Assembly: GCA_027475525.1 (NCBI GenBank)
Contig: JAMWFC010000055.1
Location: 1,282,212 to 1,346,211 of the forward strand
Length of the DNA stretch: 64,000 nucleotides
Source of the DNA: Macrolepiota albuminosa
Taxonomy: Eukaryota; Basidiomycota; Agaricomycetes; Agaricales; Agaricaceae
Direction: 5' to 3'
Shown here: positions 1 to 64,000 of the stretch, piece by piece
How the letters are laid out: each line of letters starts with the position of its first letter
Numbering within the stretch: position 1 is the first letter of the stretch
Made by a program: the position numbers and the translations under genes
Notes under the pieces: generated by a model
What the model was told of the DNA's origin: nothing
Databases searched by the model: none
The model's input: the letters and a program-made list of their open reading frames with translations, nothing else

Positions 1-161
1 CATCGTCACAAGGCACTACCTCCAGATGATGGATAATAGTGACTCAAACACAGACGATGTCGTCGAATATTCCGCAATGTCATTCCTGCCATAACATGGG
101 TCGAGGCGAGATGGTACTGAAGTGTGGATAGGAAGGAAATTACGTAACTTCTACGCAAGAC

Positions 162-896
162 TCAGGGGAATCTAATGTCACGACCAACGAGCTCATTAAG
201 TCCTTCTACTGCCTTCCTGACTTGCTCCTCTGTACTGTCCTGCAACGACACCACAACAACGTCCTCTTCACCTACTGGACTCTCCAGTGTTTTCAATTGA
301 CTATCAAGCATCGACGCCTTCATAAAGTGTCCTGGGCGTTTCTCCATACGCTCTTTCAAAACGTCCTCATCGCCATCAATGAAAACGAAATACGTCACTG
401 GCAGTCTTCGCGGCCCAGCCGCTCCTTCTACGCCCCGCCGACCACGCAATACATCTCGGTAATAACGTTTCAGCGCGGAACTGCTGATCACAACACCTAG
501 CTTAGGTGCTTCCTTGGCACTGGTGTGATTGAGCGTTATCGATTCGGCGGTTCTTCGAATGAGCGCCAGCCAAGGCTCACGATCCGCGTCTGTGAGTGGA
601 ATACCAGATGACATTTTCGCAACGTTCGACGCGGGGTGGAGGTCGTCTCCTTCAACATAAGGAAATCCTAACGACTTGGCCAAGGCATTTCCGAGCGTCG
701 ATTTCCCTGTGCCGGACACACCCTTGGGAAGTTAGATGAAAGAGAACCGGCCCATAGAAGGATAAGTAAGTAAATGAAGAGTTTGTAGGAACGATCGCGA
801 GTAAAGATAGGGATAAGAGTCAGTTGGAAAGTTCAAGAAGCTTACCATCACAACAATGAAAATGGGATCGCGGCATAGTTCTGCGGTTGACGACAT
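162..896 (-). CDS. Gluconokinase, two exons: complement(join(162..722,846..896))
   Basis: Predicted gluconokinase, which phosphorylates D-gluconate to 6-phosphogluconate with ATP and feeds the pentose phosphate pathway; probably cytosolic. The protein has 203 residues, normal for the GntK family. The P-loop GVSGTGKST is at residues 18-26 and is followed by the family block YVEGDDLHP, which binds substrate. Further on are SSSALKRYYRDVLRG and the lid-like ERMEKRPGHFMKASMLDSQ. I added a 17-codon first exon (ATG at 896). The donor gtaag at 845 and acceptor cccaag ending at 723 join the hydrophobic strand PIFIVVM directly to the P-loop glycine, which the large ORF alone lacks. The intron is 123 nt. 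The next gene, DUF6593, lies upstream on the same strand. The splice model is inference; the family call is firm. Confidence 0.9.
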
Positions 897-1867
897 CAAT
901 GACGATACCAACCAGTATGGATATCCTGAATGCTGGCGGTAGTACTAACGAGTTGAGGACTATAGCTATCGCGAATCGATAGACCGACCACTTCTTTAAG
1001 CAGTTCGGTCCGGAGGTCCGGACCCGGACCAATGCCCTTGGCTCAAAGGCAAAATCTCGTCAAAAGTTAAGTAGCGAAGGAGATTAAGATTATCTGATAG
1101 ATAGGGGAGTGCACAATAAAGGGAAGACGCTTTTATTTCGGGTACATGCTAAGATTAACAAATCAGTGTTTGCAAATCTATGTATTTTATCAAGGATGTA
1201 CATGTGTGGTCGGTGGAAAGAAACCATCAGCTATAATGGGGCCAAGGCATCGTCCTGCATAGGATCACGGGTCCACGATCCCATACAATGTGCATCGATG
1301 AGAGAGTTGATGTACAAGAGACACAACATGGGAAAGAGACGTAAGGGAAGGGGTAGCAAATGCGGGTGTCGATGGGGAGTGTGGAGTCGAAGTGGTGTGA
1401 TATCAAATCGAGATGTAAATACTTGTGAACCCATATATAATAAAGAGAACGCAAAGGGGGAGAATAATATAAAAAAAATGGGGTCGCAGGAATCGAAACC
1501 GGGTGAGAGATGAAGCAGGGGTGCTATCAGCACAAAGTGATTAAAATGATTAAGAGGATATAGGGAGAAGGGTGATGACATCCAAGTCCAGCGGCGAAGA
1601 AAAGACCGGCGTAAAAGAGATAACGAGAGGTGGCATTGAATGTCCATACAAAAAGCGTAGTAAAACAGTGTGGAGGTGGCAAAATTGATACACTTGTCAA
1701 TCGAGAGTCTTTTATTTCTTGCTCGAGAAGGGGCGTCACGTTACAGAGGATCAAGCACAAAAACATTGATATCATGTCAACCCTTTGACAGGAATCTGGC
1801 AAACCATTCTTCCCCGGCGCTGCCAGGCATAAAATCGTTATCGACCAGAAGACAAGGAGCCGAGGGA
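897..1867. other. Intergenic stretch without a supported gene
   Basis: About 970 bp between the gluconokinase start and the DUF6593 stop. Reading frames here are short and lack family resemblance. On the minus strand near 1478-1530 there is a B-box-like GGTTTCGATTCC followed by an acceptor-like CGACCCC and a T run, but no matching 5' half of a tRNA is present. Confidence 0.5.
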
Positions 1868-3832
1868 CTATATCGGGGATGGCGGGCCCCGCAAAGTCGG
1901 ATCAGACAATCTAGGCGAGAAGTTGATGGTATTGTACGCAGGAGGAGGCATCTCATACGCAGCGCCGGGTCCTCCTGCGTCGCCCACCCAATGCTCAATA
2001 TCGCTATCCACCTCTTTATGAACGACCAACCGCCCGTCCTCCGCTACAACATGCTGTATGCTCAGCGGCACGCTCTGCACAGCATCGACCACCTGTGAGC
2101 TCGACGTGGGCGGCGTCGGCAGCGAGCGCTGGTGATACGTCGCGTGTGACTGCCACTTCTCGCGCTCATGCACCGAGTGGCTGTGGCTCGCACTGCGGGT
2201 ACGCACGCGGCCAACCTCTGGCCGCTCGCTGTCATCGGAATGGAACGACAATGCTGACGTCTGAGGCGGCTGGGGTAGCCGCCGGTGAGGCCGTGGCCGT
2301 GGCGACGCGGCTGATGGGCCGGAAACAGGAACGGAGGGGCCACTCGCTGCCTCGGTAGGGTGATTGACAGATGGGGATGTTCGTGGGCGCGGTGGCGTCG
2401 ATCTCGGCCGGGGGATTAATGGGGGCATAGGGGGAAGAACGGGGACTTCTGGAAGACGACGGGCGCTGGGACTCGCCGATGAATTAGAGTCAGAGGAGGA
2501 CGGTCGTGATTGAGGGCCGTGGCTCATCTGGGTATTGGAGATCAGGTGTGTGGGGATTGGCGGCACAGGCGGCACATGATCATCTTCGTTATAATATGAG
2601 GGATCAAGATATGTGTGTGATGGCGCCGCACCGCGTGAGACTGGAGAGAAGATTGATTCGGAAGCAGGACTTTGTGATCGTGTCGTTGGAGGCGAGAAAT
2701 ACACATGTTCGCTGACATCTTCAGACTCTGATGAGGAAGGCGCAGGACTGGATGATCGTTCCGCTTGATATCTACCGTGTCCAAACGCGATCGCTTCTTC
2801 GGGAGGCTGGTGTGTCGGCGTGAGCGGTTCAGAGGAAGACGAAGGAGAGGAGTGTGCCGAATTGGGGTGGCGGGTAGGATATATCGGCTCGCCATACATG
2901 ATTTTTCTCCATTGTTCGTCTGATGTGGAATAATTGTTGGGCTTAGATGCATGGGGAAAGAGGTCGACAACATCTCCTTCTGCAAGAGAGTCCGCGACCT
3001 GGGAATACGCCCATTGTTGCGAGTCGGTGACAAGGAAGAGCGCGGTGACCAGTAAATAGTCGAGCAATAGTATGGAAACACCATGGTGGACTAGCATGGG
3101 ACGAGCATCATTTTTATCATGCAGAGTTTCGAATATTTGGAACTGGGGAATGGAGAGGTCATCATCGCCCAGGTCCAATATCGCAATTGGCCCTTTGACT
3201 TCAACCGTTGTACACTAACAGAAATTAGAATAAACATTGAACCGAAGCGACAACGAGACAGATGACAACGTACCAGATACGTATTCCTTTGCCGCTTCCA
3301 TTTCAGAGTCCGGGCATAATTCGGTATGTTGAACTTCATTCCGCTGATATAGCTGGGTCAGCGACGGGAAAGACACAGCAATGGTGCTACAAATATACCT
3401 GGAGTGTTTGAAGAACAGGTCGCTACCTCTCAACTTTCTGCCTCTCATCTGGATGTGTACTCCGTCCAAGGCATTCTTCCCCTTCTGTGGAAGAGTCCTG
3501 GACCACTTGATTTCAGCGGTCATAGTGTCTCCGTCCCATGGGTCAGCCCGTTTGATACTAGTCATAGGCCCGAAGGTGGTGACAGTATAAAGAGGCTGAT
3601 CAGTGACATCGTCGGTCACTGTCGTGTCCAGAAACGAGGGCGAGGAGAGTTTAAGGGTGAGCAAAGGTGTCTTCTGGATGGAGTCGACCTGTTTACGGAA
3701 CATGGGAACCACCGACGCCAGTATCGAGGCGCGAGACGACAACGTAGAGGGTGTTGGAGCCAGTTTGGCCGTTCCAGGGATAGGTGAGCGCACAGTGTGA
3801 ACAGGGATGTCAGCGACTACACGCTTTGCCAT
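1868..3832 (-). CDS. DUF6593-like protein with proline/serine-rich tail, three exons: complement(join(1868..3214,3274..3352,3399..3832))
   Basis: A predicted protein of 619 residues. Residues about 75-255 resemble the DUF6593 family common in Agaricomycetes: PLYTVTTFGPMTSIKRAD, then an AEIKWSR strand, a KWKR strand and ILLLDYLLVTALFLV near the end. Two short introns were needed. One is 3353..3398 (gtatat...cccag), the other 3215..3273 (gtacgt...gttag). They bring together NIPNYARTLKWKRQRNTYL and CTTVEVKGPIAILDL, restoring the family order; unspliced reading breaks it. ATG at 3832 is the first methionine in frame. Residues about 280-619 are low-complexity Ser/Pro/Arg with many PP and SSS runs, ending near a PPPAY motif, a possible WW-domain ligand. 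The function of the family is unknown. It is divergent from CHZ1, with 475 bp between the starts. Confidence 0.75.
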
Positions 3833-4307
3833 GAAGGTCTGGAACAAGCATGAAAGATCCTTCGAGAGATGGGACCGGATATCGACAATTGGAAATGCTG
3901 ATATAATACTGTAGTGTGCACCACATCACGGAAACTAACTTTGGGAAAAAAAGGCCTGATGACAGGTAAGTACATGTGATGAAAGATGAGTCGAAGTGCG
4001 GGTGGTCCATCAGATTATCCCATAATCCACGAGTCCACCGGACATAGCTCGGACATGTCCGGTCATCGGTCAAAGAAAGTCCCAGATCTGTTCGATGCCA
4101 CAGCTGTGCATCCTGCCCAGAGATCAAAGAGAAATTTTAAAAGAGCTCATAAGCTGATATGTACACCAGAACCTTGCAATGCACAAAAACGCAGAAAATA
4201 TATACAAGTTTCCCTCCCCTGCCACGTATCATGTAAGCCGCACAAACAAACACTAACTGCGCGTTTCTCAACCTTTTCATTCAACCGACACCTAGTTGCT
4301 CTCCATC
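3833..4307. promoter_or_regulatory. Divergent promoter region between the DUF6593 gene and CHZ1
   Basis: 475 bp separate two divergent start codons, so both promoters should lie here. The part next to CHZ1 is pyrimidine-rich (ttctcaaccttttcattcaacc), common before fungal start codons. I see no unambiguous TATA box. A small inverted motif, ggacatagctcggacatgtcc, sits near 4039-4059. Confidence 0.4.
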
Positions 4308-4850
4308 ATGTCATCTAGCGTAACAGACCCAAAGTCTGTGCTCACACCCATTGATATCTGCGCGTTGCCTGACATTGTTTTTTAGAGACACTACAGCAGC
4401 TGGTGCCGAAACCGTCGCGTCGCCAGACAGCAAAGGAAAGGGAAAAGCCCCCGCCGGTGACGAAAGCATGGAAGTGGAGGATGATGATGAGGACGACGAC
4501 GATGATGACGGTGAGGAAGATGAGGAAGATGCAGAGGTTCGTATGCAACCGCGTCGCGTCTTTCTACTACATTGTCACACCAGACACACTCTTGACGCAA
4601 ACGAAATTCGCGTTTTCTTCTCTGCAATCCTTGGGACTTCCCACTGATCTATATACGCCAGGAAAATTATGAGGAGATTGATCCCTCTGCAATCCTATCT
4701 ACTGGCAGACGTACCCGCGGTGTCAAGGTCGATTACACCTCTCAAGAGGCCCTCGAACGCGCAGGGCTCGCTAATGAGAATGACGATGACGACGACGACG
4801 ACGACGTTGTGATGAAGGACGACATGAAAGAAAAAAAAACCGTCGCGTAA
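4308..4850 (+). CDS. CHZ1: Histone H2A.Z chaperone CHZ1-like, three exons: join(4308..4333,4386..4536,4662..4850)
   Basis: Predicted nuclear chaperone of 121 residues that would bind H2A.Z-H2B dimers and pass them to the SWR1 complex (established for yeast Chz1). The protein has a low-complexity start, an acidic run of Glu/Asp at about residues 38-58, then the CHZ motif NYEEIDPSAIL followed by the basic STGRRTRGVKVDYTS. A second acidic run of aspartates and VVMKDD follows. Introns at 4334..4385 and 4537..4661 keep frame and join the acidic block to the CHZ motif; the second exon alone runs into an intron. Length is close to yeast Chz1. The start codon is the only ATG before the first donor in frame. 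The acidic-motif-acidic order makes the call specific. Confidence 0.88.
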
Positions 4851-6132
4851 ACTAGCGAGGCTTGTGTATCTTGAGAATCCTCGACCTCGTGATCCTGTCA
4901 ATAATAGTACTTACAAGTTTGACTTATCTCCGCCAGTTGCAACAATGATCCATTGTAGACTTGATGATGCCTGTGCTTTTTAAGTCGAGTAATCTTCCCA
5001 CAGCTTTCTTGTTACAGCATCTTCTGGGTGAACATTTGTTGCATCTTTCTCCAGTAGTTTCAACTTTGGTTCCTGGCACTATCCCCGGGCGACCATACGT
5101 AGCGTGACTTGTTGCCATGTTTTTTGACAGTTTCTTGCCTTGACTTGAGAGTAGCTTTGAATAGAGCGTTCTCACGAAATGAGGACACGATCATTGGTAG
5201 CTGGATGCGAATGAAGTAGCTTGCGGACTAGTGTTACTCCGGATATTAGGAAACGGTTTATACGGTCAATTTTTACCGTGAGCTCGGCATCGTCGACAAT
5301 TTGACGTCGCCGGTTGTACATCCTGAGAACAGCGTCTCATGGAAGATATATTAACTCAAGGAAGCTCATGCCCAAGCTCATTATGGGTTATCAAGCTCTA
5401 TTGGGGATGAAACCGGTGAGTTCGGGGCTATTGAAACCATTACGCTTTCTTGCTGTCCCGAGGTACGCATTTACATACAGGTATGGGCGTGGACACAATA
5501 TGCCGATTTACCAGTTCCCGTCGGTCACGGGCATGCCCATTTGCACACTATTATCCTTGGGCGGCTGTCTCCTTCAGGTCCGGTCCATGAATGTCGATGT
5601 CGCTCGCTGCTGAGATGCGCCCTTTCTTGGATATCAACAAGTGGGTCACCGCATGTTTCGTTCATCAGTTTGTGTGCTTTTGTTGAAAGATGAGTTGGCC
5701 CCTGAAGAAGTCGGATTGTATATCATAGGTGTTTGTTGTATCAGATGATTGTTTCTCTAACGTTTTGCCACAACTCGCGAGGGGCTCGATGGACAGATAT
5801 CCTGCCACTCCGTCCTACCCCACTTTTGAATTCAACCGGCCACCATGCCGCGGCATATATACGTCATTGGTAGATTTGTTGTGCGAGGGTGAAACCAGCA
5901 ACATCAAAATCACTAACTCCTGATGTTGAGTCAGTGTCAGAGACCTTGGTCTTTGGGTGATTGCCCAAGACTCAGTCGCTGCGCTTGAAGTTACCCCTGT
6001 GTGTGTTTGGATGTATTTATTGTCGAAGGAATATATAGTGCCACGTCTGCTGCACAGCATCTTCACGATTGCCACGTAGTCGTCCTGCACCTGCAGTATA
6101 TTGTCGCCCACACGCTCTTTGAATCCCCCACT
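4851..6132. other. Intergenic region with degenerate coding-like sequence
   Basis: About 1.28 kb between CHZ1 and the bZIP gene. Several frames hold coding-like but broken stretches, for example NPRPRDPVNNSTYKFDL near 4875 and GEHLLHLSPVVSTLVPG near 5025 in a different frame. They look like remains of an old gene but I cannot assign a family. The last few hundred bases should include the bZIP promoter; aatatatag near 6030 is a weak TATA candidate. Confidence 0.35.
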
Positions 6133-7085
6133 ATGACTTCCTCAGACTCTGCCTCGCCCTCGCCCTCTCCTTCGCCCTCGTCCTCCTCCTCCCGCAAACG
6201 CTCCCGTTCCGAGACCTCGTCCGAGGAACGCAAGGAGGCCCGTGCGCACAGAAACCGCATCGCCGCACAAAACTCGCGTGACCGCCGCAAAGCCCAGTTC
6301 GCATTCCTCGAGCGCCGCGTCGCCGAGCTCGAAGAGGAGAACCGCGCTCTCCGGGCCGCCCGCACTGTCCCCCTCCTCCCTGTCTCTGCCTCTTCCCCAC
6401 ACGAAGAACACGAGGCAAATGCCCGTGACCGTGAGAACGAAGAACTCAAAGAACGGATCAAGACACTCGAGCGCGGCTGGGACGCTGTCCTACAAGCCCT
6501 CGCCGTCCACGGCGTCACTCCATCCCCTCAGCCCCCCGTTACCGTCCCCGTCTCTGTCGAACCCACCCAGCCACAAGAGTCCGCTCGCCACCTAGCACGG
6601 GTGGCGTCCATCGGCACTGAGCCGATGGCCCTGCAGCGGGCGGACTCGGCCCCCTCCTCCTCCCCAGCAAGATACACGACCCCGACGACGCAACCATCGA
6701 AGACCTCTTTAGGGAAATTCTCGCACCCCTTCCTGCACCTGCGACCCCGAGCCCTGCTGCAGCGATCGACCCGCGGTCTGCCGCGCAAACGGCCGGGAGC
6801 TTCCAGGCGCCGTCTGAGATTCGTCTTGGCCCGCAGGAAGTAGCGTCGTCGACGGCGACGCAGGAGGAGGCGGAGGTGGGGCTGGACCTGGGGTTGGGGG
6901 GAGATATGGACGGTGAGCGTGCGGTCATGGATCTAATGTCCGCCGATGAGCAGGGATGGGACAGTGGTTTGGAAATGCAGCGTATTCTTGCGTCACTGGG
7001 TGTGATCGGTGAGGAACAAAATGGTCCGACGGATTTGGAGCTCGAGCTGGGTTGGACCACTGGGTCAGGTGTCGGTGTCTTTTGA
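6133..7085 (+). CDS. HAC1: HAC1/XBP1-like bZIP factor; second half in another frame, needs intron removal
   Basis: Predicted bZIP activator of the unfolded protein response. The ATG at 6133 opens a frame with a Ser/Pro start and the basic region EERKEARAHRNRIAAQNSR (about residues 31-49; NxxAAxxSR present). A leucine zipper begins at ERRVAELEEENRALRA. Unspliced, this frame stops at 6841-6843 (236 aa). A second open frame, starting upstream of 6663 and ending at 7083-7085, carries acidic TIEDLFREILAPLP and MDLMSADEQGWDSGLEM, typical of an activation domain. Joining them needs removal of a segment of length 2 modulo 3 between about 6600 and 6670. HAC1 homologues in fungi are activated by IRE1 excision of a short unconventional intron, which fits. 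A 62-nt conventional intron 6606..6667 also keeps frame but has a poor donor. A 53-nt excision would give 299 aa. Confidence 0.8.
6608..6628 (+). promoter_or_regulatory. Perfect 8-bp RNA hairpin at the frame switch of the bZIP gene
   Basis: CCATCGGC and GCCGATGG are exact inverted copies around the loop ACTGA. Just downstream, 6631-6637 reads CTGCAGC, which matches the loop consensus C-N-G-C-N-G-N used by IRE1 on HAC1/XBP1 messages. Either could form part of an IRE1 splice substrate; the exact cut sites are not resolved. Confidence 0.45.
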
Positions 7086-7368
7086 GCCCGCGTTTCGGGT
7101 TCCCGCCTGGATTCTGTGAAGACGGATACTGTTGCCAACGCGTCACTTTTAATTTCGCCAACAGCCATGGTATCGACGGCTCTCTATGCCTCCCTTCTTG
7201 GATTATCCCCCACTTGCAAAAGTTACCCTCCGATTTTTATAAAAGGCCGCGACGTCGCGTTGTATCATATTGTATCAGCATGTCATCATCGCTCATCAGT
7301 CTCTTTTTCACTCTGTCTCTGTCCTTATCTATTATCTCTCCTCTTTCTCATCTAATATCTATTTCAAC

Positions 7369-7388
7369 ACATACATACATACATACAT
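7369..7388 (+). repeat. (ACAT)n microsatellite
   Basis: About five tandem ACAT units within a pyrimidine-rich tract that follows the bZIP gene, likely 3' UTR or beyond. Confidence 0.85.
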
Positions 7389-7617
7389 TCCGACTTCTCA
7401 CACATACGTACCTTTGTCTCCCTCTCCCCCTCCCCCTTCTCCCGCTCCTTACTTCGCCCTCTCGTCCCGCATCACGACAAAGGCCAAGAAATCCCCGCCC
7501 CGCCCCGTCCCGTCCCACTGCGCACGCGCAGCCGCATATTGAAAGGTGAATTCTCTGCTCCTCTTCGGGGTCTGAGTAGAGGGCGCCCGACGGTGTGTGT
7601 TGTTTCTGCGATTGTGT

Positions 7618-7650
7618 CGTGGTGGTGGTGGTCAGTGGTGGTGGTGGTTC
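7618..7650 (+). repeat. Interrupted (GTG)n microsatellite
   Basis: Two short GTG/TGG runs separated by a few bases; simple sequence only, no supported reading frame. Confidence 0.7.
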
Positions 7651-9293
7651 GGATGGTTCTGGTTTGAGTTTTTGGTGTGGGGGTGTTTCCTTTTTTTGTT
7701 TGGGAAATGGGGTGTGGGTTCCATCCATCGTTTTATTACTTTCTTGTATACCGACATGTGGATGGGAGGTGGAATGATATGTTTTTGTATGTGATTGTGG
7801 GTTACGGCGTGAGTCAAAGAAAGAAAGAAAGGGTTCGTCTGGGAGGTTATATTATAGTGTGAGAAGGATGAAGGATAGTTTGGGACTGGGTGGTTTATGC
7901 AAGGAATCTTTCGTTCCCCCAACGTAGGATTTTTTTTCTCGTGTTCATGAGGTCGAGGGTCGAAGAAAAGACCCAACGTCGTGCGGGAGGTTGAGACTAG
8001 TCTGATTTTGCGATTTTTTTTTTAAAGAAAAATTCTCGATGAGATATATTCCTGTCGTTTGTCAGAGAGATTTGATGGAGGAAGGAAATTGATTTTCTGG
8101 TAGGGATCATACGATGTTCATGTTCCTCACCGTGGATTGGGCGTGTTGGGAGTTGGCAAGGGGGGATGATTCTACTACGGTAGACGACATCTCATCTTAA
8201 ATTCAGCCCGGCGTCGTAATCAGGCGGCGCTGTGTTGGATGCAGTCTGCGTATAGCACCGTTCTGTTATCTTGGACTTTTCTCTTGATCACATTCACTTA
8301 TGGGAGGGAGGACCTAAAGGCCCCAGGAAGCTCCCGAGAAACGTTGTCCGCGAAATAGCGGATTTGAGGGGAATTTTTGACTAAATCCAAGTCCCAACTT
8401 TGCGGATTTGAGGCTCAGCCGGATGAAATTGTTGAGATTTTGACAACAAAATTCTGAGCATTCCAAGGCAATCTGAGTTCCTTAATTGAGGGGTATGACA
8501 GGTTCTCAACGTAAATTTACGTATCAACTTGTTACATGTGTGATAGCCACAAAAAAAAAGAAAAAAATGAGATTTTCCTTTTTAAGACATATGTTTTGCA
8601 TATGTTGTCCGTTATTGCGGATTTGAGGCCGAGATGTGGGAAATTTCCGGCCAAGGTTTCTCAGGAGCTTCTCGGGGCCTGGGAGGAAGGACCTAAGCTA
8701 GAGGGAAAAAGTGGAGCCTGCATAAGGAAGCTCTGATCTGGAAAGCTGTCTATGCATATCAGCGTGGTAACCTACGACGCAGCTGGGTTAACGTTGTAGA
8801 GGCTCATTTGTTTCGCGGCTACCGTAAAACTGCATGGCGTAATTCGTGGGGTGGTCTAAATTTGGTAGGGTCACACACGTCACGTAGAAGTCCAAAATGA
8901 TCAACCCTCTCTCATCGCCATGGTTCGTAGCATCCCTTCACAATCGTAAAATAAATACAAGACTTGGAAGGGACCATAGAACAGAAACTCGGGATATAAG
9001 GTTTGAAATTTTTAGAAAGCTGTTGAAAGCCGAAGTTATCCGAGATCTCGTTTCATATCTGGGTCATGGATAGTCTGAAGAAAAGGAGAACATAAGACAT
9101 GCATGCGTAAGTACTGGAGCGGATCGTGCGCGATTCTATGTCATCGATGTTTGTGAAGCTATGACATCATATCGACGTTTGACGTACCGGCCCACCGTAT
9201 TTAAGGGATCAGGAATTGAAAGATAAAATCTCATCATCTCACAACCCACACAATCAAATCAAGTCGAATAAATCAAGCAATCTATATTTTATA
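7651..9293. other. Intergenic region between bZIP and Con-6 genes
   Basis: No gene is supported. It holds a hairpin-type repeat (separate entry) and the Con-6 promoter. The motif gtatttaaggg at about 9197 is a TATA-like element roughly 95 bp before the Con-6 start codon. Confidence 0.5.
8303..8695. mobile_element. Probable non-autonomous inverted-repeat element (MITE-like)
   Basis: Arms at 8318-8346 and 8652-8680 are imperfect inverted copies (aggccccaggaagctccc... against its reverse complement, about 24 of 29 matching). The outer motif ggag(g/a)(g/a)aggaccta also occurs at both outer ends, in direct orientation. No transposase is present in the about 390 bp. A clear target duplication was not found. 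Confidence 0.5.
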
Positions 9294-9826
9294 ATGTCCA
9301 ACCGTTAGTATTCCTTGTCCTCTTCTATCTTCGCGACGAAGCTGAGGTGTCTGTTATAGCCCAGGATGCTACTCGTGTTGCCGGTGGATACAAAGCCACC
9401 ATCAAGAACCCTAATGTATCTGAGGAGGCCAAGGCGAACGCCCACGAGCGCCTTCGCGAGATGGGTACCTCTGGTATGACTGTTTCCCCTTAATTTCTAC
9501 AGGTTCCGGATTCTGACCATCTTCCAGCTGGTGTTTCTTCCGACCAGAGTGAGTGAAATCATCGTGAGGTCTTTGAATAATTGGTAACCCTCATCTAGCC
9601 AAGAAGGACATGGGCCAGGATCAATACGCCGGCAGCCCGGAGGATCCCAACGCACCGTTGTCCCAGCAGCAGTTAGGAGGTTATAAGGCCACCGTTAAAA
9701 GTGTGTTCGATCGGTCTTTTTTGTCTTCTCTGCTTCAATTTGGTGTGCATTTTAGACCCGAAGGTTTCTGACAGCGCAAAGCAACACGCTCAGGAAGTCT
9801 TGGAAGCTCATGACCAGAGTATTTAG
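9294..9826 (+). CDS. Con-6 family protein with two Con-6 repeats, five exons
   Basis: join(9294..9303,9360..9473,9528..9548,9599..9700,9756..9826), 105 residues. It belongs to the conidiation-specific protein 6 family, small hydrophilic proteins induced in development or stress in filamentous fungi; molecular role unknown. Two family repeats are clear: AGGYKATIKNPNVSEEAKAN at residues 11-30, running on to HERLREMG, and LGGYKATVKNPKVSDSAKQH at 74-93, running on to QEVLEAHD. All four introns (50-56 nt) have GT and AG ends and preserve frame; exon 1 is only 10 nt. In intron 2 I chose acceptor cttccag at 9527 over ctacag because the earlier one leads to a stop. The protein starts MSNPQDATRVAGGYK, as usual for the family. 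It lies 235 bp from a patatin fragment on the other strand. Confidence 0.9.
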
Positions 9827-9977
9827 ATGATTTATTGACCCACTGTAATAGTATGCTGGCGATTGCTTTATTATGAGAGTTGCATTGATGTTATGTGATG
9901 GACATGTAAGGCAGAAAGTCGTGCATCTGATGTGTATCTTCCAGGCTTAGTTGGGGGGTTTGGGGGCAAAGCCCCTA

Positions 9978-10020
9978 ACGAGCTACGAAATTCGTGCAGA
10001 AGGCACGAATCGTAGCTCGT
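9978..10020. repeat. Near-perfect hairpin, about 20-bp arms with 5-nt loop
   Basis: Arms 9978-9997 (acgagctacgaa...) and 10003-10020 are inverted copies differing by a two-base insertion. A second small GC-rich hairpin (gggggcaaagcccc) lies just before it at about 9962-9975. The pair looks like the end of an inserted element and sits inside the intron of the patatin fragment. Confidence 0.7.
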
Positions 10021-10060
10021 CATTGAATATTGAACTTCGTAGTAATGCTTTGTCACATAC

Positions 10061-10200
10061 CCTCCTGTTCCAGTTCCACCGATTATATCAAAATAATCAC
10101 AAAGCCTAGGCAAAGATTGAGCATTCTCCAGGTGCATTATACAAAACATGATTTCTCGAAGAATAATAAGCTCAGACAGTCCACATACACCACCGCCATC
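10061..10200 (-). pseudogene. Patatin-like phospholipase, N-terminal fragment
   Basis: The minus strand encodes DGGGVCGLSELIILREIM, followed by CDYFDIIGGTGTGG. In fungal patatins DGGG-x-R-G is the oxyanion loop and the GT(S/G)TGG segment is the nucleophile elbow, so the family assignment is good. Here the loop arginine is Cys, and the elbow reads GTGTGG, a form also seen in fungal patatin relatives. The coding match stops at a normal donor (gtatgtg, from 10060), a usual intron position. Within the would-be intron lies the 9978 hairpin, and beyond that the Con-6 gene, so the rest is missing. No acceptor or upstream exon is evident before DGGG. It is therefore a remnant, not a gene. Confidence 0.7.
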
Positions 10201-11954
10201 ATTCCAATAATGTTAGTAATTACGTTTCACAGCCACAAAAGCATACCCAAAGATAACATCCTCAACCTGCGTTGTTTTTGGTCTGTCTGCATGGGAGCTC
10301 CAATCATAGAACAAAGGGAAGGAAAGAATGCGCTTTCTCACATCTATTGATTTGTGACACAAAGCTGTTCTCGTGCTTGGGCTTTTGTTCACACCCTTGA
10401 AATAGTAATACTCTGATTGTGCAATGAAGATAGATAGGCCTGTATACAAGAGTCCTATTCCATATGCCTGCACTTCTGAAGCATACACAAGACCTGGACA
10501 TCACCCTGTGGAACGGTATAGAATGAGTATTCGACATTTCTGCCAATGACAACAGTAGATCAAATAACAACACCGTCGTCATTGAGACATCACCGACACA
10601 ATCACCCAACATAAGATGTCTGGTTCCAACAGTCTCTATGTGGGTAACGATATTAGCTTCGACGTCGGCAAGCTCGAATGACAACTCATACCGACTGCTC
10701 TCGTTCAAGTGCTATCGACGGCTACCTGCGGCAAAGAGGATCCATCATCTTCACTGCCTGCGTCTGGATCACCACACCGGTGGTCATCGGTAATACAAAA
10801 TTTGAACTTGGACATGAGCTCTACACCTGTACATGCCGTCCTTCCTGAGCCCGATCCTCTTCCATCCTTGCATGCACTGCACGCACATGCACAGGCAGCC
10901 CCGTTCGGGATAACACCAGTCTCCCCGTCCACCACCGCCACCGAGTCCTCCTTTGCCTCTGCCGATATTCCCGGTGCGTTCTAGAGCTGCATCTGGCTCA
11001 TCAAACCCACGGTGAGTGCGCTTGTGCATGTGCAGTATGTCTGTAACCCGGTGCGTTCTAGAGCTGCATCTGGCTCATCAAACCCACGGTGAGTGCGCTT
11101 GTGCATGTGCAGTATGTCTGTAAGTCTACCAGTGTGATTCGGGCATGTGGAGCCGATGGGGTCCATGATTTGGTGCAGAGGGGAGGGAAGATGTGGAGCA
11201 TGGGGAATGCACGAGCGGGCTGGGCAGGTTCGTCAGGCAGTGAGAGGAAAGACTGCGATCATGCACCGTGAGGAACTATAACAACGGGGTGTATGATAAG
11301 ACAGAGAGGCACGTTGACGGGAGCAGGAGCGGGGAAGCGCAAAAAGATGCAGAAGCAGAAACAAAAAAAACAAGTGCACGACCCAGTCCTCGTCGACATT
11401 CAAGCACGTACAACGGTGCAAATGCTGTGGCAGAATCAAAGCGCCTCTCGCACCCAAGGATGGACCGAATGAGGAAAGCGAGGTGGAGTGGGGGCGCGGT
11501 AGATTCAGAAAGGGGAGGGACACTTTTGATGTGATAGACGAGTAAGTTGAGGCGCGTCCAAGACTCGGACATCTCAGTATATTGTACACGGACTGAGATG
11601 TGTTGAACTCACTATTAGACTTGACTGATTTACTTACCCAACGCTAGTAACTTATTCCCAACAGATACGATGGATTCACCATTGACTCCGAGGCTGGATG
11701 AGTGTTCGGGTAGGGCTGGGGGTCCAAGTCTTTTCTCTTTGATTTCGAGGTCAGTTGAGAATGAAATGGTGAGGTTGGATATAGGGATTAGGGATTTGGG
11801 ATCGCCGTTGATGCGAAATGGAGTACAGTTGACTCTGCTATAATTCATAGGTGTCGGTGGAACTTCTGAAACACAACATCATGTCTCTTTGTCTGGATAG
11901 ACCAAGATTAACTCAGTGTTTGTCTAGAAAGACAAAGAGTACCTCAGTGGTAAT
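10201..11954. other. Region without a confident gene; scattered coding-like stretches
   Basis: Minus-strand 11640-11848 encodes a coding-like stretch (MNYSRVNCTPFRINGDPKSL...) that ends near a good donor, gtaagt, but I could not build a complete model. Other frames at 10700-11590 are low complexity. The 77-bp duplication at 10970 lies here. At 11885-11937 ctctttgtct and agacaaagag form an inverted pair just before the tRNA. Confidence 0.35.
10970..11123. repeat. Exact tandem duplication, period 77 bp
   Basis: 10970-11046 and 11047-11123 are identical over all 77 positions, and the identity ends exactly at both edges. It is one of eight period-77 duplications in the window; see findings for the assembly explanation. 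Confidence 0.97.
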
Positions 11955-12039
11955 GACCCCTTAGCTCAGTGGTAGAGTGTGTGATTCCAGTTTCATTGGA
12001 GCATCCACAAAGTCATCCGTTCAAATCGGGTAGGGGTCA
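11955..12039 (+). tRNA. Putative tRNA-Trp (CCA) with a short intron
   Basis: Acceptor stem GACCCCT / AGGGGTC is perfect, followed by discriminator A. The D arm is GCTC-AGTGGTA-GAGT and the T arm is ATCCG-TTCAAAT-CGGGT with one G-T pair. The anticodon arm TGTGA-TT-CCA-G pairs with CCACA after removing about 13 nt, with one A-C mismatch at the loop end. The intron contains TTGGA, able to pair with the anticodon TCCA, as in intron-bearing nuclear tRNAs. No T4-T5 terminator follows closely, so it may be a pseudogene. Confidence 0.65.
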
Positions 12040-12513
12040 ATGACTATTCTTTGGGCCTCTTGACCGGTAACCGTCATGTGGTGGTACCTACAAACTGAAA
12101 CAAACTATAAACATACAGGCAGTTAACAACTGACCTGTGACTCCCAAACGGGAGTCGCACCGAAAGGTGCCAGATGCCGAAAGGTGTCGTCAATGCCCCC
12201 CTTCTTACTCCCACTCTCCAGAGTCTGACCTGCGGGCGGAACTGGGACGCGGCCACACACAGCCATGTCACAAGGGCAACAAGCCATCGAGATTGTGGGT
12301 CCCCAACCCGACGTCTCCCTAGGTCTCTCTTTATCCAAACAAAAACACAAATCAATTCGGAACGCTTCCCGCTTGCCTTCCATATGTTAATCTCTGGCCT
12401 CACTACGACACAAGTGGAATACTTAATCAATATAGAGGTCGACTCCAATCTGGATATCACCATCCTCTTCAAACCTTTTGCAGACCAGCGACCGTCTTTC
12501 GTAGCAACTATAT
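12040..12513. other. Possible 5' leader of a retroelement
   Basis: Between the tRNA and the zinc-knuckle ORF. It contains short GAAA-capped hairpins, for example caccgaaaggtg near 12159-12170 and gactcccaaacgggagtc near 12139-12156. These resemble structured retroelement leaders, but a complete ribozyme core is not visible. Confidence 0.3.
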
Positions 12514-13050
12514 ATGGTCTCACCCTTCAAAATAAACTCTGAGGATGCCTTGTCAGTCGTAACAGAGCTGATCAAAAGGAAGTTTGCCAAACCTGGGGAT
12601 ATCATTACCTTCATCTCAGAAGCTTCCCAACTGCCTTCTGATCAGGCAGTAAGAGAAATTATGGACAAAGGAGCCCTGCAAATGGTGGGAATTTTTGAGG
12701 CTGGAACACTAGCAGACAACGATCATGTGAAGATGATAAAGCTTATGCGTGCGTGCCACCACCGGACAGCTACCTTTGGTTTTGGGATTCCCCTAAGAGG
12801 GAAGGAAACCCTCCTCTGTATTGATTGCAAGTCCATTGACCACGATACACCAAACTGCCCATTCCCTTATATTCCAGGCTGGCTGGGTTACAATCCTCAA
12901 ACTCAGGCAACTTCGGATACTATGAATGCATATAACAATGAATTTTCCCAGACCCAAGAAGGTTTCTTAACCACCTGTGGCAGAGGGGGAGGGGGAGGAT
13001 GGAGAGGCCACCCCAATTTTAGGCATGGAGGCTGGAGAAATTTTAGGTAG
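12514..13050 (+). CDS. Gag-like (ORF1-type) protein with CCHC zinc knuckle, orphan retroelement ORF
   Basis: A 178-residue open frame from a clear ATG at 12514. Residues 102-115 form an exact C-x2-C-x4-H-x4-C zinc knuckle (Cys102, Cys105, His110, Cys115), typical of retroelement nucleic-acid-binding Gag or LINE ORF1 proteins. The preceding RACHHRTATFGFGIPLRGKE and following NCPFPYIPGWLG are conserved-looking. The C-terminus is Gly/Arg/His-rich, also RNA-binding in style. No reverse transcriptase follows; downstream is AT-rich debris with short broken frames. The element begins shortly after the tRNA, a common retroelement target zone. I favour a non-LTR origin but cannot exclude an LTR gag. 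The intact frame contrasts with the decayed surroundings. Confidence 0.6.
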   Translation: MVSPFKINSEDALSVVTELIKRKFAKPGDIITFISEASQLPSDQAVREIMDKGALQMVGIFEAGTLADNDHVKMIKLMRACHHRTATFGFGIPLRGKETLLCIDCKSIDHDTPNCPFPYIPGWLGYNPQTQATSDTMNAYNNEFSQTQEGFLTTCGRGGGGGWRGHPNFRHGGWRNFR

Positions 13051-13419
13051 AAGACACCCCGATGTATCCCTACCCCCAAGAATAGAACAAAATTTGTCTT
13101 CTCAGCAGCCCTGCTTAAGCAATCATAATCTTGGCTGTACCCCCACAGGCAGTCCAAGAAAGCTCTGAGATGCAATATCCTCCCTGAGGTCTTGGAAAAT
13201 GATCTCACCCTGAGTTGGCTTGGTTGGCAGCTCAGTAAGTCTTAGCAACCATACAATCAGACAGCAACACTTTAATAAGGCAATTCTCAAACAACTTTGG
13301 TTCATGTCTCCAGGTGGGTAGGGGGTCAATAGAGTCAGCCACTGCTCTATACCCAGCATCCTCCACAGGGAGTTTAGAGTAGAGGTGGATCCTCAAATTG
13401 AGGACTGATACATGTTGAC

Positions 13420-13690
13420 ACTGATAGGCTTCTGTTCATACTGAGCACATCACAGGACAATATATGCCCACTGACATCAGTCAATCTGAAGACTCAAGCT
13501 ATTTTTTTGGGCTCAGTTTATCATTGGCAACTTAACAGTTTCAATCTAACAGCCTCAACTACCATTCAACATTATTGACTACAAGGATTCAGGACTTGTG
13601 GGAGAACAGTACTAGCATGACTATGGGATGTGATTATTGACTAAATCCTGATCAATTCCAAGTGGGGATAAACATTAGGCTCTGATGATG
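13420..13690 (+). repeat. Dispersed repeat R2, copy 1
   Basis: Segment from gataggcttctg to cctgatcaattcc. Related copies are at about 53990-54290 (same orientation) and 16440-16800 (inverted), judged by shared blocks such as gcacatcaagggacaat and ctgat(c/t)a(g/a)tt. It lies next to repeat R1 in all three places, so both are probably parts of one element. Confidence 0.55.
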
Positions 13691-13695
13691 CCAAC

Positions 13696-14450
13696 TGTGG
13701 TTGAGAATGCTGGATGCTATATAGTAAAACACCATCTCTAATGTCTGATGTGTGTAAAGTACAAAGAGTTCTGGCAGAGTCCCATTGTGCTTAAAACAAT
13801 AAGATGGGACTAGGCACTAGTAAATAGCACTACTGATGCTACCTGGCAAACTGTAAGTGCTGCAATTCTAACAAAGGTTTGGCAAAAAAAAACAAAATAG
13901 TGCAATGCAAATGTGCCAATTGTTGGCACCATAGATAACAAAGACAAAATAGACAATGCTAGCATTTAACTCTTTGACAATGTTAAGTCAAGCTAGTGAA
14001 ATTTGAATGGTAAAGGTAACTGGGTTCTGATTCGTGGATATTTACATGTCTAGTAGCTATCTTTTATACTATACACTACCATTGTTTGAGAACAAGTCTG
14101 TCTGTGGTGCTACAAATTAGTGCCTCTCCTCATGGCTACAGCTAACAGCAACCTGTCAATGGTGACTGATAGCACATGGATGACAGCGACCAATGGCACA
14201 ATAGCCTATTGGCTACAGCAACTCTAAAACTACTTAAAATTATATAAGTCTGCTCACTTTTTAATCCAAGTCCAATTGGCCAAGATGTTCTGGTGTATAA
14301 TTAGAAAAACCTCAACAGACACTGTAATTTATAAATGCTATTTCCAGCACTAAACATTATTCCTACTTCCAATATGCCAAAGTGTCAGGCCTTAGTATAT
14401 CTAGTCCTGTTGTCATCAATTCTTGTACAGTTGAACTTATTATAATTGAT
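13696..14450 (+). repeat. Dispersed repeat R1, copy 1
   Basis: Begins TGTGGTTGAGAATGCTGG and contains gagttctggcag and gttctggtgtataattag blocks. Copies occur inverted at 16790-17470 and 54270-55059. This copy and the 16.8-kb copy are CpG-depleted, while the 54-kb copy keeps many CpG sites, so the family has been active more than once. Confidence 0.65.
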
Positions 14451-14739
14451 GATCCTTCTAACCAATGACCCCTTCAAACTGATGGATTTTTAGTGTCCAC
14501 TGACTTTGTTTGCAGGTAAATTTGATTAATCTACGATACCTGATAATAAGTTTGCATCATGGCTGGCTACAGATAGCACCAATACCCACACCTCACATTG
14601 GCCCACTAGTACCATCAGAAGTGCCATGCTTTAGCACTTTCAGCACTATTTTTCCCATATTTTTACACTAATAACTTGCAGCTACAGACTCCAATTACTC
14701 TCAGACTACTTTTTATAGCACCACTTATTCTTCGGACCA

Positions 14740-15080
14740 CTGTTGACACCTTGCCACTTGCACTCCAAGGCTATATGTTTACACAGACACTTGGCATTAG
14801 TCAATCTAGAATAATGCTCTTAGCCAGTGGCAGCATTTACAGGATGGAATGATGAAGTATTTCTATGACAGCATTATTATGGATCTTTTTACTATACAAT
14901 TCAATTCACCGCATTTACTTACATTTTTATCAGTTCACCACTCTTTAGTGGCACTTAGCCTCTTAGCATTGGCTAAACTTCCTTTACTATAAATACTTAC
15001 TTTCTGTTAGTAGCAATTTGGCAGTAGGGATCATATTCTAACATTTTGGTCACCATACACAACAGACTACCTTTTGTTGA
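14740..15080 (+). repeat. Dispersed repeat G, copy 1
   Basis: Contains cagttcaccactc, cacttagc and tttactataaatact blocks also found in the same order at 57120-57440. The related tail (tttagcatgcccaaa) is at about 15990 here and 57830 there. An LTR is inserted inside this copy. Confidence 0.6.
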
Positions 15081-15349
15081 CCATGTCAGCAATAGGACTC
15101 TGCTTTAGTTTTTTTTTCTCTCTCTCTCTTTCTAGCACCTTGCAACTATGGCTTGGCTTTCATGCTTAGACCCGCTAAGCAATCTTGTCTTTTTATTCTC
15201 CCATTCTAGGTGCTAACACTTAGTGCCTCTTAGCAACCCTCTCCCACAGCTTTTAGTGCTTTCCCTTAGCAACTCTCTCCTGCACCTCTTAGTGCCTTTC
15301 TTTAGCGACTTTTCTGTGTCCCTTAGTGCTTTTCCTTAGCAACTTTTAG

Positions 15350-15867
15350 TGTCAGGGGACTCCTCATTTCTTCCTTCTTTCACTCCTTATTCCTTTACTC
15401 TCCTTGCATTTATTTCCTTATTTCTTCTATCATTCTCTCATTTTGCTGTTTCTATTCTCTCAATACTATTTGATAATACTATTCTCAGCCCTTGAGGTGC
15501 TCTGGTTCTTTAGCTATCATTCAGACAACTGTGGGCCCTTCAGCACTACTTCCAGACTGCTTATATAAGCCAGAGTATGCCTTTCTGACTTTCAAGTCTG
15601 GAGTTTTCCTGCCTTGTTTGCACAGTTGTTTGGTTAGTTAATTTTTGAGTTTTCAAGGTTTTGTTGTACTGTACAGTTGTTTCTCATGCTTCAGAAGCCC
15701 CAGAAGTGTCCAACCTGGCATAGGAAATCCCTAGACTTGTTTTCTTTGGATCTCTCTCTGCCAGGTGAGTAGTTATTATGATATTGTCAATACATACTCT
15801 AATACACTTTGGATCTCTCTCTGCCAGCTGTGTGACTGAGCCACAGCCTTTAGAGGTCACCCTTACA
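15350..15867 (+). mobile_element. Solo LTR of family L1, copy 1
   Basis: Starts TGTCAGGGGACTCC and ends CACCCTTACA, the usual TG...CA ends, 518 bp. Flanks tttag and cttag are near-identical 5-bp target duplications. A TATA-like cttatataag is inside, and ggatctctctctgccag occurs twice. A full inverted copy is at 60392-60987. No internal retrotransposon genes are next to it. Confidence 0.8.
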
Positions 15868-16789
15868 CTTAGTGCTCTAGCCACGTTTTGGAGCCTTATA
15901 CAAGTGCCTCCAATCATCCACTTTCCTTGCTACCAACCTCTTGTCTACCATGGGTTCTCTGGGACCTGTCCAGGACTCTTTCACACACTTAGCATGCCCA
16001 AAGCTATATTGGCTAAGTAGCTATACTAGTGATAGTGTGCTGCCTAGCCCAATTTGAGCATCATAACCAATAAATTATCAAAAAATATTGTGATATAACC
16101 AAAAAATATATGAATGTTTAAGAAAATCTTGCTCTCTCAGACACTTAAATGCCAAAGGATCCTTTTGAAAATGTCAAAGCAGATATCTCATGCCTCAGGT
16201 CAGGAATAGAGCCATGCAAACAAGATATTCTTGCACAAATTTCAAGGAAGAAGAAGATCTTAGATTCTGATGAGCTCTGGTTGATGAATATTTCAGCAGA
16301 AAATTAGAGTAAATTGTTATCAAATTATGTACATAGTCCATATGTACAACTAAAAATAACAAAAAAATAAGGCTGAAAATGGCTCTTACAATTGACCTCT
16401 CTTATACCAAATAACCCCTAGAAACTGATACTTTTTGGCTTCCACAGAGGGGCCATTGGTTATAAGAAGTTCGACTGTATTTCTAATGATGGTGCCTTGA
16501 CAGATGTCAGTGCCTAAGGCTATCTCCATTTAGAACTGATCAGGGTTTGGTCAAAACCACCTCCTTGTAGTTGTGCTAGTGTTATCTTTGTAAGTCCTGA
16601 GTCTTTTAAGTCAATGTATAGTAAATGATAGTTGAGACTGTTAAGTGGAGCCTGCATTAAGAAGCAATAGCCAAGGATCTTCTAAGCCTAAGAAAGTAGC
16701 TTGAGTCTCCAGGTTTGACAAATGTCAGTCAATCTGTATTGTCCCTTGATGTGCTTAGTCTGAGCAGAAGCATATCAGTGCTGCCATCT

Positions 16790-17470
16790 GTCAAGACACT
16801 GCTATCAGATGTATTGAAGTTGATATCAATAGGACAGGACATACTAAAAGCTTGACATCTGAGACCATTGATTGAAAATGGGGATAATGGGTGGTGCTGG
16901 AGATAGTGCTTCTATATTATAGTGTCTGTCAAGGTTTCTCCAATCATCCACTGGGATATACTGGCAATTCAGACTTTTGTTAAAAAGTGAGAAAGTTCAT
17001 ATAAACTTTTCAAGTAGTTTAGAGTCACTGTGGCCAATACACTGTTACACTATTGGTTGCTGTTACCCATATGCTGTTGGTTGCCATTGACAGTACACCA
17101 TTAACTATAGCAATGACACATATAAAAGATAACTACTGAACATGTAAATAACAATAAATAGGAACCCAGTTACCTTCACCATTCAAACTTGCCAGCCTGG
17201 ATTCATATCTCTGAGAAGTCTGGCACTAGCATCATCATTATCTATGGTGCCAACAATGGGCATGTTTGCATTATGTTATTCCTTTTTTTTGCAATAACTT
17301 TGTCAAAACCTTAGCACTTATAGTTTGCTAAGTAGCATCTAACTACTAGTGCCTCCCTACATATTATTGTCTTTAGCATACTAGGACCCTGCCAGAACTC
17401 CTTGCATTTTAAGCATGCCAGATGCTGGAGATGACATTTTACTATGTAGTGCCTAGTGTATCCAACCACA
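16790..17470 (-). repeat. Dispersed repeat R1, copy 2 (inverted)
   Basis: Reverse complement matches 13696-14450 through blocks such as ggagttctggcagg, the aaaaaaa-gcaataactttg region and gtggccaata. The end at 17470 is ccaaccaca, the inverse of the R1 start. The neighbouring R2 block is at about 16440-16800. Confidence 0.6.
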
Positions 17471-18223
17471 GTTGGCACCATCAATGCACTTCCAGGAAGG
17501 TCAACACCTGGACAAAACACCAACCTGGTTAGAATTCCAACAAGATGTACAACACATACACTCCACACTGACTCTGTAGTGGACCTATAGTCACCAAGAA
17601 ATGAGACAGAAGATATACAAGACTTTCTGAATCTTGAGAATTTCATAGAAAACTCTACAAGCTCTAAACAACAATAACAGGGCATTTTTGAAAGAGGTGA
17701 ATGATTGTTTGAAAGACAATACAAAGGCAGCTATCTCTGTTGCATCATTAAACATCAGGGGGTATAGGACAGCTGGCACCCTCCAATCTGAAACTAAATA
17801 GAACCATATAAACCAATTAGTAAGAGATAAGAAAATAGGCATTCTCTTAGTACAGGAAATGTTAAAACCTTAGACTGGTAAATTGCTCTAGACCTGATGA
17901 ATATGTAAGCTGATCTGTACAGGTAGTTGTGTCAGTGTTGCTGTATGGTATGTGTACATATAAAGGCTCACCCTCAGTTCAATAACAATTGACCGAGGGT
18001 TTGTATCTGTATGAAGCAGTATGTATATACATTATGTGCACAATAGATGTCCTTTGGCCAGGGCCACATTTGATTAAGATATATTATGGTAACAGTGTGA
18101 AGGGTGAAAGGAGGTAGGTAGCCAGTATCAATCAATGACATTGATTAGTTGCCAGTGTCAATAGCATGCCAACAGGAAGCCCACCTCACAGGAGAGAGAA
18201 GAGATGAAATTGAGGCTCTCTTT

Positions 18224-18306
18224 AGTTAGTATATACTTTAATATACTTTGAAATTCCCTCTGCCAGCTGTGTGACTGAGCTATAGCCTTCAGAAATTACC
18301 TTTACA
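18224..18306 (+). repeat. Truncated 3' end of LTR family L1
   Basis: Matches the last about 80 bp of the LTR at 15350-15867, including ccctctgccagctgtgtgactgagc and the end accttTACA. The rest of the LTR is missing. Confidence 0.7.
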
Positions 18307-18929
18307 GATAGCAAGCTGAGTGGCACTGGACTACAAACTAAAGGCCAAGAAAAAGTCTTTCTTGGAGACCATGGTAAACTAGATCTGGTCTGGCACTGGC
18401 CTGGAGGTCCAACCCTCTGAAGAGAGTGGAAATAGCAGGGTTTTAGTGGGTAGTAGGCATGGATGCAGGACAGGCATAGGGGTAGCAGGCCTGCATGCAC
18501 CTTAGCCCCACACATGTGTGTAAAGGCATTTCCTCACAGAGAACTTTTTTGCTGGCCATTTTAGAACTTGGTTGTAATCCTGGGTGCCCAGCTCAGTGGG
18601 GACAGCATGTAACATCAGATATTATCATGTCTATTCTGTTTTTGTGCCATGGTATATCAATACTTATATAAACCCAGCTTCTAAAGGAGTTCTGCACTTT
18701 TTGTGCTGTTTCTCCTTGGGAAAAACCAACTGGTGGACCCACTGTGGATCATCTGCCCATTGTGTAAGTAAGTTCTGAGTATGATATTGTTTCACTCTGA
18801 TTATCTAGTGCACTGACTGTCAAAAAGCCCACTGGAAACCCATTCATAAGAAATCCTGTGTTCGAGGTTGATCCCTAGTATACGAGTAAATACTCTAAAC
18901 CCTTGGGCCTCAGTTCTTGTGTACATAAC

Positions 18930-19060
18930 TGATATTGAACCTCCCTAGAACATGAGTAAGTACTCTGAACTAGCCACCCCTGGCAGGAGGTATATGCTTC
19001 TTGATGGCACTTTAGGAGGGTTTCTCTTGCTGATGGTAAGTACCCTAAGCATACTGACTG
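18930..19060 (+). repeat. Inverted repeat arm 1 (partner 20535-20640)
   Basis: The block gcttcttgatggcactttagg plus gtaagtaccctaag occurs here and, reverse-complemented, at 20535-20640. The two arms enclose about 1.5 kb. They could be ends of a decayed inverted-repeat element or two unrelated insertions. Confidence 0.55.
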
Positions 19061-19524
19061 TACCTCATTTCAAATCTAAGATTGATGATCTGACCTGGTC
19101 TAGAACTGCTGAGGTTGGTAGGAAGGTCCCAGCAGTGGAGAGGTCAGGAGGTTCCAGGAGAGGTTTGGAGGTTATGAAATCTCGAACTTCTTGACCAGAT
19201 CACACTGTTGATGAATTAGTTTGTTTTTGTGGAATATTTTGGCTGGACCAGAATTCCATGAATATTTTGGATGACCATTGAATTAGTTTGTTTTTGTGGA
19301 CTATCAAATTTGTTTGTTTTCATGGAAAATCAGTGTGTGATGCCAAGAAAAGAATAACATTTGTAGTTACATGAAACATTATCAAAAAAACTCAGCTATA
19401 ATCAGGAAGCTACAAGAAAACATCAACTTCAACTGAGCATGTTTGGGTCTATATTATTGTCCTCTTATGTATACCAGTCCGACAGACCCCAGAATAGTTC
19501 ACCAGCATATGGCACATGTGAAGA

Positions 19525-19678
19525 ACTTGCATTGTATGCTCCACAGCTCTGGGGTGGTGGTGGTGGGCACATGTTGTGGGAAAGCAAAATGGTACCAGGA
19601 CACTTGCATTGTATGCTCCACAGCTCTGGGGTGGTGGTGGTGGGCACATGTTGTGGGAAAGCAAAATGGTACCAGGAT
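19525..19678. repeat. Tandem duplication, period 77 bp (76/77 identical)
   Basis: 19525-19601 and 19602-19678 match except at the last base. The unit contains a (GGT)n stretch. It is one of eight period-77 duplications. Confidence 0.95.
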
Positions 19679-20390
19679 GAAAAAAGGTCAGACAAAATTG
19701 AAAAGGTAAGATAGGATGTGGCAAATACTTTCAACTTGAGCTTAACTTCGATCCACCAACTTCTGTTTTGCTTCCTCAAGTATGGGATGCCAGTGCCTCT
19801 ACAGCACTAAAGAAGAGAGGAGGCTTGCAGCAAATGCTAAAAGCTGTAGAAGCTACTATAAGTGAGTCTTCTAGTCCAATAGTTCATAACATATACTGAA
19901 ATTTATAAATATAGGAATAAGTCAGTCATTAGTACACAATATCACAAATTACAATATAAACATCATCTTTGATGCCATAGGTTGCTTGGAGAGGTATCGG
20001 AAAAAGATGGGCATATACCAGAATGAGATACTGCAGTTAGTTGGGGTAACTGACGAGTGGAGGCAAGCAGAGGTGATGTCAAAAACAGTTTTGACCATGG
20101 TGAACTGCCTGTAAGAGCTTTGCATGTATACAATGTTATAAAGACTCAACATAGAGACAATGCATAGAGCAAAGGAGTTCTTGTACCAATCTCTTTTTGC
20201 GTAGGTGTTTTTGCAAATCTCAGTTGTGTACATTGGAGTAATTACATTGATTTTGTCAAATCCAAAGTACAATGACAATAATCTCAGACTCGTGAAATGT
20301 TCCCCTAAGGCAGTAGTTGGGGGTGCATCTTGGATACTTGGATAGGGCTATTGAATATCTATGTTCATTGTCAGGGAGGAGGTTGATAAG

Positions 20391-20460
20391 TATGAGGGTA
20401 TGGAGGTATAGAGGTTTAAAGGTATGGAGGTACGGAGGTATGGAGCTATGGAAGGTAAGG
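20391..20460 (+). repeat. Short imperfect minisatellite, about 9-bp unit
   Basis: Repeated variants of ggtatggag and ggtatagag over about 70 bp. No gene association seen. Confidence 0.75.
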
Positions 20461-20534
20461 TCAACAGTAGATTGGAAATCTCGGGAGGTGCTATTTTGGT
20501 AAATAGAAGCATGACCGTACAACTTCCTGACATC

Positions 20535-20640
20535 TTAGGGTACTTACTATAAGCACAGATAACCCCCCTAAAGTGCCATCAAGAAGCATGAAGTGTCCTG
20601 CCTTAGGTGGAACTAGCTAATATCCTTGGTAAGTATAATG
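20535..20640 (-). repeat. Inverted repeat arm 2 (partner 18930-19060)
   Basis: Reverse complement shares gcttcttgatggcactttagg and gtaagtaccctaag with the first arm. Just after it, 20663-20697 has a perfect 10-bp inverted pair, ttaccctcag and ctgagggtaa. Confidence 0.55.
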
Positions 20641-21144
20641 TTCATCATCTGTAGGTACGTTCACTTACCCTCAGTCGTGTGCTTAACTGAGGGTAACGTC
20701 TACCGACAGTATGTATATATGTATATATTGTTCATATCAAGCGTAGGGTTGAGTGTAAATGAAACTATATTGACCCTCCGTCGGTCAGCAAAGTTTGCAT
20801 GCTTATGGTGTTCACCATAATAGCATGTAGTGCTCGTTACATTATCCATACATATGCAATATAAAAGCTTGGTGATCTAAGTAAGGGAGGGCTACAGAAT
20901 GAGAAATACTAGTGAGATCATACAAGATGGGAAATCGTTACTGTAAAATTGGGTGCACATGATCACCTGCTTACCATGAAGATAGCAGCTGTTCACATCA
21001 GCTGCCCACCAGCATAGTTAGCTAGTCGAATGGAATGTCCCGCAAAAATTGGAATGATGGATTACGAAGCGTGGACGCAGATGGTGATCAGTCAAATAAA
21101 TACCCAGCCTGATGGGCTACTAGACTCCCTAAGAAACGAACATT

Positions 21145-21851
21145 ATGACCGTCTTCGAAGTCGGCATCTGCAAATTGCGAAAGCCATATTCAGCGGATGA
21201 GTTATCCACAAGCGAAGAGCACAACTTCTGCCTCGAAACGGTACGAAGACAACCTGGTTGTCTTGGAATCCAATTTGGCGTATGTGAAGACTATACACAA
21301 CAGCTTGTCTGGCTCATTGGTAGGACCCAACATGATCCAAACCGGTTTCATACATTGAGTTGGTTGGCATAGAATGGCAGAACAAGAGCGACCATGTAGA
21401 TCGCTGGGTCGGGTCTTCGGAGCACACCCAGGTCCTGGAGACTCTCGGCAAGATTCTAACACCATCTGACGAAGGCTTCATGACCCATTTCGACATTAAC
21501 CCGGCTTTGAAACCAGCGCAGATGGTCTCCCCAGCATATCCGGTGTTGGAAGTCTATGTGTTTACTCTGCAGGACGGCGTGACTAGGGAGCAACTCGAGG
21601 AAGGTTTCCATCCCATCACGGAAGAGATGGACCGGCGAAAGCAAAGCTGGAGCCTCAGCAAGTGCACGGATGAGGAAGGAAAGAACCGTTGGCTATACTT
21701 GATCGCATGGCCTTCCCTTGCTAAGAAGCTCGAGGCGCATAACAAAAGAATCGAGGCGCATAACGAAAGAATCGAGGGCGCACTTGTTGAGCATAGGAAG
21801 ATGTGCAAGAGTGTAGAAATTTATGGACACTTCAGATTACAATCTATATAA
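21145..21851 (+). CDS. ABM/dimeric alpha-beta barrel-like protein, two exons: join(21145..21319,21373..21851)
   Basis: A 217-residue predicted protein. Residues 1-85 have the pattern of a ferredoxin-like strand-helix-strand domain (MTVFEVGICKLRKP, then LETVRRQPGCLGIQFGVCED, QLVWLIEWQNKSDHVDRW). A second similar unit starts near residue 120 (YPVLEVYVFTLQDGVTREQL, then WLYLIAWPSL). This is typical of antibiotic-biosynthesis-monooxygenase or stress-responsive dimeric barrel proteins, but no catalytic residue is diagnostic. The intron 21320..21372 (gtagga...catag) joins WLI to EWQNKSDHVDRW; unspliced, the first frame ends early. A 21-bp duplication gives EAHNKRI and EAHNERI near the C-terminus. 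CpG and codon use look host-like and intact, unlike the repeats on its left. Function unknown. Confidence 0.65.
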
Positions 21852-22613
21852 ACTGTAACATTGTACTTTCCATCCAGGAACGAAATATGCTTCTTTTTGA
21901 CTGTAATTACCCTGAAACCGTTGGCCTGCGATCAGATGACTGTCCAAACAGGAAATTCGGAAATCTCGGCCATCTTGTGGATGATCTCGACATTTTTTGC
22001 GTGTTGCCGACCACTGGTGGTTTTTGGCAAACTTTTTTCACATGTAATACACAAACGGGGCCTTTTTTCAACGGATATACTCTGAGTTGAATGACCGTAC
22101 CTTTGTGTTGTTGTTCATGGATTGTATTGATCGTCCAGGAAGTGGTTGGTGTTTCTCTCCCGATTCCCGGTGTTGTTCGAGGGGGTGTTCCAACAAAAGG
22201 AAAGATAAAGGTTTTTCACTCAGGCGGGCAGCACCCAAGGAGCTCACACCAGGCTGCGGTGGGGTGTGTCCCCTTTTTGTGCCCATCCGCGCATATACCC
22301 TGTTGCTATAGCCTATGGATTACCAAAGCAGGAGAATTGAGAAAGGAAGCCATCCCTCCATGCTTATCGCAGACGTCGCGATCCACGCCATCGATTTATT
22401 CATCAGAGAGTGGAGCGCGCAAGCAACAGCGTCCATCGCATACACCCGTAATGACCTCCTGTCAACAAGCGGTCAAATCTCTTCGACTCCTTAATTCGTT
22501 TGTTTCTTTCCCGATATCCGTAGAGGGTAACTTAATACGCATGCGTTGGTTTGCACGTCTCGGCCAGGATGTAGCAGCTTCGCAGCTCTCCACACTGTAA
22601 ACAAGCCGACTAA
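21852..22613. other. Intergenic region right of the ABM-like gene
   Basis: Contains the 3' flank of the ABM-like gene and coding-like but broken stretches (for example RLLNSFVSFPISVEGNLI at about 22480) that may belong to the O-methyltransferase remnant downstream. No intact gene is supported. Confidence 0.4.
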
Positions 22614-22848
22614 AAGATGCGATTGTGATTCTGGAAGGTCTTGACTCGTACCTGTCGGCCAATTCCAACGTAGCCCCACCAATCGTTGAAAAACACCCAC
22701 AAGGTGGAACTGGGTGTGCGGAGGGCAAGACCAGCTACCAACTGTGCATCATCATGTGTGCCGGAAGGTACGAAGCCGTGATCATCCAACGTCTTGTGAA
22801 ACTCGTAGACGCCACGCGGGCTCTGGAAGTCGGCATGTTCATGGGGGA
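22614..22848 (+). pseudogene. O-methyltransferase (SAM-dependent) fragment
   Basis: One frame reads KTSYQLCIIMCAGRYEAVII and then QRLVKLVDATRALEVGMFMG. This matches the N-terminal helix and the first part of SAM motif I (LEvG-F-G) of fungal caffeoyl-CoA-type O-methyltransferases. After GMFMG the expected tyrosine/glycine continuation is replaced by an unrelated Glu/Gly/Arg-rich frame up to 23185, so the Rossmann core is missing. I read it as a truncated gene copy; an undetected rearrangement could also explain it. Confidence 0.5.
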
Positions 22849-23652
22849 CGGTGAATGCGGTATCGAGGATGCGGAAGATGTCAATGGAGGAGAGGTGGGA
22901 GACGGAGACAAGGGAGACGACGAGCGGCGACGGCGGGCCGGATGTGTGGAAGGCAGGAGGGATGCAGAATGCGGTGGCGAGAGCGTAGGAGAGCTATGCG
23001 GAGAGAAGGAGAACAAGAGGAAGGGAGGTGCGTGGCGACAGGAGGGGTTTCTCAGACAGACGAAGGGTGTGACACGGGCGACAGCTGGAAGAGACAGGCA
23101 GTGGTGGCGAGGGTGGCAACAAAAGGAACACACTGAAAAGATGACACTTGCATGGCCCCAGGCATTCAGTGCTCCACGGAAGTGAATCCCAAATTTTTGT
23201 TGGCGGCAAATCGAGAGAGTGAGACACGAGGAGCCCCTGCAATGCGGAGCTCGCCCACTTTCCCCCACACAAGGTAGAAAATAGCGGCGCCCTTACAAAT
23301 GTGGGAACCGTATGCCGAGGGGCGTATTTTGACGTGTGACTTGGGTGTGACTTTCAGCTCGCGAATTCAAAGTAGCAGTTTCGTCGAATTTCGTCAAGTT
23401 GTGGTGTCATTATACCCTCACCCGCAGTCATCATAAACTACCGTTTCTTGTATCACTTTCCTTTCGAGTTAGATACAATTATTCAGCTTTCTGTTGCGTT
23501 TCTCATCATTCTCTCTCTCCTCTTGTTCTCGCTCGTTGATCTTTTTGTTATTCGTGTTCCATGGCCAATTGAGGGCTCTCGCGCGCATGTTGTCAGATCA
23601 GTTCCTCTGGGTACCTCTCGCACTCTGCGACCATCTTCGGTGATTTCTGCGA
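22849..23652. other. Purine-rich stretch and 5' flank of element D
   Basis: 22850-23110 is strongly purine-biased (gga/gag-rich) and gives long frames on both strands that look compositional rather than coding. 23400-23650 precedes the D gag start and should contain its terminal repeat and promoter, but I could not define the terminus. Confidence 0.4.
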
Positions 23653-23911
23653 ATGACACCTCCTGCCGACCCGTCAGGCATTACCCCTGGTGAAGGTGTT
23701 GACATTAGGGAGAGATTGACAAGAAATGCGTTGGATGATGATGCACCGGACGTTGCTTTGGGTCTTAGGAAAGAGCGCTCCCCGACGCCCCACCCGGGCC
23801 CTGCTATGCAGGTCTCCACTTCTTCTTCCCACCCTCCTCCAAAGCGATCCAAATCTTGGAAGTCTCAGAGTTCACGTGCTGACAATTATCAGGATATATC
23901 CCCAAGTGTGG
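23653..23911 (+). pseudogene. Element D gag exon 1, first part (split by element E)
   Basis: The frame MTPPADPSGITPGEGVDIRE onward is open to the 27-bp repeat at 23885-23911. After E it continues in frame from 30237 to a stop near 30481. The reconnected exon ends in VITLTDSFLLELF, resembling VIMLTEAQLQSFLRTYG at the end of the gag exon 1 of E. This is why I assign it to a second, plus-strand element of the same family. Function would be a Gag-like RNA-binding shell protein. Confidence 0.65.
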
Positions 23912-24098
23912 TAGTGTACTGTACCCCCGCGAAGAGGAGGACAGAATATGTAGGTGATGCGATGATAGAAAGAAATGTAGTGTCGACCATAAATGAAATA
24001 TCGACCATAAATGAAAGCAGAGTCAATGAATAAATTAGAAGAAATGAAACAGTATGAAAATGGAGTCAATGAATAAATTAGAAGGCGAGGGTGGGCGG

Positions 24099-24234
24099 GT
24101 GCTTTGAAAGAAACGCGATTAGCGTTGTACGCGTGAGGTGGCGGTTCCAATACAACCGTACCACGTCACGCTTTAGTCACGTTACAAAATATACGCTACA
24201 CTCATCCCGTGCCTCCTTTCTGTATCGTCCCATT
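24099..24234 (+). repeat. Element E 136-bp terminal direct repeat, left copy
   Basis: Matches 30077-30212 except for four CpG transitions (this copy keeps CG in all four). Confidence 0.95.
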
Positions 24235-24469
24235 TCGTAACTGATTCCGCGTAACAAATTATATTAACAATTTTGCTTTGAATTGACAAGTTTCTATTAT
24301 CTACATACGATGTCCTTTGTTGGGGGTAGTCGACCCTACCATAAAATAGGGGCGTCTGGGGATCCTCTTCGCGCTAGTGTACTGTACCCCCGATTCACAG
24401 TAGCCGAGGAGACAATACCACACAGGCCGAACGAAGAAAGCGATGAAGATCTAACCCCCCCCCCAAAGG

Positions 24470-25663
24470 CTAACCACGATCCAGATATGACATGACTGGT
24501 TTCAGAAGTTCCACGTACATTGGAGCAATAAGCTCCAAAGACCTCCAGTATCGTAAAAAAGCGTTAGACGACCATCTTCCTAATGATTTCACGACATCTG
24601 GAGGAATCCCTTGTAGGAGCAACATGGTGGTGCCACCAATGCGGAAACAATGTCCCGTTATCCTGGGGTCATTGTATACACCAAGGATTGAATTGAATTT
24701 CCTTAGCAAACGACGTAATGTCAGACCAACCATGTTGCCTGAAGAGCCTTGAAAAGCTGACACAGTGTCTGTTAAGGAACAATTGTTGATTCGTGCGTGG
24801 TTCTCAAGTGCGAAGATAGGGTCAAGCAGATTTTGGCGAGAAACCAAAATGGTCTCTCCCTTTGTACCACTGCGCTTAGTTCTTGGTAGATGCAGCGTTC
24901 GAGTACCGGTTACACTAGGAGTCCCAAAATGTTTCCACGTAGGGGTAAGAGCAATATCATAGTTTCGTTCTGTCCTTGGGCATATTTCCCCCATCCGGAT
25001 TTGCGCCCAAAAAGCAGTAGTGGCCACCGCCCAGATACATGCCTCCTCCGGATCGTCGAGATTTATATTATTACGAACTCTGGTGAGCATATCGGAAGAT
25101 ACGGGAGGCCGCGTATCCTTAATAGATTCTGGAGGCCGCAACCTCTCTGTTCCTTTCAACGTGTACTTCAGCCTAGACGATCCCAGCCAAGGCAAGTTGT
25201 TCTGTATGTGCCAGGCCTTGACTGCTGAAATTTTTGCTGATGCTGTCCCCCCCGATCTAGATCCTGCCATGGAGGCTGCAAAAGCACAAAGTAAATCTTC
25301 TGAGGTTGAGTGCGAGGTCAATGGATGAACCCCCCGAGCATGACAGAAACCGAAAAATTCTTTGACATAAGCATCATATCTGCCCAAAGTAGAGGACGAC
25401 CACGCATGATTGATGACAAAATTGACCTGCCGTTCATCATCTTCCGCGTTCAGACAGGATTCACCTTGGGGTCTAACTCGAGAAGGTACTGAAGGTCGAG
25501 TGGGATGCCGAACAGATAATGGGATGCGAGGCACAACAGACGATGGAACACCAGGTATAGTGGACGATGAAATGCTAGGCAGAACACGAGCAGGATGATC
25601 TGCGGTATTTGAAAGTCATGTCGATTTGCATCTCGCAAAAACGAAACCTTTAGACTTCGGCAT
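24470..25663 (-). CDS. Element E tyrosine recombinase, two exons: complement(join(24470..25599,25648..25663))
   Basis: Predicted 381-residue tyrosine recombinase that would integrate the circular cDNA of the element. The N-terminal SAM-like domain (about residues 65-165) includes WSSSTLGRYDAYVKEFFGFC. The catalytic domain has the first arginine in AQIRMGEI, the H-x-x-R box in GHCFRIGG, and the tyrosine in SNAFLRYWR, giving the R-H-R-Y set. I propose a 16-nt first exon (ATG at 25663) and a 48-nt intron (gtttcg...ccgcag). It gives MPKSKDHPARV and explains the open but methionine-free upstream frame. No stop interrupts the ORF, unlike gag and RT of the same element. The degenerate homologue of D is at 58343. 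Confidence 0.85.
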
Positions 25664-25918
25664 TGTATGGACGAGAGCGTGTATTCATGAAAGCTACCCC
25701 TAAAAATATCGGCAAAAGGAGCGATGTCAGCCTCTCTTTTCCTGTATGCCATTCGAGCCTGCTAAGACGTTTAATACTAATATACAAATAACTGCAGCAA
25801 AAACCGTGCGATTTGAACAAATATGTAAGGGGAGTCATGAGTATGATTGAACAAGCTCTAAGTGTCTTTAAAACGATTCACAAAACAGAATATTTCTGAT
25901 AAGAGGTTGTAAAGGCAT

Positions 25919-27748
25919 TCATGATGGCAACTCGTTGTGTCGCACAGCGCGACAGACGTAATCTGTAAGATATGGAGGAACCCTTGGCAGGAATGGCAGC
26001 AACTTGTGTCTAGCAGGGAAGCGTCCTCTGGAAGGTCCGTCTGCTAAATTTGAATGCGAAGGAATCCACTTCATGGAAATCCAAATGCTCTGAGCTTGAA
26101 AGCAGTCAACGATGTGGCGTAAAATTAGATTTTGTTGGAGACTCCTTGAGTAGCCCGCCGCAAGGGCGCCAACAACGCTGGCATTGTCCGATTCTAGCAC
26201 GATGTGACAGTTGTTGAAACTACTGTTCACCAACGTACGAACAGCCATATCGACAGCGACCATTTCTGCCCATCCTATGTCCCTTCCTTCACACCTCCAA
26301 CCGTCCTTCAACCTCCAAGCGAGCCAACTGCCATCTAAAACGAGTCCGATACCCCAAGATGTTGATGCGTCGACATGTAGTTTGACACTGAGGGGTTCTG
26401 GTGGACAAATAATTTTAATGCCGCACCATTCTTTTCGTAAGGTAGACTTCCACCACTCTATGTCTGCTAAAACTGAACCATTCAGTCGATGTCTGATAAA
26501 TCGGCTGCCTTCTGATGAAAAGCCCGCTCGGAATGCATACAACGATGGCAGGTGTGAACGACCTGCCGGAACCACAAGGCAAACATGATTCAAGGTACCT
26601 ATCAAGGATTCAGTGGTTCTCAAGGTTACTGATACACGTTCGGACCACTCCTCCAATTTCACCATGTATTTTTCTTTTTTGTTCAGAGGCAATGAAACAG
26701 TTTTGCTCAGGAGAGACCATTCGAACCCGATATATTTGAAGGAATTGGCGAAAGGTGTATGTTTGTCAGGGGCCCAAGGCCACCCGAGATGTTCTGCCGT
26801 AGACTAGATGAGAGATTCTTCGTAAGAATATGAATGTTGAGCGCTGCCTGAATTTGAATGCGAAGAGATGCCAGAAACGGGATAACGGAAAAATACAAAA
26901 TCGTCGACCTATTTGAGCATGGCGTTGATGCCCCGAGAAAGAAAGATTTGGACTATTGCGTCCGCGACCGAGCCAAAGATGCCAGGGGAGCAAGATGCTC
27001 CAAAATTAAGGTGGAAGTCATAATGTATGAAGCCGTCGATTGAAATCGCTAACAGCGGCCAGTTCCTAGGTTGGGTTGGTATGATCCTGAAAGCCGATTC
27101 AACATCGAATACTGCTGCCTCTGTGCCCACAGGCGCATTCGCCACCAACAACCAGCAGTCCGCAAAAGTACCCCAGTCACACTGAAACGCTGAAGAATCA
27201 ATCATCGAATTTATAGAAACCGTATTAGGATCAGAACGCAGGTAAGACAAATCCAGTGTAACGCGTTGTTTCCCACCCGCACTCGATATTACATTTAAAG
27301 GTGCCGTTCGAAAAGGGCCGAATAGTTTTTCGGCGTCTGAAGGATGAAACCCAGGCGAAACGCGGCCAAGCTTGATCTCTGTAGAATATTTCGATATAAT
27401 AAAGTCACGAGCCTCTTGCGAATTATAGTGATTCAATGGGGAGAAAGATTTGTGCAAGCAATACGAATCCAGTCCAATGCTAAAACCCTTGCTGAGGCCT
27501 TCCGGCACCCCAGCAAATTTGTCCAAGACCCCTGCGTCACGTAAGGTGGCTTCCCATCTGTCCGTGAAGAGAGGAGTGGACAAAGGAAAAATATCCTCAA
27601 GCCGAACACGTCTGTGCTCTGTGAGAAGTTGACCCACAAAGTGAGCAGACATGCGCGTGAGTGCATGTGGTTCCTCTGTTACAAGCAGAGAAGCTATTGA
27701 ATCTGTAGCACATGGATTCGCCTTTCGGCGTTTTCCAGGTTCTTCCAT
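25919..27748 (-). pseudogene. Element E reverse transcriptase-RNase H, with in-frame stops
   Basis: One frame runs from 27748 to 25919 and is broken by TAG at 26909-26911 and 26804-26806. The RT part includes RVSPGFHPSDAEKLFGPFRT, LDLSYLRSDPNTVSINSMID and, spanning the first stop, VDDFVFF, the catalytic motif with two aspartates. The RNase H part has LHVDASTSWGIGLVLDG (first Asp), WAEMVAVDMAV (Glu), LESDNASVVGAL (Asp) and HSNLADGPSR. Both stops could come from CAG to TAG changes. The N-terminus overlaps the end of gag by about 150 bp; the true start is unclear. The RNase H has all expected acidic residues. Confidence 0.8.
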
Positions 27749-30052
27749 CCTTGTGAAAAAATTTCATGTCTTTGCGGCAGGTGGGAAGCTTATGTTCGAG
27801 GGAACCGCAGGCAATACAATGCAAACGTTTTGTTGGCTGAGAGGATGGAAAGGAGTTTGTGGAGTCCCGCGCTTTGTTTTTCTGTGGAAAGGACTCCAAC
27901 TGAGCAATCCTGTTGTCCAAGTATGCGACTCTGGAGGCGTGCTGTGAATTGAGACATTCCTGCCACACATGCGCATGGAAGTCGTCCATGCAAAAGGTGT
28001 GAGATTCGAGAACGAAGAGAGATCGGAGACGGCGATCATAGTCGAACACGACTTCAAATTGCACTCTAGCGTCAGGCAGATTTTTTAGATAATTAAAGTG
28101 ACCCTCAAAGGAATTCGCAATCTTGATGGCAATAGGGCCACCCGCACCTTGGTCCCCATGAGCACGAAGATGCTTTCTCATAGCTGCTACCAAATTCATA
28201 CTTGCACTGACCCAGTCGTCGAATGAGAGCTTGCTCTCCTTTGTGACATCAAAAGACGCGTTGGGTAAGCGAAGCTTCCCGTTTGAAATGACGAATGCAG
28301 ACTCAGGCCCCGGCGGCTCTCTAGTGGCTCGCCGACAAGCATCATCCGTTAGCAAATCAAGTGGAATGTACTCAAGCATCCCCACCTCCAAAGCACGTTT
28401 AACTTTGTGCGGAAACACCTTATCCGCCACGGACAATTGACACCCCACAGTGGGAGGGCGACCATGCATCATGCGATTCGGACGAGTCTGACAATCCTCC
28501 GCCTCGTCAGATAAGAAAATGCCAGGGCCCCGACGGCCTGTGTCATTCAACCGAGGAAAGGCCGCAGGAGGCAATGCGGGCTCCGCTACCATTTGGGTAC
28601 CCGCAGAATGCTGAATGTCCCCAACGATCGGGCGGATGGAACCTGTCCTCTGGGACCGACTCGGGGGAGCAGCTCCGAACCCATTGTCTTGAATGGCCTG
28701 TAATTGGGTTTGCAAGGCTGCAAGAAAGGATTAAGACATGAGATAAAAGAAATGAGAGCCAGGACACGACCAATCGGCAAACGACGACTCAACATAAAAC
28801 ATAAGAAAATTGCCTGAATGCAGCATTAAACATAACAAAACTGTGTGAATGCAGTCATAACCCATAGCGTATCGACAATTCAGGATAACACGCAATGTTC
28901 GTCATAGAAAAACATAAAGAAGGTACGCAAAGACTAGCTGAATAATACTCTCATGCATAAAGAATTTTGACAATATGGCACGATAAGCCAGAGGACATGC
29001 GGCGCATACCTGCAACGCAGTAGGCTGTCACACAGTGAGGTAACAAGCCTACACGAGTACCTGCAGCGCATACATGCACACAGGGGACAAAATGTGGCAC
29101 AATAAGCCTGCATGAAGGGTGGCACAATAAGCCTACACATAGGGAGGCACAACAAGCCTGTACGAAGGGTGGCACAATAAGCCAGGGGAAGGCACAATAA
29201 GCCAAGGCATAATAAGCCATAAACACGGCACAGTAGGCGCAGGCAGAATAGGTTACGGAGAGAAACCATTAAAAAACCAAAGATGCGTGTGAACAACACG
29301 ATGGAACAAATCTCACCATGTTGAGATACATTATGTCCATAGGTTCTCAGAAAACTCTGCAATTGAGCTTCCGTCAACATGATAACTTGGCCCTCGCGGT
29401 TTTCCTGTGTCTCCCAATCAGCAGGACGCAAGTCCAACGGCGTGCCTTCAATGGACGGAGTCGGAATTCCCTGGCGAGTTCCCCGCTAAGCCAGTGGAGT
29501 GGCATACTCCAGTGTTCCCCCAGATTGCGGTGTGAGGGGAGACAGTTGATCGCATTGAAGAGGAGTAGCTGGTAAATGAGACGAAGGAACTGGCTGGGAT
29601 TGAAGAAGGGGTACGGCATTGTGCACAAACGAGTCTACCACAGCAGGACTCAAAGGCAAGTCACGTTCGCCATGACCTCAAACTGTGTCCTCCACTGCAG
29701 AGCGAGATCTCTTGGAAGCTCGGAGTTGTCGAGGAGTAGGTGCGGGACGATTTTTTGCCGACGCATGGTCTCCTTCTCCTGGAACCGACTCAATAACGGG
29801 TTGGGAAGGTCCCACGTCCATCAACTCCATAGTGTTCCTGCTCTCCGCAGCTACTGTATTCGACAAAGTGAGAGGAAGCTCCAAGGCCTCTTGGTTAGGT
29901 TCACGAGAGATATGCCCCTCGTCTATGCCGGTGACCACTGAAGTTTCACGCGTCATACACGTTACGGTGGAGGGTTGCAGGGTAAACAGAATCGCGTTCT
30001 CTGAGGGTCCTGTCACCCCTAACTTGCTGCGGGTCCTTCTTTCCCTCGCCAT
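27597..30052 (-). pseudogene. Element E Gag-like protein, two exons: complement(join(27597..28718,29317..30052))
   Basis: Exon 1 starts at ATG 30052 and ends HNVSQH at donor gtgagat; exon 2 begins LQTQLQAIQDNGF. The 598-nt intron (28719..29316) keeps frame. Exon 1 has in-frame stops TGA at 29678-29680 and TAG at 29486-29488, so this copy is dead unless edited. The second exon has a conserved central part (ADKVFPHKVKRALEVGMLEY). It then has zinc motifs: CIACGSLEHKLPTC (CCHC-like), CYRFNSFSACNRGTTCTHAH (CCCH-like) and CSLCGSTSHRAQTC (CCHC). These indicate nucleic-acid binding. The counterpart in D has the same last motif. Confidence 0.75.
29090..29225 (-). repeat. Minisatellite in the gag intron of element E
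   Basis: Imperfect repeats of ggcacaataagcc(t/a) with spacers (aaggg, acatag, acgaag) over about 135 bp, inside the intron. D carries a different but similar-looking repeat (ggcactttgtgca) at the same relative place. Confidence 0.75.
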
Positions 30053-30076
30053 GTACTATAGTCCACGCAGTGCAAC

Positions 30077-30212
30077 GTGCTTTGAAAGAAACGCAATTAG
30101 CGTTGTACGCGTGAGGTGGCGGTTCCAATACAACCGTACCACGTCATGCTTTAGTCATGTTACAAAATATACGCTACACTCATCCCGTGCCTCCTTTCTG
30201 TATTGTCCCATT
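30077..30212 (+). repeat. Element E 136-bp terminal direct repeat, right copy
   Basis: Same 136 bp as 24099-24234; four CG sites have become CA or TG here. Confidence 0.95.
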
Positions 30213-30236
30213 ATCAGGATATATCCCCAAGTGTGG

Positions 30237-31984
30237 CACATGAATATATGTGCAATTCTGTTCTAGTTTTTGCAGATGCTGGCCATTTGTGCACACTGGG
30301 TCCTGCACCGAGACAGGCTTGCCCCGTTTTGCCTCAACAAACCCCCAATGCGGCAAAAATCCCTTCAAATAACCCTCATGGGCAAGGGTCTCCAGAAAGT
30401 CTGCATCCCAAAGGGGCGGGAACCGGTGACCATGTGATCACTTTGACTGATTCCTTTCTTCTTGAGCTTTTTTGTGCTTAAGGACTTGAGGTCAATCGTG
30501 AGGGTGAGTGTCATTCCAGTTCCCTTGTATTTTCCTTTGGCACTTCGTGCATTGTCTTGGTGCTTTGAGCATTGTCCTGGCACTTTGTGCATGAATTTTC
30601 ATTGGAGTGCTTTGCGCATATTCAGGCATGATGCACATAATTTTTTCAGGCGCTATGCATGTTTTTTAGGCACTTTGTGCCCTCCCTGGTGCTATGCACA
30701 GTGTCTCTTTTGTGCCTTCAGAGTTAGGCTCATGTTTTGTCATTCTCATTACTCTTCGTCCACTTCTGCTTCCTTGTTTTGCTGTTGCCTTGTTTATTTT
30801 CTAACTGCTCCTTGTAACTTGTTTTGCTGATGTTACGTTTTCTATCAGCATTGATGAATCATGTCTACGCAATCCATGAAAGGGCAGGCCTTAATGCTAC
30901 AGGTGAAATTCATGCCCCATCCAGTGGCATCAGTCTAGGGGTGGATGTGATTCTGCCTCTTATTGCCCCATCCAGCTTGCACAAAACCTCTGTGTTACCA
31001 ATTTTGCTGGGCCGTGAAATTGTTCAACTTATCCAGAGCTTTTGTATTTCGTGACCTCACTGCCCGTGTTTCTGGCCTTGGGTCTTCTGTGGCTTGTCCT
31101 CAAAGCATTCTTCTTGCCAAACCTTCTTTCTGTGTTCCTTTTGATTCTCCTGGCACTTCCTACCCTGCTTGGGTACTGCAGAACTTACTTCCTGAAGTTG
31201 GAAGACTTTTTTTGTCTTCTGATAAGGTATTTCCTCATAAAGTGGTGTATTCTTGACTATGACCATTGTTTGCATGCTTTATTCCTGTGCAAATCTCACT
31301 CTTTTTGCATGGACAGATTCCAAGTCAATATTTAGCAGGAATGTGTCGCTGGTCAGCATGCACAGAAAGTGCAGACCTTGGATAGTTGGTTGACTGAGAT
31401 GGAATCCTTTCTTGCTCAGTCTTGCCCCTCATTGTCAAAGTCCCAAGACAATCCTGGTTCATTGACAAATTGTTTCAAATGCATTGCCTGTGGTTTGTTG
31501 GATCACCAACTCTCAGGCTGTCATTCTGTCCCTTGGTTTTGCCACTGAGAAAATAGATCATGGTGCACTTTTACAGGTACTTATGTCTGTTTTACATTCA
31601 ATAGGATGTCCACTTGTGACAAGAGTATCAAATGCACACATTTCCACATATGCTCCTTGTGTGGAGTTTCCTCTCACAGAGCAGAGATGTGTTCCACTTG
31701 ATTCTCTCTTTCCAATTGCAACACCCCTGTAGCCGACCATTGAGAAACATCTCTGCAGGGAGCTAAGGTGTTGGAACAATTTGTGGAGGTACCAAAAGGC
31801 CTCTACTTGGGGTTTGATATTGGTATTGGTTCTGTTTTTCTTGCATGCATGTTTTCTCCTCCCAATTATTTTTGGACCCCTGAGGCCTGTGAATTCATTA
31901 ATTCTAAGTATTCAACAGAATTCATGTTGAGCAGAGTCTCTCCTGGATTCATCACTGACATGGCTAGCCATGCTTGTTTGGACC
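30237..31984 (+). pseudogene. Element D gag (continued) and start of RT, heavily decayed
   Basis: Continues the D gag exon 1 to about 30470, then an intron-like stretch with ggcactttgtgca repeats (30530-30700), then exon 2 remnants. Matches to E are clear in different frames: SSDKVFPHKV, SHSFCMDRF, CIACGLLDHQL-C, and HICSLCGVSSHRAEMCST. The RT start follows as VEVPKGLYLGFDIGIGS and EFINSKYSTEFMLSRVSPGF. Many stops and frame changes show long decay, and CpG is almost absent. It ends at 31984, where element B begins after its target duplication. Confidence 0.7.
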
Positions 31985-31989
31985 TTTTC
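31985..31989. repeat. Target-site duplication of element B, left (ttttc)
   Basis: Identical to 55613-55617 directly after the other end of B. D sequence is continuous across the pair. Confidence 0.9.
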
Positions 31990-32218
31990 TGTAACAAAGT
32001 TACAGTTGAGTGAGAGCTTAATGTTCACACTGCACAGAATCAGACCAGTCTGGTCTATTGACTATGTAGTATAAACACAAAATAAGCTGCTTAGTAAGCA
32101 GCACATGTAACCTATTTATAGTACAGTAAATAATAATATTATATTATGATAATAATATAATATTGACTACAGTAAATAAAAGCTATGTGGCCAATGCCAC
32201 ATAGCGGACTACACTACA
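31990..32218 (-). repeat. Element B 3' LTR
   Basis: 229 bp with TGTAG...TTACA ends when read on the minus strand. It contains a ctataaatagg TATA box and a short polypurine tract (ggggggtg) just inside at 32219-32228. It differs from the 5' LTR (55403-55612) by a short AT-rich indel and scattered substitutions. Confidence 0.9.
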
Positions 32219-32263
32219 CACCCCCCAATTAGACTGAACTACAGTCTCAAAATACTCCAACGG

Positions 32264-33870
32264 TCAGGCCATCAGTAAGTCAGGGACGGGGGCAATTGGA
32301 GAGTCCCCAGGCTCCCAGAATGGATTAGCAGTTGCGTCATCCATGTCGTAGTCGAGAAGTTCATCCTTGGGTGCGGGCTCATAGGAAGTGCCCAATAGCC
32401 CTGCAAGAGGCAGGGAGTCGTCATAGTCCCGTAGTGGGGACAGTGTAATCGTGGGGTTGACAGTCGGCCCTGGAGTAGGAGGGTGGGGATCAGGAAGATC
32501 TCCCGTGTCGGATGGGTACTGGCGCGTCCAGATCTCTTGGGCGTGTATGTCCTGCCTGATGAGGAGGTACATCCCCTTGGTGAACATGTCATCAAATGCA
32601 TGATGACTCTCCTGCTGCTGGAGCATAAGTTGTTGGCAGTTGCCAATGGTGGCTTCATGCCACCCATCCCACTGAGTGAGGGACTAAGGTGTCCCATAGT
32701 GATCGAGGCGTTGTAGCCTCTCGTCATCGATGGCAGCTGCCTCGTTGTATAGCTGGCTGTCACTGAAAAACATGTAGGCCAAGTAGGTGACCCCATAGGT
32801 ATATGCATGGTCAGCCCAGCTGACTGGGATTTGATTGTGAAGCAGGACATGTAAAGTGTCCGAAGTGGTAAAGATGGAAGCTGAAGCTTCCAGGATGTCT
32901 ACTGCCCAAGCCTCAAAGGTCGGGTCCTTGGTGGAGAGGGGCACAAAGGCTTGCCCCGTGGCTGCCCTGTATTTGCCGATGGCCTCTTTATAGAGGCCTG
33001 GCCGTGCAAAGACATAAGCCAGGTGTTTGTACACCGTGGACTTGGAGGGGCAGCTCATGCTGATAGCGTGTACGAGCGCAAACCCAAAGAGGCTGCACCA
33101 GTGAATACGCATGGCACGGTCCATGGCCAGACCAGTCCACACATTGGGCATTCCAGGATGCCCATAGAGAAGAGCATAGGAGCCCAGGTAGTCCAAAGCA
33201 AAAGGCTGCTTTGGGTCAGAGGGAGTCAGGCCGATGAAGGCCAGTCTCCCACTTTCCTTGCGGCGATAGATCTGCAAAGGGGCAATCATTCACGGGACTT
33301 TCTCCTGCTCCTCTGAACTCACAAAGGGTACCGCAATAGTCTTGTACAGAATCTTGTTGAGTAATTGAGACATTGTTTTGTCTCAGGCTGTGGGGTGACA
33401 ATTCATAGTCACCCGTTTGAATTCGTTGAGCAGGAGGTAGCCCAACTGATGCTGACAAATTGGCGTAAACTGGTTGTTCACCAGTGCATAGAGCCTGCAA
33501 AGCTCTCAAGGACTGTGGAGGAACCCGCAAGGTGCAATTTGGTACACCTTACCATTGTGGGGCATATGCATGGCATTGCCCTCTTTGTCAGCCTCAAAGG
33601 CCCTGGCTGCGCAGGCTTCTTGCCTGACAAAAATAGTATTGGTCACTGGCGACCAATAGAACTGGGGGAATAACCTCACACCAAAGAATGAGTTTTGGTG
33701 CTCAATAGTGTGATCACGATAGATCACCACACCAAGCGCATCAGGGATGTGCCCAGTTTCATCCTCAAGGAGGGCAGCTCCTTGTTTGGCGCTATCTTGC
33801 GCCTGACAGTCCATCTTGGCCAGTCAATTGCTGTTGCGCCGTTTGTGTGCCATGCATTGTGCTGCCATCT
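32264..33870 (-). pseudogene. Element B ORF3, C-terminal part (separated from the rest by A)
   Basis: Continues the ORF3 of B after the insertion. It carries the conserved core (DYLGSYALLYGHPGMPNVWTG, WCSLFGFALVHAI, ISWADHAY-like VSWADHAYTYG) and a fuller C-terminus than A, with acidic DYDMDDATANPFWEPGDSP. The frame changes near 33250-33290. It corresponds to residues of ORF3 in A from about 43390 to 44840. No known family recognised. Confidence 0.65.
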
Positions 33871-33875
33871 TATGC
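33871..33875. repeat. Target-site duplication of element A, left (tatgc)
   Basis: Identical to 44924-44928. Removing A and one copy rejoins ORF3 of B. Confidence 0.92.
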
Positions 33876-34108
33876 TGTAGCGTAGTCCGCTATGTGGTGT
33901 TGGCCACATAGCTTTACTTACTGTATAGTAGTAAATATTATATTATATTTATTATAATATAATATTATTTACATTAGTATATAATTAGTTTACCCTGCTG
34001 CTTACAAAGCAGCTTATTTTTGTTTTGTACTTCATAGTCAATAGACCGGACTGGTCTGATTCTGTGCAGTGTGAACACTAAGCTCACAATTCCTGTAACT
34101 TCGTTACA
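33876..34108 (+). repeat. Element A 5' LTR
   Basis: 233 bp, TGTAGC...TTACA. Homologous to the LTRs of B. It includes an AT-rich centre with palindromic TATAATATAATATTA-like sequence. No TGG-starting primer-binding site follows; instead a T run, gaatccgcc and a small inverted pair GCTAGG/CCTAGC at 34126-34145, also present in B. Confidence 0.9.
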
Positions 34109-34239
34109 TTTTTTTGAATCCGCCAGCTAGGATCTATTGCCTAGCATCCGACGTCAGTCGTTGAGTTCGTTGACAGAACTCTATCAGCTTCTCGAGCTTC
34201 TTGCACAGCCACACTGTGCAAATTTCAAACAGGGGATCA

Positions 34240-37200
34240 ATGAGTAATCCCATACCTGCAGCGCCCACTGACGGCAGGCGAAATGCCCACGACCTACGGG
34301 GAGACCCAGCAGACACCCAGGACGTGTCAGCGTCCAATGCGGGTCAGGTAAGACCCAAGGCTCGAGACCGAGGTCAGAGTACCGACCTGGCTGGGAATGA
34401 GAGCGAGGCCTGGAGAGCTGAAAGCTCACAGCAGGACAGTCCGCAACGCCTCCAGGACAAGATGCCCAGGGGATTAACGCCCCCAGTTACACAGCTGCCA
34501 GGAGGACCGCAACGGTCTAGCTGATTGGCTTCCAAAGGACCCCCGCAGGACGGCCAACAGTCAACCAGCACCTATGGCGCCCCAGGAGATGCCGAGTTGT
34601 CAGTACAGATTGGGAGAGCCCTCTCTGCAAGCTGGAGCAGTGGGACCAGGCGGTCCACAGCGGGTCCAATGCCTTCTAAAGTAGCGGAAGCCCGCTTAGA
34701 AGAGATACTGGAGGAGGCTGCAAGGCCTGAAGTATACCGCGTGGAAGATCGATTCCCATGCACACCAGCAGTGGAGGAAGCTCCGGAGGGTGTAGAGCTT
34801 CCAGAGGAGGTGATGGAGTCGTCAAGTGATGATGACGCCGGAGCAGAGGAACAGCGGCTGAAAACCGCATACACCGTGCGCTTGCGGGTGTTCTGGGACT
34901 TGCACCCAGAGGTGATGAAATACACTACCCAAGCGCAACTCGAGCGCTACGCATCAGCCCATATAGTAGCACTTAGGCGACAAGGGCACGAAGTGCCCAA
35001 TGTATTCAGTACAAAATATACTGATTTGATGGTGAGAGTGCTCACGATGGAGCTGCAAATGTATGTGCAGCGTAAGGCCACATGGCAATTGGGGGTATCG
35101 ACCCCCTGGAGCCACACATCTGAGGAATGCTCAGCATGACGCAATCAAGACGTCGGAATCGAGCTAGTGGAGGCACTAGCACGGGTGCAAGAAGTGCCCG
35201 AAGTAAGACCGGTGAGTACTTTTCATACTCCAGCAGGACAAGGGTGGCGTGAGGAGCCCCTGCACATGCGTAACCAAGACCTTAGGACAGATATGTCAGG
35301 TCTGGATGGGCACGATAGTACTGTGCTCAAAGTGGAGAGCGAGGCATCTGTGATGCCGCGCATGCCCATGGCCGAAACGTTGAGTGACAGAGTCGCATAT
35401 CAACGTATGCGCAATGGCGACCTCAGGACTAAGGGACAATCCCTTATCGACGATCAGGGCATTGTATTCGAGGGCACTAAGCCCATTGACAAGATGCGTT
35501 GTCAATTTGTCACACAGGGTCAGAAGAAGCAAGCTTCTCCAGGTCCAGGGCAGTGCAACGATCATGATCGAGATGGCGCCACAAGACGTGATGTCCCTGG
35601 TAACAGCCAGGATGACGGTCCTAGGTCGATTCCTCGAGACGAGGGCAATTATGCCCACAGTCGAGGAGGCTCGGGACGTCCTCCGCAAAGTGGATGAGGG
35701 AAGTCACTTCTCCAAGCCGCTGATTTGGCGACTAGATCCCTGGGTCAGCGGGAGGCCATTCGAATGCATCGTGAAGCCATGCACGATCGCCTGCATCGAG
35801 TAGTCGATGATGCCCTGGGCGTAACCTTACAGTTACCAGACGGAGTAAAGCTGCATAAGGCAGACAGTAGGCACATTTGCGCCTATACAGGCACATCCAA
35901 GTTCAGCGACCTGGAAGATTGGGCGATGGATGTATGCACCCATCTTGCCATGTGCTTATACGGAGGTGACCGTATGGAACGAGAACGAATCTTTGTTCTG
36001 CCTGAGTTCTTGGCCGGAGAGGCCATGGGTTGGTTTCGACAGGCAGTATTGCACGTCAACTGTGTCCAATATGACTGGACGTTTAAAGGAGTCCTTACAG
36101 GACTGTACGATCGATTCGTACACCCCTCAACGCTCCAGGATGCACGGCGGGACTTCCAGTCTGCCAAGTACACCGAGAAGTTGGGAGTACAAGGGTTCTA
36201 TGATACCCTTAATGACCATGCCCAGAACATGGCAGTATACCCGGACGGGTATACAATGCTCAAAACGTTCTTGGATGGCATTCCAGCGGACATGCGCTGC
36301 TATTTGATACGTGAGGACGGATTGTCCCCAGAAGTCAACGATGTGGAAGAATTTGTGGCATATGCCATCCAGTATGAGCAGTCTCTGAAGACTGCTAACC
36401 ACTACAAACATCGGAGTGGACACAAAGGGGGACCCAGGCGACTACCGCCTGGTGGGACACCCTCACGGGGTCAGCATGTGGGGACCTTCCTGGCCAAAAA
36501 GACCGATTTGGACCGTGACCGCAACACGTGGTTTGTTGTACGCAGAACCCCTGCTGCGAACCGAGGGCGGAGCCGCCCACGCCCAGAGCAGGCGCTGGAC
36601 AGAGAACGTCCTAAACCAAGGCCAGACTTCAAGCCGGCCAACCCACCGGGGCAGTCGGGGACTTGTTTCGCGTGTGGCCAACCAGGCCACTACGCTACCA
36701 ACTGCCCTGCAAAGCCAGGAACCCCAAGGAAGGGGTATACACCCCGCGCCCACCTTCGAGCTGCACATACTGCAGCCGCAAGTGGGAGTGATGGAGACGT
36801 ATCTGCTGATTCTGAGGCAGAGCACCCCACAAATGACCAGGAGCCTCCAGAGGAGGCATCGGGCGCCGAGCCTGAGAGTGTGGTCGTGGAGGGGGAGGAG
36901 TACGTCACAGTCGATGTATATGACAATGTCTACGACAATGAGTATTACAGTCGTGACAGCGACTCTGAGTGCCTAGCGGCAATGACGGATTGGCCGTCCA
37001 CAAAGGATCCCGAACAGAATAACGTGGTTTGGATGAAGAAGGTGACCCTTCGTTGTGCTGAGGGCACTTTGCAGCACCCTACATTGAAACGAGCAGACAA
37101 GGAGTGCCTGGTCTCGTATGTGGACGTAGACGGCCACAAGGCATGGACCCTATGGGACTCTGGGAGTACTACATCGGGCATAACACCCCAGTTCGCCCAT

Positions 37201-37533
37201 GTATACAGAATATCCATGCAGGAGTTGGATACGCCATTGGCGTTACAGCTGGGCACCGTAGGGAGCCGAGCCATGGTGCAGTATGGGACAAATGTGAATG
37301 TCCAAATGCTGGGCTCACGTAGCTGGGAATACATGGATGTAGCGAACTTTGATCGCTACAATATGATACTGGGAACGCCATTCATGCGGCGTAACAAAGT
37401 CATATTAGACTTTGACCATTGTCAGGTGCTAGTGAATGGGAAAGTGATCCCAGCCAAGCGAGCTACAGCAAACGACACAGATAATTGTCTGCGACGTCAT
37501 CGCACTATGGAGAAATGCAAGGACTCTCCATGA
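34240..37533 (+). pseudogene. Element A gag-protease with three in-frame stops
   Basis: A single frame from ATG 34240 (MSNPIPAAPTDG) to TGA 37531-37533, broken by TGA at 34522, 35137 and 35695. The capsid-like part is 35725-36450 (for example ERERIFVLPEFLAGEAMGWF; FDGIPADMR-like FLDGIPADMRCYLI). The zinc knuckle CFACGQPGHYATNC lies at about 36664-36705. An acidic linker follows, then the aspartic protease with LWDSGSTTSG at about 37150 (DSG active site) and later MILGTPFMRRNKV. The B copy has matching frames at 50134-53067. The stop at 37531 is shared by A and B and is followed by CT, a readthrough-type context, with pol in the same frame. Confidence 0.85.
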
Positions 37534-37745
37534 CTTGGCCGGCGCAGAGTGCCGACGGTGGAGGATGGGGAGGAGGAAGTGCAGGCTATGCCTGGACTGA
37601 GCGCAGACCACAACGTGGTAATGATGAGCGAGGAGGAGTATCAAGCCTCCAAGAGGAGCAACGAGCGAATAATCGCTCCTGAGATTCGAGGCGCAAGGCC
37701 TCCAGACAAACGCCATCGCAAGGCGAGACGACGGGAGGACTCAGT

Positions 37746-37899
37746 GGATGTATGTCCACCTACGTCCTCACGAGTCAAGTTGGAAGACTTGAAAGACAGC
37801 ATCCAAGAGGCGGAAGCCTCAGGGATGTATGTCCACCTACGTCCTCACGAGTCAAGTTGAAAGACTTGAAAGACAGCATCCGAGAGGCGGAAGCCTCAG
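37746..37899. repeat. Tandem duplication, period 77 bp (75/77), in pol of A
   Basis: Copies 37746-37822 and 37823-37899 with two substitutions. It shifts frame between EDSVDVCPPTSSRVKL and the RT part. B has the segment once (49828-50118 region). Confidence 0.95.
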
Positions 37900-39279
37900 A
37901 AGAGGGGGACACACGGTCCCTATGGGAGCGACCAGCCCCCCTACCGGAGTACGACTGGGCATACGACCCCCGAATGCCGCAAGAGTGGAACGAGCTGGTG
38001 GCAGCCACGTGTGCGCAAAATGCGCACCAGAGACAGATGACCGTCAAACCAGCATATTGCCAGCCAGCCCCGGACGAGGTGTCCATAGTGTACTCGCTTG
38101 TACATGAGGGAAGAAGCCTCGTGGCTTATAAGGCAGCGGCAGCGGGTGCTCCGCTGAGACTACATATACCCGATGACAGTGTCAATCGAGTGCTCGCAAT
38201 GCGTGAGCAGTATGCACCACCGCCTCGGCCACCCTCAGAGACGGTGGAAGTACTTCCCCTGGTATGTATGAAGGGGAAGCAGAAGGCGACAAGTCTTCGT
38301 GAGGAAGATATTCCTTGGTTGCGTCAGCAATGGCAAGAAGAATTTGCCGACATGGTCAACGGGACCAAGGAGGAGCTTCCACCATGGCGGGAGGTGAACC
38401 ATGAGATCAATCTCATAGACGAGAGCAAGCAGTATAAGTACCACTTGCTGCGCTGCCCGCACGCCCTCCAGGAGCAACTACGCAATAAGACTAATGGCTA
38501 TTTGAATGCTCAATGGTGGTCCCCATGCACCACCGCTCAAGCTGCACCATTATTGTGCATCCTGAAGAAGGATGGAACCCTTCAAACAGCTCTTGATGTG
38601 CGTCAGCGCAATGACAATACCATAAAGGATGTAACTCCTTTACCAGATCAAGAGGTGATCCGGGAAGACGTGGCTCGGGCAAAGTATCGCTCGAAGATTG
38701 ACCTTACTGACGCTTACGAGCAGGTGCGCATTTGCACCGAGGACGTACCCAAGACTGTATTTGCGTCAATCATGGGTACGTTCACGAGCAATATAATGCA
38801 GATTGGAGACTGCAATGCTCCAGCAACTTTCCAGAGGCTAATGACCTCTATCTTCTGAGACGTAATAGGACGTTTCATGCACGTCTACTTAGATGACATA
38901 TTCATCTACTCGGATACTATGGAGGAGCATGAGCAGCACCTCAGAGTCGTATTCGAACGACTGCACAAGTACAAGTTGTACTTGAAGTGGAAAAAATGTG
39001 AGCTCTACGCTCAGAGTATAGACTGCCTAGGGCATGTCATAGATGAGCGGGGTATCCACCCCAATCAGGACAAGCTCGATCGCATTTGGGAGTGGCGCAC
39101 GCCCCAAAACTACAATGACATCCAACGATTCGTTGGCCTTGTCAACTACATATCGAGCTTCTTGCCCGATGTCACAGCCTATACTGGGCCACTTATGGCC
39201 ATGACGCAGAACGGGTCACCATTCAATTGGAGGCTGTTGCACCAGCGGTGCTTTGAGATGGTCAAACGGATCTGTACGA

Positions 39280-39433
39280 AGACTCCGGTGATTCGACCAA
39301 TCGACCCTAGATGGGACGAGCCAATATGGCTCATTTGCGACGCGTCCAAGACAGGCAGACTCCGGTGATTCGACCAATCGACCCTAGATGGGACGAGCCA
39401 ATATGGCTCATTTGCGACGCGTCCAAGACAGGC
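39280..39433. repeat. Exact tandem duplication, period 77 bp, in RNase H of A
   Basis: 39280-39356 equals 39357-39433. TPVIRPIDPRWDEPIWLIC appears twice in two frames; B has it once. Confidence 0.97.
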
Positions 39434-40523
39434 GTCGGAGCCATGTATGGCCAGGGAAGCAGCTGGCAGACGTGCTGCCCAGCAGGGTTCATGTCGAAGA
39501 AGTTCACGACAGCCTAGCAAAACTATGCGGTGCATGAGTTGGAGACTCTTGCCATACTCGAAGCCCTCCTCAAATGGGAGGATAAGCTGATGGGATATCC
39601 CATCCACATCATAACAGACCACAAGGCCCTTGAGTTCTTCAAAACTCAGGTGAACTTGTCGCCGCGTCAGTGACAGTAGATAGACTACATGTTGAGATAC
39701 CAGTTCGACATCACCTATGTTAAAGGTGAACTCAACAAAGTGGCAGACTGCTTGTCGCGCTACTTTGAGAGTGATGTAGTTGGGGAGGCTCACGAGCCTC
39801 ATGAGTATGTGCAGGCAGACTGCCGCATAGACCCTGATGGAGAGGATTTACCTCTCCACCAATACCAGGAGCTCAGGGAGCATGTCCTGGAAGTACGCGC
39901 TATGCGTGACGATGAACGGAGGTGAAGCACTCGCCTCAGAGAGCAGCGTGAAGAGCGGGACGTAGCTGCCCAGTTGCTCAAGGAGCATGAAGCTGTGGAC
40001 CCAGCGTCCACTAGGGAGCACAAGCGCCACGATGTACCCGCTACGCTTGCGGAGATGCTCAAAGGCGAATTGCCTTCATCCCAGCCTCCTAGCCTAGTCA
40101 ATGACGACTTCCAGAAGGAAGTGGTGCAGGACTATGGCAATGATTCCCTCTTCACCGAGATAATTGCCAATCCTGATGACCATCCTCGGTTCAGGCATGA
40201 GCCTGATGGACTGATCACGATGGAGAACCGTCAAGGGGTGGCAGTGGTCTGCCTCCCCTGTACGCAAACCATTGTTACGCGGGTCTTGGACCAGGCCCAT
40301 GCCCTGGTGGGGCACTTTGGTGCCGCCTGGACGTTGGGCTACATCCAGAGATGGTATTGGTGGCCATGTATGGCCCAAGAAGTGACTAAGTTCTGCGCTT
40401 CATGCGCAGCGTGTCAGAGGGCAAAGTTGCCCCCTGGATCCCCTCCCAGGAAGCTACACCAGCTACCCATGCCGGTGAAACCTTGGGATTCGATCGGAAT
40501 GGACTTCGTAGGTCCCTTTCCCA

Positions 40524-40677
40524 AGTCCAGAGGGTTCAATTACCTCTGGGTGGTCATATGCTGCATGATGAGCATGGTGCACCTCATACCGGTGCGAACT
40601 AGTCCAGAGGGTTCAATTACCTCTGGGTGGTCATATGCTGCATGATGAGCATGGTGCACCTCATACCGGTGCGAACT
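40524..40677. repeat. Exact tandem duplication, period 77 bp, in integrase of A
   Basis: 40524-40600 equals 40601-40677, shifting frame inside the integrase core. B has this part once. Confidence 0.97.
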
Positions 40678-41862
40678 ACGCTGACGGCTAAAGAGCTGTC
40701 ATGGATCTACCTGAGGGAGATCATCAGGCTGCATGGGCTGCCTAGCACCATTGTGAGTGACCGTGACTCAAAGTTCACGTCTCAATGGTGGAGAGAACTC
40801 CACAAACTGCTAGGAGCACGACTCCTTATGTCGACGTCCTTCCATCCTCAAACGGATGGGCAGACAGAGCAGGCTAACTGCAGTATAGGTCAGATTCTGA
40901 GGGCAGTTGTTCACCCTGACCAACGGGACTGGGTGGACTGGTGTCCACTCACTGAGTTCGCGATTAACGCGAGTATCTCAGATACCACAGGGTATGCGCC
41001 CTTTGAACTCAACGGAGGGTACTTGCCCTCCATGCTGCACGAAGTTCGTGCTGATACGGTGGCTCACCGTGGAGTTGTCGAGTTCGCCAGGCAGGCCCTG
41101 GAGAACATTGCGGCGGCACATGACGCCATCATAGAGATGCAAGTCTTCCAGGCAAAAAATGCCAATCACCATAGGCGAGCAGACCCGCCAATAGCAGTAG
41201 GAGCATTGGTCTACCTATCAACGCGTAATCTGAAGCTCTCAAAGGGATGGGCGAGTAAACTCTGCCCGAAATGGGTAGGCCCATACCGCGTCCTAGACGC
41301 AGAGCCAAGTACCTCCAACTACGTGCTGGAGCTGCCTCTGGCATTACAGGAACAACGCATCGTTCCTAAGTTTCATGTGTCGCTGTTGCGACCATACAGC
41401 GCGTCTGATGATGCGCTGTTCCCTAACAGGGCAACCCCGGGCCCCTATGATTTTGGGGCTCGAGACAATGATGAATGGTTTGTTGAGTGCATAATTGGGC
41501 ACCGGTGGACTGAGCATAACACGCTCGAGTTTGAAGTATGTTGGTCCCTGGGGGACACAACATGAGAGCCACACTCCCATTGCTCCAAGTCAGCGGCACT
41601 TGACTGTTATTTGGAGTTGAAGGGCGTTAAGCGCCCACATTAATTAAGTAAGCATGCCGGCGCTTAATTTGATCGGCAGTGCTGATCGCGGCTTGGCTGA
41701 GTTGGTCAGCAGCTGTGGCTGAAACACGTCTTAAAAGGCGAAATTTCTTTTTCACCTTTTTCCCTCAACCATGGACAACATGCCCGTGGACCCATCTGAG
41801 CAGCAGCAGCAGCACCTTGAGTTTGCGCCATCGGTCTTACCGTTGGCTGGAGGGGGGGGCAG

Positions 41863-44852
41863 ATGGCTCCCCCGCTGACCCAAAATGCGCCCCAGTGGGG
41901 ACAATCGCAAGCAGCTGTGGGCTTCCCACAGCAGCAGCCGGTGATCAGTGGCTATCTGCCACTTCAACCCATGCAGGGCAACTTCGTGCCCCAGAACGCA
42001 CCTGTGGGCGGCTATCAGCCCCAACAACCAGTATTGGGCACTTATGCGCCACATCACACCAAGGGCCAATCCCAACAACAGGCCTATGGGGGGCTAGTCA
42101 ACCCCCAAGAAGCGCCAGGATGGGGCCAGTTTGCCCCCGCTATGGCGAGAGGGGCTATAGGCACACATCCTTTGCCCCAGTTTACGGCCCCGGCGCACTA
42201 CCCTGGGATGGGTGGTGTGCCCGTAATGATGCCGTACCCCCCGGCTTGGATGGGGGCTTGGGGCGCAATGCCCCAGTACAGCGACTCGCATGAGTCGCAA
42301 GCCAAGGGAGGCCGGTCGATTTCCCTGTCGACCACAGCACCAATTGACAATCTAGAGGGACGCAAAGCATCCCTCGTGCAGGCCACCGCGGCCATTGAGA
42401 GTACAGAAACTCTCAATACAGAACGGAGCATCAGTTCATCGGCTGATGCGCCGATGGAGAGCTTGGCCAAGCTCTCCTTGCTACAGCGGCTGGAAATGCC
42501 GCACCAATCCGAGCCCAGCTCGGAAGAAGAGTCGCGTCCTTGACGCGACAAAGGAAAAGCACGGGCTGTCGAGCCCACTCACAACCAGGACTTAGTCCTG
42601 GCTACCCTTCTCCAACGTCTGGAAGATAACGGGTACAATGTACCTGCAGAGTCAGCATTCCTCCACAATGCGGAGGCAGTCGTCCTCATCTGCTGGATGA
42701 TGGACGACATGGATCATATGCGTGCGCAGCGCAAAACTGATCTCCTTGCCCTTTCGGCCGCTTATAAGCGGCAGACTACACCCCCGAGTCGGGACACTGA
42801 CTCCAGCAAAAGGGCGTGTCGGCAAGGAGTGGAGGACACGCCCTCCCGCTCGACTAAGTCGAGCGTTGCTGCCCCCGGCCGGGAGGCCGGTCTAGGACGG
42901 GACATCCTACCCTATGAAGATGCCCCTGCTCCAGCCGCCCCCTGGCTTATCCAGCACCTCGCCAGCGGCACGTCTGAGGTCACGTCTTTGCAACCAGTAT
43001 CCATGGTGTCCACCACGTACTCTGGGGAGCAGAGTTCCAGGGGCGTGAGCACACGCCCCACTGAGGCCAAGGCCTCACAACCCCGAAAGGATCGTCGGGG
43101 TAAGCAACCGGAAGTGCGCGCCTACGTCAACGTGCACTTCCCCGAGGATGCCCCGAAAGGGGCCCCAGGGGCTAACATCCCCTTTTTACCCGCTATACTG
43201 GTAGAGGGCCTACCAGCCCGACTCCCGCAGTGTGTGTGGGCTATGGACCCACGATCTGAGAAGTCAGAGCCGGAGAGGCTGCTCTCCCCACCCTCCGACG
43301 ACGAGTGGTACGAGGAGCCTGAAGAGACTCGTATGGAATCCCCTGTGCCGCACAAGACGGCGGCACAACGTATGGCACGCAAACAGCGCAACAGCAATCA
43401 ACGGGCCAAGATGGAATGTCAGACGCAGAATAGCACCAAGCAAGGAGCTGCCCTCCTCGAGGACCAAACTGGGCACATCCCTGATGCACTCGGTGTTGTG
43501 ATCTATCGAGATCACACTATTGAGCGCCAAAACTCAAGGACCAAACTGGGCACATCCCTGATGCACTCGGTGTTGTGATCTATCGAGATCACACTATTGA
43601 GCGCCAAAACTCATTCTTTGGCGCGGGGTTAGCTCCCCAATTCTATTGGTTGCCAATGACCAATACCATCTTCGTTGGGCAAGAAGCCCACGCAGCCAGG
43701 TCCTTCGAGGATGATAAAAAGGGCAATGCCGTGGCGACGCCCCACAACAGTAAGGTGTACTAAGTAGCACCTCGCAGGTTTCCCCGCAGTCCTCAAGAAG
43801 TCCGCAGACTTCATGCACTGGTTAACAACCAGTTTACGCCGCTTTGTCAGCGTCAGTTGGGCTACCTCTTGCTCAACAAATTCAAGCGGATGGCGCTCAA
43901 CTGCCACCCTACGGCCCAAGACAGAGCTATGTCTCATCTACTCGACGAGGTCGAGTATAGGACTATCGCGGTACCCTTCGCAAGTCCAGAGGAGCGGGAG
44001 AACGTCCCACAAATGATTGTGCTGTTGCAGCTCTATCGCTGCAAAGAGGGAGGGAAAATTGCCTTTGTCGGCCTTACCCCCCCTGATCCAAAGCAACAAT
44101 TTGCTTTGGACTACCTGGGCTCATACACCCTCCTCTATGGACGTCCTGGAACGTCCAACGTATGGACCGGTCTGGCCATAGACCAAGCCATGCGCATTCA
44201 TTGGTGCAGCCTCTTTGGGTTTGCGCTTGTACGCGCCCTCAGTGCCAGCCGCCCCTCCAAGGCCACGGTACACAAGTACCTGGCCTACGTCTTTGCCAGG
44301 CCAGGCCTCTACAAAGAGGCCGTGGCTGAGTACGAGGTGGCCACGGGGCAAGTCTTCGAGCCCCTCCACGCCAACGACCCTACCTTTGAGGTTTGGGCTG
44401 TGGACATCTCAGAAGCGTCAGCTTCCGTGTTCACCACTTCGGACGCGTTACACGTCCTTCTTCACAATCAAATTCCGGTCAGCTGGGCTGACCATGCGTA
44501 CACTTATGGGGTCACCTACTTGGCCCATCTATTCTTCAGCGACAGCTGGCTCTACAACGAGGCGGCTGCTATCGATGACAAGAGGCTACAATGCCTCAAC
44601 CATTACGGTACACCCCAGTCCATCGCTCAGTGGGATGGGTGGTGCGAGGCCACCATTGGCGATTGCCAACGCCTGATGCTCCAGCAGCAGGACAGTTGTC
44701 GTGCATACGACAATGCGCTCGCCAAGGGGATGTACCTCTCCATCGGGCAAGACATTCATGCCTGCGACATCTGGACGTGCCAGTACCCGTCCGACACCGG
44801 GGATCTGCCTGATCCCCAACCACCTGTCCCGGGGTCGACCATCGATTCATAG
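41863..44852 (+). pseudogene. Element A ORF3, unrecognised protein between pol and 3' LTR
   Basis: A frame of about 970 codons beginning MAPPLTQNAPQWGQSQ, or from ATG 41771 if a G8 run at 41852-41859 is passed with a frame change. The N-terminal 230 residues are Pro/Gln/Gly-rich. The middle is charged (MMDDMDHMRAQRKTDLLALS). The C-terminal about 330 residues look folded (DYLGSYTLLYGRPGTSNVW; SLFGFALVRAL; PVSWADHAYTYGVTYLAHLF). No signal peptide, transmembrane helix or cysteine pattern of an envelope protein is visible. It has stops at 42541 (TGA) and 43761 (TAA), and the 43460 duplication shifts frame. The last codons come from the join to the LTR tail. B has the same ORF, so it is a family trait. 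Function unknown. Confidence 0.7.
43460..43613. repeat. Exact tandem duplication, period 77 bp, in ORF3 of A
   Basis: 43460-43536 equals 43537-43613. The homologous stretch of B at about 33680-33770 has the sequence once. Confidence 0.97.
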
Positions 44853-44923
44853 TCAATAGACCGGACTGGTCTGATTCTGTGCAGTGTGAACACTAAGCTC
44901 ACAATTCCTGTAACTTCGTTACA
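44846..44923 (+). repeat. Element A 3' LTR, only the last 78 bp
   Basis: Identical to 34031-34108, the end of the 5' LTR. The first 155 bp of the LTR are missing and ORF3 is joined directly to it. Confidence 0.92.
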
Positions 44924-44928
44924 TATGC
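44924..44928. repeat. Target-site duplication of element A, right (tatgc)
   Basis: Matches 33871-33875. The next bases resume ORF3 of B (gcggcacagggattcc). Confidence 0.92.
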
Positions 44929-46459
44929 GGCACAGGGATTCCATCCGAGCCTCTTCAGGCTCCTCATACTATTTGTCATTGGAGGGCAGTAATGGCAGCC
45001 TCTCTGGCACAGATGTGTCCGAACGTGGGTCCATTGCCTACACACACCACAGGAGTCGGGCTGGCGGGCCCTCTACCAGTATTGCAGGTAAGAAGAGGAT
45101 GTTAGCCCCTGGGGCCCCTTTCAGGGCATCCTTGGGGAAATGCACGTTGACGTATGTGTGCCCTTCCAGTTGCTTACTCCGACGATCCTTTTGGAGTTGC
45201 AAGGCCTTAGCCTCAGTGGGGCGTGTGCTGCCGCCCTGGAAACTCTGCTCCCCAGAGTGTGTGGTGATTACCACGGATAATGGTCACGAAGATGCGACCT
45301 CAGATGTGCCACTAGCAAGGCGCTGGATGAGCTGGGGGGCAGCTGGAGCAGGGGCATTTTCATAGGGAAGGATGTCCTGCCCTAGACCAGCCTCCCGGCT
45401 GAAGACGACAATGCTTGACTGAGTTGAGCAGGAGGGCACGTCCTCCACTCCTTGCTGATGCACCCTTTTGCTGGAGTCGGTGTCCCGACTCAGGGGTGTA
45501 GTCTGCCGCTTACGAGTGGCCGATAGGGCAAGAAGATCAGTTTTACACTGAGCATGCATATGATCCATGTCGTCCATCATCCGGCTGATGAGGACGACTG
45601 CTTCTGCATCACAGAGGAATGATGATTCTGCAGGTACGTCATACCCATTGTCCCCCAAGCATTGGAGGAGGGTAGCCAGAACTAAGTCCTGGTTGAGACT
45701 GGGCTCGACAGCCTGTGCTTTTCCTTTGTCATGTCGGGGACACAACTCTTCTTCTGAGCTGGGCTTGGGTTGGTGTGGCATCTCCAGCCGCTGTAGCACG
45801 GAGAGCCTGGCCAGGCTCTCTGTCAGTGCATCAGCTGGAGACTTGCCACTTTGTTCTGGATTGAGAGTTTCTGTGCTCTCAACAGCCATGGAGGCCTGCG
45901 CAAGGGATGCTTGGCATCCCTCTAAATTGTCGACTGATACTGTGGTTGACAGAAAAGCCGACTTGCCTCCTTTGGCTAGTGCCTCATACGAGGTGTTGTA
46001 CTGGGGCATTGTGCCCCAAGCCTCCATCCAAGCCAGGGGGTACGGCATCATTACGGGCACGCCACCCATGCCTGGGTAGTGTGCTGGGGTGGTAAACTAG
46101 GAAAAAGGATGTGTCCCCAGTGGCCCTGTTGCCAGTACAGGGGCAAGCTGCCTCTATCCTGATGTCGCTTGGGGGCTGACAAGCCCCCCATACTGGTGTT
46201 GCTGGGATTGGCCCTCAGCATGATGTGGCGCATAAGCGCCTGCTACTGGTTGTTAGGGCTGATAGCTGCCCACAGGTGCATTTTGAGGCATAACATTGCC
46301 CTGCATGATTTGGTGTGGCAGATAGCCACTGATCACCAGCTGCTGCAGTGATTAGCCTGCCACTGGTTGTTGCTGCTGCTGTGGGAAGCCCACAGCCTGT
46401 TGTGATTGTCCCCACTGGGGCGCATTTTGGGTCAGTGGGGGAGCCATCTGCCCCCCCCT
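44929..46459 (-). pseudogene. Element B ORF3, N-terminal and middle part
   Basis: Same protein as ORF3 of A: Pro/Gln-rich start (QMAPPLTQNAPQW at about 46450), GGVPVMMPYPLAWM, then LQRLEMPHQPKPSSEE and MMDDMDHMHAQCKTDL. A few stops lie in the first third. It has an arginine codon where A has the TGA at 42541, and lacks a 77-bp duplication. The same G8 run lies between the frame of the upstream ATG (about 46541) and this frame. Confidence 0.65.
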
Positions 46460-46649
46460 CCAGCCAACGGTAAGACTGACGGTGCAAGCTCAAACTGTTG
46501 CTGCTGCTGCTCACTCTGGTCCACAGGCATGTTGTCCATGGTTGAGGGAAGAAAGGGAAAAAAGAAATTTCAAATTTCTAGATGTGTCTCAGCCACAGTT
46601 GCTGACCAACTCAGCCAAGCCACAATTGGCACTGCCAATCAATTTAAGC

Positions 46650-49600
46650 ACTGGTGTGCTTACCTAACTGATGTGAGCACTTAACGCCCTTCAACTCCAA
46701 ATAACGGTCAAGTGCCGCCAACTTGGAGCAATGGGAATATGGCTCCCATGTTGTGTCCCTGAGAGACCACCGTACCTCAAACTCGAGCATATTCTGCTCA
46801 GTCCACTGGTGCCCTATAATGCACTCGACGAACCACTTGTCATCATCTCATGCTCCAAAGTCATAGGCGCCTGGGGTTGCCCTGTTAGGGAATAGCGCAT
46901 TGTCGGACGTGCTGTATGGTCGCAACAGCGACACATGGAACTTTGGAATGATGCATCATTCCTGTAATGCCTGAGGCAGCTCCAACACATAGTTGGAAGT
47001 ACTTGGCTCCACGTCTAGCACGCAGTATGGGCCTACCCATTTTGGGCAGAGTTTGCTAGCCTGTCCCTTTGGAAGCTTCAGGTTATGCATTGACAGATAG
47101 ACCAACGCTCCTACTGATATTGGTGGGTCTGTTCACCTACGGTGATTGGCGTTTTTTGTCTGAAAGACTCTCATCTTGATGATGGTGTCATGTGCCGCTG
47201 CAATATTCTCCAGGGCCTGCTTAGCAAACTCAACAACTCCTCGGTGGGCCACCACATCAGCACAAATTTCATGCAGCATGGAGGGCAAGTACCCTCTATT
47301 GAGCTCAAAGGGTGCATACCCTGTCATCTCCAAGATACTCGCGTTAATCACAAACTTAGTAAGTGGACACCAGTCCACCTAGTCTCACTGATCAGGGCAA
47401 ACAACTGCCCTCAAGATCTGGCTGATACTGCAGTTGGCCCGCTCAGTTTGCCCATCTGTCTGAGGATGGATGGACGTCGACATGAAGAGTCAAGCTCCTA
47501 GCAGTTTGTGGAGTTTCCTCCACCATTGAGATGTGAACTTTGAGTCATGGTCACTTACAATAGTACTAGGCAGCCCATGCAGCCTAACAATCTCCCTGAG
47601 GTAGATCCATGACAGCTCCTTAGCCATCAGTGTAGTTTGCACTGGTATCAGGTGCACCATGCTCATCATGCAGCAGATTACCACCCAGAGGTAATCAAAC
47701 CCTCTAGACTTGGGAAAGGGATCTACAAAGTCCATTCCAATGGGGTCCCAAGGTTTTACTGGCATGGGTAGCTGGTGTAGCTTCCTGGCAGGGGATTCAG
47801 GGGGCAACTTTGCCCTCTGACACGCTGCACATAAGGTGCAGAACTTAGTCACTTCCTGGGCCATACGTGGCCACCAATACCACCTACAGATGTATCCCAA
47901 CGTTTATGCAGCACCAAAGTGCCCCACCAGTGCATGGGCCTGGTCTAGTACTCACGTAACAATGGTTCGCATATGGGGAAGGCAGACCACTGCCACCCCT
48001 TGATGGTTTTCCGTCGTGATCAGTCCCCCAGGCTCCTGCCTGAACCAAGGATGGTCATCGGAATTGGCAATTATCTCAGCAAAGAGAGAATCATCACCAT
48101 ATTCCCGCACCACTTCTATTTGGAAGTCGTCGCTGCCCAGGCTAGAGGGCTGGAATGAAGGCAATTCACCTTTGAGCATCTCAGCCAGAGTAATGGGGCT
48201 GTCGGGGCACTCGCAGTCCCCAGGTGACGCTAGATTCATGACTTCATGCTCCTTGAGCAGCTGGGTGGCTACGTCCTGCTCTTCACACGCAGCATAGTTT
48301 TGCTGGGCAGTCGTGAACTTCTTTGACATGAACCCTGCTGGGCAGCAAGTCTGCCAGCTACTCCCCTGACCATACATGGCTCTGACGCCTGTCTTTGACA
48401 CGTTGCAAATGAGCCATATCGGTTTGTCCCATCTAGGGTCAATTGGTCGAATTACCGGAGTCTTCGTACAAATCCGCTTGACCATCTCGAAGCACCACTG
48501 GTGCAGTGGCCTCCAATTGAACAGTGACCTGTTCTGCGTCATGGCCATGAGTGGCCCAGCATAGGCAGTGACATCGGGCAAGAAGCTCGATATGTAGTTG
48601 ACAAGGCCAATGAATCGTTGGATGTCATTGTAGTTTTGTGGTGTGTGCCACTCCTAAATACGATTAAGCTTGTCCTGATTGGGGTGTATACCCCGCTCAT
48701 CAATGACATGCCCTAGGCAGTCTATACTTTGAGCATAAAGCTCACACTTCTTCTACTTCAAGTACAGCTTGTACTTGTGCAGTTGTTTGAACATGACTCT
48801 GAGGTGCTGCTCATGCTCCTCCATGGAATCTGAATAGATTAATATATTATCTAAGTAGACATGCATAAAACGTCCTATCACATCTCGAAAAATAGAGGTC
48901 ATGAGCCTCTGAAAGGTTGCAGGGGCATTACAGTCCCCAATTTGCATTATGTTGCTGGTGAACATGCCCATGATCAATGCGAATACAGTCTTGGGTACGT
49001 CTTTGGTGCGGATGCGCACCTGCTCATAGGCGTCAGTAAGATCAATTTTTGAGCAATACTTCACCCAAGCCACGTCTTCCCAAATCACCTCCTGATCTGG
49101 TAAAGGCGTTACATCCTTTATGGTATTGTCATTGTGCTGACATACATCAAGAGCTGTTTGAAGGGTTCCGTCCTTCTTTGGGATGCACAGTAATGGTGCA
49201 GCCTGAGCAGTGGTGCATGGTGACCACCACTGAGCATTCAAATAGCGATTAGTTTTATTGCGTAATTGCTCCTGGAGTGCGCATGAGCAGTGCAGCAAGT
49301 GATGCTTATATTGCTTGCTCTTGTCTATAAGATTAATCTCATGGTTCACTTCCTGCCAAGGCAGGAGCTCCTCTTTGGTCCATTGACCATATTAGCAAAT
49401 TCCTCTTGCCATTGCTGATGCAACCAAGGTATCTCTTCCTCCCAAAGGCTTGTCGCCTTCTGTTTCCCCTTTGGACGCACCTGGGGGGAAGTACCTCCAC
49501 CGTTTCTGATGGTGGCCATGGCTGCGGTGCATATTGCTTGCAAATTGTGAGCACCCAATTAACACTGTCATTGAGTATATGCAGTCTCAGCAGTGGATCC

Positions 49601-50118
49601 ACTACCGCTGTCTTACGAGCCATGAGGCTTGTTCCTTCGCGTACAAGTGAATATGCTACAGATACTTTGTCCGAAGCTGGCTGGCAATATGCTAGTGTGA
49701 CAGTTGTCCATCGCTGGCATGTGTTTCACGCAGATGTGGCTGCCACCAGTTTGTTCCATTCCTGTGGCATTCGAGGATCATATGCCCAGTCGTACTCAGG
49801 AAGGGGAGCTGGTCGCTCCCATAAGGACTATGTGGCCTTACAGTATGAGGCTTTCGCCTCTTGATTGCTGTCCCTCAAGTCATCTAACTTGACTTGGGAG
49901 GATGTAGGCAGACATACATCTACTGAGTCCTCAGGCTTCTTTGCCTTTTGCTGCCGTCTATCTGGAGGCTTTGCACCTCGAACATCACAAGCAAGTATTT
50001 GCTTGTCTCTTGTCTTGGAGGCTTGATATTTCTCCTTGCTCATCATCACCACATTGTGGTCTGAGCTTAGCCCAGGCATAGCCTGTACTTCCTCATCCAC
50101 CTCCTCCACCGTCGGCAT
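46650..50118 (-). pseudogene. Element B pol: RT, RNase H, integrase, chromodomain
   Basis: Starts MPTVEEVDEEVQAMPG after the gag stop. It has RT (SKIDLTDAYEQVRI; YLDNILIYSD, where the second catalytic Asp is Asn), RNase H (SKTGVRAMYGQG), integrase (CTLCAACQRAK; GMDFVDPFPKS; IVSDHDSKF) and a chromodomain that keeps the tryptophan codon lost in A at 41563. Several stops and small deletions are present. Compared with A, many CG sites are TG or CA. It has no 77-bp duplications, so it serves as the internal control for those in A. Confidence 0.8.
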
Positions 50119-53067
50119 GTTGCACTGACTGAGTCATGGAGAGTCCTTGCACTTCTCCATAGTGCAGTGACATTGCAGGCAATTATCAGTGTCGTCTGCG
50201 GTAGCCCATTCGGCTGAGATTACTTTCCCATTTACTAGCACTTGACAGTGCTCAAAGTCTAGCATGACTTTGTTATGCCGCATGAAGGGCATTCCCAGTA
50301 TCATATCATAGCGATCAAAGTTCACTACATCCATATACTCCCGGCTATGTGAGCCCAGTGTCTGGACAGTTACATTCGTCCCATACTGCACCATAGCACG
50401 GCTTCCTATGGTGCCCAGCTGCAATACCAATGGCGTATCCAACTCCTGCATGGATATTCCATACATGTGGGCAAACTGGGGCGTTATACCCGATGTAGTA
50501 CTCCTGGAGTCCCATAAGGTCCATGTCCTGTGGCCATTTACATCCACATACGAGACCAGGCACTCCTTGTCTGCCCGTTTCAGTGTAGGGCACTGCAAAG
50601 TGCCCTCTGCTCAATGAAGGGTCACCTTCTTCATCTGAACCACATTATTTTTTTTGGGATTATTTGAGGACGGCCAATCTGTCATTGTTGCTAGGCACTC
50701 GGAGTTGCTGTTGTAACTGTAGTACTCGTTGTTGTAGACATTGTCATATACGTCAACTGTGATGTACTCCTCCCCCTCCACAACTACACTCTTGGGCTCG
50801 GCGCCCAATGTCTCCTCTGGGGGCTCTTGGTCGTTTGTAGGGTGCTCTGCCTCAAATTCGGCGGACACGTCTCCATCACTCCCACTCATGGCTGCGGTAT
50901 GTGCAGCTCAGAGGTGGGCCTGGAATGTATACCCCTTCCTCAGGGCTCCTGGCTTTGCGGGGCAATTGGTAGCATAGTGGCCTGGCTGGCCACATACAAA
51001 GCAAGTCCCCGTCTGACCTGGTGGGTTGGCCAGCTTGAACTCTGGCCTTGGTTTAGGGCATTCTCTGTCCAGCACCCACTCCAGGCATGGGTGGCTTCGC
51101 CCTTGGTTTGCAGCAGGGGTTCTGCATACCACAAACCGCATGTTGTGGTCACGATCCACATTGGCTTTCTTGGCCAAGAAGGTCCCTACATGCTGATCCT
51201 GTGAGGGTGCCCCAGCAGGCGGTAGTTGCCTGCTTCCCTCTTTGTGGCCACTCCAATGCTCGTAGTGGTTAGCAGTCTTAAGGAACTGCTCATATCTGAT
51301 GGCATATGCCACAAACTCCTCCACATCGTTGACCTCTGGGAACAGTCCATCCTCACATATCAGATAGCAGTGCATGTCCGCTGGAATACCATCCAAGAAT
51401 GTTTTGAGCATTGTATACCTGTCCGGGTATACTGCCATATTCTGGGCATGGTCGTTAAGGGTATCATAGAACCCTTGTACTCCCAACTTCTCAGTGTACC
51501 TGGCAGACTGGAAGTCCTGCCTCGCATCTTGTAGCGTCGAGGGGTGTACAAATCAATTGTACAGTCCTGTGAGGACTCCTTTGAATGTCCACTTATACTG
51601 GACCCGGTTGATGTGCAATACTGCACGTCAAAACCACCCCATGGCCTCTCCAGCCAAGAATTCAGGTAGAATGAAGATTCGTTCTCATTCCATACAGTCA
51701 CCACCATACAAGCACATTGCGAGGTGGGTGCATACATCCATCACCCAGTCCTTCAAGTCACTGAACTTGGACGCACTTGTGTAGGCGTGAATGTGCCTAC
51801 TGTCCGCTTTACGCAGCTTCACCCCATTGGATAACCGCAAGGTTACCCCTAGGGCATCATTGACTACTCAATGCAGGCAATCATGCATGGCCTCACAATG
51901 CATCTGAATGGCCTCCTGCTGGTCCAGAGATCTAGTCGCTAAGTCTGCAGCTTAGGGAAGTGACTTCCCTTGTCTACCCTGCAGCAGGCATCCCAAGCCC
52001 CCTCGACTGTGGGCATAATTACCCTCATCTTGGAGAGTCGGCCTAGGGCAATCATCCTGGCCGCTAACAGGGGCATCATGTCTGGTGGCACCATCTCGAT
52101 TGAGGAAGTCTCCTCGATCATGATTGTTGCACCGTCCGGGTTCTGGAGAAGCTTGATTCTCCTGGCCCTGCGTGATGAATTGACAATGCATCTTGTCAAT
52201 GGGCTTTGTGCCCTTGAATATGATGCCCTGATCATCAATAAGGGACTGTCCCTTAGCTCTGAGGTTGCCATTGTGCATACGCTGATACGCAACTCTGTTG
52301 CTCAACGTTTCTGCCATTGGCACGTGTGGCATCACAGATGCCTTGCTCTCCACCTTGAACACGGTACTACCGTGTCCATTCAGGCCTGACATTTCTGTCC
52401 TAGGGTCTCGGTTACGCAAATGTGGGGGCTCTTCATGCCACCCTTGTCCTGCTGGAGTATAAAAGGTACTCACCGGCTTTACCTTGGGCACTTCCTGTGC
52501 CCGTGCTAGTGCTTCTACTAGCTCGACTTCAACATCTTGATTATGACATGCCGAGCATTCCTCAGACATGTGGCTCCAGGGGGTTGACACCCCGGATTGC
52601 CTTGCAGCCTTCCACTGCAAATACATCTGCAGTTCCATCATGAGCACTCTCACCATCAAATCAGTATATTTAGTACTGAATACATTGGGCACTTTATGCC
52701 CTTGTCGCCTAAGTGCTACTATATGCGCTGAAGCATAGCGCTCAATTCGCGCTTGGGTGATGTATTTCATCACCTCTGGATGTAAATCCCAGAACACCCA
52801 CAAGCGCATGGTGTACGTGATTTTCAACCGCTGCTCCTCTGCCCCGGTGTCGTCGTCGCTTGACGACTCAATCACCTCCTCTGGACGCTCTGCAACCTCT
52901 GGGACTTCCTGCACTGCTGGTGTGCGTGGAAATCAGTTTTCCATGTGGGCTTCTTCAGGACTTGCAGCCTCCTCCGGTACCTTGTCTATGTGGGCTTCTG
53001 CTATCCTGGAGGGCATTGAGCCCGCTGTGGCCCACCTGGTCCTACTACTCTGGCTTGGAGGGATAGC

Positions 53068-55059
53068 TGTCACGACCCCTCCCCTCTGGGCCCACCCCGG
53101 AACACCCCCGGAACACCATCCGGGACCCTCCCTCTGACCTCGCAGGACACGCCCCGCCATCATGACCACCAACACCGCCATCACGCGCATCAAGGACTGC
53201 CATCAGCCACCACCAGCCCCGATCAACGATCGGATCACGCGACTCACTTCTGGCTATCACGCATCACGCATCACAGCTCCCTCCATGCCAATTGATTGCG
53301 CACCCCACACGTGCAATCCCGGTATACAGTCCCTGCCGCTACTCAATGACCCCCGGAGCCCATCCCAGACACCCCAGAACTCCGAGACCTGGTCCCGTAG
53401 TACTTATAGCATAGTTCCCTGTTGTATTCGCTAGTCTTGATATTACACTGCTTACACTGTTTCACTTGGTTACTTGAATTGTTGTGTGCCCTCTATTTGA
53501 CTGGTACGCATCAACTGGCACGCTTGACTGGCACGCTTGGATAATCGCGTGCACTAAGACTGGTACGCACTTCGCGACTTTAACTTACTAACTTGGTCTT
53601 GTTTTAGAACCTCCGGTTCATGACTCGACCCCCACCCGAACTCCCCAGTTACCTATCACCCAAAACCCCTGGACTAAGTCCCCTCTCCCGGGATTCCCCT
53701 GTCCACGTCTTGAACCCCGGAGTCCTAGCCCCAGAGTTCCAGACACCTGAGTATCCGTGGGTCAAGTCCGCATTGTAAGGGCGATCGCTTTCCCGGAAAG
53801 CCCCCGACTCAGCGGAACCTGACAATAGCTCCCCCAGTCCATACTGACAACTCGGTATCTCCTGAGATGCCATAGGCACCTGTTGACTGTCGGCCTTCCT
53901 CAGGGAGCCCTTTTGAGGCTAGCAAGCTAGACCGTCGCAGTCCTTCTAGCAGCTGCATAACTGGGGGAGTTAATCTCTCTGGCATCTTGTCCTAGAGCTG
54001 TTGATAGGCTTCTACTTGGACTGAGTGCATCAAGGGACATTATAGGCCAACCAACACTTGACGTACTGAAGACTCTAGAAACCAGTTGGGAATATAGAGC
54101 AGCCCTAGCTCTGGCAACCTACTACAGGACTTAGCCATTTACCCTAACCACTAGCTACCAGGCCTTCAGCACACTCCATTCACTTATCTCAAGGACAAAG
54201 GAGGCTCAGAACAAATAGTACTAACATGACGGCGGGGAAGGACTCTAACTAAACCCTGATTATTTCCAGAAGGAGCCAGCAGCAGGCACTGCCATTTGAC
54301 GAGGCACTTCAATCAGAAGTCTAAAAGGATCAATGATGGCGGCACTGGATATACTTAAATCCGATATCTGGACCTGTCAGGAACTGATACAATGAGTAGC
54401 GCTGACACTAGCGCTCACAGCGTCTGTCGAGGATTTTCCAACTATACCCCAGAACAACCTGGCCAATCGGAGTTATAGTAAAAGTGAGCAGACTCATACA
54501 ATTCCAAGTCAATATAGAGTCGCCACTGGTTGCCATGGGTCATAACGCTGTTGGTCACCGTCATCCATGTGCAAAAGGTTGCCGTTGACAGGTTGCCGTT
54601 AGAGGAAACCACGAGGAGAGGCGCTAGGAGGTAGCACCGCAGATGGACTTGTATCTTGGCAAACATGGTAGTGCATAGTATATAAAATAGCTACTTGACA
54701 TGTATATAAAAACGAATCGGAACCTCTTGAGCACACAGTTCCACTTAGCGTTCAAATTGCGCTAGCTTTCTTTAACTTCGCCACTAAGTCAGGCGCTGGC
54801 CTCATCTATCTTGTCTTCATTGTTTACGGTGCCACCTATGGGCACAATACGCTGCGCTACTTGTCTTTTCTTCAATATCTTTGTTTAAACTACGATGCTT
54901 ACCGTCTGCCAGATAGCCCCCAAAGCGCTATAATTTAGCACATCATTTTATCACCTCTGCTTGAGCACACTGGGACCCTGTCAGGACTCCTCACAACTAT
55001 GCATGCCAAGCGCTGGAGACAGCGTTGTACTGCATATATGTCCAGTGCACCCAACCACA
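53068..55059. mobile_element. Insert H in gag of B, about 2 kb, TG...CA ends
   Basis: Starts TGTCACGACCCCTCCCC and ends ACCCAACCACA, the LTR-style TG/CA ends. 53068-53990 is GC-rich and CpG-rich; 53990-55059 comprises R2 and R1 repeat sequence. No coding capacity is seen. Flanks atagc and gaccg do not match, and about 160 bp of gag of B are absent, so insertion with deletion, or an assembly join, is possible. It is probably a non-autonomous LTR element or large solo LTR. Confidence 0.5.
54270..55059 (-). repeat. Dispersed repeat R1, copy 3 (within H)
   Basis: Reverse complement aligns with 13696-14450 by blocks ttggccaggttgttctgg, ggagtcctgacagg and the initial TGTGGTTGG. CpG sites are largely intact. 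Confidence 0.65.
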
Positions 55060-55402
55060 GACCGTTGCTGACCATTCTGTTGTAAGCTCTCAGCTCTCCA
55101 GGCCTCGCTTTCATTCCCGGACAGGTCGGTGCTCTGACCCTGGTCTTGAGCCTTGGGTCTTGACTGACCTGCATTGGGCACTGACGTGTCCTGGGTGTCT
55201 GCTGGGCCTCCCCATAGGTCATGGGCATTCTGCCCACTGTTAGTGGCAACTGCAGGTATGGGATTACTGATTGATTCCCTATTTGAAATTTGCATGGTGT
55301 GGCTGTGCAGGAAGCTCAAGAAGCTGATAGAGTTCTGTCAACAAACTCAGCAACTGCCGTCAGATGCTAGGCAATAGATCCTAGCTGGCGGATTCAAAAA
55401 AA

Positions 55403-55612
55403 TGTAATGAAGTTACAGTTGAATGAGAGCTTAATGTTCACACTGCACAGAATCAGACCAGTCCGGTCTATTGACTATGTAGTATAAACACAAAATAAGC
55501 TGCTTAGTAAGCAGCACATGTAACCTATTTATAGTACAGTACATAATAATATAATATCGACTACAGTAAGTAAAAGCTATGTGGCCAACGCCACATAGCG
55601 GACTATGCTACA
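55403..55612 (-). repeat. Element B 5' LTR
   Basis: 210 bp, minus-strand TGTAGC...TTACA, followed at 55613-55617 by the ttttc duplication. Same TATA motif as the 3' LTR. Confidence 0.9.
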
Positions 55613-55617
55613 TTTTC

Positions 55618-56940
55618 ATCCTGCTCCCCTCAATGTTGTCTCTAGCTCAAAGAGCAAACTTTGTATCACACTAGACTTGTCTTATCCTTAGAATAACCCT
55701 GATTGTGCTTCCATAAATTCCTTTATTAACTCAGATGATTTTTCTTGTGACTGGTGATGATGCCCAAAGTTAGATCAGTAGCAGATATAGTAAACTGCTA
55801 CCAATCTTAAAGTCTGTGTTGGGCATGCTAAGATATATAGAGGAAGTTCTGAGCAGAAAATATAAAAAGTGAATTAAAGACTAAATTTTCAAGAATATAA
55901 ACTTTGAACTATACAGACATATAGGTAGGTTACTTATAAAGATATTTATGCATTTATATCAATATCTGAATGATATTAAGTAGTTATAAAAAGATGAATA
56001 TGGTGTAGGTCTGAAATGTCACAAATAGTGTTCCTTGGGACAGGCATGATAGTGTGTCACATTTAAGTCACATCAATGATGTGTCATGCTTGAGAAGTAC
56101 TCACCACTATCATCATTATAGATCATAGAGATTTAAATTTTGCTCTGATTGCCTATGTATATAGGCATCAAATGTACATATAGGCATATACTTTCAAGGC
56201 TGTATGACAGATTCAAAATAATTGGACTGAGAAAAGTACAAAGTTGAAAAATTAAAGTTGATCTGATATTAAATTTGGTGAAATCAGTACTTCTTCACTC
56301 ATATTCGTTGCAATACTCATCTGATGCCCTTCAAACTTTGATACCACTTGTATTTGCAGTTTTGTACTTAATATTGAGATAATATGTGAAAAACTCCAGT
56401 TGCTAAACTAGTCTGTCCCAAGGAAGGGTCATGTTTTAAAGAAGATTACTACACTGTATAGTTACTCTGAAAATGACAGAATCTTTAATTGGAATGCTCA
56501 ATCATATATATTTAATAATGCTTCAAGGCTGATCACATCTCCCTTCTCTCTTTGCTTTCTGTGCTGCCTTTCTAGTTATAAATAATAACTTTGTTTGATG
56601 TTGCCCATCAAAATTAGTTTTCAATAATATTTCTTGGTAGCATAATGTTTTGAAAACACTTGATGTGGCTTCTACATCATGTGGCTGCCTGATCCAATTG
56701 AACTTGTAGTCTTTGTTAATGCATCTACAATATGAGGCATGGGTTTTATAGCCAATAACTGGTGGCTTGCTTGGGAATTTTATCAGGGTTGGAAATCAAA
56801 TGGTCAAGATATCAATTGAGCAGAGATGATTGCCATCAATCTTTCAATTTGTGCTCTAGTATCAGTTAATTACTTCAATTGTCATATCATCATCAGGTCT
56901 GACAATTCAGGCATTGTGAATGTCTTATCAGCAGGATAGT
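55618..56940 (+). pseudogene. Element D reverse transcriptase-RNase H remnants
   Basis: 55618-55755 continues the RT across the insertion of B (APLNVVSSSKSK, ITLDLSYP, SINSFINSDDFSCDW), matching E closely. 56740-56930 holds an RNase H piece (WWLAWEFYQGWKSNGQDIN, AEMIAINLSI, IIIRSDNSGIVNVLSAG) with stops. The DNA between them is AT-rich and not assignable. The order agrees with element E. Confidence 0.7.
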
Positions 56941-57119
56941 AGGACTCCACATAGGCTAGGCACATCAATGGCAGGCTTGGCATCAGCTCCAAACACCTTG
57001 CCACACATGTGCCAAACTTGGTGCATGTGATTTATCCATTTTAAGCCATTTCCAATGGCCATATACAGCAAGCAACATATCCGATCAGTAATAGCACTGA
57101 TGGCAGCTGGAATGAAAAG

Positions 57120-57440
57120 TGACAGCAAGCATCATGCCATTGGCAAGCATTGACAGATGACATCACTTAGGCAGCACATGATATTGCTAACTGGCAGCAG
57201 CACTTACAAGTAGGAATGATGGTATTTTCTCATAACTGACAGCCTGGCATTTCACCTTGGCACCTGGCACCACTTAGCATCTTCTTGTTACTTGGACAGA
57301 CAGTATTCTCATTAGCTTCTCAATATTTAGTTTAATGCACAGCAACTACTTACATTCTTTTCAGTTCACCACTCCTTGGCAACACTTAGCTGCTTAGCGA
57401 TGGCAAACTCATTTTACTATAAATATTTATCATTGTCACT
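57120..57440 (+). repeat. Dispersed repeat G, copy 2
   Basis: Same order of blocks as 14740-15080 (cagttcaccactcc, cacttagc, tttactataaatatt). It separates the RNase H and recombinase remnants of D, so it is a later insertion there. Confidence 0.6.
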
Positions 57441-58342
57441 AGTTAGGACAAGAACAGAGTACCCCAGTTTACACCCCTCAGTTCACTTCACAGTTCAGAT
57501 TTCTTTTGAGCTGACTAAGTTTGTAGTTGCCAACTATCTGAACACTCTTAGCCTGCTTGTCACAGTTATGCTTATAGAATCTATGCACCTTGCATTTATA
57601 GCAGGCATCATGCAGCTTAGTCATTACTAAGCCTCTAGGTTTCTTGCCATGTCCCCTGCTATACTTACCTGTATTTACTTCTCCTTATCCTCTAGGCACA
57701 CTTTGTTATTGGCACATCTCCTTTGCCACTTATTCTTATCAACTTCTGTTGCTGACCTTCACCAAAACTTGCCATTCAACCCATTTTCCAACTTGTTCTC
57801 TGAGAACTGCCCAGAACTCCCTCAATCTTTAGCATGCCCAAACACATTTTTATACAGGTCAGTACCATAAACCATATCTGCTACTGATCTACTTTTGGGC
57901 ATTATTAAGGACACTCTTGAAATCTACTTCAAAATGCCATTTTACATTGCATTGTTGACACTTTTCAATTCTATAGGCTTTGGATTTCTATAGAGTGGGT
58001 TCTATTCAAAGACAATCAAGCAGACAGCCTATCACAGGGTATTTTTCCTCTTAGAAATTTACTGTTTGCCTTTCCTCCTAAAGTATCTTTGTATCCTTCT
58101 TCCTTTATGCATTGTTCTGTAATGCATAGTCAACTAAATCTTTAAATCACTTTTTCAGCCTTTGTACATCATTTTATAACACATTATCATTGCACCTCAG
58201 TTTTTTTTCAATACATAGATCTTCTTTAGTCTATGCTTTGAAATCAGTAACATCAATAGAACTTGTATCATGTGATGTCCTCATTCTTAATCAGGATAGA
58301 GCTAATTGAAATCAGGCATTAGCTACTGCTTTAATATTCAAC
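57441..58342. other. AT-rich repeat sequence between G copy 2 and the D recombinase
   Basis: Includes the G-type tail (tttagcatgcccaaa) at about 57830 and no supported gene. Confidence 0.45.
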
Positions 58343-58828
58343 ATGCCCATGCACTTGTGTCTTGTTCTGAAAAGCTCCAATTCTTATAAGGGCAAAGTTA
58401 AGTACCATCTATACTCTGAATTTTTGTCAGCATGTCACCTCAGACATGTGCTTTCCAGACAGGCTGCTCTACACCTTAATTTCATTTCTGATCTCAACTG
58501 TGACATTAATCTGATTCAAATGTCAGAGGCTCTCTTGTCTAAAGGTAAAGGTTTGGCCAATAGTCTCATCACTCATTTATGGTTGCCTTCAACTTCTAAG
58601 AAATATTTTTATGCAGTAAAAGACTTCCTCTTCTTTTGCAACTGGCATAGAATTTCTCATAATTTAATCATGCCAGTTTCAGAAGATGTTCTTTGCTTGT
58701 ATGTAGCCACTATGGCAGGATCTGTAGCAGGTCATACAATTTCAAATAAATTGTTGGGGCTACAATCTTGGCACATCCAGCACAACAAGTTATTCTCTAG
58801 CTCCCTTCAATTGAAACATACTGTGTGA
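58343..58828 (+). pseudogene. Element D tyrosine recombinase, N-terminal fragment
   Basis: Open for 161 codons. LWLPSTSKKYFYAVKDFLFF, SEDVLCLYVATMAGSVAGHT and LGLQSWHIQHNKLFSSS align with the N-terminal domain of the E recombinase. The frame stops right after LQLKHTV; the catalytic domain with the Arg, His-x-x-Arg and Tyr residues is missing. It is the only long open part of D, which may be chance. Confidence 0.75.
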
Positions 58829-60386
58829 GGTAGGATACCAAGAATTTTTGCCCAGACTTGTAGTAGCACATGTATATGCTAGTCCCCAACTTTTATATTT
58901 TCCTTTTTCTTTTATTACTTGTATGTATATATACTCTTTTCTTTGCTCAGGCTGCATTGTCACTGCAATGCTCAGCCTCAGGCTAAGTACTCTCCATTTA
59001 CAATCACATAGAGACATTACAATGGTACATGTCATACATTGTACAGGAGCTCGCTTTGTGCTGTACTATACATGTTCAGCAGAGTCCACTACACTGTAGT
59101 GGAGCAGTCTCCACAGTGCTGGAGAACATAGAGCCACAGATATGTCACAATGTGCTGTATGACATGGTCCAGTAGATTGATAAAAGGCAGGCACATATAT
59201 GCACATGCAGGCCTGGCAGATGCTAGCAGACACTAGCAGACATCAATGTGCATCAGCAGCCACTAGCAGGCATCAGCCCATGAATGAAAACCTCCTCTGT
59301 TGGCAGACATCATGGCACAAGTAAACCCTTCTCAAGGTTTTCCACTTCCCTCCCCTCTCCCTTCCTCCCCACAATAACTCGAGGCTGCACGCCTCCCCTT
59401 CCCTTCTTTTCCCACCCCTGATGCCAGTATATATCCATGAAAGGGCCCTGCAGATCTACACAGGCCTACACAAGCCACCAGCAGACATCCATGCAGACCT
59501 ACATTGACATACTAAAACCTACACAGGTCCATGCAGGCCTGTGCAGGGCACCAGCAAACATCTACAGAGGCTTACTCAGGCTCATAGAGGCTGGTTGGAC
59601 TAAAAAAAAGGGTTACTCATCTTCTTAGTCCATGCCTGTGAAAAGAAACTGAACCTCTAGCCTTGAAGAAGCCTCCAGCAATAGAACACACTGACAATTT
59701 AACTGTTGCATCATAGGTCTGCTACTAATGGATAGAATCAAAGGTTGGATAACACAATGAACAGCTGCCCACCTACATCTTCACAGGTCTCTATACGAAT
59801 ATTTAGAGGTGGAAGGGGGGTGGCATATCTTCTAAAAGTGTTTTCATGGCTTGAAAGAGGCATTGGCATTATTTGCCATCAGCTGGCATCCATTAGCATC
59901 TATTGTATATCTGTTGAAATCTATGGGAATCTATCAGCAATTCCTGGCATTGTCTGGCATTAGAGCAGGAGAGAAGGAAAGAAGGTATATGGGTGTCTGC
60001 TGTATGGGGGTGGCAGAAGAGGGATGAAGGTAGAGAAAAAGAGGGGAAAGGGGAAAGGGGAGAAGCATAGATGTTTGCTGGCACGCCAGTAGATATAGCA
60101 AATGTCAGACGTCAAGTCAGAAGAAAGCAAAGAAGCAGGGTGCATGTGGCAGATAGAAGTGGCATGTAAGGTAGTGTGAAGAGTGGAGAGGATGGCACTG
60201 GGAAGAAAGAGGAGGAAGGGAGGAAGGGGGTGCATGAGTATCTGCTGTCTGCTGGCATGCCAGCGGTCAGTAACAGACATTGACATATAAGCTAGCTGAC
60301 ATCAGCAGACAGTAGTTGACGTCCTCTTCCTGTGTAAAAATAACAAATATTTTAGTAGGAATGGTGCTGGGTTGAAAGAGGAAAAA
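58829..60386. other. Low-complexity and repeat region
   Basis: 59200-59290 and 59440-59600 carry degenerate repeats of agcagacatc and acacaggcc units. 59990-60260 is purine-rich with ctggcatgccag palindromes. No gene is supported. Confidence 0.5.
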
Positions 60387-60391
60387 CAAGT
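60387..60391. repeat. Target-site duplication of solo LTR, left (caagt)
   Basis: Identical to 60988-60992 on the other side of the LTR. Confidence 0.88.
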
Positions 60392-60987
60392 TGTAAGGAT
60401 GACTTCTAGAGGCTGTGGCTCAGTCACACAGCTGGCAGAGGGAGATCCAAAGTGTATTAGAGTATATACTGACAATATCATAATAACTACTTACCTAGCA
60501 GAGGGAGATCCAAGGAGAACAAATCTAGGGATTCCCTATGCCAGGTTGGATGCTTCTGGGGCTTCTGAAGTGTGGAAAACAACTGTACAGTACAACAAAA
60601 CCTTAAAAACTCGAAAATTGACTAACCAAACAACTGTGCAAACAAGGCAGGAAAACTCCGGACTTTAGAAGTCAGAAAGGCAAACTCTGGCTTATATAAG
60701 CAGTCTGGAAGCAGTGCTGAAGGGCCCACACTTGTCTGAATGACAGCTAAAGAACCAGAGCACCTGACTTATATAAGCAGTCTGGAAGCAGTGCTGAAGG
60801 GCCCACACTTGTCTGAATGACAGCTAAAGAACCAGAGCACCTCAAAAGTTGAGAATAGTACTAACAGATAATGTTGAGAAAATAGAAATAGCAAAATTAG
60901 AGAATGATAGAAGAAATAAGAAAATGAATGAAAGGAGAGTGAAGGAATAAGGAGTGAAAGAAGGAAGAAATGAGGAGTCTCCTGACA
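60392..60987 (-). mobile_element. Solo LTR of family L1, copy 2, with perfect target duplication
   Basis: Reverse complement of the LTR at 15350-15867, with TG and CA at the ends and caagt on both sides. It is 596 bp because of a 77-bp internal tandem duplication (60689-60842). No internal genes remain; it arose by LTR-LTR recombination or an assembly collapse. Confidence 0.88.
60689..60842. repeat. Tandem duplication, period 77 bp (76/77), inside the solo LTR
   Basis: 60689-60765 and 60766-60842 differ at one base. The L1 copy at 15350 has the unit once. Confidence 0.95.
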
Positions 60988-61005
60988 CAAGTCTGGTGCA
61001 ACCAG

Positions 61006-61085
61006 TCCCAGTAGTTCAGTGGAATATTTGTGTATTGATATTCAATATTATGTATAGCAGTAGGTTCAACTTCCCCTACTCCACC
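61006..61085 (+). repeat. tRNA-like repeat unit 1
   Basis: agtagttcagtggaatatt (A-box-like, as in Asp/Glu-type tRNA) then about 35 nt, then ggttcaacttcc (B-box-like) flanked by complementary cagta/tact. Degenerate; not a functional tRNA. Confidence 0.5.
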
Positions 61086-61159
61086 TTAATGGCGTCTAAT
61101 GGTGTGTTTTTATACAGGTCCATTTTTGCTCTACATTACACCATACTGACTTATAGTAA

Positions 61160-61240
61160 GTGATTGTAGTGCAATAGAATATTGGTAAATTGATATTTCA
61201 TATTGTGTACAAGAGGCAGGTTTGACTCTCATTAGTGTAC
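61160..61240 (+). repeat. tRNA-like repeat unit 2
   Basis: gtagtgcaatagaatattgg then ggtttgactctc. The preceding block ttacaccatactgacttatagtaag is also found before unit 3. Confidence 0.5.
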
Positions 61241-61418
61241 ATTAAAGCAGCAGGCCACTGACATCTGTCCACTAGCATCATTAATTTGATCTGTTTAAAA
61301 CTCCAGAGATTTCTGCAAAGAGATAGAATAGATAAATCTGTGCATGTATTCATTCCAATGCATATGACCAGTTAATGACACACTGTGGCTGGACTACCTT
61401 TGTGCTGAGCTTTATGAC

Positions 61419-61572
61419 ATAGATAGCTAGCCCTGATGTATCATCACTTGTCACGTGCACTGCAATAAACACACATGCAAGTTCCTCTATTCTATATAGA
61501 TAGCTAGCCCTGATGTATCATCACTTGTCACGTGCACTGCAATAAACACACATGCAAGTTCCTCTATTCTAT
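61419..61572. repeat. Exact tandem duplication, period 77 bp
   Basis: 61419-61495 equals 61496-61572 in non-coding sequence between tRNA-like units. Confidence 0.97.
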
Positions 61573-61780
61573 CTCTTTTTAGTAATTTCTAGAGTTTTGA
61601 ACAGATCAACTTAATAATGCTAGCATTTTACTTGTAGTAAATTGACAAAGGGCAAAAGAGGTACGCTGAAGTAGTATTCTGTACATGTACAGATCAAAGA
61701 ATTTACTGCAACTGGTTCATCTGTATTGAATTGACAATATTAGACTAATATTGATTTTACACCATAGCAGTGTATAGTAA

Positions 61781-61860
61781 GCATCTGTGGTGTAGTGGAA
61801 TATTATCACTTGGTATTCCTTGTATCTGGCAGTAGATGGATTCGACTTCCACTAGTGCAT
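61781..61860 (+). repeat. tRNA-like repeat unit 3
   Basis: gtggtgtagtggaatattatc then ggattcgacttccactag; preceded by ttacaccatagcagtgtatagtaag. Confidence 0.5.
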
Positions 61861-61956
61861 TGACATCAAACTATTGGTAATTTTTGACCTGCTTAGCTAA
61901 TTGTTATTTACTATACAGTATGATAAATAAAGTAAGTTTGTAATTTTATTTATAAC

Positions 61957-62040
61957 GTCCTATAGTCTAGCAGAATATTGTCAGTTTATGTTCCTTTTAA
62001 TATACAACTAGAGGGTTTGAGTCCCTCTTGTATAATTGTT
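61957..62040 (+). repeat. tRNA-like repeat unit 4
   Basis: tcctatagtctagcagaatattgtc then gagggtttgagtccctc, a perfect T-arm-like stem with loop. This is the most tRNA-like of the four. Confidence 0.55.
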
Positions 62041-62472
62041 GAATAGTATGTGGTTTTTTGCTGATGCATCCCAGCATAATGAATCAAATAGATTTATAAT
62101 GGATTTGTCATCAGCACAACAGGATGGTTAATCTTAATGAAAGATAACCAACAGAAAAGCCATGAATTATAGTAACTAATGATTGAATTACTCATCCAAT
62201 GTGTATTTCTTTTCATAAGATCTATATAATGCATCTGAATAGAAGAAATCCTCATCAAGCAGGTAGTCTGCTATCAAAAATGCAAAGTTGTCCAGTGTAT
62301 ATGGCCTCTGAAGTCTGGAAAGTATGATGTCTTCTTAGTTTGCTATCAGACATGACAATGAAGATGGTGAGGGTGACTCTGACATATCAACCTTTGTCCT
62401 TAGTTGCCATATGCCTGCTATTTTGGACTTCCGTTTGTTTGCTATCACTAGCTGCTATAGTCTCAATTGCTG

Positions 62473-63770
62473 TTAGTTCTTTTGCTCCTTCACTGACAAT
62501 GAATAGAGGTAGCAAAGAATTGTCATCCATCTCTTTTTTTCAGGAATGAACAAAGGCAGCAAAGATTTGTCTTCTATCTTGTCATCTGCCACAATGAACA
62601 AAAGAAGGATACCCTCTAAGTCAGGGTCACTAATAAATGGATTAGAGATATCTACCTGGTCATTGTCAGTTTTCTCCAGCTCTATAAATATCTGGCAGAT
62701 ATGAGCTGCTAGGGCGAAAAGAAGTTGGGATGCTAGTTGAACCACAATGTAAGAGTATTCCATTGTAGGGCCATACACCAGTCCAGGTTTACTCTGACTA
62801 TAGAGGTGGTAGAATGGATATTGTGGGTTTGAGAGTTCAATATGCATCAAAGATGGCCATTGAAAAGAGTTGACATTGAAGAGAATAGTAGAATAGGCCA
62901 TGGAGAGACAGTCTTGAGGATCAGACTGCTCACCATCAATACTGTTATAGGACTCAATGCCTGTCAATTGGCCCATCTAAGCAGAATCCATGGACTTGGC
63001 AATAGAACTAACAACAGAACTAGCAGCAAACTTGCTGCCAGCAAACAGACAGATTATATTGTTGGCCATTGGCACATGTTTCATTCTAACTAGCAACCGC
63101 CACTTGTCTAGGGCTAGAAGTGTCTGCTGGAGGCCCCTGGTGGATCCACTACTTGCAAACATATAGAGCAAATTGTCTGGTGGTAGAACAGACACTATTC
63201 TATCTGTAGATAGCAATATCATGAATAGCTGGCAATTGCATGCCAAGAAGCTTTCAAAAGGATGGAAGCCTTGCTGATGTATAAAAAGGCAATGCTCTAG
63301 TGTTTCATTGCTTAAAACATGAACATCTTCTTAGCCAATATAGTTCCACCAATCACAGCTATATAGATTCCTGATTAGACCTTGATGGCCCTCAATAAAC
63401 TCCAGGATCTCTGTGAGCAAAGTTTGCTGATTTTGAAGAGGGAAAAATTGGCTCATGCTTTTAATAATGTCTGAGACATTGCAGACCACATTATTTAATG
63501 ATGCAGCCTTCAAATATGACAATACAAAGTTTTATGGCACACATTCAGATTCTATTATATTTACACATTTTGAAGTTATCTTACCAATTCCTTGTCTAGA
63601 TGCTGAATAATCTATGCCTCTTCCACTTCAAGATTTGATGCAAGATTGTCAAATATAGAAAGTGCTGCAATGAGATGCGACTCAATGTAGTCAACAACCT
63701 CTTGCAAATTTTCTAATACAATAGCTTGGGACAGAACATTGTATAGTATAGAGACAGATGCCATTGCACT
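62473..63770 (-). pseudogene. Decayed coding region of unknown function
   Basis: Frames MASVSILYNVLSQAIVLENL (start at about 63764), MSYLKAASLNNVVCNVSDII (63522-63331), LACNCQLFMILLSTDRIVSV (to 62977) and MGQLTGIESYNSIDGEQSDP (62976-62473) lie in sequence. The last two are one frame separated by a single TAG. The predicted product is rich in hydrophobic helices (VVQLASQLLFALAAHICQIF) with an acidic end. I do not recognise the family. CpG is nearly absent, as in the surrounding repeats, so it may be an old repeated gene or element ORF. Confidence 0.4.
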
Positions 63771-64000
63771 GTTGCTAGTAAAAGCAGATACTGCTATGTA
63801 TCAGATTTTTGTGCCTTGTAAACAAAAGTGATTTTCAACAATTCCATTGTATGTGACTATCACAAATCTGTTTCAATCATCTGCTGATGGCAGCAAGCTA
63901 TAATACTGTTTTGCATCCATTAGTTCAATCTGTCTCTGCATCTACTATTTTCACAGCAGATTTTTTGCAGTTTGGGGGGAAATAAAATCAGGAAGCATCC

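Follow-up and report, generated by a model that had tools for sequence, protein, structure and literature searches.

Tandem duplications with a period of 77 bases recur in the window, the 64,000-nucleotide stretch of contig C90 analysed here (positions 1282212-1346211 of a 100.1-Mb assembly in 129 contigs). They raise the question of whether the organism carries these duplications or whether a computational step wrote them into the assembly, and, in the latter case, what kind of step would do so. We approached this from the duplications themselves, their frequency elsewhere in the assembly, their presence in related copies and the sequence at their edges.

Tandem duplications in the window

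The preliminary description of this DNA listed eight period-77 tandem duplications, and all eight were found where it had placed them:

10970..11123, unstranded: two copies of 77 bases, identical; intergenic DNA or old repeat; also present 236,323 bp downstream
19525..19678, unstranded: two copies of 77 bases, one mismatch (base 77, the last); old repeat
37746..37899, unstranded: two copies of 77 bases, two mismatches (bases 38 and 60); element A
39280..39433, unstranded: two copies of 77 bases, identical; element A, pol region
40524..40677, unstranded: two copies of 77 bases, identical, match run 78; element A, integrase region
43460..43613, unstranded: two copies of 77 bases, identical; element A, end of an open reading frame
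60689..60842, unstranded: two copies of 77 bases, one mismatch (base 2); LTR
61419..61572, unstranded: two copies of 77 bases, identical; dispersed repeat

Five of these pairs had been described as identical over 77 bases, with the identity stopping at both edges. Identity at 77 of 77 bases was confirmed for all five (10970, 39280, 40524, 43460 and 61419), and the sharp edges fail at 40524, where the match runs for 78 bases. The other three pairs differ at one or two bases, as had been reported (one each at 19525 and 60689, two at 37746). Exact runs at all other periods between 10 and 599 stay at or below 22 bases throughout the window, which excludes chance as the source of the period-77 pairs.

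Comparison of the window with itself showed single-copy counterparts for several of the units. Element B, which is inverted relative to element A, was thought to contain each of the duplicated segments of A once. This is the case for 37746, 39280 and 40524; the single-copy counterpart seen for 43460 is not in B, being instead an inverted copy at ~32.5-33.9 kb. The unit duplicated at 60689 is present once in the L1 LTR (15349-15870), in agreement with the earlier observation.

Length, exactness and privacy of the duplications

We sampled 20 stretches of 10 kb each, of which 15 lie on C90 and five on C73, C104 and C95; with the window added, these amount to 264 kb, in which we listed every tandem duplication with a period of 20-1499 and an identity of at least 95%. 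The period was exactly 77 in 42 of the 45 duplications on these four contigs, and the three remaining periods were 21, 30 and 48. One sampled stretch, L023, contains the 10970 locus of the window repeated, and without it the independent count is 41 of 44. The nineteen stretches left after removal of L023 hold 35 pairs in 190 kb, among which one pair is clipped by the end of its stretch and another has a 72-base run. The pairs are unevenly distributed, with none in five stretches and nine in a single one. When loci fetched for other purposes are included, period-77 pairs are found on ten contigs (C90, C73, C95, C104, C110, C107, C105, C88, C69 and C6). A spread of lengths lacking a spike at 77, which had been named as the pattern that should count against an artefact, is absent from the 264-kb sample. 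The earlier argument that a fixed length speaks against slippage also gains from these counts, since one length recurs across unrelated contexts and contigs.

Across all sequence examined, 53 of 60 complete pairs consist of identical copies and seven differ at one to four bases; the pair on C88 is complete and has one mismatch. The longest match run among the 58 pairs counted is 86 bases, so that none of them contains a third copy. Of the 53 runs of at least 77 bases, 39 are exactly 77 long, compared with the 55% expected by chance if extension is free on both sides. Because the observed share exceeds this expectation, the pairs give no indication of the short homology that slippage or microhomology repair would leave at the edges. 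The traits of tandem duplications formed by these routes, varied lengths and edge homology, were not found in the sampled pairs.

The occurrence of the 10970 pair at a second place on C90 reflects a larger repeat. All queried pieces of the window (10900-11200, 39180-39356, 61319-61495, 19425-19601 and 200-600) match C90 at 236,323 bp downstream, and the window and its downstream repeat do not differ at any base in 10 kb (L023) or at three further loci. The repeated part starts between ~1,245,400 and 1,282,411 and extends to at least 1,439,400, and C90 1,208,000-1,208,400 is single. Wherever the two were compared, the downstream repeat has the same 77-base pairs, suggesting that it was probably copied after these pairs had arisen. 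This repeat would itself probably be a second assembly error, although a recent real duplication may instead lie behind it.

We then asked, for three pairs, where else a second copy of the unit occurs. For 39280 (40 scored of 712 candidates) and 61419 (40 scored of 199 candidates), a second copy on the same strand was seen only in the window and its downstream repeat on C90, and for 19525 a second copy was seen at only two C90 places among 13 scored. The 19525 unit is single in all six relatives that we fetched, two of which match the first copy at 77 of 77 bases.

That an organismal process generated real tandem duplications of a fixed 77-base length is extremely improbable given these observations. 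The lengths show next to no spread (42 of 45 at 77), the edges carry no extra homology, most of the pairs are identical even within decayed repeats, and each of the three searched pairs is private to one copy and its downstream repeat. The presence of pairs at two C90 places 236,323 bp apart is as an inherited feature would be, yet the downstream repeat matches at every base compared and so looks copied after processing. Together, these data make us almost certain that the 77-base duplications are absent from the DNA of the organism and are a computational artefact.

Sequence at the edges of the duplicated units

An exact search for the repeated 77-mers in the other sequence examined returned matches for only 6 of 54, and we therefore built the edge test on near matches. 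Fetched relatives of the 61419 repeat (~81-93% identical) were too diverged, and this family was left out of the test. The family of element A includes dozens of relatives that are 97-98% identical over the searched piece. As a control, 400 random 77-mers were drawn, 36 of which had too few comparators, leaving 364. The base directly to the right of the duplication differed from the majority of sister copies at 9 of 15 duplications in the fetched relatives, compared with 5 of 364 controls (Fisher p 2e-11). On the left, the adjacent base differed at 3 of 15, compared with 6 of 364 controls (p 0.004). Two of the three left-differing family duplications differ on the right as well, and L031:665 differs on the left only. 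At L053:22 and L054:2381 neither adjacent base departs from the majority. If the window's own 39280 is added, the right-hand count becomes 9 of 16: 39280 has ten comparators and no adjacent difference, the nearest difference lying six bases to the right for nine of the ten.

One or more near comparators were available for eight further duplications (19525, 39280, 40524 and 60689 in the window, and one each in L007, L013, L017 and L028). None of these eight has a right-adjacent majority difference (at 19525, two of six comparators differ), and three have a left-adjacent one (40524, L007 and L017, with one comparator each). All 23 testable duplications together give nine right and six left adjacent differences. 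The adjacent-base test by itself is thus not clearly one-sided. It does show that the units often end where copies diverge from one another, as the branches of an assembly graph do.

A stronger asymmetry was seen for small gaps. We compared element A of the window with ten fetched relatives (34,947 bases in all, containing 21 duplications, three of them in the window copy), counting gaps of one or two bases that were seen against several sisters in pairwise alignments. All 14 such gaps are deletions. In 11 of the 14 cases the gap is no more than four bases from the right end of a second copy, against a chance expectation of 0.5% per gap, and in none is it that close to where a first copy begins. 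Two of the other deletions, both in L035, are 15 and 19 bases to the right of the unit, and the gap at L030:144 seems to be an effect of the alignment where the two copies meet, which would leave 11 of 13. At least seven of the 14 deletions fall in short homopolymer runs. L051 and L052, the two relatives free of any duplication, have no gap of this kind. In L036 and L053 the element is on the minus strand and the deletions are again on the right, indicating that the side follows the contig and not the element. A right-end deletion is present at 11 of the 21 family duplications and missing at 10; the window's own duplications in element A show no edge signature, and an 11-base deletion in L054 is far from any duplication. 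The gap result as a whole comes from one repeat family.

Because the deletions are one-sided, we favour a step with k=77 that works from left to right. On this sequence evidence, a k-mer correction or gap-joining step that writes out its left anchor a second time is a rather likely cause of the duplications. Such a step would use 77-base words to correct or polish a long-read draft, or to join its gaps, under k-mer guidance and would run left to right along each contig. A discrepancy with the accurate reads, typically an absent base, would bring it to a halt at the final 77-mer on which draft and reads still agree. Where the discrepancy could not be bridged, the 77-mer would be written again, after which the uncorrected draft would continue. 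We infer the direction of the step, the failure to bridge and, from their kind, that the deletions are errors of the draft.

The preliminary description had also arrived at a k=77 assembly artefact, and the part of its proposal that invokes software with a fixed k is strongly supported by the spike at 77, the privacy of the pairs and the lack of a length spread. Its specific route, contig-end joining, fits less well. By this route, contigs from a de Bruijn graph (k=77) whose ends share one 77-mer would be placed end to end with the overlap untrimmed, which accounts for a length of exactly 77 in nearly all cases, for repeats that often stop at divergence between copies, as at graph branches, and for adjacent-base differences that are not clearly one-sided over the 23 duplications. 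The overlap between SPAdes contig ends has length k. PMC5481147 describes how SPAdes contig ends overlap and how Unicycler removes the overlapping sequence, and the duplications resemble this case in that an end sequence common to neighbours appears twice if it is not trimmed. They differ from it in the deletions of one or two bases, which in the family tested lie on one side only and which are not expected from a graph overlap: given the strand symmetry of a graph, both edges should be equally represented, whereas the gaps fall at right ends in 11 of 14 cases and at left edges in none. Contigs that pass a variant should moreover produce a second duplication ~154-155 bases further on, yet the 34 spacings that we measured start at 234. 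Patterns consisting of deletions only are typical of long-read error rather than of short-read contigs, and the pattern observed here resembles the former. We therefore regard untrimmed contig joins as rather unlikely, if still worth considering, and prefer the correction step to them.

A different software error that advances in steps of 77 bases, in read trimming or gap filling, for instance, and unrelated to correction, would also explain why the length is fixed. As it offers no reason why the right end of the unit should fall on a one-base deletion, we give it only a small chance. It is scarcely credible that the organism duplicates the 77 bases directly upstream of small deletions throughout its genome by a real process, for instance one whose template or footprint is always 77 bases long. 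With regard to known artefacts, PMC9516828 ascribes homotype false duplications to accumulated read errors, particularly those of long reads. These are under-collapsed sequence in that account, whereas the duplications here are one fixed 77-base word in tandem. Among the papers listed by literature searches there was no direct precedent for duplications of this kind, nor a named program that repeats its left anchor at k=77. Nothing in the present data supports a MaSuRCA-type origin.

Reading frames and use of the assembly

As 77 is 2 modulo 3, each inserted copy shifts the reading frame. The frame jumps in element A had been attributed to its duplications, and such a jump is seen at 40524, where the frame is open for 200 codons before the repeat and closes 39 codons on; read in the same register from the second copy, it is open for 320 codons. 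The left piece at this locus has the Pfam integrase zinc-binding domain, and the right piece has Pfam Tf2-1 SH3 together with an integrase core match below the cut-off.

If the 35 pairs in 190 kb are typical, the 100-Mb assembly would contain several thousand to nearly twenty thousand of them, a rough extrapolation because a single contig supplied 14 of the 19 intervals and the remaining five, which lie on other contigs, hold only four pairs in 50 kb. Genes and transposons with such an insertion would appear to be disrupted, and errors could follow in gene predictions, pseudogene counts and repeat ages. The biological interest of the duplications is low; the result is relevant to users of this assembly, in which 77-base repeats should not be read biologically. 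A scan for a spike in tandem-duplication lengths, combined with the edge test, would detect the same class of error in other assemblies.

A Pfam scan of ten open pieces adjoining the repeats, aimed at conserved single-copy genes interrupted by a 77-base repeat, gave matches for three, all of them to retrotransposon domains. The transposons, together with a bZIP gene, suggest that the DNA is fungal. A homology search with the open reading frame at 43857-44852 returned no match at E 1e-3.

Match runs and mismatches in the period-77 pairs

Among 58 period-77 pairs (a 77-base unit written twice head-to-tail), the match run, over which the two copies stay identical, was exactly 77 in 39 of the 53 whose run reached at least 77 (one-sided p = 0.004, an after-the-fact test, as the deficit of extended runs was spotted post hoc). 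Across these 58 pairs, extension past 77 was rarer than expected if chance lengthened the run at both ends, and the number of extended runs agreed with chance extension on one side only. Of 60 complete pairs, seven showed 1–4 base differences between copies, pointing either to alteration of one copy by a later step or to real variation. These pairs lie at the following positions, those after a colon being within other loci of the assembly:

Window: 19525, 37746, 60689
L018:3374
L034:2905
L053:22 and L053:2672

All four differences in the window's three mismatched pairs were transitions.

A downstream repeat and probable scaffold gaps

The contig holding the window, C90, carries a second copy of the window region (1–64000, C90:1282212–1346211) 236,323 bp downstream, base-identical wherever compared; judged from the tested points, the repeated stretch spans at least about 157 kb. 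As this copy has the same 77-base pairs where compared, its sequence suggests a second assembly error, in which one contig was put in twice or an overlap was left unmerged. Loci L012 and L025 each contain 100 N, a common size for scaffold gaps, so scaffolding was probably part of how the assembly was made.

Retroelements, one of them putative, in the window

24470–28715, minus strand: ORFs of a putative tyrosine-recombinase (DIRS-like) retroelement, judged by eye
34450–43352: element A, inverted relative to B
44926–53997: element B, inverted relative to A

A Pfam scan of three ORFs of 24470–28715 gave no match at E 1e-3. Judged from self-comparison of the window and Pfam domains, A and B belong to a single Ty3-like retrotransposon family and lie in opposite orientation, forming a large palindrome-like arrangement; in that self-comparison they are about 80–91% identical, depending on segment.
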